From contig JBAIAA010000012.1 in NCBI GenBank assembly GCA_037893245.1, forward strand, positions 1 to 64,000: a DNA stretch of 64,000 nt. The letters run 5' to 3'. The DNA is from Crossaster papposus. Its lineage: Eukaryota > Echinodermata > Asteroidea > Velatida > Solasteridae. Position numbers and translations under genes: made by a program. The notes under the pieces were generated by a model. The model had not been told where the DNA came from, ran no database searches, and worked only from the letters and a program-made list of their open reading frames with translations. Positions 1 through 64,000 of the stretch are shown piece after piece; position 1 is the stretch's first letter, and every line of letters starts with the position of its first letter.

Positions 1-460
1 AAAGGGAAAGAAGTGTGCATAAGAAATATGTAAACGGAAAGAAGTGTGCATAAGAAATATGTAAAGGGAAAGAAGTGTGCATAAGAAATATGTAAACGGA
101 AAGAAGTGTGCATAAGAAATATGTAAAGGGAAAGAAGTGTGCATAAGAAATATGTAAAGGGAAAGAAGTGTGCATAAGAAATATGTAAAGGGAAAGAAGT
201 GTGCATAAGAAATATGTAAAGGGAAAGAAGTGTGCATAAGAAATATGTAAAGGGAAAGAAGTGTGCATAAGAAATATGTAAAGGGAAAGAAGTGTGAATA
301 AGAAATATGTAAAGGGGAAGAAGTGTGCATAAGAAATATGTAAAGGGAAAGAAGTGTGCATAAGAAATATGTAAAGGGAAAGAGGTGTGCATAAGAAATA
401 TGTAAAGGGAAAGAAGTGTGCATAAGAAATAAACACATGATGTGGGAACAAGCCCTCGAG
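1..460 (+). repeat. Segmental duplicate of 6398-6857 (offset 6,397 bp)
   Basis: Diagnostic variants recur at a constant offset: AAACGG at 32 and 94 matches 6429 and 6491, GAATA at 296 matches 6693, GAGGTG at 382 matches 6779, and the CTCGAG block at 431 matches 6828. The left copy has one private change (AAAGGGGAAG near 304). Similarity stops just after the block. The offset equals 197 monomers plus eight 36-bp blocks plus two single-base insertions, which agrees with what lies between the copies. Confidence 0.93.
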
Positions 461-466
461 TTAAAT
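431..466 (+). repeat. CTCGAG block, type A
   Basis: This is the reference copy of the 36-bp block. It begins AAACACATGATG, continues TGGGAACAAG and ends CCCTCGAGTTAAAT. It lies between AGAAAT and ATGT of one monomer, so a four-base AAAT is present on both sides. It holds the CTCGAG palindrome at 456-461, a short inverted repeat CACAT-G-ATGTG, and the only CpG of a consensus unit. Confidence 0.95.
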
Positions 467-2420
467 ATGTAAAGGGAAAGAAGTGTGCATAAGAAATATG
501 TAAAGGGAAAGAAGTGTGCATAAGAAATATGTAAAGGGAAAGAAGTGTGCATAAGAAATATGTAAAGGGAAAGAAGTGTGCATAAGAAATATGTAAAGGG
601 AAAGAAGTGTGCATAAGAAATATGTAAAGGGAAAGAAGTGTGCATAAGAAATATGTAAAGGGAAAGAAGTGTGCATAAGAAATATGTAAAGGGAAAGAAG
701 TGTGCATAAGAAATATGTAAAGGGAAAGAAGTGTGCATAAGAAATATGTAAAGGGACAGAAGTGTGCATAAGAAATATGTAAAAGGAAAGAAGTGTGCAT
801 AAGAAATATGTAAAGGGAAAGAAGTGTGCATAAGAAATATGTAAAAGGAAAGAAGTGTGCATAAGAAATATGTAAAGGGAAAGAAGTGTGCATAAGAAAT
901 ATGTAAAGGGAAAGAAGTTTGCATAAGAAATATGTAAAGGGAAAGAAGTGTGCATAATAAATATGTAAAGGGAAAGAAGTGTGCATAAGAAATATGTAAA
1001 GGGAAAGAAGTGTGTATAAGAAATATGTAAAGGGAAAGAAGTGTGCATAAGAAATATGTAAAGGGAAAGAAGTGTGCATAAGAAATATGTAAAGGGAAAG
1101 AAGTGTGCATAAGAAATATGTAAAGGGAAAGAAGTGTGCATAAGAAATATGTAAAGGGAAAGAAGTGTGCATAAGAAATATGTAAAGGGAAAGAAGTGTG
1201 CATAAGAAATATGTAAAGGGAAAGAAGTGTGCATAAGAAATATGTAAAGGGAAAGAAGTGTGCATAAGAAATATGTAAAGGGAAAGAAGTGTGCATAGGA
1301 AATATGTAAAGGGAAAGAAGTGTGCATAAGAAATATGTAAAGGGAAAGAAGTGTGCATAAGAAATATGTAAAGGGAAAGAAGTGTACATAAGAAATATGT
1401 AAAGGGAAAGGAGTGTGCATAAGAAATATGTAAAGGGAAAGAAGTGTGCATAAGAAATATGTAAAGGGAAAGAAGTGTGCATAAGAAATATGTAAAGGGA
1501 AAGAAGTGTGCATAAGAAATATGTAAATGGAAAGAAGTGTGCATAAGAAATATGTAAAGGGAAATAAGTGTGCATAAGAAATATGTAAAGGGAAAGAAGT
1601 GTGCATAAGAAATATGTAAAGGGAAAGAAGTGTGCATAAGAAATATGTAAAGGGAAAGAAGTGTGCATAAGAAATATGTAAAGGGAAAGAAGTGTGCATA
1701 AGAAATATGTAAAGGGAAAGAAGTGTGCATAAGAAATATGTAAAGGGAAAGAAGTGTGCATAAGAAATATGTAAAGGGAAAGAAGTGTGCATAAGAAATA
1801 TGTAAAGGGAAAGAAGTGTGCATAAGAAATATGTAAAGTGAAAGAAGTGTGCATAAGAAATATGTAAAGGGAAAGAAGTGTGCATAAGAAATATGTAAAG
1901 GGACAGAAGTGTGCATAAGAAATATGTAAAGGGAAAGAAGTGTGCATAGGAAATATGTAAAGGAAAAGAAGTGTGCATAAGAAATATGTAAAGGGAAAGA
2001 AGTGTGCATAAGAAATATGTAAAGGGAAAGAAGTGTGCATAAGAAATATGTAAAGGGAAAGAAGTGTGCATAAGAAATATGTAAAGGGAAAGAAGTGTGC
2101 ATAAGAAATATGTAAAGGGAAAGAAGTGTGCATAAGAAATATGTAAAGGGAAAGAAGTGTGCATACGAAATATGTAAAGGGAAAGAAGTGTGCATAAGAA
2201 ATATGTAAAGGGAAAGAAGTGTGCATAAGAAATATGTAAAGGGAAAGAAGTGTGCATAAGAAATATGTAAAGGGAAAGAAGTGTGCATAAGAAATATGTA
2301 AAGGGAAAGAAGTGTTCATAAGAAATATGTAAAGGGAAAGAAGTGTGCATAAGAAATATGTAAAGGGAAAGAAGTTTGCATAAGAAATATGTAAAGGGAA
2401 AGAAGTGTGCATAAAAAAAT

Positions 2421-2456
2421 AAACACATGATGTCGGGACAAGCCCTCGAGTTAAAT
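2421..2456 (+). repeat. CTCGAG block, type B
   Basis: The middle reads TGTCGGGACAAG instead of the A-type TGTGGGAACAAG, which adds a second CpG. The preceding monomer ends CATAAAAAAAT, one base longer than the usual CATAAGAAAT, and the same lengthening precedes the copy at 4829. Confidence 0.95.
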
Positions 2457-2921
2457 ATGTAAAGGGAAAGAAGTGTGCATAAGAAATATGTAAAGGGAAA
2501 GAAGTGTGCATAAGAAATATGTAAAGGGAAAGAAGTGTGCATAAGAAATATGTAAAGGGAAAGAAGTGTGCATAAGAAATATGTAAAGGGAAAGAAGTGT
2601 GCATAAGAAATATGTAAAGGGAAAGAAGTTTGCATAAGAAATATGTAAAGGGACAGAAGTGTGCATAAGAAATATGTAAAAGGAAAGAAGTGTGCATAAG
2701 AAATATGTAAAGGGAAAGAAGTGTGCATAAGAAATATGTAAAGGCAAAGAAGTGTGCATAAGAAATATGTAAAGGGAAAGAAGTGTGCATAATAATCATG
2801 TAAAGGGAAAGAAGTGTGCATAAGAAATATGTAAAGGGAAAGAAGTGTGTATAAGAAATATGTAAAGGGAAAGAAGTGTGCATAAGAAATATGTAAAGGG
2901 AAAGAAGTGTGCATAAGAAAT

Positions 2922-2957
2922 AAACACATGATGTCGGGACAAGCCCTCGAGTTAAAT
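2922..2957 (+). repeat. CTCGAG block, type B
   Basis: B-type middle (TGTCGGGACA). Its partner in the 2,408-bp duplication is at 5330. The next block follows 191 bp later (36 + 5 monomers) in both copies. Confidence 0.94.
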
Positions 2958-3112
2958 ATGTAAAGGGAAAGAAGTGTGCATAAGAAATATGTGAAGGGAA
3001 AGAAGTGTGCATAAGAAATATGTAAAGGGAAAGAAGTGTGCATAAAAAATATGTAAAGGGAAAGAAGTGTGCATAAGAAATATGTAAAGGGAAAGAAGTG
3101 TGCATAAGAAAT

Positions 3113-3148
3113 AAACACATGATGTCGGGACAAGCCCTCGAGTTAAAT
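3113..3148 (+). repeat. CTCGAG block, type B
   Basis: B-type block whose duplicate partner is at 5521. It is followed 222 bp later by an A-type block. Confidence 0.94.
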
Positions 3149-3334
3149 ATGTAAAGGGAAAGAAGTGTGCATAAGAAATATGTAAAGGGAAAGAAGTGTG
3201 CATAAGAAATATGTAAAGGGAAAGAAGTGTGCATAAGAAATATGTAAAGGGAAAGAAGTGTGCATAAGAAATATGTAAAGGGAAAGAAGTGTGCATAAGA
3301 AATATGTAAAGGGAAAGAAGTGTGCATAAGAAAT

Positions 3335-3370
3335 AAACACATGATGTGGGAACAAGCCCTCGAGTTAAAT
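3335..3370 (+). repeat. CTCGAG block, type A
   Basis: A-type block 222 bp (36 + 6 monomers) after the B-type copy at 3113. The 2,408-bp duplicate has no equivalent near 5743, so this block marks the end of the duplicated segment. Confidence 0.94.
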
Positions 3371-4828
3371 ATGTAAAGGGAAAGAAGTGTGCATAAGAAA
3401 TATGTAAAGGGAAAGAAGTGTGCATCAGAAATATGTAAAGGGAAAGAAGTGTGCATAAGAAATATGTAAAGGGAAAGAAGTGTGCATAAGAAATATGTAA
3501 AGGGAAAGAAGTGTGCATAAGAAATTTGTAAAGGGAAAGAAGTGTGCATAGGAAATATGTAAAGGGAAAGAAGTGTGCATAAGAAATATGTAAAGGGAAA
3601 GAAGTGTGCATAAGAAATATGTAAAGGGAAAGAAGTGTGCATAAGAAATATGTAAAGGGAAAGAAGTGTGCATAAGAAATATGTAAAGGGAAAGAAGTGT
3701 GCATAGGAAATATGTAAAGGGAAAGAAGTGTGCATAAGAAATATGTAAAGGGAAAGAAGTGTGCATAAGAAATATGTAAAGGGAAAGAAGTGTACATAAG
3801 AAATATGTAAAGGGAAAGGAGTGTGCATAAGAAATATGTAAAGGGAAAGAAGTGTGCATAAGAAATATGTAAAGGGAAAGAAGTGTACATAAGAAATATG
3901 TAAAGGGAAAGGAGTGTGCATAAGAAATATGTAAAGGGAAAGAAGTGTGCATAAGAAATATGTAAAGGGAAAGAAGTGTGCATAAGAAATATGTAAAGGG
4001 AAAGAAGTGTGCATAAGAAATATGTAAATGGAAAGAAGTGTGCATAAGAAATATGTAAAGGGAAATAAGTGTGCATAAGAAATATGTAAAGGGAAAGAAG
4101 TGTGCATAAGAAATATGTAAAGGGAAAGAAGTGTGCATAAGAAATATGTAAAGGGAAAGAAGTGTGCATAAGAAATATGTAAAGGGAAAGAAGTGTGCAT
4201 AAGAAATATGTAAAGGGAAAGAAGTGTGCATAAGAAATATGTAAAGGGAAAGAAGTGTGCATAAGAAATATGTAAAGGGAAAGAAGTGTGCATAAGAAAT
4301 ATGTAAAGGGAAAGAAGTGTGCATAAGAAATATGTAAAGTGAAAGAAGTGTGCATAAGAAATATGTAAAGGGAAAGAAGTGTGCATAAGAAATATGTAAA
4401 GGGACAGAAGTGTGCATAAGAAATATGTAAAGGGAAAGAAGTGTGCATAGGAAATATGTAAAGGAAAAGAAGTGTGCATAAGAAATATGTAAAGGGAAAG
4501 AAGTGTGCATAAGAAATATGTAAAGGGAAAGAAGTGTGCATAAGAAATATGTAAAGGGAAAGAAGTGTGCATAAGAAATATGTAAAGGGAAAGAAGTGTG
4601 CATAAGAAATATGTAAAGGGAAAGAAGTGTGCATAAGAAATATGTAAAGGGAAAGAAGTGTGCATACGAAATATGTAAAGGGAAAGAAGTGTGCATAAGA
4701 AATATGTAAAGGGAAAGAAGTGTGCATAAGAAATATGTAAAGGGAAAGAAGTGTGCATAAGAAATATGTAAAGGGAAAGAAGTTTGCATCAGAAATATGT
4801 AAAGGGAAAGAAGTGTGCATAAAAAAAT

Positions 4829-4864
4829 AAACACATGATGTCGGGACAAGCCCTCGAGTTAAAT
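4829..4864 (+). repeat. CTCGAG block, type B
   Basis: B-type block, duplicate of 2421. It is also preceded by the lengthened CATAAAAAAAT monomer end. Confidence 0.94.
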
Positions 4865-5329
4865 ATGTAAAGGGAAAGAAGTGTGCATAAGAAATATGTA
4901 AAGGGAAAGAAGTGTGCATAAGAAATATGTAAAGGGAAAGAAGTGTGCATAAGAAATATGTAAAGGGAAAGAAGTGTGCATAAGAAATATGTAAAGGGAA
5001 AGAAGTGTGCATAAGAAATATGTAAAGGGAAAGAAGTTTGCATAAGAAATATGTAAAGGGACAGAAGTGTGCATAAGAAATATGTAAAAGGAAAGAAGTG
5101 TGCATAAGAAATATGTAAAGGGAAAGAAGTGTGCATAAGAAATATGTAAAGGCAAAGAAGTGTGCATAAGAAATATGTAAAGGGAAAGAAGTGTGCATAA
5201 TAATCATGTAAAGGGAAATAAGTGTGCATAAGAAATATGTAAAGGGAAAGAAGTGTGTATAAGAAATATGTAAAGGGAAAGAAGTGTGCATAAGAAATAT
5301 GTAAAGGGAAAGAAGTGTGCATAAGAAAT

Positions 5330-5365
5330 AAACACATGATGTCGGGACAAGCCCTCGAGTTAAAT
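5330..5365 (+). repeat. CTCGAG block, type B
   Basis: B-type block, duplicate of 2922. Confidence 0.94.
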
Positions 5366-5520
5366 ATGTAAAGGGAAAGAAGTGTGCATAAGAAATATGT
5401 GAAGGGAAAGAAGTGTGCATAAGAAATATGTAAAGGGAAAGAAGTGTGCATAAGAAATATGTAAAGGGAAAGAAGTGTGCATAAGAAATATGTAAAGGGA
5501 AAGAAGTGTGCATAAGAAAT

Positions 5521-5556
5521 AAACACATGATGTCGGGACAAGCCCTCGAGTTAAAT
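5521..5556 (+). repeat. CTCGAG block, type B
   Basis: B-type block, duplicate of 3113. The following array diverges from copy 1 from about 5736 (CATAGG). Confidence 0.94.
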
Positions 5557-6397
5557 ATGTAAAGGGAAAGAAGTGTGCATAAGAAATATGTAAAGGGAAA
5601 GAAGTGTGCATAAGAAATATGTAAAGGGAAAGAAGTGTGCATAAGAAATATGTAAAGGGAAAGAAGTGTGCATAAGAAATATGTAAAGGGAAAGAAGTGT
5701 GCATAAGAAATATGTAAAGGGAAAGAAGTGTGCATAGGAAATATGTAAAGGGAAAGAAGTGTGCATAAGAAATATGTAAAGGGAAAGAAGTGTGCATAAG
5801 AAATATGTAAAGGGAAAGAAGTGTGCATAAGAAATATGTAAAGGGAAAGAAGTGTGCATAAGAAATCTATAAAGGGAAAGAAGTGTGCATAAGAAATATG
5901 TAAAGGGAAAGAAGTGTGCATAAGAAATATGTAAAGGGAAAGAAGTGTGCATAAGAAATATGTAAAGGGAAAGAAGTGTGCATAGGAAATATGTAAAGGG
6001 AAAGAAGTGTGCATAAGAAATATGTAAAGGGAAAGAAGTGTGCATAAGAAATATGTAAAGGGAAAGAAGTGTGCATAAGAAATATGTAAAGGGAAAGAAG
6101 TGTGCATAAGAAATATGTAAAGGGAAAGAAGTGTGCATAAGAAATATGTAAAGGGAAAGAAGTGTGCATAAGAAATATGTAAAGGGAAAGAAGTGTGCAT
6201 AAGAAATATGTAAAGGGAAAGAAGTGTGCATAAGAAATATGTAAAGGGAAAGAAGTGTGCATAAGAAATATGTAAAGGGAAAGAAGTGTGCATAAGAAAT
6301 ATGTAAAGGGAAAGAAGTGTGCATAAGAAATATGTAAAGGGAAAGAAGTGTGCATAAGAAATATGTAAAGGGAAAGAAGTGTGCATAAGAAATATGT

Positions 6398-6857
6398 AAA
6401 GGGAAAGAAGTGTGCATAAGAAATATGTAAACGGAAAGAAGTGTGCATAAGAAATATGTAAAGGGAAAGAAGTGTGCATAAGAAATATGTAAACGGAAAG
6501 AAGTGTGCATAAGAAATATGTAAAGGGAAAGAAGTGTGCATAAGAAATATGTAAAGGGAAAGAAGTGTGCATAAGAAATATGTAAAGGGAAAGAAGTGTG
6601 CATAAGAAATATGTAAAGGGAAAGAAGTGTGCATAAGAAATATGTAAAGGGAAAGAAGTGTGCATAAGAAATATGTAAAGGGAAAGAAGTGTGAATAAGA
6701 AATATGTAAAGGGAAAGAAGTGTGCATAAGAAATATGTAAAGGGAAAGAAGTGTGCATAAGAAATATGTAAAGGGAAAGAGGTGTGCATAAGAAATATGT
6801 AAAGGGAAAGAAGTGTGCATAAGAAATAAACACATGATGTGGGAACAAGCCCTCGAG
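6398..6857 (+). repeat. Segmental duplicate of 1-460
   Basis: This is the second copy of the segment at the left edge, sharing AAACGG (6429, 6491), GAATA (6693), GAGGTG (6779) and the block at 6828. The first copy is truncated by the window edge, so the duplicated segment may start further left there. Confidence 0.93.
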
Positions 6858-6863
6858 TTAAAT
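6828..6863 (+). repeat. CTCGAG block, type A
   Basis: A-type block that closes the mixed left block. No further block occurs until 11483. Confidence 0.94.
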
Positions 6864-9800
6864 ATGTAAAGGGAAAGAAGTGTGCATAAGAAATATGTAA
6901 AGGGAAAGAAGTGTGCATAAGAAATATGTAAAGGGAAAGAAGTGTGCATAAGAAATATGTAAAGGGAAAGAAGTGTGCATAAGAAATATGTAAAGGGAAA
7001 GAAGTGTGCATAAGAAATATGTAAAGGGAAAGAAGTGTGCATAAGAAATATGTAAAGGGAAAGAAGTGTGCATAAGAAATATGTAAAGGGAAAGTGTGCA
7101 TAAGAAATATGTAAAGGGAAAGAAGTGTGCATAAGAAATATGTAAAGGGAAAGAAGTGTGCATAAGAAATATGTAAAGGGAAAGAAGTGTGCATAAGAAA
7201 TATGTAAAGGGAAAGAAGTGTGCATAAGAAATATGTAAAGGGAAAGAAGTGTGCATAAGAAATATGTAAAGGGAAAGAAGTGTGCATAAGAAATATGTAA
7301 AGGGAAAGAAGTGTGCATAAGAAATATGTAAAGGGAAAGAAGTGTGCATAAGAAATATGTAAAGGGAAAGAAGTGTGCATAAGAAATATGTAAAGGGAAA
7401 GAAGTGTGCATAAGAAATATGTAAAGGGAAAGAAGTGTGCATAAGAAATATGTAAAGGGAAAGAAGTGTGCATAAGAAATATGTAAAGGGAAAGAAGTGT
7501 GCATAAGAAATATGTAAAGGGAAAGAAGTGTGCATAAGAAATATGTAAAGGGAAAGAAGTGTGCATAAGAAATATGTAAAGGGAAAGAAGTGTGCATAAG
7601 AAATATGTAAAGGGAAAGAAGTGTGCATAAGAAATATGTAAAGGGAAAGAAGTGTGCATAAGAAATATGTAAAGGGAAAGAAGTGTGCATAAGAAATATG
7701 TAAAGGGAAAGAAGTGTGCATAAGAAATATGTAAAGGGAAAGAAGTGTGCATAAGAAATATGTAAAGGGAAAGAAGTGTGCATAAGAAATATGTAAAGGG
7801 AAAGAAGTGTGCATAAGAAATATGTAAAGGGAAAGAAGTGTGCATAAGAAATATGTAAAGGGAAAGAAGTGTGCATAAGAAATATGTAAAGGGAAAGAAG
7901 TGTGCATAAGAAATATGTAAAGGGAAAGAAGTGTGCATAAGAAATATGTAAAGGGAAAGAAGTGTGCATAAGAAATATGTAAAGGGAAAGAAGTGTGCAT
8001 AAGAAATATGTAAAGGGAAAGAAGTGTGCATAAGAAATATGTAAAGGGAAAGAAGTGTGCATAAGAAATATGTAAAGGGAAAGAAGTGTGCATAAGAAAT
8101 ATGTAAAGGGAAAGAAGTGTGCATAAGAAATATGTAAAGGGAAAGAAGTGTGCATAAGAAATATGTAAAGGGAAAGAAGTGTGCATAAGAAATATGTAAA
8201 GGGAAAGAAGTGTGCATAAGAAATATGTAAAGGGAAAGAAGTGTGCATAAGAAATATGTAAAGGGAAAGAAGTGTGCATAAGAAATATGTAAAGGGAAAG
8301 AAGTGTGCATAAGAAATATGTAAAGGGAAAGAAGTGTGCATAAGAAATATGTAAAGGGAAAGAAGTGTGCATAAGAAATATGTAAGAGATGGAAAGAAGT
8401 GTGCATAAGAAATATGTAAAGGGAAAGAAGTGTGCATAAGAAATATGTAAAGGGAAAGAAGTGTGCATAAGAAATATGTAAAGGGAAAGAAGTGTGCATA
8501 AGAAATATGTAAAGGGAAAGAAGTGTGCATAAGAAATATGTAAAGGGAAAGAAGTGTGCATAAGAAATATGTAAAGGGAAAGAAGTGTGCATAAGAAATA
8601 TGTAAAGGGAAAGAAGTGTGCATAAGAAATATGTAAAGGGAAAGAAGTGTGCATAAGAAATATGTAAAGGGAAAGAAGTGTGCATAAGAAATATGTAAAG
8701 GGAAAGAAGTGTGCATAAGAAATATGTAAAGGGAAAGAAGTGTGCATAAGAAATATGTAAAGGGAAAGAAGTGTGCATAAGAAATATGTAAAGGGAAAGA
8801 AGTGTGCATAAGAAATATGTAAAGGGAAAGAAGTGTGCATAAGAAATATGTAAAGGGAAAGAAGTGTGCATAAGAAATATGTAAAGGGAAAGAAGTGTGC
8901 ATAAGAAATATGTAAAGGGAAAGAAGTGTGCATAAGAAATATGTAAAGGGAAAGAAGTGTGCATAAGAAATATGTAAAGGGAAAGAAGTGTGCATAAGAA
9001 ATATGTAAAGGGAAAGAAGTGTGCATAAGAAATATGTAAAGGGAAAGAAGTGTGCATAAGAAATATGTAAAGGGAAAGAAGTGTGCATAAGAAATATGTA
9101 AAGGGAAAGAAGTGTGCATAAGAAATATGTAAAGGGAAAGAAGTGTGCATAAGAAATATGTAAAGGGAAAGAAGTGTGCATAAGAAATATGTAAAGGGAA
9201 AGAAGTGTGCATAAGAAATATGTAAAGGGAAAGAAGTGTGCATAAGAAATATGTAAAGGGAAAGAAGTGTGCATAAGAAATATGTAAAGGGAAAGAAGTG
9301 TGCATAAGAAATATGTAAAGGGAAAGAAGTGTGCATAAGAAATATGTAAAGGGAAAGAAGTGTGCATAAGAAATATGTAAAGGGAAAGAAGTGTGCATAA
9401 GAAATATGTAAAGGGAAAGAAGTGTGCATAAGAAATATGTAAAGGGAAAGAAGTGTGCATAAGAAATATGTAAAGGGAAAGAAGTGTGCATAAGAAATAT
9501 GTAAAGGGAAAGAAGTGTGCATAAGAAATATGTAAAGGGAAAGAAGTGTGCATAAGAAATATGTAAAGGGAAAGAAGTGTGCATAAGAAATATGTAAAGG
9601 GAAAGAAGTGTGCATAAGAAATATGTAAAGGGAAAGAAGTGTGCATAAGAAATATGTAAAGGGAAAGAAGTGTGCATAAGAAATATGTAAAGGGAAAGAA
9701 GTGTGCATAAGAAATATGTAAAGGGAAAGAAGTGTGCATAAGAAATATGTAAAGGGAAAGAAGTGTGCATAAGAAATATGTAAAGGGAAAGAAGTGTGCA

Positions 9801-11482
9801 TAAGAAATATGTAAAGGGAAAGAAGTGTGCATAAGAAATATGTAAAGGGAAAGAAGTGTGCATAAGAAATATGTAAAGGGAAAGAAGTGTGCATAAGAAA
9901 TATGTAAAGGGAAAGAAGTGTGCATAAGAAATATGTAAAGGGAAAGAAGTGTGCATAAGAAATATGTAAAGGGAAAGAAGTGTGCATAAGAAATATGTAA
10001 AGGGAAAGAAGTGTGCATAAGAAATATGTAAAGGGAAAGAAGTGTGCATAAGAAATATGTAAAGGGAAAGAAGTGTGCATAAGAAATATGTAAAGGGAAA
10101 GAAGTGTGCATAAGAAATATGTAAAGGGAAAGAAGTGTGCATAAGAAATATGTAAAGGGAAAGAAGTGTGCATAAGAAATATGTAAAGGGAAAGAAGTGT
10201 GCATAAGAAATATGTAAAGGGAAAGAAGTGTGCATAAGAAATATGTAAAGGGAAAGAAGTGTGCATAAGAAATATGTAAAGGGAAAGAAGTGTGCATAAG
10301 AAATATGTAAAGGGAAAGAAGTGTGCATAAGAAATATGTAAAGGGAAAGAAGTGTGCATAAGAAATATGTAAAGGGAAAGAAGTGTGCATAAGAAATATG
10401 TAAAGGGAAAGAAGTGTGCATAAGAAATATGTAAAGGGAAAGAAGTGTGCATAAGAAATATGTAAAGGGAAAGAAGTGTGCATAAGAAATATGTAAAGGG
10501 AAAGAAGATTGCATAAGAAATATGTAAAGGGAAAGAAGTGTGCATAAGAAATATGTAAAGGGAAAGAAGTGTGCATAAGAAATATGTAAAGGGAAAGAAG
10601 TGTGCATAAGAAATATGTAAAGGGAAAGAAGTGTGCATAAGAAATATGTAAAGGGAAAGAAGTGTGCATAAGAAATATGTAAAGGGAAAGAAGTGTGCAT
10701 AAGAAATATGTAAAGGGAAAGAAGTGTGCATAAGAAATATGTAAAGGGAAAGAAGTGTGCATAAGAAATATGTAAAGGGAAAGAAGTGTGCATAAGAAAT
10801 ATGTAAAGGGAAAGAAGTGTGCATAAGAAATATGTAAAGGGAAAGAAGTGTGCATAAGAAATATGTAAAGGGAAAGAAGTGTGCATAAGAAATATGTAAA
10901 GGGAAAGAAGTGTGCATAAGAAATATGTAAAGGGAAAGAAGTGTGCATAAGAAATATGTAAAGGGAAAGAAGTGTGCATAAGAAATATGTAAAGGGAAAG
11001 AAGTGTGCATAAGAAATATGTAAAGGGAAAGAAGTGTGCATAAGAAATATGTAAAGGGAAAGAAGTGTGCATAAGAAATATGTAAAGGGAAAGAAGTGTG
11101 CATAAGAAATATGTAAAGGGAAAGAAGTGTGCATAAGAAATATGTAAAGGGAAAGAAGTGTGCATAAGAAATATGTAAAGGGAAAGAAGTGTGCATAAGA
11201 AATATGTAAAGGGAAAGAAGTGTGCATAAGAAATATGTAAAGGGAAAGAAGTGTGCATAAGAAATATGTAAAGGGAAAGAAGTGTGCATAAGAAATATGT
11301 AAAGGGAAAGAAGTGTGCATAAGAAATATGTAAAGGGAAAGAAGTGTGCATAAGAAATATGTAAAGGGAAAGAAGTGTGCATAAGAAATATGTAAAGGGA
11401 AAGAAGTGTGCATAAGAAATATGTAAAGGGAAAGAAGTGTGCATAAGAAATATGTAAAGGGAAAGAAGTGTGCATACGAAAT
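6864..11482 (+). repeat. Homogeneous monomer tract 1, no CTCGAG blocks
   Basis: About 149 consecutive monomers are essentially identical to the consensus. The only departures I noticed are a 27-bp monomer missing four bases at about 7085-7111, a three-base lengthened monomer start (GTAAGAGATGGAAAG) at about 8382-8396, GAAGATTGC for GAAGTGTGC at about 10504-10512, and CATACG in the last monomer before the 11483 block. The contrast with the variant-rich flanks suggests recent local amplification or homogenisation, or an assembly artefact. There is no gene content. Confidence 0.93.
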
Positions 11483-11585
11483 AAACACATGATGTGGGAA
11501 CAAGCCCTCGAGTTAAATATGTAAAGGGAAAGAAGTGTGCATAAGAAATAAACACATGATGTGGGAACAAGCCCTCGAGTTAAAT
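11483..11585 (+). repeat. Paired A-type blocks, 67-bp spacing (pair 1 of 10)
   Basis: Blocks start at 11483 and 11550, separated by one monomer. The monomer before the pair carries CATACG. The first monomer after it reads GGGAAAAAAG instead of GGGAAAGAAG, a marker that follows all ten pairs. Confidence 0.95.
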
Positions 11586-12391
11586 ATGTAAAGGGAAAAA
11601 AGTGTGCATAAGAAATATGTAAAGGGAAAGAAGTGTGCATAAGAAATATGTAAAGGGAAAGAAGTGTGCATAAGAAATATGTAAAGGGAAAGAAGTGTGC
11701 ATAAGAAATATGTAAAGGGAAAGAAGTGTGCATAAGAAATATGTAAAGGGAAAGAAGTGTGCATAAGAAATATGTAAAGGGAAAGAAGTGTGCATAAGAA
11801 ATATGTAAAGGGAAAGAAGTGTGCATACGAAATATGTAAAGGGAAAGAAGTGTGCATAAGAAATATGTAAAGGGAAAGAAGTGTGCATAAGAAATATGTA
11901 AAGAGAAAGAAGTGTGCATAAGAAATATGTAAAGGGAAAGAAGTGTGCATAAGAAATATGTAAAGGGAAAGAAGTGTGCATAAGAAATATGTAAAGGGAA
12001 AGAAGTGTGCATAAGAAATATGTAAAGGGAAAGAAGTGTGCATAAGAAATATGTAAAGGGAAAGAAGTGTGCATAAGAAATATGTAAAGGGAAAGAAGTG
12101 TGCATAAGAAATATGTAAAGGGAAAGAAGTGTGCATAAGAAATATGTAAAGGGAAAGAAGTGTGCATAAGAAATATGTAAAGGGAAAGAAGTGTGCATAA
12201 TAAATATGTAAAGGGAAAGAAGTGTGCATAATAAATATGTAAAGGGAAAGAAGTGTGCATAAGAAATATGTAAAGGGAAAGAAGTGTGCATAAGAAATAT
12301 GTAAAGGGAAAGAAGTGTGCATAAGAAATATGTAAAGGGAAAGAAGTGTGCATAAGAAATATGTAAAGGGAAAGAAGTGTGCATACGAAAT

Positions 12392-12494
12392 AAACACATG
12401 ATGTGGGAACAAGCCCTCGAGTTAAATATGTAAAGGGAAAGAAGTGTGCATAAGAAATAAACACATGATGTGGGAACAAGCCCTCGAGTTAAAT
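12392..12494 (+). repeat. Paired A-type blocks (pair 2 of 10)
   Basis: Blocks start at 12392 and 12459. CATACG precedes the pair and the GGGAAAAAAG marker follows. This pair opens the segment repeated at 25340 (offset 12,948 bp). Confidence 0.95.
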
Positions 12495-13610
12495 ATGTAA
12501 AGGGAAAAAAGTGTGCATAAGAAATATGTAAAGGGAAAGAAGTGTGCATAAGAAATATGTAAAGGGAAAGAAGTGTGCATAAGAAATATGTAAAGGGAAA
12601 GAAGTGTGCATAAGAAATATGTAAAGGGAAAGAAGTGTGCATAAGAAATATGTAAAGGGAAAGAAGTGTGCATAAGAAATATGTAAAGGGAAAGAAGTGT
12701 GCATAAGAAATATGTAAAGGGAAAGAAGTGTGCATACGAAATATGTAAAGGGAAAGAAGTGTGCATAAGAAATATGTAAAGGGAAAGAAGTGTGCATAAG
12801 AAATATGTAAAGAGAAAGAAGTGTGCATAAGAAATATGTAAAGGGAAAGAAGTGTGCATAAGAAATATGTAAAGGGAAAGAAGTGTGCATAAGAAATATG
12901 TAAAGGGAAAGAAGTGTGCATAAGAAATATGTAAAGGGAAAGAAGTGTGCATAAGAAATATGTAAAGGGAAAGAAGTGTGCATAAGAAATATGTAAAGGG
13001 AAAGAAGTGTGCATAAGAAATATGTAAAGGGAAAGAAGTGTGCATAAGAAATATGTAAAGGGAAAGAAGTGTGCATAAGAAATATGTAAAGGGAAAGAAG
13101 TGTGCATAAGAAATATGTAAAGGGAAAGAAGTGTGCATAAGAAATATGTAAAGGGAAAGAAGTGTGCATAAGAAATATGTAAAGGGAAAGAATTGTGCAT
13201 AAGAAATATGTAAAGGGAAAGAAGTGTGCATAAGAAATATGTAAAGGGAAAGAAGTGTGCATAATAAATATGTAAAGGGAAAGAAGTGTGCATAAGAAAT
13301 ATGTAAAGGGAAAGAAGTGTGCATAAGAAATATGTAAAGGGAAAGAAGTGTGCATAAGAAATATGTAAAGGGAAAGAAGTGTGCATAAGAAATATGTGAA
13401 GGGAAAGAAATGTGCATAAGAAATATGTAAAGGGAAAGAAGTGTGCATAAGAAATATGTAAAGGGAAAGAAGTGTGCATAAGAAATATGTAAAGGGAAAG
13501 AAGTGTGCATAAGAAATATGTAAAGGGAAAGAAGTGTGCATAAGAAATATGTAAAGGGAAAGAAGTGTGCATAAGAAATAAGTAAAGGGAAAGAAGTGTG
13601 CATAAGAAAT

Positions 13611-13713
13611 AAACACATGATGTGGGAACAAGCCCTCGAGTTAAATATGTAAAGGGAAAGAAGTGTGCATAAGAAATAAACACATGATGTGGGAACAAGC
13701 CCTCGAGTTAAAT
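13611..13713 (+). repeat. Paired A-type blocks (pair 3 of 10)
   Basis: Blocks start at 13611 and 13678. An AAATAAGTAAAG monomer variant lies just upstream, as it does before 16482 and 26559, and the GGGAAAAAAG marker follows. It is 1,219 bp after pair 2. Confidence 0.95.
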
Positions 13714-14922
13714 ATGTAAAGGGAAAAAAGTGTGCATAAGAAATATGTAAAGGGAAAGAAGTGTGCATAAGAAATATGTAAAGGGAAAGAAGTGTGCATA
13801 AGAAATATGTAAAGGGAAAGAAGTGTGCATAAGAAATATGTAAAGGGAAAGAAGTGTGCATAAGAAATATGTAAAGGGAAAGAAGTGTGCATACGAAATA
13901 TGTAAAGGGAAAGAAGTGTGCATAAGAAATATGTAAAGGGAAAGAAGTGTGCATAAGAAATATGTAAAGAGAAAGAAGTGTGCATAAGAAATATGTAAAG
14001 GGAAAGAAGTGTGCATAAGAAATATGTAAAGGGAAAGAAGTGTGCATAAGAAATATGTAAAGGGAAAGAAGTGTGCATAAGAAATATGTAAAGGGAAAGA
14101 AGTGTGCATAAGAAATATGTAAAGGGAAAGAAGTGTGCATAAGAAATATGTAAAGGGAAAGAAGTGTGCATAAGAAATATGTAAAGGGAAAGAAGTGTGC
14201 ATAAGAAATATGTAAAGGGAAAGAAGTGTGCATAAGAAATATGTAAAGGGAAGGAAGTGTGCATAAGAAATATGTAAAGGGAAAGAAGTGTGCATAAGAA
14301 ATATGTAAAGGGAAGGAAGTGTGCATAAGAAATATGTAAAGGGAAAGAAGTGTGCATAAGAAATATGTAAAGGGAAAGAAGTGTGCATAAGAAATATGTA
14401 AAGGGAAAGAAGTGTGCATAAGAACTATGTAAAGGGAAAGAAGTGTGCATAAGAAATATGTAAAGGGAAAGAAGTGTGCATAAGAAATATGTAAAGGGAA
14501 AGAAGTGTGCATAAGAAATATGTAAAGGGAAAGAAGTGTGCATAAGAAATATGTAAAGGGAAAGAAGTGTGCATAAGAAATATGTAAAGGGAAAGAAGTG
14601 TGCATAAGAAATATGTAAAGGGAAAGAAGTGTGCATAAGAAATATGTAAAGGGAAAGAAGTGTGCATAAGAAATATGTAAAGGGAAAGAAGTGTGCATAC
14701 GAAATATGTAAAGGGAAAGAAGTGTGCATAAGAAATATGTAAAGGGAAAGAAGTGTGCATAAGAAATATGTAAAGGGAAAGAAGTGTGCATAAGAAATAT
14801 GTAAAGGGAAAGAAGTGTGCATAAGAAATATGTAAAGGGAAAGAAGTGTGCATAAGAAATATGTAAAGGGAAAGAAGTGTGCATAAGAAATATGTAAAGG
14901 GAAAGAAGTGTGCATAAGAAAT

Positions 14923-15025
14923 AAACACATGATGTGGGAACAAGCCCTCGAGTTAAATATGTAAAGGGAAAGAAGTGTGCATAAGAAATAAACACATGAT
15001 GTGGGAACAAGCCCTCGAGTTAAAT
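14923..15025 (+). repeat. Paired A-type blocks (pair 4 of 10)
   Basis: Blocks start at 14923 and 14990, with the GGGAAAAAAG marker after. The partner at +2,871 bp is the 17794 pair. Confidence 0.95.
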
Positions 15026-16481
15026 ATGTAAAGGGAAAAAAGTGTGCATAAGAAATATGTAAAGGGAAAGAAGTGTGCATAAGAAATATGTAAAGGGAAA
15101 GAAGTGTGCATAAGAAATATGTAAAGGGAAAGAAGTGTGCATAAGAAATATGTAAAGGGAAAGAAGTGTGCATAAGAAATATGTAAAGGGAAAGAAGTGT
15201 GCATAAGAAATATGTAAAGGGAAAGAAGTGTGCATACGAAATATGTAAAGGGAAAGAAGTGTGCATAAGAAATATGTAAAGGGAAAGAAGTGTGCATAAG
15301 AAATATGTAAAGGGAAAGAAGTGTGCATAAGAAATATGTAAAAGGAAAGAATGTGCATACGAAATATGTAAAGGGAAAGAAGTGTGCATAAGAAATATGT
15401 AAAGGGAAAGAAGTGTGCATAAGAAATATGTAAAGGGAAAGAAGTGTGCATACGAAATATGTAAAGGGAAAGAAGTGTGCATAAGAAATATGTAAAGGGA
15501 AAGAAGTGTACATAAGAAATATGTAAAGGGAAAGAAGTGTGCATAAGAAATATGTAAAGGGAAAGAAGTGTGCATAAGAAATATGTAAAGGGAAAGAAGA
15601 GTGCATAAGAAATATGTAAAGGGAAAGAAGTGTGCATAAGAAATATGTAAAGGGAAAGAAGTGTGCATAATAAATATGTAAAGGGAAAGAAGTGTGCATA
15701 AGAAATATGTAAAGGGAAAGAAGTGTGCATAAGAAATATGTAAAGGGAAAGAAGTGTGCTTAAGAAATATGTAAAGGGAAAGAAGTGTGCATAAGAAATA
15801 TGTAAAGGGAAAGAAGTGTGCATAAGAAATATGTAAAGGGAAAGAAGTGTGCATAAGAAATATGTAAAGGGAAAGAAGTGTGCATAAGAAATATGTAAAG
15901 GGAAAGAAGTGTGCATAAGAAATATGTAAAGGGAAAGAAGTGTGCATAAGAAATATGTAAAGGGAAAGAAGTGTGCATAAGAAATATGTAAATGGAAAGA
16001 AGTGTGCATAAGAAATATGTAAAGGGAAAGAAGTGTGCATAAGAAATATGTAAAGGGAAAGAAGTGTGCATAAGAAATATGTAAAGGGAAAGAAGTGTGC
16101 ATAAGAAATATGTAAAGGGAAAGAAGTGTGCATAAGAAATATGTAAAGGGAAAGAAGTGTGCATAAGAAATATGTAAAGGGAAAGAAGTGTGCATAAGAA
16201 ATATGTAAAGGGAAAGAAGTGTGCATAAGAAATATGTAAAGGGAAAGAAGTGTGCATAAGAAATATGTAAAGGGAAAGAAATGTGCATAAGAAATATGTA
16301 AAGGGAAAGAAGTGTGCATAAGAAATATGTAAAGGGAAAGAAGTGTGCATAAGAAATATGTAAAGGGAAAGAAGTGTGCATAAGAAATATGTAAAGGGAA
16401 AGAAGTGTGCATAAGAAATATGTAAAGGGAAAGAAGTGTGCATAAGAAATAAGTAAAGGGAAAGAAGTGTGCATAAGAAAT

Positions 16482-16584
16482 AAAGACATGATGTGGGAAC
16501 AAGCCCTCGAGTTAAATATGTAAAGGGAAAGAAGTGTGCATAAGAAATAAACACATGATGTGGGAACAAGCCCTCGAGTTAAAT
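16482..16584 (+). repeat. Paired A-type blocks (pair 5 of 10), first copy mutated
   Basis: Blocks start at 16482 and 16549. The first begins AAAGACATG rather than AAACACATG, the only copy seen with this change. The partner at -2,871 bp (13611) is unchanged, so the mutation came after the duplication. Confidence 0.94.
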
Positions 16585-17793
16585 ATGTAAAGGGAAAAAA
16601 GTGTGCATAAGAAATATGTAAAGGGAAAGAAGTGTGCATAAGAAATATGTAAAGGGAAAGAAGTGTGCATAAGAAATATGTAAAGGGAAAGAAGTGTGCA
16701 TAAGAAATATGTAAAGGGAAAGAAGTGTGCATAAGAAATATGTAAAGGGAAAGAAGTGTGCATACGAAATATGTAAAGGGAAAGAAGTGTGCATAAGAAA
16801 TATGTAAAGGGAAAGAAGTGTGCATAAGAAATATGTAAAGAGAAAGAAGTGTGCATAAGAAATATGTAAAGGGAAAGAAGTGTGCATAAGAAATATGTAA
16901 AGGGAAAGAAGTGTGCATAAGAAATATGTAAAGGGAAAGAAGTGTGCATAAGAAATATGTAAAGGGAAAGAAGTGTGCATAAGAAATATGTAAAGGGAAA
17001 GAAGTGTGCATAAGAAATATGTAAAGGGAAAGAAGTGTGCATAAGAAATATGTAAAGGGAAAGAAGTGTGCATAAGAAATATGTAAAGGGAAAGAAGTGT
17101 GCATAAGAAATATGTAAAGGGAAGGAAGTGTGCATAAGAAATATGTAAAGGGAAAGAAGTGTGCATAAGAAATATGTAAAGGGAAGGAAGTGTGCATAAG
17201 AAATATGTAAAGGGAAAGAAGTGTGCATAAGAAATATGTAAAGGGAAAGAAGTGTGCATAAGAAATATGTAAAGGGAAAGAAGTGTGCATAAGAAATATG
17301 TAAAGGGAAAGAAGTGTGCATAAGAAATATGTAAAGGGAAAGAAGTGTGCATAAGAAATATGTAAAGGGAAAGAAGTGTGCATAAGAAATATGTAAAGGG
17401 AAAGAAGTGTGCATAAGAAATATGTAAAGGGAAAGAAGTGTGCATAAGAAATATGTAAAGGGAAAGAAGTGTGCATAAGAAATATGTAAAGGGAAAGAAG
17501 TGTGCATAAGAAATATGTAAAGGGAAAGAAGTGTGCATAAGAAATATGTAAAGGGAAAGAAGTGTGCATACGAAATATGTAAAGGGAAAGAAGTGTGCAT
17601 AAGAAATATGTAAAGGGAAAGAAGTGTGCATAAGAAATATGTAAAGGGAAAGAAGTGTGCATAAGAAATATGTAAAGGGAAAGAAGTGTGCATAAGAAAT
17701 ATGTAAAGGGAAAGAAGTGTGCATAAGAAATATGTAAAGGGAAAGAAGTGTGCATAAGAAATATGTAAAGGGAAAGAAGTGTGCATAAGAAAT

Positions 17794-17896
17794 AAACACA
17801 TGATGTGGGAACAAGCCCTCGAGTTAAATATGTAAAGGGAAAGAAGTGTGCATAAGAAATAAACACATGATGTGGGAACAAGCCCTCGAGTTAAAT
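17794..17896 (+). repeat. Paired A-type blocks (pair 6 of 10)
   Basis: Blocks start at 17794 and 17861, with the GGGAAAAAAG marker after. This is a partner of 14923 (offset 2,871 bp) and, for the second block, of 28599 (offset 10,738 bp). Confidence 0.95.
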
Positions 17897-20800
17897 ATGT
17901 AAAGGGAAAAAAGTGTGCATAAGAAATATGTAAAGGGAAAGAAGTGTGCATAAGAAATATGTAAAGGGAAAGAAGTGTGCATAAGAAATATGTAAAGGGA
18001 AAGAAGTGTGCATAAGAAATATGAAAAGGGAAAGAAGTGTGCATAAGAAATATGTAAAGGGAAAGAAGTGTGCATAAGAAATATGTAAAGGGAAAGAAGT
18101 GTGCATACGAAATATGTAAAGGGAAAGAAGTGTGCATAAGAAATATGTAAAGGGAAAGAAGTGTGCATAAGAAATATGTAAAGGGAAAGAAGTGTGCATA
18201 AGAAATATGTAAAAGGAAAGAATGTGCATACGAAATATGTAAAGGGAAAGAAGTGTGCATAAGAAATATGTAAAGGGAAAGAAGTGTGCATAAGAAATAT
18301 GTAAAGGGAAAGAAGTGTGCATACGAAATATGTAAAGGGAAAGAAGTGTGCATAAGAAATATGTAAAGGGAAAGAAGTGTGCATAAGAAATATGTAAAGG
18401 GAAAGAAGTGTGCATAAGAAATATGTAAAGGGAAAGAAGTGTGCATAAGAAATATGTAAAGGGAAAGAAGAGTGCATAAGAAATATGTAAAGGGAAAGAA
18501 GTGTGCATAAGAAATATGTAAAGGGAAAGAAGTGTGCATAATAAATATGTAAAGGGAAAGAAGTGTGCATAAGAAATATGTAAAGGGAAAGAAGTGTGCA
18601 TAAGAAATATGTAAAGGGAAAGAAGTGTGCTTAAGAAATATGTAAAGGGAAAGAAGTGTGCATAAGAAATATGTAAAGGGAAAGAAGTGTGCATAAGAAA
18701 TATGTAAAGGGAAAGAAGTGTGCATAAGAAATATGTAAAGGGAAAGAAGTGTGCATAAGAAATATGTAAAGGGAAAGAAGTGTGCATAAGAAATATGTAA
18801 AGGGAAAGAAGTGTGCATAAGAAATATGTAAAGGGAAAGAAGTGTGCATAAGAAATATGTAAATGGAAAGAAGTGTGCATAAGAAATATGTAAAGGGAAA
18901 GAAGTGTGCATAAGAAATATGTAAAGGGAAAGAAGTGTGCATAAGAAATATGTAAAGGGAAAGAAGTGTGCATAAGAAATATGTAAAGGGAAAGAAGTGT
19001 GCATAAGAAATATGTAAAGGGAAAGAAGTGTGCATAAGAAATATGTAAAGGGAAAGAAGTGTGCATACGAAATATGTAAAGGGAAAGAAGTGTGCATAAG
19101 AAATATGTAAAGGGAAAGAAGTGTGCATAAGAAATATGTAAAGGGAAAGAAGTGTGCATAAGAAATATGTAAAGGGAAAGAAGTGTGCATAAGAAATATG
19201 TAAAGGGAAAGAAGTGTGCATAAGAAATATGTAAAGGGAAAGAAGTGTGCATAAGAAATATGTAAAGAGAAAGAAGTGTGCATAAGAAATATGTAAAGGG
19301 AAAGAAGTGTGCATACGAAATATGTAAAGGGAAAAAAGTGTGCATTAGAAATATGTAAAGGGAAAGAAGTGTGCATAAGAAATATGTAAAGAGAAAGAAG
19401 TGTGCATAAGAAATATGTAAAGGGAAAGAAGTGTGCATAAGAAATATGTAAATGGAAAGAAGTGTGCATAAGAAATATGTAAAGGGAAAGAAGTGTGCAT
19501 AAGAAATATTTAAAGGGAAATAAGTGTGCATAAGAAATATGTAAAGGGAAAGAAGTGTGCATAAGAAATATTTAAAGAGAAAGAAGTGTGCATAAGAAAT
19601 ATGTAAAGGGAAAGAAGTGTGCATAAGAAATATGTAAAGGGAAAGAAGTGTGCATAAGAAATATGTAAAGGGAAAGAAGTGTGCATAAGAAATATGTAAA
19701 GGGAAAGAAGTGTGCATAAGAAATATGTAAAGGGAAAGAAGTGTGCATAAGAAATATGTAAAGGGAAAGAAGTGTGCATAAGAAATATGTAAAGGGAAAG
19801 AAGTGTGCATAAGAAATATGTAAAGGGAAAGAAGTGTGCATAAGAAATATGTAAAGGGAAAGAAGTGTGCATAAGAAATATGTAAAGGGAAAGAAGTGTG
19901 CATAAGAAATATGTAAAGGGAAAGAAGTGTGCATAAGAAATATGTAAAGGGAAAGAAGTGTGCATAAGAAATATGTAAAGGGAAAGAAGTGTGCATAAGA
20001 AATATGTAAAGGGAAAGAAGTGTGCATAAGAAATATGTAAAGGGAAAGAAGTGTGCATAAGAAATATGTAAAGGGAAAGAAGTGTGCATAAGAAATATGT
20101 AAAGGGAAAGAAGTGTGCATAAGAAATATGTAAAGGGAAAGAAGTGTGCATAAGAAATATGTAAAGGGAAAGAAGTGTGCATAAGAAATATGTAAAGGGA
20201 AAGAAGTGTGCATAAGAAATATGTAAAGGGAAAGAAGTGTGCATAAGAAATATGTAAAGGGAAAGAAGTGTGCATAAGAAATATGTAAAGGGAAAGAAGT
20301 GTGCATAAGAAATATGTAAAGGGAAAGAAGTGTGCATAAGAAATATGTAAAGGGAAAGAAGTGTGCATACGAAATATGTAAAGGGAAAGAAGTGTGCATA
20401 AGAAATATGTAAAGGGAAAGAAGTGTGCATAAGAAATATGTAAAGGGAAAGAAGTGTGCATAAGAAATATGTAAAGGGAAAGAAGTGTGCATAAGAAATA
20501 TGTAAAGAAAAAGAAGTGTGCATAAGAAATATGTAAAGGGAAAGAAGTGTGCATAATAAATATGTAAAGGGAAAGAAGTGTGCATAAGAAATATGTAAAG
20601 GAAAAAAAGTGTGCATAAGAAATATGTAAAGGGAAAGAAGTGTGCATAAGAAATATGTAAAGGGAAAGAAGTGTGCATAAGAAATATGTAAAGGGAAAGA
20701 AGTGTGCATAAGAAATATGTAAAGGGAAAGAAGTGTGCATAAGAAATATGTAAAGGGAAAGAAGTGTGCATAAGAAATATGTAAAGGGAAAGAAGTGTGC

Positions 20801-21739
20801 ATAAGAAATATGTAAAGGGAAAGAAGTGTGCATAAGAAATATGTAAAGGGAAAGAAGTGTGCATAAGAAATATGTAAAGGGAAAGAAGTGTGCATAAGAA
20901 ATATGTAAAGGGAAAGAAGTGTGCATAATAAATATGTAAAGGGAAAGAAGTGTGCATAAGAAATATGTAAAGGGAAAGAAGTGTGCATAAGAAATATGTA
21001 AAGGGAAAGAAGTGTGCATAAGAAATATGTAAAGGGAAAGAAGTGTGCATAAAAAATATGTAAAGGGAAAGAAGTGTGCATAAGAAATATGTAAAGGGAA
21101 AGAAGTGTGCATAAGAAATATGTAAAGGGAAAGAAGTGTGCATAAGAAATATGTAAAGGAAAAGAAGTGTGCATAAGAAATATGTAAAGGAAAAGAAGTG
21201 TGCATAAGAAATATGTAAAGGGAAAGAAGTGTGCATAAGAAATATGTAAAGGGAAAGAAGTGTGCATAAGAAATATGTAAAGGGAAAGAAGTGTGCATAA
21301 AAAATATGTAAAGGGAAAGAAGTGTGCATAAGAAATATGTAAAGGGAAAGAAGTGTGCATAAGAAATATGTAAAGGGAAAGAAGTGTGCATAAGAAATAT
21401 GTAAAGGGAAAGAAATGTGCATAAGAAATATGTAAAGGGAAAGAAGTGTGCATAAGAAATATGTAAAGGGAAAGAAGTGTGCATAAGAAATATGTAAAGG
21501 GAAAGAAGTGTGCATAAGAAATATGTAAAGGGAAAGAAGTGTGCATAAGAAATATGTAAAGGGAAAGAAGTGTGCATAAGAAATATGTAAAGGGAAAGAA
21601 GTGTGCATAAGAAATATGTAAAGGGAAAGAAGTGTGCATAAGAAATATGTAAAGGGAAAGAAGTGTGCATAAGAAATATGTAAAGGGAAAGAAGTGTGCA
21701 TTAGAAATATGTAAAGGGAAAGAAGTGTGCATAAGAAAT
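17897..21739 (+). repeat. Block-free variant-rich monomer array
   Basis: About 3.8 kb of monomers without CTCGAG blocks. Two AAATATTTAAAG monomers occur 62 bp apart (AGAAATATTT at 19502 and 19564). The same doublet recurs at 30271/30333 and 31387/31449. A CATTAG monomer end, usually seen before a block in the right-hand domain, occurs here without one near 19344 and 21700. No gene or other feature seen. Confidence 0.88.
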
Positions 21740-21775
21740 AAACACATGATGTCGGGACAAGCCCTCGAGTTAAAT
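21740..21775 (+). repeat. CTCGAG block, isolated type B
   Basis: B-type (TGTCGGGACA) copy with no other block within 3.5 kb on either side. A shortened monomer junction (AGAAATAATAAAGG) lies about 65 bp downstream, the same combination as near the B block at 42600. Confidence 0.94.
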
Positions 21776-24700
21776 ATGTAAAGGGAAAGAAGTGTGCATA
21801 AGAAATAATAAAGGGAAAGAAGTGTGCATAAGAAATATGTAAAGGGAAAGAAGTGTGCATAAGAAATATGTAAAGGGAAAGAAGTGTGCATAATAAATAT
21901 GTAAAGGGAAAGAAGTGTGCATAAGAAATATGTAAAGGGAAAGAAGTGTGCATAATAAATATGTAAAGGGAAAGAAGTGTGCATAAGAAATATGTAAAGG
22001 GAAAGAAGTGTGCATAAGAAATATGTAAAGGGAAAGAAGTGTGCATAAGAAATATGTAAAGGGAAAGAAGTGTGCATAAGAAATATGTAAAGGGAAAGAA
22101 GTGTGCATAAGAAATATGTAAAGGGAAAGAAGTGTGCATAAGAAATATGTAAAGGGAAAGAAGTGTGCATAAGAAATATGTAAAGGGAAAGAAGTGTGCA
22201 TAAGAAATATGTAAAGGGAAAGAAGTGTGCATAAGAAATATGTAAAGGGAAAGAAGTGTGCATAAGAAATATGTAAAGGGAAAGAAGTGTGCATAAGAAA
22301 TATGTAAAGGGAAAGAAGTGTGCATAAGAAATATGTAAAGGGAAAGAAGTGTGCATAAGAAATATGTAAAGGGAAAGAAGTGTGCATAAGAAATATGTAA
22401 AGGGAAAGAAGTGTGCATAAGAAATATGTAAAGGGAAAGAAGTGTGCATAAGAAATATGTAAAGGGAAAGAAGTGTGCATAAGAAATATGTAAAGGGAAA
22501 GAAGTGTGCATAAGAAATATGTAAAGGGAAAGAAGTGTGCATAAGAAATATGTAAAGGGAAAGAAGTGTGCATAAGAAATATGTAAAGGGAAAGAAGTGT
22601 GCATAAGAAATATGTAAAGGGAAAGAAGTGTGCATAAGAAATATGTAAAGGGAAAGAAGTGTGCATAAGAAATATGTAAAGGGAAAGAAGTGTGCATAAG
22701 AAATATGTAAAGGGAAAGAAGTGTGCATAAGAAATATGTAAAGGGAAAGAAGTGTGCATAAGAAATATGTAAAGGGAAAGAAGTGTGCATAAGAAATATG
22801 TAAAGGGAAAGAAGTGTGCATAAGAAATATGTAAAGGGAAAGAAGTGTGCATAAGAAATATGTAAAGGAAAAGAAGTGTGCATAAGAAATATGTAAAGGG
22901 AAAGAAGTGTGCATAAGAAATATGTAAAGGGAAAGAAGTGTGCATAAGAAATATGTAAAGGGAAAGAAGTGTGCATAAGAAATATGTAAAGGGAAAGAAG
23001 TGTGCATAAGAAATATGTAAAGGGAAAGAAGTGTGCATAAGAAATATGTAAAGGGAAAGAAGTGTGCATAAGAAATATGTAAAGGGAAAGAAGTGTGCAT
23101 AAGAAATATGTAAAGGGAAAGAAGTGTGCATAAGAAATATGTAAAGGGAAAGAAGTGTGCATAATAAATATGTAAATGGAAAGAAGTGTGCATAAGAAAT
23201 ATGTAAAGGGAAAGAAGTGTGCATAAGAAATATGTAAAGGGAAAGAAGTGTGCATAAGAAATATGTAAAGGGAAAGAAGTGTGCATAAGAAATATGTAAA
23301 GGGAAAGAAGTGTGCATAAGAAATATGTAAAGGGAAAGAAGTGTGCATAAGAAATATGTAAAGGGAAAGAAGTGTGCATAAGAAATATGTAAAGGGAGAG
23401 AAGTGTGCATAAGAAATATGTAAAGCGAAAGAAGTGTGCATACGAAATATGTAAAGCGAAAGAAGTGTGCATACGAAATATGTAAAGGGAAAAAAGTGTG
23501 CATAAGAAATATGTAAAGGGAAAGAAGTGTGCATAAGAAATATGTAAAGGGAAAGAAGTGTGCATAAGAAATATGTAAAGGGAAAGAAGTGTGCATAAGA
23601 AATATGTAAAGGGAAAGAAGTGTGAATAAGAAATATGTAAAGGGAAAGAAGTGTGCATAAGAAATATGTAAAGGGAAGGAAGTGTGCATAAAAAATATGT
23701 AAAGGGAAAGAAGTGTGCATAAGAAATATGTAAAGGGAAAGAAGTGTGCATAAGAAATATGTAAAGGGAAAGAAGTGTGCATAAGAAATATGTAAAGGGA
23801 AAGAAGTGTGCATAAGAAATATGTAAAGGGAAAGAAGTGTGCATAAGAAATATGTAAAGGGAAAGAAGTGTGCATAAGAAATATGTAAAGGGAAAGAAGT
23901 GTGCATAAGAAATATGTAAAGGGAAAGAAGTGTGCATAAGAAATATGTAAAGGGAAAGAAGTGTGCATAAGAAATATGTAAAGGGAAAGAAGTGTGCATA
24001 AGAAATATGTAAAGGGAAAGAAGTGTGCATAAGAAATATGTAAAGGGAAAGAAGTGTGCATACGAAATATGTAAAGGGAAAGAAGTGTGCATAAGAAATA
24101 TGTAAAGAGAAAGAAGTGTGCATAAGAAATATGTAAAGGGAAAGAAGTGTGCATAAGAAATATGTAAAGGGAAAGAAGTGTGCATAAGAAATATGTAAAG
24201 GGAAAGAAGTGTGTATAAGAAATATGTAAAGGGAAAGAAGTGTGCATAAGAAATATGTAAAGGGAAAGAAGTGTGCATAAGAAATATGTAAAGGGAAAGA
24301 AGTGTGCATAAGAAATATGTAAAGGGAAAGAAGTGTGCATAAGAAATATGTAAAGGGAAAGAAGTGTGCATAAGAAATATGTAAAGGGAAAGAAGATTGC
24401 ATAAGAAATATGTAAAGGGAAAGAAGATTGCATAAGAAATATGTAAAGGGAAAGAAGTGTGCATAAGAAATATGTAAATGGAAAGAAGTGTGCATAAGAA
24501 ATATGTAAAGTGAAAGACGTGTGCATAAGAAATATGTAAAGGGAAAGAAGTGTGCATAAGAAATATGTAAAGGGAAAGAAGTGTGCATAAGAAATATGTA
24601 AAGGGAAAGAAGTGTGCATAAGAAATATGTAAAGGGAAAGAAGTGTGCATAAGAAATATGTAAAGGGAAAGAAGTGTGCATACGAAATATGTAAAGGGAA

Positions 24701-25339
24701 AGAAGTGTGCATAAGAAATATGTAAAGGGAAAGAAGTGTGCATAAGAAATATGTAAAGAGAAAGAAGTGTGCATAAGAAATATGTAAAGGGAAAGAAGTG
24801 TGCATAAGAAATATGTAAAGGGAAAGAAGTGTGCATAAGAAATATGTAAAGGGAAAGAAGTGTGCATAAGAAATATGTAAAGGGAAAGAAGTGTGCATAA
24901 GAAATATGTAAAGGGAAAGAAGTGTGCATAAGAAATATGTAAAGGGAAAGAAGTGTGCATAAGAAATATGTAAAGGGAAAGAAGTGTGCATAAGAAATAT
25001 GTAAAGGGAAAGAAGTGTGCATAAGAAATATGTAAAGGGAAAGAAGTGTGCATAAGAAATATGTAAAGGGAAAGAAGTGTGCATAAGAAATATGTAAAGG
25101 GAAAGAAGTGTGCATAAGAAATATGTAAAGGGAAAGAAGTGTGCATAAGAAATATGTAAAGGGAAAGAAGTGTGCATAATAAATATGTAAAGGGAAAGAA
25201 GTGTGCATAAGAAATATGTAAAGGGAAAGAAGTGTGCATAAGAAATATGTAAAGGGAAAGAAGTGTGCATAAGAAATATGTAAAGGGAAAGAAGTGTGCA
25301 TAAGAAATATGTAAAGGGAAAGAAGTGTGCATACGAAAT
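21776..25339 (+). repeat. Block-free variant-rich monomer array
   Basis: About 3.6 kb of monomers. Points of note are the 30-bp AATAATAAAGG unit near 21807, two consecutive AAAGCGAAAG monomers near 23425-23460, two consecutive GAAGATTGC monomers near 24393 and 24424, and GAAAGACGTG near 24515. No gene or other feature seen. Confidence 0.88.
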
Positions 25340-25442
25340 AAACACATGATGTGGGAACAAGCCCTCGAGTTAAATATGTAAAGGGAAAGAAGTGTGCATA
25401 AGAAATAAACACATGATGTGGGAACAAGCCCTCGAGTTAAAT
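25340..25442 (+). repeat. Paired A-type blocks (pair 7 of 10)
   Basis: Blocks start at 25340 and 25407, with CATACG before and the GGGAAAAAAG marker after. This opens the second copy of the 12,948-bp offset duplication. Confidence 0.95.
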
Positions 25443-26558
25443 ATGTAAAGGGAAAAAAGTGTGCATAAGAAATATGTAAAGGGAAAGAAGTGGGCATAAG
25501 AAATATGTAAAGGGAAAGAAGTGTGCATAAGAAATATGTAAAGGGAAAGAAGTGTGCATAAGAAATATGTAAAGGGAAAGAAGTGTGCATAAGAAATATG
25601 TAAAGGGAAAGAAGTGTGCATAAGAAATATGTAAAGGGAAAGAAGTGTGCATAAGAAATATGTAAAGGGAAAGAAGTGTGCATACGAAATATGTAAAGGG
25701 AAAGAAGTGTGCATAAGAAATATGTAAAGGGAAAGAAGTGTGCATAAGAAATATGTAAAGAGAAAGAAGTGTGCATAAGAAATATGTAAAGGGAAAGAAG
25801 TGTGCATAAGAAATATGTAAAGGGAAAGAAGTGTGCATAAGAAATATGTAAAGGGAAAGAAGTGTGCATAAGAAATATGTAAAGGGAAAGAAGTGTGCAT
25901 AAGAAATATGTAAAGGGAAAGAAGTGTGCATAAGAAATATGTAAAGGGAAAGAAGTGTGCATAAGAAATATGTAAAGGAAAAGAAGTGTGCATAAGAAAT
26001 ATGTAAAGGGAAAGAAGTGTGCATAAGAAATATGTAAAGGGAAAGAAGTGTGCATAAGAAATATGTAAAGGGAAAGAAGTGTGCATAAGAAATATGTAAA
26101 GGGAAAGAAGTGTGCATAAGAAATATGTAAAGGGAAAGAATTGTGCATAAGAAATATGTAAAGGGAAAGAAGTGTGCATAAGAAATATGTAAAGGGAAAG
26201 AAGTGTGCATAATAAATATGTAAAGGGAAAGAAGTGTGCATAAGAAATATGTAAAGGGAAAGAAGTGTGCATAAGAAATATGTAAAGGGAAAGAAGTGTG
26301 CATAAGAAATATGTAAAGGGAAAGAAGTGTGCATAAGAAATATGTAAAGGGAAAGAAATGTGCATAAGAAATATGTAAAGGGAAAGAAGTGTGCATAAGA
26401 AATATGTAAAGGGAAAGAAGTGTGCATAAGAAATATGTAAAGGGAAAGAAGTGTGCATAAGAAATATGTAAAGGGAAAGAAGTGTGCATAAGAAATATGT
26501 AAAGGGAAAGAAGTGTGCATAAGAAATAAGTAAAGGGAAAGAAGTGTGCATAAGAAAT

Positions 26559-26661
26559 AAACACATGATGTGGGAACAAGCCCTCGAGTTAAATATGTAA
26601 AGGGAAAGAAGTGTGCATAAGAAATAAACACATGATGTGGGAACAAGCCCTCGAGTTAAAT
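26559..26661 (+). repeat. Paired A-type blocks (pair 8 of 10)
   Basis: Blocks start at 26559 and 26626, with the GGGAAAAAAG marker after. It is 1,219 bp after pair 7, the same spacing as pair 2 to pair 3. Confidence 0.95.
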
Positions 26662-27715
26662 ATGTAAAGGGAAAAAAGTGTGCATAAGAAATATGTAAAG
26701 GGAAAGAAGTGTGCATAAGAAATATGTAAAGGGAAAGAAGTGTGCATAAGAAATATGTAAAGGGAAAGAAGTGTGCATAAGAAATATGTAAAGGGAAAGA
26801 AGTGTGCATAAGAAATATGTAAAGGGAAAGAAGTGTGCATACGAAATATGTAAAGGGAAAGAAGTGTGCATAAGAAATATGTAAAGGGAAAGAAGTGTGC
26901 ATAAGAAATATGTAAAGAGAAAGAAGTGTGCATAAGAAATATGTAAAGGGAAAGAAGTGTGCATAAGAAATATGTAAAGGGAAAGAAGTGTGCATAAGAA
27001 ATATGTAAAGGGAAAGAAGTGTGCATAAGAAATATGTAAAGGGAAAGAAGTGTGCATAAGAAATATGTAAAGGGAAAGAAGTGTGCATAAGAAATATGTA
27101 AAGGGAAAGAAGTGTGCATAAGAAATATGTAAAGGGAAAGAAGTGTGCATAAGAAATATGTAAAGGGAAAGAAGTGTGCATAAGAAATATGTAAAGGGAA
27201 GGAAGTGTGCATAAGAAATATGTAAAGGGAAAGAAGTGTGCATAAGAAATATGTAAAGGGAAGGAAGTGTGCATAAGAAATATGTAAAGGGAAAGAAGTG
27301 TGCATAAGAAATATGTAAAGGGAAAGAAGTGTGCATAAGAAATATGTAAAGGGAAAGAAGTGTGCATAAGAAATATGTAAAGGGAAAGAAGTGTGCATAA
27401 GAAATATGTAAAGGGAAAGAAGTGTGCATAAGAAATATGTAAAGGGAAAGAAGTGTGCATAAGAAATATGTAAAGGGAAAGAAGTGTGCATAAGAAATAT
27501 GTAAAGGGAAAGAAGTGTGCATAAGAAATATGTAAAGGGAAAGAAGTGTGCATAAGAAATATGTAAAGGGAAAGAAGTGTGCATAAGAAATATGTAAAGG
27601 GAAAGAAGTGTGCATAAGAAATATGTAAAGGGAAAGAAGTGTGCATAAGAAATATGTAAAGGGAAAGAAGTGTGCATAAGAAATATGTAAAGGGAAAGAA
27701 GTGTGCATAAGAAAT

Positions 27716-27818
27716 AAACACATGATGTGGGAACAAGCCCTCGAGTTAAATATGTAAAGGGAAAGAAGTGTGCATAAGAAATAAACACATGATGTGGGAA
27801 CAAGCCCTCGAGTTAAAT
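27716..27818 (+). repeat. Paired A-type blocks (pair 9 of 10)
   Basis: Blocks start at 27716 and 27783, with the GGGAAAAAAG marker after. Relative to pair 4 (14923) the spacing from the preceding pair is five monomers shorter, so this copy has lost 155 bp. Confidence 0.94.
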
Positions 27819-28531
27819 ATGTAAAGGGAAAAAAGTGTGCAGAAGAAATATGTAAAGGGAAAGAAGTGTGCATAAGAAATATGTAAAGGGAAAGAAGTGT
27901 GCATAAGAAATATGTAAAGGGAAAGAAGTGTGCATACGAAATATGTAAAGGGAAAGAAGTGTGCATAAGAAATATGTAAAGGGAAAGAAGTGTGCATAAG
28001 AAATATGTAAAGGGAAAGAAGTGTGCATACGAAATATGTAAAGGGAAAGATGTGTGCATAAGAAATATGTAAAGGGAAAGAAGTGTGCATAAGAAATATG
28101 TAAAGGGAAAGAAGTGTGCATAAGAAATATGTAAAGGGAAAGAAGTGTGCATAAGAAATATGTAAAGGGAAAGAAGTGTGCATAAGAAATATGTAAAGGG
28201 AAAGAAGTGTGCATAAGAAATATGTAAAGGGAAAGAAGTGTGCATAAGAAATATGTAAAGGGAAAGAAGTGTGCATAAGAAATATGTAAAGGGAAAGAAG
28301 TGTGCATACGAAATATGTAAAGGGAAAGAAGTGTGCATAAGAAATATGTAAAGGGAAAGAAGTGTGCATAAGAAATATGTAAAGGGAAAGAAGTGTGCAT
28401 AAGAAATATGTAAAGGGAAAGAAGTGTGCATAAGAAATATGTAAAGGGAAAGAAGTGTGCATAAGAAATATGTAAAGGGAAAGAAGTGTGCATAAGAAAT
28501 ATGTAAAGGGAAAGAAGTGTGCATAATAAAT

Positions 28532-28634
28532 AAACACATGATGTGGGAACAAGCCCTCGAGTTAAATATGTAAAGGGAAAGAAGTGTGCATAAGAAATAA
28601 ACACATGATGTGGGAACAAGCCCTCGAGTTAAAT
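28532..28634 (+). repeat. Paired A-type blocks (pair 10 of 10)
   Basis: Blocks start at 28532 and 28599. The preceding monomer reads CATAATAAAT, unlike the other pairs. The GGGAAAAAAG marker follows. Confidence 0.94.
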
Positions 28635-30400
28635 ATGTAAAGGGAAAAAAGTGTGCATAAGAAATATGTAAAGGGAAAGAAGTGTGCATAAGAAATATGT
28701 AAAGGGAAAGAAGTGTGCATAAGAAATATGTAAAGGGAAAGAAGTGTGCATAAGAAATATGTAAAGGGAAAGAAGTGTGCATAAGAAATATGTAAAGGGA
28801 AAGAAGTGTGCATAAGAAATATGTAAAGGGAAAGAAGTGTGCATACGAAATATGTAAAGGGAAAGAAGTGTGCATAAGAAATATGTAAAGGGAAAGAAGT
28901 GTGCATAAGAAATATGTAAAGGGAAAGAAGTGTGCATAAGAAATATGTAAAAGGAAAGAATGTGCATACGAAATATGTAAAGGGAAAGAAGTGTGCATAA
29001 GAAATATGTAAAGGGAAAGAAGTGTGCATAAGAAATATGTAAAGGGAAAGAAGTGTGCATACGAAATATGTAAAGGGAAAGAAGTGTGCATAAGAAATAT
29101 GTAAAGGGAAAGAAGTGTGCATAAGAAATATGTAAAGGGAAAGAAGTGTGCATAAGAAATATGTAAAGGGAAAGAAGTGTGCATAAGAAATATGTAAAGG
29201 GAAAGAAGAGTGCATAAGAAATATGTAAAGGGAAAGAAGTGTGCATAAGAAATATGTAAAGGGAAAGAAGTGTGCATAATAAATATGTAAAGGGAAAGAA
29301 GTGTGCATAAGAAATATGTAAAGGGAAAGAAGTGTGCATAAGAAATATGTAAAGGGAAAGAAGTGTGCTTAAGAAATATGTAAAGGGAAAGAAGTGTGCA
29401 TAAGAAATATGTAAAGGGAAAGAAGTGTGCATAAGAAATATGTAAAGGGAAAGAAGTGTGCATAAGAAATATGTAAAGGGAAAGAAGTGTGCATAAGAAA
29501 TATGTAAAGGGAAAGAAGTGTGCATAAGAAATATGTAAAGGGAAAGAAGTGTGCATAAGAAATATGTAAAGGGAAAGAAGTGTGCATAAGAAATATGTAA
29601 ATGGAAAGAAGTGTGCATAAGAAATATGTAAAGGGAAAGAAGTGTGCATAAGAAGTATGTAAAGGGAAAGAAGTGTGCATAAGAAATATGTAAAGGGAAA
29701 GAAGTGTGCATAAGAAATATGTAAAGGGAAAGAAGTGTGCATAAGAAATATGTAAAGGGAAAGAAGTGTGCATAAGAAATATGTAAAGGGAAAGAAGTGT
29801 GCATACGAAATATGTAAAGGGAAAGAAGTGTGCATAAGAAATATGTAAAGGGAAAGAAGTGTGCATAAGAAATATGTAAAGGGAAAGAAGTGTGCATAAG
29901 AAATATGTAAAGGGAAAGAAGTGTGCATAAGAAATATGTAAAGGGAAAGAAGTGTGCATAAGAAATATGTAAAGGGAAAGAAGTGTGCATAAGAAATATG
30001 TAAAGAGAAAGAAGTGTGCATAAGAAATATGTAAAGGGAAAGAAGTGTGCATACGAAATATGTAAAGGGAAAGAAGTGTGCATAAGAAATATGTAAAGGG
30101 AAAGAAGTGTGCATAAGAAATATGTAAAGGGAAAGAAGTGTGCATAAGAAATATGTAAAGGGAAAGAAGTGTGCATAAGAAATATGTAAAGGGAAAGAAG
30201 TGTGCATAAGAAATATGTAAATGGAAAGAAGTGTGCATAAGAAATATGTAAAGGGAAAGAAGTGTGCATAAGAAATATTTAAAGGGAAAGAAGTGTGCAT
30301 AAGAAATATGTAAAGGGAAAGAAGTGTGCATAAGAAATATTTAAAGAGAAAGAAGTGTGCATAAGAAATATGTAAAGGGAAAGAAGTGTGCATAAGAAAT
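28599..30400 (+). repeat. Third copy of a segment seen at 14990 and 17861
   Basis: It matches the 17861 copy at offset 10,738 bp through AATGTGC (28959), GCTTAAG (29368) and AAATGG (29599). By the AAATATTTAAAG doublet (30271/30333) the offset has grown by one monomer, to 10,769. Confidence 0.9.
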
Positions 30401-32167
30401 ATGTAAAGGGAAAGAAGTGTGCATAAGAAATATGTAAAGGGAAAGAAGTGTGCATAAGAAATATGTCAAGGGAAAGAAGTGTGCATAAGAAATATGTAAA
30501 GGGAAAGAAGTGTGCATAAGAAATATGTAAAGGGAAAGAAGTGTGCATAAGAAATATGTAAAGGGAAAGAAGTGTGCATAAGAAATATGTAAAGGGAAAG
30601 AAGTGTGCATAAGAAATATGTAAAGGGAAAGAAGTGTGCATAAGAAATATGTAAAGGGAAACAAGTGTGCATAAGAAATATGTAAAGGGAAAGAAGTGTG
30701 CATAAGAAATATGTAAAGGGAAAGAAGTGTGCATAAGAAATATGTAAAGGGAAAGAAGTGTGCATAAGAAATATGTAAAGGGAAAGAAGTGTGCATAAGA
30801 AATATGTAAAGGGAAAGAAGTGTGCATAAGAAATATGTAAAGGGAAAGAAGTGTGCATAAGAAATATGTAAAGGGAAAGAAGTGTGCATAAGAAATATGT
30901 AAAGGAAAAAAGGTGTGCATAAGAAATATGTAAAGGGAAAGAAGTGTGCATAAGAAATATGTAAAGGGAAAGAAGTGTGCATAAGAAATATGTAAAGGGA
31001 AAGAAGTGTGCATAAGAAATATGTAAAGGGAAAGAAGTGTGCATAAGAAATATGTAAAGGGAAAGAAGTGTGCATAAGAAATATGTAAAGGGAAAGAAGT
31101 GTGCATAAGAAATATGTAAAGGGAAAGAAGTGTGCATAAGAAATATGTAAAGGGAAAGAAGTGTGCATAAGAAATATGTAAAGGGAAAGAAGTGTGCATA
31201 AGAAATATGTAAAGGGAAAGAAGTGTGCATAAGAAATATGTAAAGGGAAAGAAGTGTGCATAAGAAATATGTAAAGGGAAAGAAGTGTGCATAAGAAATA
31301 TGTAAAGGGAAAGAAGTGTGCATAAGAAATATGTAAATGGAAAGAAGTGTTCATAAGAAATATGTAAAGGGAAAGAAGTGTGCATAAGAAATATTTAAAG
31401 GGAAAGAAGTGTGCATAAGAAATATGTAAAGGGAAAGAAGTGTGCATAAGAAATATTTAAAGAGAAAGAAGTGTGCATAAGAAATATGTAAAGGGAAAGA
31501 AGTGTGCATAAGAAATATGTAAAGGGAAAGAAGTGTGCATAAGAAATATGTAAAGGGAAAGAAGTGTGCATAAGAAATATGTAAAGGGAAAGAAGTGTGC
31601 ATAAGAAATATGTAAAGGGAAAGAAGTGTGCATAAGAAATATGTAAAGGGAAAGAAGTGTGCATAAGAAATATGTAAAGGGAAAGAAGTGTGCATAAGAA
31701 ATATGTAAAGGGAAAGAAGTGTGCATAAGAAATATGTAAAGGGAAAGAAGTGTGCATAAGAAATATGTAAAGGGAAAGAAGTGTGCATAAGAAATATGTA
31801 AAGGGAAAGAAGTGTGCATAAGAAATATGTAAAGGGAAAGAAGTGTGCATAAGAAATATGTAAAGGGAAAGAAGTGTGCATAAGAAATATGTAAAGGGAA
31901 AGAAGTGTGCATAAGAAATATGTAAAGGGAAAGAAGTGTGCATAAGAAATATGTAAAGGGAAAGAAGTGTGCATAAGAAATATGTAAAGGGAAAGAAGTG
32001 TGCATAAGAAATATGTAAAGGGAAAGAAGTGTGCATAAGAAATATGTAAAGGGAAAGAAGTGTGCATAAGAAATATGTAAATGGAAAGAAGTGTGCATAA
32101 GAAATATGTAAAGGGAAAGAAGTGTGCATAAGAAATATGTAAAGGGAAAGAAGTGTGCATAAGAAAT
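30400..32167 (+). repeat. Block-free monomer array with 1,116-bp repeat
   Basis: The AAATATTTAAAG doublet at 30271/30333 recurs at 31387/31449, an offset of 1,116 bp or exactly 36 monomers. Otherwise scattered single-base variants. No gene or other feature seen. Confidence 0.87.
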
Positions 32168-32203
32168 AAACACATGATGTGGGAACAAGCCCTCGAGTTA
32201 AAT
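32168..32203 (+). repeat. CTCGAG block, type A
   Basis: Single A-type block, 1,090 bp before the next at 33258. Confidence 0.94.
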
Positions 32204-33257
32204 ATGTAAAGGGAAAGAAGTGTGCATAAGAAATATGTAAAGGGAAAGAAGTGTGCATAAGAAATATGTAAAGGGAAAGAAGTGTGCATAAGAAATATGT
32301 AAAGGGAAAGAAGTGTGCATAAGAAATATGTAAAGGGAAAGAAGTGTGCATAAGAAATATGTAAAGGGAAAGAAGTGTGCATAAGAAATATGTAGAGGGA
32401 AAGAAGTGTGCATACGAAATATGTAAAGGGAAAGAAGTGTGCATACGAAATATGTAAAGGGAAAGAAGTGTGCATAAGAAATATGTAAAGGGAAAGAAGT
32501 GTGCATAAGAAATATGTAAAGGGAAAGAAGTGTGCATACGAAATATGTAAAGGGAAAGAAGTGTGCATAAGAAATATGTAAAGGGAAAGAAGTGTGCATA
32601 AGAAATATGTAAAGGGAAAGAAGTGTGTATACGAAATATGTAAAGGGAAAGAAGTGTGCATAAGAAATATGTAAAGGGAAAGAAGTGTGCATAAGAAATA
32701 TGTAAAGGGAAAGAAGTGTGCACAAGAAATATGTAAAGGGAAAGAAGTGTGCATAAGAAATATGTAAAGGGAAAGAAGTGTGCATAAGAAATATGTAAAG
32801 GGAAAGAAGTGTGCATAATAAATATGTAAAGGGAAAGAAGTGTGCATAATAAATATGTAAAGGGAAAGAAGTGTGCATAATAAATATGTAAAGGGAAAGA
32901 AGTGTGCATAAGAAATATGTAAAGGGAAAGAAGTGTGCTTAAGAAATATGTAAAGGGAAAGAAGTGTGCATAAGAAATATGTAAAGGGAAAGAAGTGTGC
33001 ATAAGAAATATGTAAAGGGAAAGAAGTGTGCATAAGAAATATGTAAAGGGAAAGAAGTGTGCATAAGAAATATGTAAAGGGAAAGAAGTGTGCATAAGAA
33101 ATATGTAAAGGGAAAGAAGTGTGCATAAGAAATATGTAAAGGGAAAGAAGTGTGCATAAGAAATATGTAAATGGAAAGAAGTGTGCATACGAAATATGTA
33201 AAGGGAGAGAAGTGTGCATAAGAAATATGTAAAGGGAAAGAAGTGTGCATAAGAAAT

Positions 33258-33293
33258 AAACACATGATGTGGGAACAAGCCCTCGAGTTAAAT
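33258..33293 (+). repeat. CTCGAG block, type A
   Basis: Single A-type block. The flanking array repeats that around 32168: GCTTAAG occurs downstream of each (C at 32938 and 33997), with one monomer fewer in the second copy. It is the last intact block before 40728. Confidence 0.94.
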
Positions 33294-34604
33294 ATGTAAA
33301 GGGAAAGAAGTGTGCATAAGAAATATGTAAAGGGAAAGAAGTGTGCATAAGAAATATGTAAAGGGAAAGAAGTGTGCATAAGAAATATGTAAAGGGAAAG
33401 AAGTGTGCATAAGAAATATGTAAAGGGAAAGAAGTGTGCATAAGAAATATGTAAAGGGAAAGAAGTGTGCATACGAAATATGTAAAGGGAAAGAAGTGTG
33501 CATACGAAATATGTAAAGGGAAAGAAGTGTGCATAAGAAATATGTAAAGGGAAAGAAGTGTGCATAAGAAATATGTAAAGGGAAAGAAGTGTGCATACGA
33601 AATATGTAAAGGGAAAGAAGTGTGCATAAGAAATATGTAAAGGGAAAGAAGTGTGCATAAGAAATATGTAAAGGGAAAGAATTGTGTATACGAAATATGT
33701 AAAGGGAAAGAAGTGTGCATAAGAAATATGTAAAGGGAAAGAAGTGTGCATAAGAAATATGTAAAGGGAAAGAAGTGTGCATAAGAAATATGTAAAGGGA
33801 AAGAAGTGTGCATAAGAAATATGTAAAGGGAAAGAAGTGTGCATAATAAATATGTAAAGGGAAAGAAGTGTGCATAAGAAATATGTAAAGGGAAAGAAGT
33901 GTGCATAATAAATATGTAAAGGGAAAGAAGTGTGCATAATAAATATGTAAAGGGAAAGAAGTGTGCATAAGAAATATGTAAAGGGAAAGAAGTGTGCTTA
34001 AGAAATATGTAAAGGGAAAGAAGTGTGCATAAGAAATATGTAAAGGGAAAGAAGTGTGCATAAGAAATATGTAAAGGCAAAGAAGTGTGCATAAGAAATA
34101 TGTAAAGGGAAAGAAGTGTGCATAGAAATATGTAAAGGGAAAGAAGTGTGCATAAGAAATATGTAAAGGGAAAGAAGTGTGCATAAGAAATATGTAAAGG
34201 GAAAGAAGTGTGCATAAGAAATATGTAAAGGGAAAGAAGTGTGCATAAGAAATATGTAAAGGGAAAGAAGTGTGCATAAGAAATATGTAAAGGGAAAGAA
34301 GTGTGCATAAGAAATATGTAAAGGGAAAGAAGTGTGCATAAGAAATATGTAAAGGGAAAGAAGTGTGCATAAGAAATATGTAAAGGGAAAGAAGTGTGCA
34401 TAAGAAATATGTAAAGGGAAAGAAGTGTGCATAAGAAATATGTAAAGGGAAAGAAGTGTGCATACGAAATATGTAAAGGGAAAGAAGTGTGCATAAGAAA
34501 TATGTAAAGGGAAAGAAGTGTGCATAAGAAATATGTAAAGGGAAAGAAGTGTGCATAAGAAATATGTAAAGGGAAAGAAGTGTGCATAAGAAATATGTAA
34601 AGGA

Positions 34605-37600
34605 AAAGAAGTGTGCATAAGAAATATGTAAAGGGAAAGAAGTGTGCATAAGAAATATGTAAAGGGAAAGAAGTGTGCATAAGAAATATGTAAAGGGAAA
34701 GAAGTGTGCATAAGAAATATGTAAAGGGAAAGAAGTGTGCATAAGAAATATGTAAAGGGAAAGAAGTGTGCATAAGAAATATGTAAAGGGAAAGAAGTGT
34801 GCATAAGAAATATGTAAAGGGAAAGAAGTGTGCATAAGAAATATGTAAAGGGAAAGAAGTGTGCATAAGAAATATGTAAAGGGAAAGAAGTGTGCATAAG
34901 AAATATGTAAAGGGAAAGAAGTGTGCATAAGAAATATGTAAAGGGAAAGAAGTGTGCATAAGAAATATGTAAAGGGAAAGAAGTGTGCATAAGAAATATG
35001 TAAAGGGAAAGAAGTGTGCATAAGAAATATGTAAAGGGAAAGAAGTGTGCATAAGAAATATGTAAAGGGAAAGAAGTGTGCATAAGAAATATGTAAAGGG
35101 AAAGAAGTGTGCATAAGAAATATGTAAAGGGAAAGAAGTGTGCATAAGAAATATGTAAAGGGAAAGAAGTGTGCATAAGAAATATGTAAAGGGAAAGAAG
35201 TGTGCATAAGAAATATGTAAAGGGAAAGAAGTGTGCATAAGAAATATGTAAAGGGAAAGAAGTGTGCATAAGAAATATGTAAAGGGAAAGAAGTGTGCAT
35301 AAGAAATATGTAAAGGGAAAGAAGTGTGCATAAGAAATATGTAAAGGGAAAGAAGTGTGCATAAGAAATATGTAAAGGGAAAGAAGTGTGCATAAGAAAT
35401 ATGTAAAGGGAAAGAAGTGTGCATAAGAAATATGTAAAGGGAAAGAAGTGTGCATAAGAAATATGTAAAGGGAAAGAAGTGTGCATAAGAAATATGTAAA
35501 GGGAAAGAAGTGTGCATAAGAAATATGTAAAGGGAAAGAAGTGTGCATAAGAAATATGTAAAGGGAAAGAAGTGTGCATAAGAAATATGTAAAGGGAAAG
35601 AAGTGTGCATAAGAAATATGTAAAGGGAAAGAAGTGTGCATAAGAAATATGTAAAGGGAAAGAAGTGTGCATAAGAAATATGTAAAGGGAAAGAAGTGTG
35701 CATAAGAAATATGTAAAGGGAAAGAAGTGTGCATAAGAAATATGTAAAGGGAAAGAAGTGTGCATAAGAAATATGTAAAGGGAAAGAAGTGTGCATAAGA
35801 AATATGTAAAGGGAAAGAAGTGTGCATAAGAAATATGTAAAGGGAAAGAAGTGTGCATAAGAAATATGTAAAGGGAAAGAAGTGTGCATAAGAAATATGT
35901 AAAGGGAAAGAAGTGTGCATAAGAAATATGTAAAGGGAAAGAAGTGTGCATAAGAAATATGTAAAGGGAAAGAAGTGTGCATAAGAAATATGTAAAGGGA
36001 AAGAAGTGTGCATAAGAAATATGTAAAGGGAAAGAAGTGTGCATAAGAAATATGTAAAGGGAAAGAAGTGTGCATAAGAAATATGTAAAGGGAAAGAAGT
36101 GTGCATAAGAAATATGTAAAGGGAAAGAAGTGTGCATAAGAAATATGTAAAGGGAAAGAAGTGTGCATAAGAAATATGTAAAGGGAAAGAAGTGTGCATA
36201 AGAAATATGTAAAGGGAAAGAAGTGTGCATAAGAAATATGTAAAGGGAAAGAAGTGTGCATAAGAAATATGTAAAGGGAAAGAAGTGTGCATAAGAAATA
36301 TGTAAAGGGAAAGAAGTGTGCATAAGAAATATGTAAAGGGAAAGAAGTGTGCATAAGAAATATGTAAAGGGAAAGAAGTGTGCATAAGAAATATGTAAAG
36401 GGAAAGAAGTGTGCATAAGAAATATGTAAAGGGAAAGAAGTGTGCATAAGAAATATGTAAAGGGAAAGAAGTGTGCATAAGAAATATGTAAAGGGAAAGA
36501 AGTGTGCATAAGAAATATGTAAAGGGAAAGAAGTGTGCATAAGAAATATGTAAAGGGAAAGAAGTGTGCATAAGAAATATGTAAAGGGAAAGAAGTGTGC
36601 ATAAGAAATATGTAAAGGGAAAGAAGTGTGCATAAGAAATATGTAAAGGGAAAGAAGTGTGCATAAGAAATATGTAAAGGGAAAGAAGTGTGCATAAGAA
36701 ATATGTAAAGGGAAAGAAGTGTGCATAAGAAATATGTAAAGGGAAAGAAGTGTGCATAAGAAATATGTAAAGGGAAAGAAGTGTGCATAAGAAATATGTA
36801 AAGGGAAAGAAGTGTGCATAAGAAATATGTAAAGGGAAAGAAGTGTGCATAAGAAATATGTAAAGGGAAAGAAGTGTGCATAAGAAATATGTAAAGGGAA
36901 AGAAGTGTGCATAAGAAATATGTAAAGGGAAAGAAGTGTGCATAAGAAATATGTAAAGGGAAAGAAGTGTGCATAAGAAATATGTAAAGGGAAAGAAGTG
37001 TGCATAAGAAATATGTAAAGGGAAAGAAGTGTGCATAAGAAATATGTAAAGGGAAAGAAGTGTGCATAAGAAATATGTAAAGGGAAAGAAGTGTGCATAA
37101 GAAATATGTAAAGGGAAAGAAGTGTGCATAAGAAATATGTAAAGGGAAAGAAGTGTGCATAAGAAATATGTAAAGGGAAAGAAGTGTGCATAAGAAATAT
37201 GTAAAGGGAAAGAAGTGTGCATAAGAAATATGTAAAGGGAAAGAAGTGTGCATAAGAAATATGTAAAGGGAAAGAAGTGTGCATAAGAAATATGTAAAGG
37301 GAAAGAAGTGTGCATAAGAAATATGTAAAGGGAAAGAAGTGTGCATAAGAAATATGTAAAGGGAAAGAAGTGTGCATAAGAAATATGTAAAGGGAAAGAA
37401 GTGTGCATAAGAAATATGTAAAGGGAAAGAAGTGTGCATAAGAAATATGTAAAGGGAAAGAAGTGTGCATAAGAAATATGTAAAGGGAAAGAAGTGTGCA
37501 TAAGAAATATGTAAAGGGAAAGAAGTGTGCATAAGAAATATGTAAAGGGAAAGAAGTGTGCATAAGAAATATGTAAAGGGAAAGAAGTGTGCATAAGAAA

Positions 37601-39118
37601 TATGTAAAGGGAAAGAAGTGTGCATAAGAAATATGTAAAGGGAAAGAAGTGTGCATAAGAAATATGTAAAGGGAAAGAAGTGTGCATAAGAAATATGTAA
37701 AGGGAAAGAAGTGTGCATAAGAAATATGTAAAGGGAAAGAAGTGTGCATAAGAAATATGTAAAGGGAAAGAAGTGTGCATAAGAAATATGTAAAGGGAAA
37801 GAAGTGTGCATAAGAAATATGTAAAGAAAGAAGTGTGCATAAGAAATATGTAAAGGGAAAGAAGTGTGCATAAGAAATATGTAAAGGGAAAGAAGTGTGC
37901 ATAAGAAATATGTAAAGGGAAAGAAGTGTGCATAAGAAATATGTAAAGGGAAAGAAGTGTGCATAAGAAATATGTAAAGGGAAAGAAGTGTGCATAAGAA
38001 ATATGTAAAGGGAAAGAAGTGTGCATAAGAAATATGTAAAGGGAAAGAAGTGTGCATAAGAAATATGTAAAGGGAAAGAAGTGTGCATAAGAAATATGTA
38101 AAGGGAAAGAAGTGTGCATAAGAAATATGTAAAGGGAAAGAAGTGTGCATAAGAAATATGTAAAGGGAAAGAAGTGTGCATAAGAAATATGTAAAGGGAA
38201 AGAAGTGTGCATAAGAAATATGTAAAGGGAAAGAAGTGTGCATAAGAAATATGTAAAGGGAAAGAAGTGTGCATAAGAAATATGTAAAGGGAAAGAAGTG
38301 TGCATAAGAAATATGTAAAGGGAAAGAAGTGTGCATAAGAAATATGTAAAGGGAAAGAAGTGTGCATAAGAAATATGTAAAGGGAAAGAAGTGTGCATAA
38401 GAAATATGTAAAGGGAAAGAAGTGTGCATAAGAAATATGTAAAGGGAAAGAAGTGTGCATAAGAAATATGTAAAGGGAAAGAAGTGTGCATAAGAAATAT
38501 GTAAAGGGAAAGAAGTGTGCATAAGAAATATGTAAAGGGAAAGAAGTGTGCATAAGAAATATGTAAAGGGAAAGAAGTGTGCATAAGAAATATGTAAAGG
38601 GAAAGAAGTGTGCATAAGAAATATGTAAAGGGAAAGAAGTGTGCATAAGAAATATGTAAAGGGAAAGAAGTGTGCATAAGAAATATGTAAAGGGAAAGAA
38701 GTGTGCATAAGAAATATGTAAAGGGAAAGAAGTGTGCATAAGAAATATGTAAAGGGAAAGAAGTGTGCATAAGAAATATGTAAAGGGAAAGAAGTGTGCA
38801 TAAGAAATATGTAAAGGGAAAGAAGTGTGCATAAGAAATATGTAAAGGGAAAGAAGTGTGCATAAGAAATATGTAAAGGGAAAGAAGTGTGCATAAGAAA
38901 TATGTAAAGGGAAAGAAGTGTGCATAAGAAATATGTAAAGGGAAAGAAGTGTGCATAAGAAATATGTAAAGGGAAAGAAGTGTGCATAAGAAATATGTAA
39001 AGGGAAAGAAGTGTGCATAAGAAATATGTAAAGGGAAAGAAGTGTGCATAAGAAATATGTAAAGGGAAAGAAGTGTGCATAAGAAATATGTAAAGGGAAA
39101 GAAGTGTGCATAAGAAAT
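34605..39118 (+). repeat. Homogeneous monomer tract 2, no blocks
   Basis: About 145 nearly perfect consensus monomers. The only clear departure is a 27-bp unit missing four bases (GTAAAGAAAGAAG) at about 37821-37833. A one-base-short CATAGAAAT monomer lies upstream at 34121. Like 6864-11482, this lack of variation contrasts with the flanking arrays. Confidence 0.93.
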
Positions 39119-39146
39119 AAAGAAAGATGTGGAAAGCCGAGTAAAT
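39119..39146 (+). repeat. Degenerate CTCGAG block (about 28 of 36 bp)
   Basis: The sequence aligns to the block with several gaps: AAAGAAAGATGTGG matches AAACACATGATGTGG, AAAGCC matches AACAAGCCC, and GAGTAAAT matches GAGTTAAAT. The CTCGAG palindrome is lost. It sits in the usual register between AGAAAT and ATGT. It is the only badly damaged copy in the window. Confidence 0.8.
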
Positions 39147-39260
39147 ATGTAAAGGGAGTTGTGCTTATGAATGTATGTAAATGGAAAGAAGTGTGCATAA
39201 GAAATATGTAAAGGGAAAGGAAGGGTGGCATAAGAAATATGTAAAGGTGAAAGAAGTGTG
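39147..39260 (+). repeat. Corrupted monomers inside homogeneous tract
   Basis: Three to four consecutive monomers carry many small indels and substitutions: GGGAGTTGTGCTTATGAATGTATGT, given here only as a description of positions 39154-39178, then GAAAGGAAGGGTGGC near 39217-39231 and AAAGGTGAAAG near 39245. Perfect monomers resume at once. The mixed indel pattern resembles uncorrected long-read error rather than satellite divergence. Confidence 0.75.
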
Positions 39261-40727
39261 CATAAGAAATATGTAAAGGGAAAGAAGTGTGCATAAGAAA
39301 TATGTAAAGGGAAAGAAGTGTGCATAAGAAATATGTAAAGGGAAAGAAGTGTGCATAAGAAATATGTAAAGGGAAAGAAGTGTGCATAAGAAATATGTAA
39401 AGGGAAAGAAGTGTGCATAAGAAATATGTAAAGGGAAAGAAGTGTGCATAAGAAATATGTAAAGGGAAAGAAGTGTGCATAAGAAATATGTAAAGGGAAA
39501 GAAGTGTGCATAAGAAATATGTAAAGGGAAAGAAGTGTGCATAAGAAATATGTAAAGGGAAAGAAGTGTGCATAAGAAATATGTAAAGGGAAAGAAGTGT
39601 GCATAAGAAATATGTAAAGGGAAAGAAGTGTGCATAAGAAATATGTAAAGGGAAAGAAGTGTGCATAAGAAATATGTAAAGGGAAAGAAGTGTGCATAAG
39701 AAATATGTAAAGGGAAAGAAGTGTGCATAAGAAATATGTAAAGGGAAAGAAGTGTGCATAAGAAATATGTAAAGGGAAAGAAGTGTGCATAAGAAATATG
39801 TAAAGGGAAAGAAGTGTGCATAAGAAATATGTAAAGGGAAAGAAGTGTGCATAAGAAATATGTAAAGGGAAAGAAGTGTGCATAAGAAATATGTAAAGGG
39901 AAAGAAGTGTGCATAAGAAATATGTAAAGGGAAAGAAGTGTGCATAAGAAATATGTAAAGGGAAAGAAGTGTGCATAAGAAATATGTAAAGGGAAAGAAG
40001 TGTGCATAAGAAATATGTAAAGGGAAAGAAGTGTGCATAAGAAATATGTAAAGGGAAAGAAGTGTGCATAAGAAATATGTAAAGGGAAAGAAGTGTGCAT
40101 AAGAAATATGTAAAGGGAAAGAAGTGTGCATAAGAAATATGTAAAGGGAAAGAAGTGTGCATAAGAAATATGTAAAGGGAAAGAAGTGTGCATAAGAAAT
40201 ATGTAAAGGGAAAGAAGTGTGCATAAGAAATATGTAAAGGGAAAGAAGTGTGCATAAGAAATATGTAAAGGGAAAGAAGTGTGCATAAGAAATATGTAAA
40301 GGGAAAGAAGTGTGCATAAGAAATATGTAAAGGGAAAGAAGTGTGCATAAGAAATATGTAAAGGGAAAGAAGTGTGCATAAGAAATATGTAAAGGGAAAG
40401 AAGTGTGCATAAGAAATATGTAAAGGGAAAGAAGTGTGCATAAGAAATATGTAAAGGGAAAGAAGTGTGCATAAGAAATATGTAAAGGGAAAGAAGTGTG
40501 CATAAGAAATATGTAAAGGGAAAGAAGTGTGCATAAGAAATATGTAAAGGGAAAGAAGTGTGCATAAGAAATATGTAAAGGGAAAGAAGTGTGCATAAGA
40601 AATATGTAAGGGGAAAGAAGTGTGCATAAGAAATATGTAAAGGGAAAGAAGTGTGAATAAGAAATATGTAAAGGGAAAGAAGTGTGCATAAGAAATATGT
40701 AAAGGGAAAGAAGTGTGCATAAGAAAT
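39261..40727 (+). repeat. Homogeneous monomer tract 2, continued
   Basis: Perfect consensus monomers run to about 40605. Then come GTAAGGGGAAAG (about 40607) and GTGAATAAG (about 40650), two variants also found together near 296-310, before the block cluster begins. Confidence 0.9.
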
Positions 40728-41021
40728 AAACACATGATGTGGGAACAAGCCCTCGAGTTAAATATGTAACGGGAAAGAAGTGTGCATAAGAAATATGTAA
40801 AGGGAAAGAAGTGTGCATAAGAAATATGTAAAGGGAAAGAAGTGTGCATAAGAAATAAACACATGATGTGGGAACAAGCCCTCGAGTTAAATATGTAAAG
40901 GGAAAGAAGTGTGCATAAGAAATATGTAAAGGGAAAGAAGTGTGCATAAGAAATATGTAAAGGGAAAGAAGTGTGCATAAGAAATAAACACATGATGTGG
41001 GAACAAGCCCTCGAGTTAAAT
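40728..41021 (+). repeat. Cluster of three A-type blocks at 129-bp spacing
   Basis: Blocks start at 40728, 40857 and 40986, each separated by three monomers. This is a small tandem repeat of 129 bp, a composite unit of one block plus three monomers. The first monomer after 40763 reads AACGGGAAAG, a private change. Confidence 0.95.
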
Positions 41022-42599
41022 ATGTAAAGGGAAAGAAGTGTGCATAAGAAATATGTAAAGGGAAAGAAGTGTGCATAAGAAATATGTAAAGGGAAAGAAG
41101 TGTGCATAAGAAATATGTAAAGGGAAAGAAGTGTGCATAAGAAATATGTAAAGGGAAAGAAGTGTGCATAAGAAATATGTAAAGGGAAAGAAGTGTGCAT
41201 AAGAAATATGTAAAGGGAAAGAAGTGTGCATAAGAAATATGTAAAGGGAAAGAAGTGTGCATAAGAAATATGTAAAGGGAAAGAAGTGTGCATAAGAAAT
41301 ATGTAAAGGGAAAGAAGTGTGCATAAGAAATATGTAAAGGGAAAGAAGTGTGCATAAGAAATATGTAAAGGGAAAGAAGTGTGCATAAGAAATAATAAAG
41401 GGAAAGAAGTGTGCATAAGAAATATGTAAAGGAAAAGAAGGGTGCATAAGAAATATGTAAAGGGAAAGAAGTGTGCATAATAAATATGTAAAGGGAAAGA
41501 AGTGTGCATAAGAAATATGTAAAGGGAAAGAAGTGTGCATAAGAAATATGTAAAGGGAAAGAAGTGTGCATAAGAAATATGTAAAGGGAAAGAAGTGTGC
41601 ATAAGAAATATGTAAAGGGAAAGAAGTGTGCATAAGAAATATGTAAAGGGAAAGAAGTGTGCATAAGAAATATGTAAAGGGAAAGAAGTGTGCATAAGAA
41701 ATATGTAAAGGGAAAGAAGTGTGCATAAGAAATATGTAAAGGGAAAGAAGTGTGCATTAGAAAAATGTAAAGGGAAAGAAGTGTGCATAAGAAATAATAA
41801 AGGGAAAGAAGTGTGCATAAAAAATATGTAAAGGGAAAGAAGTGTGCATAAGAAATATGTAAAGGGAAAGAAGTGTGCATAAGAAATATGTAAAGGGAAA
41901 GAAGTGTGCATAATAAATATGTAAAGGGAAAGAAGTGTGCATAATAAATATGTAAAGGGAAAGAAGTGTGCATAATAAATATGTAAAGGAAAAGAAGTGT
42001 GCATAATAAATATGTAAAGGGAAAGAAGTGTGCATAATAAATATGTAAAGGGAAAGAAGTGTGCATAAGAAATATGTAAAGGGAAAGAAGTGTGCATAAG
42101 AAATATGTAAAGGGAAAGAAGTGTGCATAAGAAATATGTAAAGGGAAAGAAGTGTGCATAAGAAATATGTAAAGGGAAAGAAGTGTGCATAAGAAATATG
42201 TAAAGGGAAAGAAGTGTGCATAAGAAATATGTAAAGGGAAAGAAGTGTGCATAAGAAATATGTAAAGGGAAAGAAGTGTGCATAAGAAATATGTAAAGGG
42301 AAAGAAGTGTGCATAAGAAATATGTAAAGGGAAAGAAGTGTGCATAAGAAATATGTAAAGGGAAAGAAGTGTGCATAAGAAATATGTAAAGGGAAAGAAG
42401 TGTGCATAAGAAATATGTAAAGGGAAAGAAGTGTGCATAAGAAATATGTAAAGGGAAAGAAGTGTGCATAAGAAAAATGTAAAGGGAAAGAAGTGTGCAT
42501 AAGAAATAATAAAGAGAAAGAAGTGTGCATAAAAAATATGTAAAGGGAAAGAAGTGTGCATAAGAAATATGTAAAGGGAAAGAAGTGTGCATACGAAAT
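41022..42599 (+). repeat. Block-free array with recurrent 30-bp units
   Basis: Monomers with the shortened junction AGAAATAATAAAGG occur near 41391, 41798 and 42505 (the last as AATAATAAAGAG). Each accompanies AGAAAAATG, CATAAAAAAT or CATAATAAAT neighbours, suggesting an older higher-order repeat. No gene seen. Confidence 0.85.
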
Positions 42600-42635
42600 A
42601 AACACATGATGTCGGGACAAGCCCTCGAGTTAAAT
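42600..42635 (+). repeat. CTCGAG block, type B
   Basis: Second isolated B-type block outside the left domain, preceded by CATACG. Units of the AATAATAAAGG kind lie upstream. A one-base-short monomer (ATGTAAGGGAAAG) follows near 42885. Confidence 0.94.
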
Positions 42636-43037
42636 ATGTAAAGGGAAAGAAGTGTGCATAAGAAATATGTAAAGGGAAAGAAGTGTGCATAAGAAATATG
42701 TAAAGGGAAAGAAGTGTGCATAAGAAATATGTAAAGGGAAAGAAGTGTGCATAAGAAATATGTAAAGGGAAAGAAGTGTGCATAAGAAATATGTAAAGGA
42801 AAAGAAGTGTGCATAATAAATATGTAAAGGGAAAGAAGTGTGCATAAGAAATATGTAAAGGGAAAGAAGTGTGCATAATAAATATGTAAGGGAAAGAAGT
42901 GTGCATAAGAAATATGTAAAGGGAAAGAAGTGTGCATAAGAAATATGTAAAGGGAAAGAAGTGTGCATAAGAAATATGTAAAGGGAAAGAAGTGTGCATA
43001 AGAAATATGTAAAATAAAAGAAGTGTGCATAAGAAAT

Positions 43038-45728
43038 AAACACATGATGTGGGAACAAGCCCTCGAGTTAAATATGTAAAGGGAAATAAGTGTGCATAAG
43101 AAATATGTAAATGGAAAGAAGTGTGCATAAGAAATATGTAAAGGGAAAGAAGTGTGCATAAGAAATATGTAAAGGGAAAGAAGTGTGCATAAGAAATATG
43201 TAAAGGGAAAGAAGTGTGCATAAGAAATATGTAAAGGGAAAGAAGTGTGCATAAGAAATATGTAAAGGGAAAGAAGTGTGCATAAGAAATATGTAAAGGG
43301 AAAGAAGTGTGCATAAGAAATATGTAAAGGGAAAGAAGTGTGCATAAGAAATATGTAAAGGGAAAGAAGTGTGCATACGAAATATGTAAAGGGAAAGAAG
43401 TGTGCATAAGAAATATGTAAAGGGAAAGAAGTGTGCATAAGAAATATGTAAAGGGAAAGAAGTGTGCATAAGAAATATGTAAAGGGAAAGAAGTGTGCAT
43501 AAGAAATATGTAAAGGGAAAGAAGTGTGCATAAGAAATATGTAAAGGGAAAGAAGTGTGCATAAGAAATATGTAAAGGGAAAGAAGTGTGCATAAGAAAT
43601 ATGTAAAGGGAAAGAAGTGTGCATAAGAAATATGTAAAGGAAAAGATGTGTGCATAAGAAATATGTAAAGGGAAAGAAGTGTGCATAAGAAATATGTAAA
43701 GGGAAAGAAGTGTGCATAAGAAATATGTAAAGGGAAAGAAGTGTGCATAAGAAATATGTAAAGGGAAAGAAGTGTGCATACGAAATATGTAAAGGGAAAG
43801 AAGTGTGCATACGAAATAAACACATGATGTGGGAACAAGCCCTCGAGTTAAATATGTAAAGGGAAATAAGTGTGCATAAGAAATATGTAAATGGAAAGAA
43901 GTGTGCATAAGAAATATGTAAAGGGAAAGAAGTGTGCATAAGAAATATGTAAAGGGAAAGAAGTGTGCATAAGAAATATGTAAAGGGAAAGAAGTGTGCA
44001 TAAGAAATATGTAAAGGGAAAGAAGTGTGCATAAGAAATATGTAAAGGGAAAGAAGTGTGCATAAGAAATATGTAAAGGGAAAGAAGTGTGCATAAGAAA
44101 TATGTAAAGGGAAAGAAGTGTGCATAAGAAATATGTAAAGGGAAAGAAGTGTGCATAAGAAATATGTAAAGGGAAAGAAGTGTGAATAAGAAATATGTAA
44201 AGGGAAAGAAGTGTGCATAAGAAATATGTAAAGGGAAAGAAGTGTGCATAAGAAATATGTAAAGGGAAAGAAGTGTGCATAAGAAATATGTAAAGGGAAA
44301 GAAGTGTGCATAAGAAATATGTAAAGGGAAAGAAGTGTGCATACGAAATATGTAAAGGGAAAGAAGTGTGCATAAGAAATATGTAAAGGGAAAGAAGTGT
44401 GCATAAGAAATATGTAAAGGGAAAGAAGTGTGCATACGAAATATGTAAAGGGAAAGAAGTGTGCATAAGAAATATGTAAAGGGAAAGAAGTGTGCATAAG
44501 AAATATGTAAAGGGAAAGAAGTGTGCATAAGAAATATGTAAAGGGAAAGAAGTGTGCATAAGAAATATGTAAAGGGAAAGAAGTGTGCATAAGAAATATG
44601 TAAAGGGAAAGAAGTGTGCATAAGAAATATGTAAAGGGAAAGAAGTGTGCATAAGAAATATGTAAAGGGAAAGAAGTGTGCATAAGAAATAAACACATGA
44701 TGTGGGAACAAGCCCTCGAGTTAAATATGTAAAGGGAAAGAAGTGTGCATCAGAAATATGTAAAGGGAAAGAAGTGTGCATAAGAAATATGTAAAGGGAA
44801 AGAAGTGTGCATAAGAAATATGTAAAGGGAAAGAAGTGTGCATAAGAAATATGTAAAGGGAAAGAAGTGTGCATAAGAAATATGTAAAGGGAAAGAAGTG
44901 TGCATAAGAAATATGTAAAGGGAAAGAAGTGTGCATAAGAAATATGTAAAGGGAAAGAAGTGTGCATAAGAAATATGTAAAGGGAAAGAAGTGTGCATAA
45001 GAAATATGTAAAGGGAAAGAAGTGTGCATAAGAAATATGTAAAGGGAAAGAAGTGTGCATAAGAAATATGTAAAGGGAAAGAAGTGTGCATAAGAAATAT
45101 GTAAAGGGAAAGAAGTGTGCATAAGAAATATGTAAAGGGAAAGAAGTGTGCATAAGAAATATGTAAAGGGAAAGAAGTGTGCATAAGAAATATGTAAAGG
45201 GAAAGAAGTGTGCATAAGAAATATGTAAAGGGAAAGAAGTGTGCATAAGAAATATGTAAAGGGAAAGAAGTGTGCATAAGAAATATGTAAAGGGAAAGAA
45301 GTGTGCATAAGAAATATGTAAAGGGAAAGAAGTGTGCATACGAAATATGTAAAGGGAAAGAAGTGTGCATAAGAAATATGTAAAGGGAAAGAAGTGTGCA
45401 TAAGAAATATGTAAAGGGAAAGAAGTGTGCATAAGAAATATGTAAAGGGAAAGAAGTGTGCATAAGAAATATGTAAAGGGAAAGAAGTGTGCATAAGAAA
45501 TATGTAAAGGGAAAGAAGTGTGCATAAGAAATATGTAAAGGGAAAGAAGTGTGCATAAGAAATAAACACATGATGTGGGAACAAGCCCTCGAGTTAAATA
45601 TGTAAAGGGAAAGAAGTGTGCATCAGAAATATGTAAAGGGAAAGAAGTGTGCATAAGAAATATGTAAAGGGAAAGAAGTGTGCATAAGAAATAAACACAT
45701 GATGTGGGAACAAGCCCTCGAGTTAAAT
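43038..45728 (+). repeat. Five A-type blocks in a 0.8-0.9 kb higher-order repeat
   Basis: Blocks start at 43038, 43818, 44691, 45564 and 45693, giving spacings of 780, 873, 873 and 129 bp (24, 27, 27 and 3 monomers plus 36). The first two are each followed by GGGAAATAAG and then AAATGG. The third and fourth are each followed by a CATCAG monomer (44748, 45621). Adjacent units are thus recent tandem copies of each other. Confidence 0.92.
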
Positions 45729-48580
45729 ATGTAAAGGGAAAGAAGTGTGCATAAGAAATATGTAAAGGGAAAGAAGTGTGCATAAGAAATATGTAAAGGG
45801 AAAGAAGTGTGCATAAGAAATATGTAAAGGGAAAGAAGTGTGCATAAGAAATATGTAAAGGGAAAGAAGTGTGCATAAGAAATAAGTAAAGGGAAAGAAG
45901 TGTGCATAAGAAATATGTAAAGGGAAAGAAGTGTGCATAAGAAAAAATTTAAAGGGAAAGAAGTGTGCATAAGAAATATGTAAAGGGAAAGAAGTGTGCA
46001 TACGAAATATGTAAAGGGAAAGAAGTGTGCATAATAAATATGTAAAGGGAAAGAAGTGTGCATAAGAAATATGTAAAGGGAAAGAAGTGTGCATGAGAAA
46101 TATGTAAAGGGAAAGAAGTGTGCATAAGAAATATGTAAAGGAAAAGAAGTGTGCATAATAAATATGTAAAGGGAAAGAAGTGTGCATAAGACATAATAAA
46201 GGGAAAGAAGTGTGCATAAGAAATATGTAAAGGGAAAGAAGTGTGCATAAGAAATATGTAAAGGGAAAGAAGTGTGCATAAGAAATATGTAAAGGGAAAG
46301 AAGTGTGCATAAGAAATATGTAAAGGGAAAGAAGTGTGCATAAGAAATATGTAAAGGGAAAGAAGTGTGCATAAGAAATATGTAAAGGGAAAGAAGTGTG
46401 CATAAGAAATATGTAAAGGGAAAGAAGTGTGCATAAGAAATATGTAAAGGGAAAGAAGTGTGCATAAGAAATATGTAAAGGGAAAGAAGTGTGCATAAGA
46501 AATATGTAAAGGGAAAGAAGTGTGCATAAGAAATATGTAAAGGGAAAGAAGTGTGCATAAGAAATATGTAAAGGGAAAGAAGTGTGCATAAGAAATATGT
46601 AAAGGGAAAGAAGTGTGCATAAGAAATATGTAAAGGGAAAGAAGTGTGCATAAGAAATATGTAAAGGGAAAGAAGTGTGCATAAGAAATATGTAAAGGGA
46701 AAGAAGTGTGCATAAGAAATATGTAAAGAGAAAGAAGTGTGCATAAGAAATATGTAAAGGGAAAGAAGTGTGCATAAGAAATATGTAAAGGGAAAGAAGT
46801 GTGCATAAGAAATATGTAAAGGGAAAGAAGTGTGCATAAGAAATATGTAAAGGGAAAGAAGTGTGCATAAGAAATATGTAAAGGGAAAGAAGTGTGCATA
46901 AGAAATATGTAAAGGGAAAGAAGTGTGCATAAGAAATATGTAAAGGGAAAGAAGTGTGCATAAGAAATATGTAAAGGGAAAGAAGTGTGCATAAGAAATA
47001 TGTAAAGGGAGAGAAGTGTGCATAAGAAATATGTAAAGGGAAAGAAGTGTGCATAAGAAATATGTAAAGGGAAAGAAGTGTGCATAAGAAATATGTAAAG
47101 GGAAAGAAGTGTGCATAAGAAATATGTAAAGAGAAAGAAGTGTGCATAAGAAATATGTAAAGGGAAAGAAGTGTGCATAAGAAATATGTAAAGGGAAAGA
47201 AGTGTGCATAAGAAATATGTAAAGGGAAAGAAGTGTGCATAAGAAATATGTAAAGGGAAAGAAGTGTGCATAAGAAATATGTAAAGGGAAAAAAGTGTGC
47301 TTAAGAAATATGTAAAGGGAAAGAAGTGTGCATAAGAAATATGTAAAGGGAAAGAAGTGTGCATAAGAAATATGTAAAGGGAAAGAAGTGTGCATAAGAA
47401 ATATGTAAAGGGAAAGAAGTGTGCATAAGAAATATGTAAAGGGAAAGAAGTGTGCATAAGAAATATGTAAAGGGAAAGAAGTGTGCATAAGAAATATGTA
47501 AAGGGAAAGAAGTGTGCATAAGAAATATGTAAAGGGAAAGAAGTGTGCATAAGAAATATGTAAAGGGAAAGAAGTGTGCATAAGAAATATGTAAAGAGAA
47601 AGAAGTGTGCATAAGAAATATGTAAAGGGAAAGAAGTGTGCATAAGAAATATGTAAAGGGAAAGAAGTGTGCATAAGAAATATGTAAAGGGAAAGAAGTG
47701 TGCATAAGAAATATGTAAAGGGAAAGAAGTGTGCATAAGAAATATGTAAAGGGAAAGAAGTGTGCATAAGAAATATGTAAAGGGAAAGAAGTGTGCATAA
47801 GAAATATGTAAAGGGAAAGAAGTGTGCATAAGAAATATGTAAAGGGAAAGAAGTGTGCATAAGAAATATGTAAAGGGAAAGAAGTGTGCATAAGAAATAT
47901 GTAAAGGGAAAGAAGTGTGCATAAGAAATATGTAAAGGGAAAGAAGTGTGCATAAGAAATATGTAAAGGGAAAGAAGTGTGCATAAGAAATATGTAAAGG
48001 GAAAGAAGTGTGCATAAGAAATATGTAAAGGGAAAGAAGTGTGCATAAGAAATATGTAAAGGGAAAGAAGTGTGCATAAGAAATATGTAAAGGGAAAGAA
48101 GTGTGCTTAAGAAATATGTAAAGGGAAAGAAGTGTGCATAAGAAATATGTAAAGGGAAAGAAGTGTGCATAAGAAATATGTAAAGGGAAAGAAGTGTGCA
48201 TAAGAAATATGTAAAGGGAAAGAAGTGTGCATAAGAAATATGTAAAGGGAAAGAAGTGTGCATAAGAAATATGTAAAGGGAAAGAAGTGTGCATACGAAA
48301 TATGTAAAGGGAAAGAAGTGTGCATAAGAAATATGTAAAGGGAAAGAAGTGTGCATAAGAAATATGTAAAGGGAAAGAAGTGTGCATAAGAAATATGTAA
48401 AGGGAAAGAAGTGTGCATAAGAAATATGTAAAGGGAAAGAATTGTGCATAAGAAATATGTAAAGGGAAAGAAGTGTGCATAAGAAATATGTAAAGGGAAA
48501 GAAGTGTGCATAAGAAATATGTAAAGGGAAAGAAGTGTGCATAAGAAATATGTAAAGGGAAAGAAGTGTGCATTAGAAAT
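45729..48580 (+). repeat. Block-free variant-rich monomer array
   Basis: About 2.85 kb of monomers. There is a one-base-long unit (GAAAAAATTTAAAG, about 45941-45954), a short AATAATAAAGG-type unit near 46194 (written ACATAATAAAGG), CATGAG near 46094, and GCTTAAG near 47309 and 48106. No gene or other feature seen. Confidence 0.88.
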
Positions 48581-49561
48581 AAACACATGATGTGGGAACA
48601 AGCCCTCGAGTTAAATATGTAAAGGGAAAGAAGTGTGCATAAGAAATATGTAAAGGGAAAGAAGTGTGCATAAGAAATATGTAAAGGGAAAGAAGTGTGC
48701 ATAAGAAATATGTAAAGGGAAAGAAGTGTGCATAAGAAATATGTAAAGGGAAAGAAGTGTGCATAAGAAATAAGTAAAGGGAAAGAAGTGTGCATAAGAA
48801 ATATGTAAAGGGAAAGAAGTGTGCATAAGAAATATTTAAAGGGAAAGAAGTGTGCATAAGAAATATGTAAAGGGAAAGAAGTGTGCATAAGAAATATGTA
48901 AAGGGAAAGAAGTGTGCATAAGAAATATGTAAAGGGAAAGAAGTGTGCATTAGAAATAAACACATGATGTGGGAACAAGCCCTCGAGTTAAATATGTAAA
49001 GGGAAAGAAGTGTGCATAAGAAATATGTAAAGGGAAAGAAGTGTGCATAAGAAATATGTAAAGGGAAAGAAGTGTGCATAAGAAATATGTAAAGGGAAAG
49101 AAGTGTGCATAAGAAATATGTAAAGGGAAAGAAGTGTGCATAAGAAATGTGTAAAGGGAAAGAAGTGTGCATAAGAAATAAACACATGATGTGGGAACAA
49201 GCCCTCGAGTTAAATATGTAAAGGGAAAGAAGTGTGCATAAGAAATATGTAAAGGGAAAGAGGTGTGCATAAGAAATATGTAAAGGGAAAGAAGTGTGCA
49301 TAAGAAATATGTAAAGGGAAAGAAGTGTGCATAAGAAATAAGTAAAGGGAAAGAAGTGTGCATAAGAAATATGTAAAGGGAAAGAAGTGTGCATAAGAAA
49401 TATGTAAAGGGAAAGAAGTGTGCATAAGAAATATGTAAAGGGAAAGAAGTGTGCATAAGAAATATGTAAAGGGAAAGAAGTGTGCATAAGAAATATGTAA
49501 AGGGAAAGAAGTGTGCATTAGAAATAAACACATGATGTGGGAACAAGCCCTCGAGTTAAAT
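48581..49561 (+). repeat. Four-block module, copy 1 (spacings 377-222-346)
   Basis: Blocks at 48581, 48958, 49180 and 49526. The same spacing series recurs at 52475 (offset 3,894 bp) and 54396 (offset 5,815 bp), and each copy carries the AAATAAGTAAAG and AAATATTTAAAG monomers between its first two blocks. Confidence 0.92.
48958..49215 (+). repeat. 222-bp cassette (first of 15): CATTAG block to AAATGTGT block
   Basis: One block preceded by CATTAGAAAT is followed 222 bp (six monomers) later by a block whose preceding full monomer ends AAATGTGT. The second monomer after that second block usually reads GAAAGAGGTG. The 222-bp arrangement recurs with first blocks at 49996, 51349, 52852, 53420, 54773, 55341, 56911, 58233, 58899, 59467, 60283, 61285, 62194 and 63547. 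Confidence 0.92.
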
Positions 49562-49995
49562 ATGTAAAGGGAAAGAAGTGTGCATAAGAAATATGTAAAG
49601 GGAAAGAAATGTGCATAAGAAATATGTAAAGGGAAAGAAGTGTGCATAAGAAATATGTAAAGGGAAAGAAGTGTGCATAAGAAATATGTAAAGGGAAAGA
49701 AGTGTGCATAAGAAATATGTAAAGGGAAAGAAGTGTGCATAAGAAATATGTAAAGGGAAAGAAGTGTGCATAAGAAATATGTAAAGGGAAAGAAGTGTGC
49801 ATTAGAAATATGTAAAGGGAAAGAAGTGTGCATAAGAAATATGTAAAGGGAAAGAAGTGTGCATAAGAAATATGTAAAGGGAAAGAAGTGTGCATAAGAA
49901 ATATGTAAAGGGAAAGAAGTGTACATAAGAAATATGTAAAGGGAAAGAAGTGTGCATAAGAAATATGTAAAGGGAAAGAAGTGTGCATTAGAAAT

Positions 49996-51802
49996 AAACA
50001 CATGATGTGGGAACAAGCCCTCGAGTTAAATATGTAAAGGGAAAGAAGTGTGCATAAGAAATATGTAAAGGGAAAGAAGTGTGCATAAGAAATTTGTAAA
50101 GGGAAAGAAGTGTGCATAAGAAATATGTAAAGGGAAAGAAGTGTGCATAAGAAATATGTAAAGGGAAAGAAGTGTGCATAAGAAATGTGTAAAGGGAAAG
50201 AAGTGTGCATAAGAAATAAACACATGATGTGGGAACAAGCCCTCGAGTTAAATATGTAAAGGGAAAGAAGTGTGCATAAGAAATATGTAAAGGGAAAGAG
50301 GTGTGCATAAGAAATATGTAAAGGGAAAGAAGTGTGCATAAGAAATATGTAAAGGGAAAGAAGTGTGCATAAGAAATATGTAAAGGGAAAGAAGTGTGCA
50401 TAAGAAATATGTAAAGGGAAAGGAGTGTGCATAAGAAATATGTAAAGGGAAAGAAGTGTGCATAAGAAATATGTAAAGGGAAAGAAGTGTGCATAAGAAA
50501 TATGTAAAGGGAAAGAAGTGTGCATAAGAAATATGTAAAGGGAAAGAAGTGTGCATAAGAAATATGTAAAGGGAAAGAAGTGTGCATAAGAAATATGTAA
50601 AGGGAAAGAAGTGTGCATAAGAAATATGTAAAGGGAAAGAAGTGTGCATAAGAAATATGTAAAGGGAAAGAAGTGTGCATAAGAAATATGTAAAGGGAAA
50701 GAAGTGTGCATAAGAAATATGTAAAGGGAAAGAAGTGTGCATAAGAAATATGTAAAGGGAAAGAAGTGTGCATACGAAATATGTAAAGGGAAAGAAGTGT
50801 GCATAAGAAATATGTAAAGGGAAAGAAGTGTGCATAAGAAATATGTAAAGGGAAAGAAGTGTGCATAAGAAATATGTAAAGGGAAAGAAGTGTGCATAAG
50901 AAATATGTAAAGGGAAAGAAGTGTGCATAAGAAATATGTAAAGGGAAAGAAGTGTGCATAAGAAATATGTAAAGGGAAAGAAGTGTGCATAAGAAATATG
51001 TAAAGGGAAAGAAGTGTGCATAATAAATATGTAAAGGGAAAGAAGTGTGCATTAGAAATAAACACATGATGTGGGAACAAGCCCTCGAGTTAAATATGTA
51101 AAGGGAAAGAAGTGTGCATAAGAAATATGTAAAAGGAAAGAAGTGTGCATAAGAAATATGTAAAGGGAAAGAAGTGTGCATAAGAAATAAACACATGATG
51201 TGGGAACAAGCCCTCGAGTTAAATATGTAAAGGGAAAGAAGTGTGCATAAGAAATATGTAAAGGGAAAGAAGTGTGCATAAGAAATATGTAAAGGGAAAG
51301 AAGTGTGCATAAGAAATATGTAAAGGGAAAGAAGTGTGCATTAGAAATAAACACATGATGTGGGAACAAGCCCTCGAGTTAAATATGTAAAGGGAAAGAA
51401 GTGTGCATAAGAAATATGTAAAGGGAAAGAAGTGTGCATAAGAAATATGTAAAGGGAAAGAAGTGTGCATAAGAAATATGTAAAGGGAAAGAAGTGTGCA
51501 TAAGAAATATGTAAAGGGAAAGAAGTGTGCATAAGAAATGTGTAAAGGGAAAGAAGTGTGCATAAGAAATAAACACATGATGTGGGAACAAGCCCTCGAG
51601 TTAAATATGTAAAGGGAAAGAAGTGTGCATAAGAAATATGTAAAGGGAAAGAGGTGTGCATAAGAAATATGTAAAGGGAAAGAAGTGTGCATAAGAAATA
51701 TGTAAAGGGAAAGAAGTGTGCATAAGAAATATGTAAAGGGAAAGAAGTGTGCATAAGAAATATGTAAAGGGAAAGAAGTGTGCATAAGAAATATGTAAAG
51801 GG
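49996..51802 (+). repeat. Large duplication copy 1 (offset 12,198 bp)
   Basis: Blocks 49996, 50218, 51060, 51189, 51349 and 51571 correspond to 62194, 62416, 63258, 63387, 63547 and 63769, all at exactly +12198. So do AATTTGT 50091/62289, the CATAATAAAT monomer 51021/63219 and AAAAGGAAAG 51131/63329. The left boundary lies between 49526 and 49996. The right boundary is not reached in the second copy. Confidence 0.94.
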
Positions 51803-52474
51803 AAAGAAGTGTGCATAAGAAATATGTAAAGGGAACGAAGTGTGCATAAGAAATATGTAAAGGGAAAGAAGTGTGCATAAGAAATATGTAAAGGGAAAGA
51901 AGTGTGCATAAGAAATATGTAAAGGGAAAGAAGTGTGCATAAGAAATATGTAAAGGGAAAGAAGTGTGCATAAGAAATATGTAAAGGGAAAGAAGTGTGC
52001 ATAAGAAATATGTAAAGGGAAAGAAGTGTGCATAAGAAATATGTAAAGGGAAAGAAGTGTGCATAAGAAATATGTAAAGGGAAAGAAGTGTGCATAAGAA
52101 ATATGTAAAGGGAAAGAAGTGTGCATAAGAAATATGTAAAGGGAAAGAAGTGTGCATAAGAAATATGTAAAGGGAAAGAAGTGTGCATACGAAATATGTA
52201 AAGGGAAAGAAGTGTGCATAAGAAATATGTAAAGGGAAAGAAGTGTGCATAAGAAATATGTAAAGGGAAAGAAGTGTGCATAAGAAATATGTAAAGGGAA
52301 AGAAGTGTGCATAAGAAATATGTAAAGGGAAAGAAGTGTGCATAAGAAATATGTAAAGGGAAAGAAGTGTGCATAAGAAATATGTAAAGGGAAAGAAGTG
52401 TGCATAAGAAATATGTAAAGGGAAAGAAGTGTGCATAAGAAATATGTAAAGGGAAAGAAGTGTGCATTAGAAAT

Positions 52475-53455
52475 AAACACATGATGTGGGAACAAGCCCT
52501 CGAGTTAAATATGTAAAGGGAAAGAAGTGTGCATAAGAAATATGTAAAGGGAAAGAAGTGTGCATAAGAAATATGTAAAGGGAAAGAAGTGTGCATAAGA
52601 AATATGTAAAGGGAAAGAAGTGTGCATAAGAAATATGTAAAGGGAAAGAAGTGTGCATAAGAAATAAGTAAAGGGAAAGAAGTGTGCATAAGAAATATGT
52701 AAAGGGAAAGAAGTGTGCATAAGAAATATTTAAAGGGAAAGAAGTGTGCATAAGAAATATGTAAAGGGAAAGAAGTGTGCATAAGAAATATGTAAAGGGA
52801 AAGAAGTGTGCATAAGAAATATGTAAAGGGAAAGAAGTGTGCATTAGAAATAAACACATGATGTGGGAACAAGCCCTCGAGTTAAATATGTAAAGGGAAA
52901 GAAGTGTGCATAAGAAATATGTAAAGGGAAAGAAGTGTGCATAAGAAATATGTAAAGGGAAAGAAGTGTGCATAAGAAATATGTAAAGGGAAAGAAGTGT
53001 GCATAAGAAATATGTAAAGGGAAAGAAGTGTGCATAAGAAATGTGTAAAGGGAAAGAAGTGTGCATAAGAAATAAACACATGATGTGGGAACAAGCCCTC
53101 GAGTTAAATATGTAAAGGGAAAGAAGTGTGCATAAGAAATATGTAAAGGGAAAGAGGTGTGCATAAGAAATATGTAAAGGGAAAGAAGTGTGCATAAGAA
53201 ATATGTAAAGGGAAAGAAGTGTGCATAAGAAATATGTAAAGGGAAAGAAGTGTGCATAAGAAATATGTAAAGGGAAAGAAGTGTGCATAAGAAATATGTA
53301 AAGGGAAAGAAGTGTGCATAAGAAATATGTAAAGGGAAAGAAGTGTGCATAAGAAATATGTAAAGGAAAAGAAGTGTGCATAAGAAATATGTAAAGGGAA
53401 AGAAGTGTGCATTAGAAATAAACACATGATGTGGGAACAAGCCCTCGAGTTAAAT
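52475..53455 (+). repeat. Four-block module, copy 2
   Basis: Blocks at 52475, 52852, 53074 and 53420, matching copy 1 at a constant +3,894 bp. It is followed by another 222-bp spaced block at 53642, which copy 1 lacks. Confidence 0.92.
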
Positions 53456-54395
53456 ATGTAAAGGGAAAGAAGTGTGCATAAGAAATATGTAAAGGGAAAG
53501 AAATGTGCATAAGAAATATGTAAAGGGAAAGAAGTGTGCATAAGAAATATGTAAAGGGAAAGAAGTGTGCATAAGAAATATGTAAAGGGAAAGAAGTGTG
53601 CATAAGAAATGTGTAAAGGGAAAGAAGTGTGCATAAGAAATAAACACATGATGTGGGAACAAGCCCTCGAGTTAAATATGTAAAGGGAAAGAAGTGTGCA
53701 TAAGAAATATGTAAAGGGAAAGAGGTGTGCATAAGAAATATGTAAAGGGAAAGAAGTGTGCATAAGAAATATGTAAAGGGAAAGAAGTGTGCATAAGAAA
53801 TATGTAAAGGGAAAGAAGTGTGCATAAGAAATATGTAAAGGGAAAGAAGTGTGCATAAGATATATGTAAAGGGAAAGAAGTGTGCATAAGAAATATGTAA
53901 AGGGAAAGAAGTGTGCATAAGAAATATGTAAAGGGAAAGAAGTGTGCATAAGAAATATGTAAAGGGAAAGAAGTGTGCATAAGAAATATGTAAAGGGAAA
54001 GAAGTGTGCATAAGAAATATGTAAAGGGAAAGAAGTGTGCATAAGAAATATGTAAAGGGAAAGAAGTGTGCATAAGAAATATGTAAAGGGAAATAAGTGT
54101 GCTTAAGAAATATGTAAAGGGAAAGAAGTGTGCATAAGAAATATGTAAAGGGAAAGAAGTGTGCATAAGAAATATGTAAAGGGAAAGAAGTGTGCATAAG
54201 AAATATGTAAAGGGAAAGAAGTGTGCATAAGAAATATGTAAAGGGAAAGAAGTGTGCATAAGAAATATGTAAAGGGAAAGAAGTGTGCATTAGAAATAAA
54301 CACATGATGTGGGAACAAGCCCTCGAGTTAAATATGTAAAGGGAAAGAAGTGTGCATAAGAAATATGTAAAGGGAAAGAAGTGTGCATAAGAAAT

Positions 54396-55376
54396 AAACA
54401 CATGATGTGGGAACAAGCCCTCGAGTTAAATATGTAAAGGGAAAGAAGTGTGCATAAGAAATATGTAAAGGGAAAGAAGTGTGCATAAGAAATATGTAAA
54501 GGGAAAGAAGTGTGCATAAGAAATATGGAAAGGGAAAGAAGTGTGCATAAGAAATATGTAAAGGGAAAGAAGTGTGCATAAGAAATAAGTAAAGGGAAAG
54601 AAGTGTGCATAAGAAATATGTAAAGGGAAAGAAGTGTGCATAAGAAATATTTAAAGGGAAAGAAGTGTGCATAAGAAATATGTAAAGGGAAAGAAGTGTG
54701 CATAAGAAATATGTAAAGGGAAAGAAGTGTGCATAAGAAATATGTAAAGGGAAAGAAGTGTGCATTAGAAATAAACACATGATGTGGGAACAAGCCCTCG
54801 AGTTAAATATGTAAAGGGAAAGAAGTGTGCATAAGAAATATGTAAAGGGAAAGAAGTGTGCATAAGAAATATGTAAAGGGAAAGAAGTGTGCATAAGAAA
54901 TATGTAAAGGGAAAGAAGTGTGCATAAGAAATATGTAAAGGGAAAGAAGTGTGCATAAGAAATGTGTAAAGGGAAAGAAGTGTGCATAAGAAATAAACAC
55001 ATGATGTGGGAACAAGCCCTCGAGTTAAATATGTAAAGGGAAAGAAGTGTGCATAAGAAATATGTAAAGGGAAAGAGGTGTGCATAAGAAATATGTAAAG
55101 GGAAAGAAGTGTGCATAAGAAATATGTAAAGGGAAAGAAGTGTGCATAAGAAATATGTAAAGGGAAAGAAGTGTGCATAAGAAATATGTAAAGGGAAAGA
55201 AGTGTGCATAAGAAATATGTAAAGGGAAAGAAGTGTGCATAAGAAATATGTAAAGGGAAAGAAGTGTGCATAAGAAATATGTAAAGGGAAAGAAGTGTGC
55301 ATAAGAAATATGTAAAGGGAAAGAAGTGTGCATTAGAAATAAACACATGATGTGGGAACAAGCCCTCGAGTTAAAT
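54396..55376 (+). repeat. Four-block module, copy 3
   Basis: Blocks at 54396, 54773, 54995 and 55341, +1,921 bp from copy 2. Like copy 2 it continues to a block 222 bp on (55563), so copies 2 and 3 are closer relatives. The first block lacks CATTAG, and a private AAATATGGAAAG change lies near 54527. Confidence 0.91.
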
Positions 55377-58300
55377 ATGTAAAGGGAAAGAAGTGTGCAT
55401 AAGAAATATGTAAAGGGAAAGAAGTGTGCATAAGAAATATGTAAAGGGAAAGAAGTGTGCATAAGAAATATGTAAAGGGAAAGAAGTGTGCATAAGAAAT
55501 ATGTAAAGGGAAAGAAGTGTGCATAAGAAATGTGTAAAGGGAAAGAAGTGTGCATAAGAAATAAACACATGATGTGGGAACAAGCCCTCGAGTTAAATAT
55601 GTAAAGGGAAAGAAGTGTGCATAAGAAATATGTAAAGGGAAAGAGGTGTGCATAAGAAATATGTAAAGGGAAAGAAGTGTGCATAAGAAATATGTAAAGG
55701 GAAAGAAGTGTGCATAAGAAATATGTAAAGGGAAAGAAGTGTGCATAAGAAATATGTAAAGGGAAAGAAGTGTGCATAAGAAATATGTAAAGGGAAAGAA
55801 GTGTGCATAAGAAATATGTAAAGGGAAAGAAGTGTGCATAAGAAATATGTAAAGGGAAAGAAGTGTGCATAAGAAATATGTAAAGGGAAAGAAGTGTGCA
55901 TAAGAAATATGTAAAGGGAAAGAAGTGTGCATAAGAAATATGTAAAGGGAAAGAAGTGTGCATAAGAAATATGTAAAGGGAAAGAAGTGTGCATAAGAAA
56001 TATGTAAAGGGAAATAAGTGTGCTTAAGAAATATGTAAAGGGAAAGAAGTGTGCATAAGAAATATGTAAAGGGAAAGAAGTGTGCATAAGAAATATGTAA
56101 AGGGAAAGAAGTGTGCATAAGAAATATGTAAAGGGAAAGAAGTGTGCATAAGAAATATGTAAAGGGAAAGAAGTGTGCATAAGAAATATGTAAAGGGAAA
56201 GAAGTGTGCATAAGAAATATGTAAAGGGAAAGAAGTGTGCATAAGAAATGTGTAAAGGGAAAGAAGTGTGCATAAGAAATAAACACATGATGTGGGAACA
56301 AGCCCTCGAGTTAAATATGTAAAGGGAAAGAAGTGTGCATAAGAAATATGTAAAGGGAAAGAGGTGTGCATAAGAAATATGTAAAGGGAAAGAAGTGTGC
56401 ATAAGAAATATGTAAAGGGAAAGAAGTGTGCATAAGAAATATGTAAAGGGAAAGAAGTGTGCATAAGAAATATGTAAAGGGAAAGAAGTGTGCATACGAA
56501 ATATGTAAAGGGAAAGAAGTGTGCATAAGAAATATGTAAAGGGAAAGAAGTGTGCATAAGAAATATGTAAAGGGAAAGAAGTGTGCATAAGAAATATGTA
56601 AAGGGAAAGAAGTGTGCATTAGAAATAAACACATGATGTGGGAACAAGCCCTCGAGTTAAATATGTAAAGGGAAAGAAGTGTGCATAAGAAATATGTAAA
56701 GGGAAAGAAGTGTGCATAAGAAATATGTAAAGGGAAAGAAGTGTGCATAAGAAATATGTAAAGGGAAAGAAGTGTGCATAAGAAATATTTAAAGGGAAAG
56801 AAGTGTGCATAAGAAATATGTAAAGGGAAAGAAGTGTGCATAAGAAATATGTAAAGGGAAAGAAGTGTGCATAAGAAATATGTAAAGGGAAAGAAGTGTG
56901 CATTAGAAATAAACACATGATGTGGGAACAAGCCCTCGAGTTAAATATGTAAAGGGAAAGAAGTGTGCATAAGAAATATGTAAAGGGAAAGAAGTGTGCA
57001 TAAGAAATATGTAAAGGGAAAGAAGTGTGCATAAGAAATATGTAAAGGGAAAGAAGTGTGCATAAGAAATATGTAAAGGGAAAGAAGTGTGCATAAGAAA
57101 TGTGTAAAGGGAAAGAAGTGTGCATAAGAAATAAACACATGATGTGGGAACAAGCCCTCGAGTTAAATATGTAAAGGGAAAGAAGTGTGCATAAGAAATA
57201 TGTAAAGGGAAAGAGGTGTGCATAAGAAATATGTAAAGGGAAAGAAGTGTGCATAAGAAATATGTAAAGGGAAAGAAGTGTGCATAAGAAATATGTAAAG
57301 GGAAAGAAGTGTGCATAAGAAATATGTAAAGGGAAAGAAGTGTGCATAAGAAATATGTAAAGGGAAAGAAGTGTGCATAAGAAATATGTAAAGGGAAAGA
57401 AGTGTGCATAAGAAATGTGTAAAGGGAAAGAAGTGTGCATAAGAAATAAACACATGATGTGGGAACAAGCCCTCGAGTTAAATATGTAAAGGGAAAGAAG
57501 TGTGCATAAGAAATATGTAAAGGGAAAGAGGTGTGCATAAGAAATATGTAAAGGGAAAGAAGTGTGCATAAGAAATATGTAAAGGGAAAGAAGTGTGCAT
57601 AAGAAATATGTAAAGGGAAAGAAGTGTGCATAAGAAATATGTAAAGGGAAAGAAGTGTGCATAAGAAATATGTAAAGGGAAAGAAGTGTGCATAAGAAAT
57701 ATGTAAAGGGAAAGAAGTGTGCATAAGAAATATGTAAAGGGAAAGAAGTGTGCATAAGAAATATGTAAAGGGAAAGAAGTGTGCATAAGAAATATGTAAA
57801 GGGAAAGAAGTGTGCATAAGAAATATGTAAAGGGAAAGAAGTGTGCATAAGAAATGTGTAAAGGGAAAGAAGTGTGCATAAGAAATAAACACATGATGTG
57901 GGAACAAGCCCTCGAGTTAAATATGTAAAGGGAAAGAAGTGTGCATAAGAAATATGTAAAGGGAAAGAGGTGTGCATAAGAAATATGTAAAGGGAAAGAA
58001 GTGTGCATAAGAAATATGTAAAGGGAAAGAAGTGTGCATAAGAAATATGTAAAGGGAAAGAAGTGTGCATAAGAAATATGTAAAGGGAAAGAAGTGTGCA
58101 TAAGAAATATGTAAAGGGAAAGAAGTGTGCATAAGAAATATGTAAAGGGAAAGAAGTGTGCATAAGAAATATGTAAAGGGAAAGAAGTGTGCATAAGAAA
58201 TATGTAAAGGGAAAGAAGTGTGCATTAGAAATAAACACATGATGTGGGAACAAGCCCTCGAGTTAAATATGTAAAGGGAAAGAAGTGTGCATAAGAAATA

Positions 58301-59466
58301 TGTAAAGGGAAAGAAGTGTGCATAAGAAATATGTAAAGGGAAAGAAGTGTGCATAAGAAATATGTAAAGGGAAAGAAGTGTGCATAAGAAATATGTAAAG
58401 GGAAAGAAGTGTGCATAAGAAATGTGTAAAGGGAAAGAAGTGTGCATAAGAAATAAACACATGATGTGGGAACAAGCCCTCGAGTTAAATATGTAAAGGG
58501 AAAGAAGTGTGCATAAGAAATATGTAAAGGGAAAGAGGTGTGCATAAGAAATATGTAAAGGGAAAGAAGTGTGCATAAGAAATATGTAAAGGGAAAGAAG
58601 TGTGCATAAGAAATATGTAAAGGGAAAGAAGTGTGCATAAGAAATATGTAAAGGGAAAGAAGTGTGCATAAGAAATATGTAAAGGGAAAGAAGTGTGCAT
58701 AAGAAATATGTAAAGGGAAAGAAGTGTGCATAAGAAATATGTAAAGGGAAAGAAGTGTGCATAAGAAATATGTAAAGGGAAAGAAGTGTGCATTAGAAAT
58801 AAACTCATGATGTGGGAACAAGCCCTCGAGTTAAATATGTAAAGGGAAAGAAGTGTGCATAAGAAATATGTAAAGGGAAAGAAGTGTGCATTAGAAATAA
58901 ACACATGATGTGGGAACAAGCCCTCGAGTTAAATATGTAAAGGGAAAGAAGTGTGCATAAGAAATATGTAAAGGGAAAGAAGTGTGCATAAGAAATATGT
59001 AAAGGGAAAGAAGTGTGCATAAGAAATATGTAAAGGGAAAGAAGTGTGCATAAGAAATATGTAAAGGGAAAGAAGTGTGCATAAGAAATGTGTAAAGGGA
59101 AAGAAGTGTGCATAAGAAATAAACACATGATGTGGGAACAAGCCCTCGAGTTAAATATGTAAAGGGAAAGAAGTGTGCATAAGAAATATGTAAAGGGAAA
59201 GAGGTGTGCATAAGAAATATGTAAAGGGAAAGAAGTGTGCATAAGAAATATGTAAAGGGAAAGAAGTGTGCATAAGAAATATGTAAAGGGAAAGAAGTGT
59301 GCATAAGAAATATGTAAAGGGAAAGAAGTGTGCATAAGAAATATGTAAAGGGAAAGAAGTGTGCATAAGAAATATGTAAAGGGAAAGAAGTGTGCATAAG
59401 AAATATGTAAAGGGAAAGAAGTGTGCATACGAAATATGTAAAGGGAAAGAAGTGTGCATTAGAAAT

Positions 59467-61320
59467 AAACACATAATGTGGGAACAAGCCCTCGAGTTAA
59501 ATATGTAAAGGGAAAGAAGTGTGCATAAGAAATATGTAAAGGGAAAGAAGTGTGCATAAGAAATATGTAAAGGGAAAGAAGTGTGCATAAGAAATATGTA
59601 AAGGGAAAGAAGTGTGCATAAGAAATATGTAAAGGGAAAGAAGTGTGCATAAGAAATGTGTAAAGGGAAAGAAGTGTGCATAAGAAATAAACACATGATG
59701 TGGGAACAAGCCCTCGAGTTAAATATGTAAAGGGAAAGAAGTGTGCATAAGAAATATGTAAAGGGAAAGAAGTGTGCATAAGAAATATGTAAAGGGAAAG
59801 AAGTGTGCATAAGAAATATGTAAAGGGAAAGAAGTGTGCATAAGAAATATGTAAAGGGAAAGAAGTGTGCATAAGAAATATGTAAAGGGAAAGAAGTGTG
59901 CATACAAAATATGTAAAGGGAAAGAAGTGTGCATAAGAAATATGTAAAGGGAAAGAAGTGTGCATAAGAAATATGTAAAGGGAAAGAAGTGTGCATAAGA
60001 AATATGTAAAGGGAAAGAAGTGTGCATACGAAATATGTAAAGGGAAATAAGTGTGCTTAAGAAATATGTAAAGGGAAAGAAGTGTGCATAAGAAATATGT
60101 AAAGGGAAAGAAGTGTGCATAAGAAATATGTAAAGGGAAAGAAGTGTGCATAAGAAATATGTAAAGGGAAAGAAGTGTGCATAAGAAATATGTAAAGGGA
60201 AAGAAGTGTGCATAAGAAATATGTAAAGGGAAAGAAGTGTGCATAAGAAATATGTAAAGGGAAAGAAGTGTGCATTAGAAATAAACACATGATGTGGGAA
60301 CAAGCCCTCGAGTTAAATATGTAAAGGGAAAGAAGTGTGCATAAGAAATATGTAAAGGGAAAGAAGTGTGCATAAGAAATTTGTAAAGGGAAAGAAGTGT
60401 GCATAAGAAATATGTAAAGGGAAAGAAGTGTGCATAAGAAATATGTAAAGGGAAAGAAGTGTGCATAAGAAATGTGTAAAGGGAAAGAAGTGTGCATAAG
60501 AAATAAACACATGATGTGGGAACAAGCCCTCGAGTTAAATATGTAAAGGGAAAGAAGTGTGCATAAGAAATATGTAAAGGGAAAGAGGTGTGCATAAGAA
60601 ATATGTAAAGGGAAAGAAGTGTGCATAAGAAATATGTAAAGGGAAAGAAGTGTGCATACGAAATATGTAAAGGGAAAGAAGTGTGCATAAGAAATATGTA
60701 AAGGGAAAGAAGTGTGCATAAGAAATATGTAAAGGGAAAGAAGTGTGCATAAGAAATATGTAAAGGGAAAGAAGTGTGCATAAGAAATATGTAAAGGGAA
60801 AGAAGTGTGCATAAGAAATATGTAAAGGGAAAGAAGTGTGCATAAGAAATATGTAAAGGGAAAGAAGTGTGCATAAGAAATATGTAAAGGGAAAGAAGTG
60901 TGCATAAGAAATATGTAAAGGGAAAGAAGTGTGCATAAGAAATATGTAAAGGGAAAGAAGTGTGCATAAGAAATATGTAAAGGGAAAGAAGTGTGCATAA
61001 GAAATATGTAAAGGGAAAGAAGTGTGCATAAGAAATATGTAAAGGGAAAGAAGTGTGCATACGAAATATGTAAAGGGAAAGAAGTGTGCATAAGAAATAT
61101 GTAAAGGGAAAGAAGTGTGCATAAGAAATATGTAAAGGGAAAGAAGTGTGCATAAGAAATATGTAAAGGGAAAGAAGTGTGCATAAGAAATATGTAAAGG
61201 GAAAGAAGTGTGCATAAGAAATATGTAAAGGGAAAGAAGTGTGCATAAGAAATATGTAAAGGGAAAGAAGTGTGCATTAGAAATAAACACATAATGTGGG
61301 AACAAGCCCTCGAGTTAAAT
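59467..61320 (+). repeat. Nested higher-order repeat (about 1.8-1.9 kb period)
   Basis: Blocks 59467 and 61285 share the rare ACATAATG change and are 1,818 bp apart, as are their 222-bp partners 59689 and 61507. The next pair, 60283 to 62194, is 1,911 bp apart, that is 93 bp or three monomers more. The unit has therefore been copied in tandem with a three-monomer length change. Confidence 0.9.
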
Positions 61321-62193
61321 ATGTAAAGGGAAAGAAGTGTGCATAAGAAATATGTAAAGGGAAAGAAGTGTGCATAAGAAATATGTAAAGGGAAAGAAGT
61401 GTGCATAAGAAATATGTAAAGGGAAAGAAGTGTGCATAAGAAATATGTAAAGGGAAAGAAGTGTGCATAAGAAATGTGTAAAGGGAAAGAAGTGTGCATA
61501 AGAAATAAACACATGATGTGGGAACAAGCCCTCGAGTTAAATATGTAAAGGGAAAGAAGTGTGCATAAGAAATATGTAAAGGGAAAGAGGTGTGCATAAG
61601 AAATATGTAAAGGGAAAGAAGTGTGCATAAGAAATATGTAAAGGGAAAGAAGTGTGCATAAGAAATATGTAAAGGGAAAGAAGTGTGCATAAGAAATATG
61701 TAAAGGGAAAGAAGTGTGCATAAGAAATATGTAAAGGGAAAGAAGTGTGCATAAGAAATATGTAAAGGGAAAGAAGTGTGCATAAGAAATATGTAAAGGG
61801 AAAGAAGTGTGCATACGAAATATGTAAAGGGAAAGAAGTGTGCATAAGAAATATGTAAAGGGAAAGAAGTGTGCATAAGAAATATGTAAAGGGAAAGAAG
61901 TGTGCATAAGAAATATGTAAAGGGAAAGAAGTGTGCATAAGAAATATGTAAAGGGAAATAAGTGTGCTTAAGAAATATGTAAAGGGAAAGAAGTGTGCAT
62001 AAGAAATATGTAAAGGGAAAGAAGTGTGCATAAGAAATATGTAAAGGGAAAGAAGTGTGCATAAGAAATATGTAAAGGGAAAGAAGTGTGCATAAGAAAT
62101 ATGTAAAGGGAAAGAAGTGTGCATAAGAAATATGTAAAGGGAAAGAAGTGTGCATAAGAAATATGTAAAGGGAAAGAAGTGTGCATTAGAAAT

Positions 62194-64000
62194 AAACACA
62201 TGATGTGGGAACAAGCCCTCGAGTTAAATATGTAAAGGGAAAGAAGTGTGCATAAGAAATATGTAAAGGGAAAGAAGTGTGCATAAGAAATTTGTAAAGG
62301 GAAAGAAGTGTGCATAAGAAATATGTAAAGGGAAAGAAGTGTGCATAAGAAATATGTAAAGGGAAAGAAGTGTGCATAAGAAATGTGTAAAGGGAAAGAA
62401 GTGTGCATAAGAAATAAACACATGATGTGGGAACAAGCCCTCGAGTTAAATATGTAAAGGGAAAGAAGTGTGCATAAGAAATATGTAAAGGGAAAGAGGT
62501 GTGCATAAGAAATATGTAAAGGGAAAGAAGTGTGCATAAGAAATATGTAAAGGGAAAGAAGTGTGCATACGAAATATGTAAAGGGAAAGAAGTGTGCATA
62601 AGAAATATGTAAAGGGAAAGAAGTGTGCATAAGAAATATGTAAAGGGAAAGAAGTGTGCATAAGAAATATGTAAAGGGAAAGAAGTGTGCATAAGAAATA
62701 TGTAAAGGGAAAGAAGTGTGCATAAGAAATATGTAAAGGGAAAGAAGTGTGCATAAGAAATATGTAAAGGGAAAGAAGTGTGCATAAGAAATATGTAAAG
62801 GGAAAGAAGTGTGCATAAGAAATATGTAAAGGGAAAGAAGTGTGCATAAGACATATGTAAAGGGAAAGAAGTGTGCATAAGAAATATGTAAAGGGAAAGA
62901 AGTGTGCATAAGAAATATGTAAAGGGAAAGAAGTGTGCATAAGAAATATGTAAAGGGAAAGAAGTGTGCATACGAAATATGTAAAGGGAAAGAAGTGTGC
63001 ATAAAAAATATGTAAAGGGAAAGAAGTGTGCATAAGAAATATGTAAAGGGAAAGAAGTGTGCATAAGAAATATGTAAAGGGAAAGAAGTGTGCATAAGAA
63101 ATATGTAAAGGGAAAGAAGTGTGCATAAGAAATATGTAAAGGGAAAGAAGTGTGCATAAGAAATATGTAAAGGGAAAGAAGTGTGCATAAGAAATATGTA
63201 AAGGGAAATAAGTGTGCATAATAAATATGTAAAGGGAAAGAAGTGTGCATTAGAAATAAACACATGATGTGGGAACAAGCCCTCGAGTTAAATATGTAAA
63301 GGGAAAGAAGTGTGCATAAGAAATATGTAAAAGGAAAGAAGTGTGCATAAGAAATATGTAAAGGGAAAGAAGTGTGCATAAGAAATAAACACATGATGTG
63401 GGAACAAGCCCTCGAGTTAAATATGTAAAGGGAAAGAAGTGTGCATAAGAAATATGTAAAGGGAAAGAAGTGTGCATAAGAAATATGTAAAGGGAAAGAA
63501 GTGTGCATAAGAAATATGTAAAGGGAAAGAAGTGTGCATTAGAAATAAACACATGATGTGGGAACAAGCCCTCGAGTTAAATATGTAAAGGGAAAGAAGT
63601 GTGCATAAGAAATATGTAAAGGGAAAGAAGTGTGCATAAGAAATATGTAAAGGGAAAGAAGTGTGCATAAGAAATATGTAAAGGGAAAGAAGTGTGCATA
63701 AGAAATATGTAAAGGGAAAGAAGTGTGCATAAGAAATGTGTAAAGGGAAAGAAGTGTGCATAAGAAATAAACACATGATGTGGGAACAAGCCCTCGAGTT
63801 AAATATGTAAAGGGAAAGAAGTGTGCATAAGAAATATGTAAAGGGAAAGAGGTGTGCATAAGAAATATGTAAAGGGAAAGAAGTGTGCATAAGAAATATG
63901 TAAAGGGAAAGAAGTGTGCATAAGAAATATGTAAAGGGAAAGAAGTGTGCATAAGAAATATGTAAAGGGAAAGAAGTGTGCATAAGAAATATGTAAAGGG
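62194..64000 (+). repeat. Large duplication copy 2, cut by window end
   Basis: Partner of 49996-51802. Blocks 62194 and 62416 also match 60283 and 60505 at offset 1,911 bp, with AATTTGT 60378/62289 and GTGTGCTTA 60051/61962, so a shorter higher-order repeat is nested here. The repeat continues beyond the window. Confidence 0.93.

Follow-up and report, generated by a model that had tools for sequence, protein, structure and literature searches.

A 36-bp block at one register of a 31-bp starfish satellite as a probable link in a small set of joined repeat modules

The 36-bp block that punctuates the 31-bp satellite of Crossaster papposus in the stretch of DNA analyzed here (64,000 nucleotides, hereafter the window) is most likely a member of a limited set of modules with fixed joining ends that have been copied together, and not the outcome of many insertions. 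Other arrays of the same genome join the 31-bp monomer (M) and the 36-bp block (B) to two further modules, of 43 bp (T) and 47 bp (X), in the order T-X-M-B, a linkage that is new here; the smallest full unit is 154 bp long, with T taken as 40 bp where it meets X. On balance, and with some reserve, we favor a modular family of M, B, T and X in which B is an old neighbor of M and the 31-bp runs are a later expansion of M. Modules T and X are absent from the array class to which the window belongs.

Alignment of the window to the monomer and the block resolves 1,966 monomers (ATGTAAAGGGAAAGAAGTGTGCATAAGAAAT), two of them clipped by the window ends and 1,591 without an edit, together with 86 blocks, 85 of which are 36 bp long and one of which is degenerate at 28 bp (Table 1). 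Among the intact blocks 73 have the consensus sequence, eight carry GTCGGGAC in place of GTGGGAAC (allele C), two carry CATAATG and two have private variants; there are no minus-strand blocks in the window, where the best minus-strand fit has 17 mismatches. The original prediction had described 86 blocks, one of them degenerate, in a single monomer register, and the alignment bears this out, the joint AAAT/ATGT holding every one of them. It had also placed each block between AGAAAT and ATGT: the right-hand motif stands in 86/86, but the left hexamer is literal in only 78/86, the other eight blocks following a substituted last monomer (five ACGAAAT, two AAAAAAT and one AATAAAT). The predicted spacing of 36+31n is exact for 75 of the 85 intervals (two of these hide cancelling length changes, in the monomers at 7081 and 8380 and in those at 45915 and 46195), and each of the ten deviations is accounted for exactly by monomers of 28-33 bp, once together with the 28-bp block. 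The indel cluster at 39119-39270 has the appearance of poor consensus. An assembly artefact, for which this cluster and the general difficulty of assembling array DNA might be cited, is nevertheless a practically negligible explanation, given that the same joint recurs across many contigs and both array classes, accompanied by differing local variants.

Table 1. Positions of the array, its blocks and its repeated segments in the window.
Feature	Position	Strand	Remarks
Class 1 array: 31-bp satellite with 86 blocks B	1..64000	+	start of contig C12; from alignment
AAATA direct repeat at the first block	427..431 (left copy); 463..467 (right copy)	+	
First block B	431..466	+	AAACACATGATGTGGGAACAAGCCCTCGAGTTAAAT; AGAAAT on its left, ATGT on its right
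30-unit stretch	1335..2264	+	exact repeat at 3836..4765; 9 non-consensus units in common
Allele C blocks, six of eight	2421..5556	+	blocks at 2421, 2922, 3113, 4829, 5330 and 5521
Region of the window's 10 B-M-B block doublets	11483..28634	+	
Allele C block	21740..21775	+	
Longest run of perfect monomers	34626..37818	+	103 monomers, no block inside
Degenerate 28-bp block	39119..39146	+	followed by a degenerate 28-bp monomer at 39147..39174
Allele C block	42600..42635	+	
Composite-unit region	48457..63990	+	[A25T monomer]-B-5 monomers-[A1G monomer]-B-1 monomer-[A16G monomer]
Last block B in the window	63769..63804	+	

The original prediction held that the block had spread by satellite amplification as part of a composite unit, and the variants that flank the blocks support this. 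In unbroken register, 73 of the 86 blocks have at least one variant monomer in common with their closest partner block and 33 have at least five, whereas equal sets of random plain monomers gave means of 33.0 and 1.5 of 86 (50 draws; maxima 46 and 6); these figures use variant monomers only, and rise to 75 and 48 when neighboring blocks are also counted as informative. Ten exact repeats span 13 to 34 units, with 7 to 9 non-consensus units each and blocks included. The six clustered allele C blocks belong to one segment present in two copies at an offset of 2,408 bp, and one variant monomer, with G to A at position 14, comes next after nine of the ten B-M-B doublets. A block comes next after all 18 A1G monomers and after 23 of the 25 A25T monomers, and the composite unit of Table 1 occurs in ten copies, plus three with one variant monomer within. 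Neither monomer variants nor blocks reveal a dominant unit shift that would indicate a regular higher-order period in the window, and anchor-to-anchor lengths vary. With its long head-to-tail array and its multi-monomer units with common variants the window has the marks of a satellite, and in behavior it is a higher-order array, but an irregular one.

The argument first advanced against insertion was that random insertion would hit all 31 positions of the monomer. That null is indeed rejected, but trivially, and it is not a fair one: because the copies share descent, 86 of them in register do not amount to as many independent events. A mobile element inserting repeatedly at a strict AAATA target would account for block ends that are identical throughout the window, but we regard it as extremely improbable. 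The flank haplotypes are common far beyond the control, all blocks of the window point the same way relative to the monomer, and for none of the 81/86 blocks tested did the window contain an empty site that matches on both sides (by exact matching, so a modest test). Moreover, 36 bp leaves no coding room, and the only terminal inverted match is, by eye, about AAC/GTT. Genome-wide, exact cores with a base other than T two places to the left number 216, against 195,564 block matches at up to 3 mismatches, and among fetched stretches of these suspicious copies 0/20 proved to be out of register, which answers in part the proposal that blocks in other registers be sought in other arrays. In 64 loci that were not picked as aberrant, all 122 cores have T as the left base and 121 of them have AAATATGTA on their right. 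No block copy outside arrays was met among the fetched loci, a sample not aimed at dispersed copies.

It had further been suggested that the register may be held by unequal exchange or by a bound protein. That anything has to hold it is not supported, since in-register homologous copying preserves phase by itself and since the M-B joint is also kept in arrays where its right neighbor is different; a bound protein is superfluous for the register. That a protein sitting on the block or joint (a centromere box, for example) selects the register, with shifted copies being lost, might still be argued from the concentration of CpG in the blocks (94 of the window's 166) and from CTCGAG, intact in 85 of 86. 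This explanation is nonetheless highly improbable, descent alone accounting for the register. Block divergence from consensus is 0.65%, or 0.13% without the two linked allele C changes, and falls inside the monomer range, where single monomer positions around the block run from 0.12% to 2.16% and all monomers together give 0.74%; private variants per base are about as rare in blocks (0.065%) as in monomers (0.089%). Special protection of the block is thus not supported. A CENP-B box is absent, the best match having 7 of 17 mismatches, with half of the shuffles as good. That an insert-like block keeps a fixed register is not, on its own, evidence for either site-specific insertion or a bound protein. 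Other candidate identities were equally unproductive: a hairpin in the block is rejected (z-scores -0.32 and -0.15), no Rfam family is present in the window at the gathering level or in L067 up to an E-value of 0.1, and no tRNA was found in L067.

The relationship of B to M is seen differently in the arrays that contain T. We have called class 1 the loci without T (42 loci, 20 of them stretches chosen as suspicious) and class 2 those with T (6 loci, on the four contigs C10, C27, C1300 and C1350, two of which were taken for holding T). With module pairs more than 20 bp apart dropped (four MM in class 1 and one BB in class 2), the class 1 transitions are MM 2297, MB 163, BM 160 and BB 1, and those of class 2 are TT 208, MB 40, TX 26, XM 26, BT 25 and BM 13, with no other kind. 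The dropped class 2 BB pair has a diverged M in between. In class 2, therefore, B is the next module after M in all 40 cases, and MM does not occur among the 338 transitions. X-to-X spacings fit 154+43a+67b for the seven distinct values tested, one of which is 154 itself; one more value, 547, is the sum of 283 and 264, the X between them carrying one substitution. The A25T monomer that stands beside many blocks has one base in common with the class 2 monomer; as it represents a single lineage, this supports a composite origin weakly.

Because MM is missing from these 338 transitions, B may be an old neighbor of M, and the placement of the block into a pre-existing 31-bp satellite that the original prediction implied becomes doubtful, class 2 M not having been seen without B in a sample that lies mostly on one contig. 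Of the 40 class 2 M-B joints, 38 are on C1300 and two on C27, and for this reason we set our confidence in a composite origin slightly lower than we otherwise would have; a single M-B pair captured into a T-X array could also produce the adjacency of M and B without M-M. As the comparison covers this one genome, the priority of the composite is argued from parsimony.

Such a capture is part of the chief alternative, by which a piece of 31 to 36 bp inserted once into one monomer of an existing satellite, the site was amplified and the M-B pair later entered a T-X array. We consider this possible though rather unlikely. It accounts fully for the window, and with nearly all class 2 M-B joints on one contig a capture that happened once or a few times would suffice. 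An AAATA 5-bp direct repeat is present at both joints of the consensus block, and a terminal repeat of at least 5 bp arose in 0.8% of trials under a random-insert model; the single-insertion account reads it as a target-site duplication or microhomology. The block and the monomer also lack homology, as that account would have it: when the block is treated as a diverged monomer, local alignment is no better than with shuffles (for the two alleles, 33% and 28% of 2,000 shuffles are as good on the plus strand, and 93% and 57% on the minus strand) and frame-locked global alignment falls below most shuffles. Against it, M must always have been captured with B (M to B in every class 2 case, M to M in none), the window offers no empty site with matching flanks, and loss of B between tandem M-B units would produce the AAATA repeat just as readily.

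Under the composite origin that we prefer, a founding T-X-M-B unit of 154 bp would have carried the M/B joint, and growth loops would have rejoined inside one short common sequence, TTAAATATGTA. T would have been joined to T at TTAAA and B to M at TATGTA, and M would have met M when B was lost between two AAATA copies. We infer that the composite came first and that the loops arose via microhomology. T would then have multiplied in one array class and M in that of the window, where whole segments of M-runs with their blocks would later have been copied in register, through unequal exchange or some comparable homologous mechanism, to yield irregular higher-order repeats. Since homologous copying inherently preserves phase, the register would simply be inherited from the founding M/B joint and kept. 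M and T both begin with ATGTA; M, B and T end with AAAT, and B and T with TTAAAT. X ends with TTATT and B starts with AAAC, which leaves some of the unit's joints with part of the junction motif only. Against the composite reading, the end of X differs from those of the other modules and no module resembles another beyond shuffles, so that this reading does not account for the origin of the modules themselves.

More speculatively, the unit of 154 bp, about one nucleosome long, may possess in the 11-bp TTAAATATGTA a hinge for duplicating or dropping pieces, from which the T and M pieces separately became major satellites; the hinge would then be a recombination hotspot and not a mere seam, an idea we hold doubtful. 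Were it true, satellite families that seem unrelated would be sister offshoots of one unit. Models of satellite origin are difficult to test, since the successive steps are rarely observed together. In this genome the stages seem to occur alongside one another: the full 154-bp unit, units with one or several T or M-B loops, and long single-piece arrays. Each block copy is a marker, so that gain, loss and segmental copying become directly measurable.

In alpha satellite, B-type monomers occur in higher-order repeats and the CENP-B box replaces bases within a monomer of constant length. The starfish array is similar in that only some monomers have a short motif, at a fixed place, and in that segmental copying made its higher-order repeats, but the motif is a separate 36-bp module between monomers, with no CENP-B box. 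The bovine satellites likewise combine, as generally described, short subrepeats (31 and 23 bp) with inserted foreign segments. The satellite library of Meloidogyne chitwoodi and M. fallax (PMC3694981) offers another parallel: unrelated monomers of about 170-180 bp occur both in higher-order units and in simple arrays, and the junctions between different monomers sit in short conserved motifs, taken as rearrangement sites, one of them a 17-bp CENP-B-box-like motif. Here too unrelated modules combine in units and also form simple arrays, with a junction motif that some joints carry in part; but the starfish modules are only 31-47 bp, their common joint of about 11 bp is not CENP-B-box-like, and a single 154-bp unit has supplied two modules that each expanded into a large satellite. 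Satellites are also reported to grow from tandem repeats within retrotransposons (PMC7004042), and there too a short piece of a longer parent expands into arrays, but no gene-bearing parent element was found here, the parent seen being the tandem 154-bp unit. Searches for precedents gave no lead, whether by exact matching of the monomer and the block in genome_contigs and viral_contigs, with one 2-kb stretch against plasmids (BLAST with a low-complexity filter), with the literal repeat sequences in papers, or in the literature on 31-bp satellites and echinoderm higher-order repeats and on starfish satellites, where passages of PMC10153287 give just a reference and a table row.

If the density estimate that follows is near the truth, the family makes up a large share of this one-gigabase genome. 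Across the genome the pattern of the block is matched 195,564 times (up to 3 mismatches), which at the window's density of one block per 744 bp would correspond very roughly to 145 Mb, a projection and not a measurement, as density differs elsewhere. T, with 536,454 matches, is a large satellite in its own right.

The period-31 array spans the window from end to end (1-64000; Tandem Repeats Finder). Aligned to a cyclic 31-bp monomer (M) with an optional block (B), it resolves into 1,966 monomers (two of them cut at the window ends; 1,591 edit-free) and 86 blocks, 85 of 36 bp and one degenerate copy of 28 bp. The alignment confirms the single register claimed in the original prediction: all 86 blocks lie at one joint, with the AAAT end of one monomer on the left and the ATGT start of the next on the right. 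The left hexamer AGAAAT is exact at 78 blocks, the remaining eight having a substitution in the preceding monomer, and no block was found on the minus strand of the window. The stated spacing of 36+31n is exact for 75 of 85 intervals (in two of these through cancelling length changes); in the other 10 the sums match exactly once monomers of 28-33 bp and, in one case, also the degenerate block are taken into account.

Length variants and runs of perfect monomers in the window
Feature	Position	Monomers	Source
Degenerate 28-bp block	39119-39146		window alignment
Indel cluster (28-bp block; 28-, 33- and 32-bp monomers)	39119-39270		window
Perfect-monomer run	34626-37818	103	window
Perfect-monomer run	37848-39118	41	window
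Perfect-monomer run	39271-40603	43	window

The indel cluster sits where the array is most uniform and looks like a poorly polished consensus stretch. The three perfect-monomer runs represent either a very recent expansion or a collapsed or padded assembly. The consensus monomer has no CpG; a change from A to C at its position 26 (CATACGAAAT), present in 64 monomers, creates one, and such monomers together with the blocks may account for most of the window's 166 CpGs. Two joined monomers could form a 5-pair hairpin of -1.3 kcal/mol, a weak energy that was equalled by 4 of 200 shuffles. The minus strand of the consensus 31-mer is stop-free, producing spurious reading frames of up to 4,841 aa that we rejected as genes.

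With respect to the spread of the block, the original comparison was with random insertion. Independent random insertion is indeed rejected, but this was the wrong test, since the block copies are related by descent. We have instead counted, for each block, the variant monomers that it has in common with its best partner block in unbroken register, with 50 draws of equal-sized sets of random plain monomers as a control. At least one variant monomer is shared by 73 of the 86 blocks, against a control mean of 33.0 (maximum 46), and at least five by 33 blocks, against 1.5 (maximum 6). Some individual variants, named here by monomer position, are linked to the block: a block comes next after A1G in 18/18 cases, in 17 of which a plain and then an A16G monomer follow, and after A25T in 23/25. 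Nine of ten block doublets have one and the same variant after them. Moreover, distant parts of the window are tied by ten repeats, exact over 13 to 34 units, of which 7 to 9 are non-consensus when blocks are counted in. A modest test by exact matching, feasible for 81 of the 86 blocks of the window, turned up no empty site flanked by the same variants. The blocks have therefore spread together with array segments, which bears out the proposed satellite amplification, in larger segments. Copying of this kind is in phase by nature; consequently the register needs no further cause, and the bound protein suggested earlier as one means of holding it becomes superfluous.

The assembly (1.023 Gb in 1,841 contigs; the window opens contig C12, which has 228 kb) contains 195,564 matches to the block at up to 3 mismatches (106,686 forward, 88,878 reverse). 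At 64 loci not picked for aberrance, the base two positions leftward of the core is T in 122/122 cores and the right flank is AAATATGTA in 121/122. Genome-wide, 216 cores, counting exact cores only, have another base at the left position; none of the 20 such loci fetched, out of 100 listed, held a block in another register, as the single-register claim had led one to expect. These 20 showed one or two substitutions, or joint indels of up to 4 bp, and one doubled block, on contig C931 (860-1560 of the contig), where two blocks abut with an offset of 34 bp and no intervening monomer. Contigs C62 and C176 carry blocks with GTCGGAAC, a step between the alleles GTGGGAAC and GTCGGGAC.

In a second class of arrays, M (with two base changes) and B (with one) are accompanied by two more modules: T, of 43 bp (ATGTAGTAGTAGGGATATGCCGATTGTAGACCAAATCTTAAAT; 536,454 matches genome-wide), and X, of 47 bp and with TTATTATT at its end. 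The order is T...T X M B, in which the M B pair may also be doubled. Among 54 contig starts sampled by number, with content not known beforehand (most numbered above 1200), 16 lay in M arrays with or without blocks in the sampled stretch (class 1), two in class 2 arrays (C1300 and C1350), and 36 had no array, two of these beginning with N; C10 and C27 were added to the class 2 sample because of their T content. Module transitions were counted at those loci, starting with L039, that had 8 modules or more, with gaps of at most 20 bp, the presence of T defining class 2. Class 1 (42 loci, 20 of them the non-T-core stretches) gave MM 2297, MB 163, BM 160 and BB 1; class 2 (6 loci) gave TT 208, MB 40, TX 26, XM 26, BT 25 and BM 13, and no other kind. 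The distance rule excluded four MM in class 1 and one BB in class 2, the latter because the M between was too diverged for the scan. No locus counted had M runs together with T. In class 2 the module after M is always B (40/40 M-B joints) and never another M, a result resting mainly on one contig (C1300 with 38 joints, C27 with two). X-to-X spacings of 154, 221, 240, 264, 283, 393 and 436 bp all fit 154+43a+67b, the first being one single T-X-M-B unit; one more spacing, of 547, equals 283+264, the X in between having a single substitution.

Since class 2 has no M without B, we prefer the reading, which is probably correct, that B is an old neighbour of M, on its right-hand side, and that the 31-bp runs are a later expansion of M. 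Alternatively, a 31-bp satellite existed first, B was inserted into it, and the T-X arrays later captured M-B; the AAATA repeat would then be a target duplication (in a random-insert model it arises by chance in 0.8%), but the absence in class 2 of M without B speaks against such a sequence of events, which we consider rather unlikely. The recount of joints by contig made us slightly less confident of the old-neighbour reading and a little readier to credit insertion. If B is indeed the old neighbour, the window's satellite would be a runaway M. Possible points of growth are indicated by the ends of the modules: M and T start with ATGTA, M, B and T end in AAAT (B and T in TTAAAT), and X ends in TTATT. 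For a T-to-T step the ends of T and B, as read from the sequence, have TTAAA in common; for a return from B to M the joined places share TATGTA; a direct duplication of M from the X-M and M-B joints would have only 2 bp of shared bases. TTAAA, TATGTA and AAATA, the three longer matches, all fall within TTAAATATGTA at the B-T joint. The T loop could form by joining the T end to the B end via TTAAA, the return to M via TATGTA, and M-to-M if two copies of AAATA lose the B that lies between them. The loops may have been made by microhomology or slippage at this stretch of the B-T joint, with larger pieces perhaps copied afterwards by in-register exchange.

The divergence of the block is 0.65%, or 0.13% without the two linked changes of its variant allele C; that of the surrounding single monomer positions is 0.12% to 2.16%, and that of all monomers 0.74%. 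As the block falls within this range and its private-variant rate is similar to that of the monomers, nothing in the window points to special constraint on it. We rejected the block as a relative of the monomer, to which no likeness was found, and as a CENP-B box, no such box being found. It has no hairpin beyond chance, and neither Rfam nor the collections searched (genome contigs, viral contigs, and plasmids with one 2-kb stretch) gave a match.

A literature search, with subscription papers mostly outside it, gave no match to the literal sequences and nothing on them by subject. Among the published cases that we met, the nearest comes from Meloidogyne chitwoodi and M. fallax, whose satellite library combines unlike monomers in higher-order arrays with junctions within conserved motifs (PMC3694981). 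The present modular satellite works in a similar manner, although its modules are shorter, its joint is a different one and it has no CENP-B-box-like motif.

Further along C12, at about 86.9-92.7 kb (locus L041, 2918-8741), a 5.8-kb insert follows the GGGAAA of a monomer; it holds one long stretch twice and by eye is retroelement-like. Contig C1841 (16,330 bp) has a COX1 match, and its protein looks like what we take to be the usual COX1 where AAA = N, ATA = I, AGA = S and TGA = W, which is the echinoderm code. Relative to cox1, the frames judged by eye to be nad1 and nad2 are on the opposite strand, presumably the gene order that marks sea stars. Contig C8, which exceeds 5 Mb, has COX1-family matches at 2.87 Mb and 5.21 Mb in long open frames with no inner stops, and could represent a bacterial chromosome included in the assembly.
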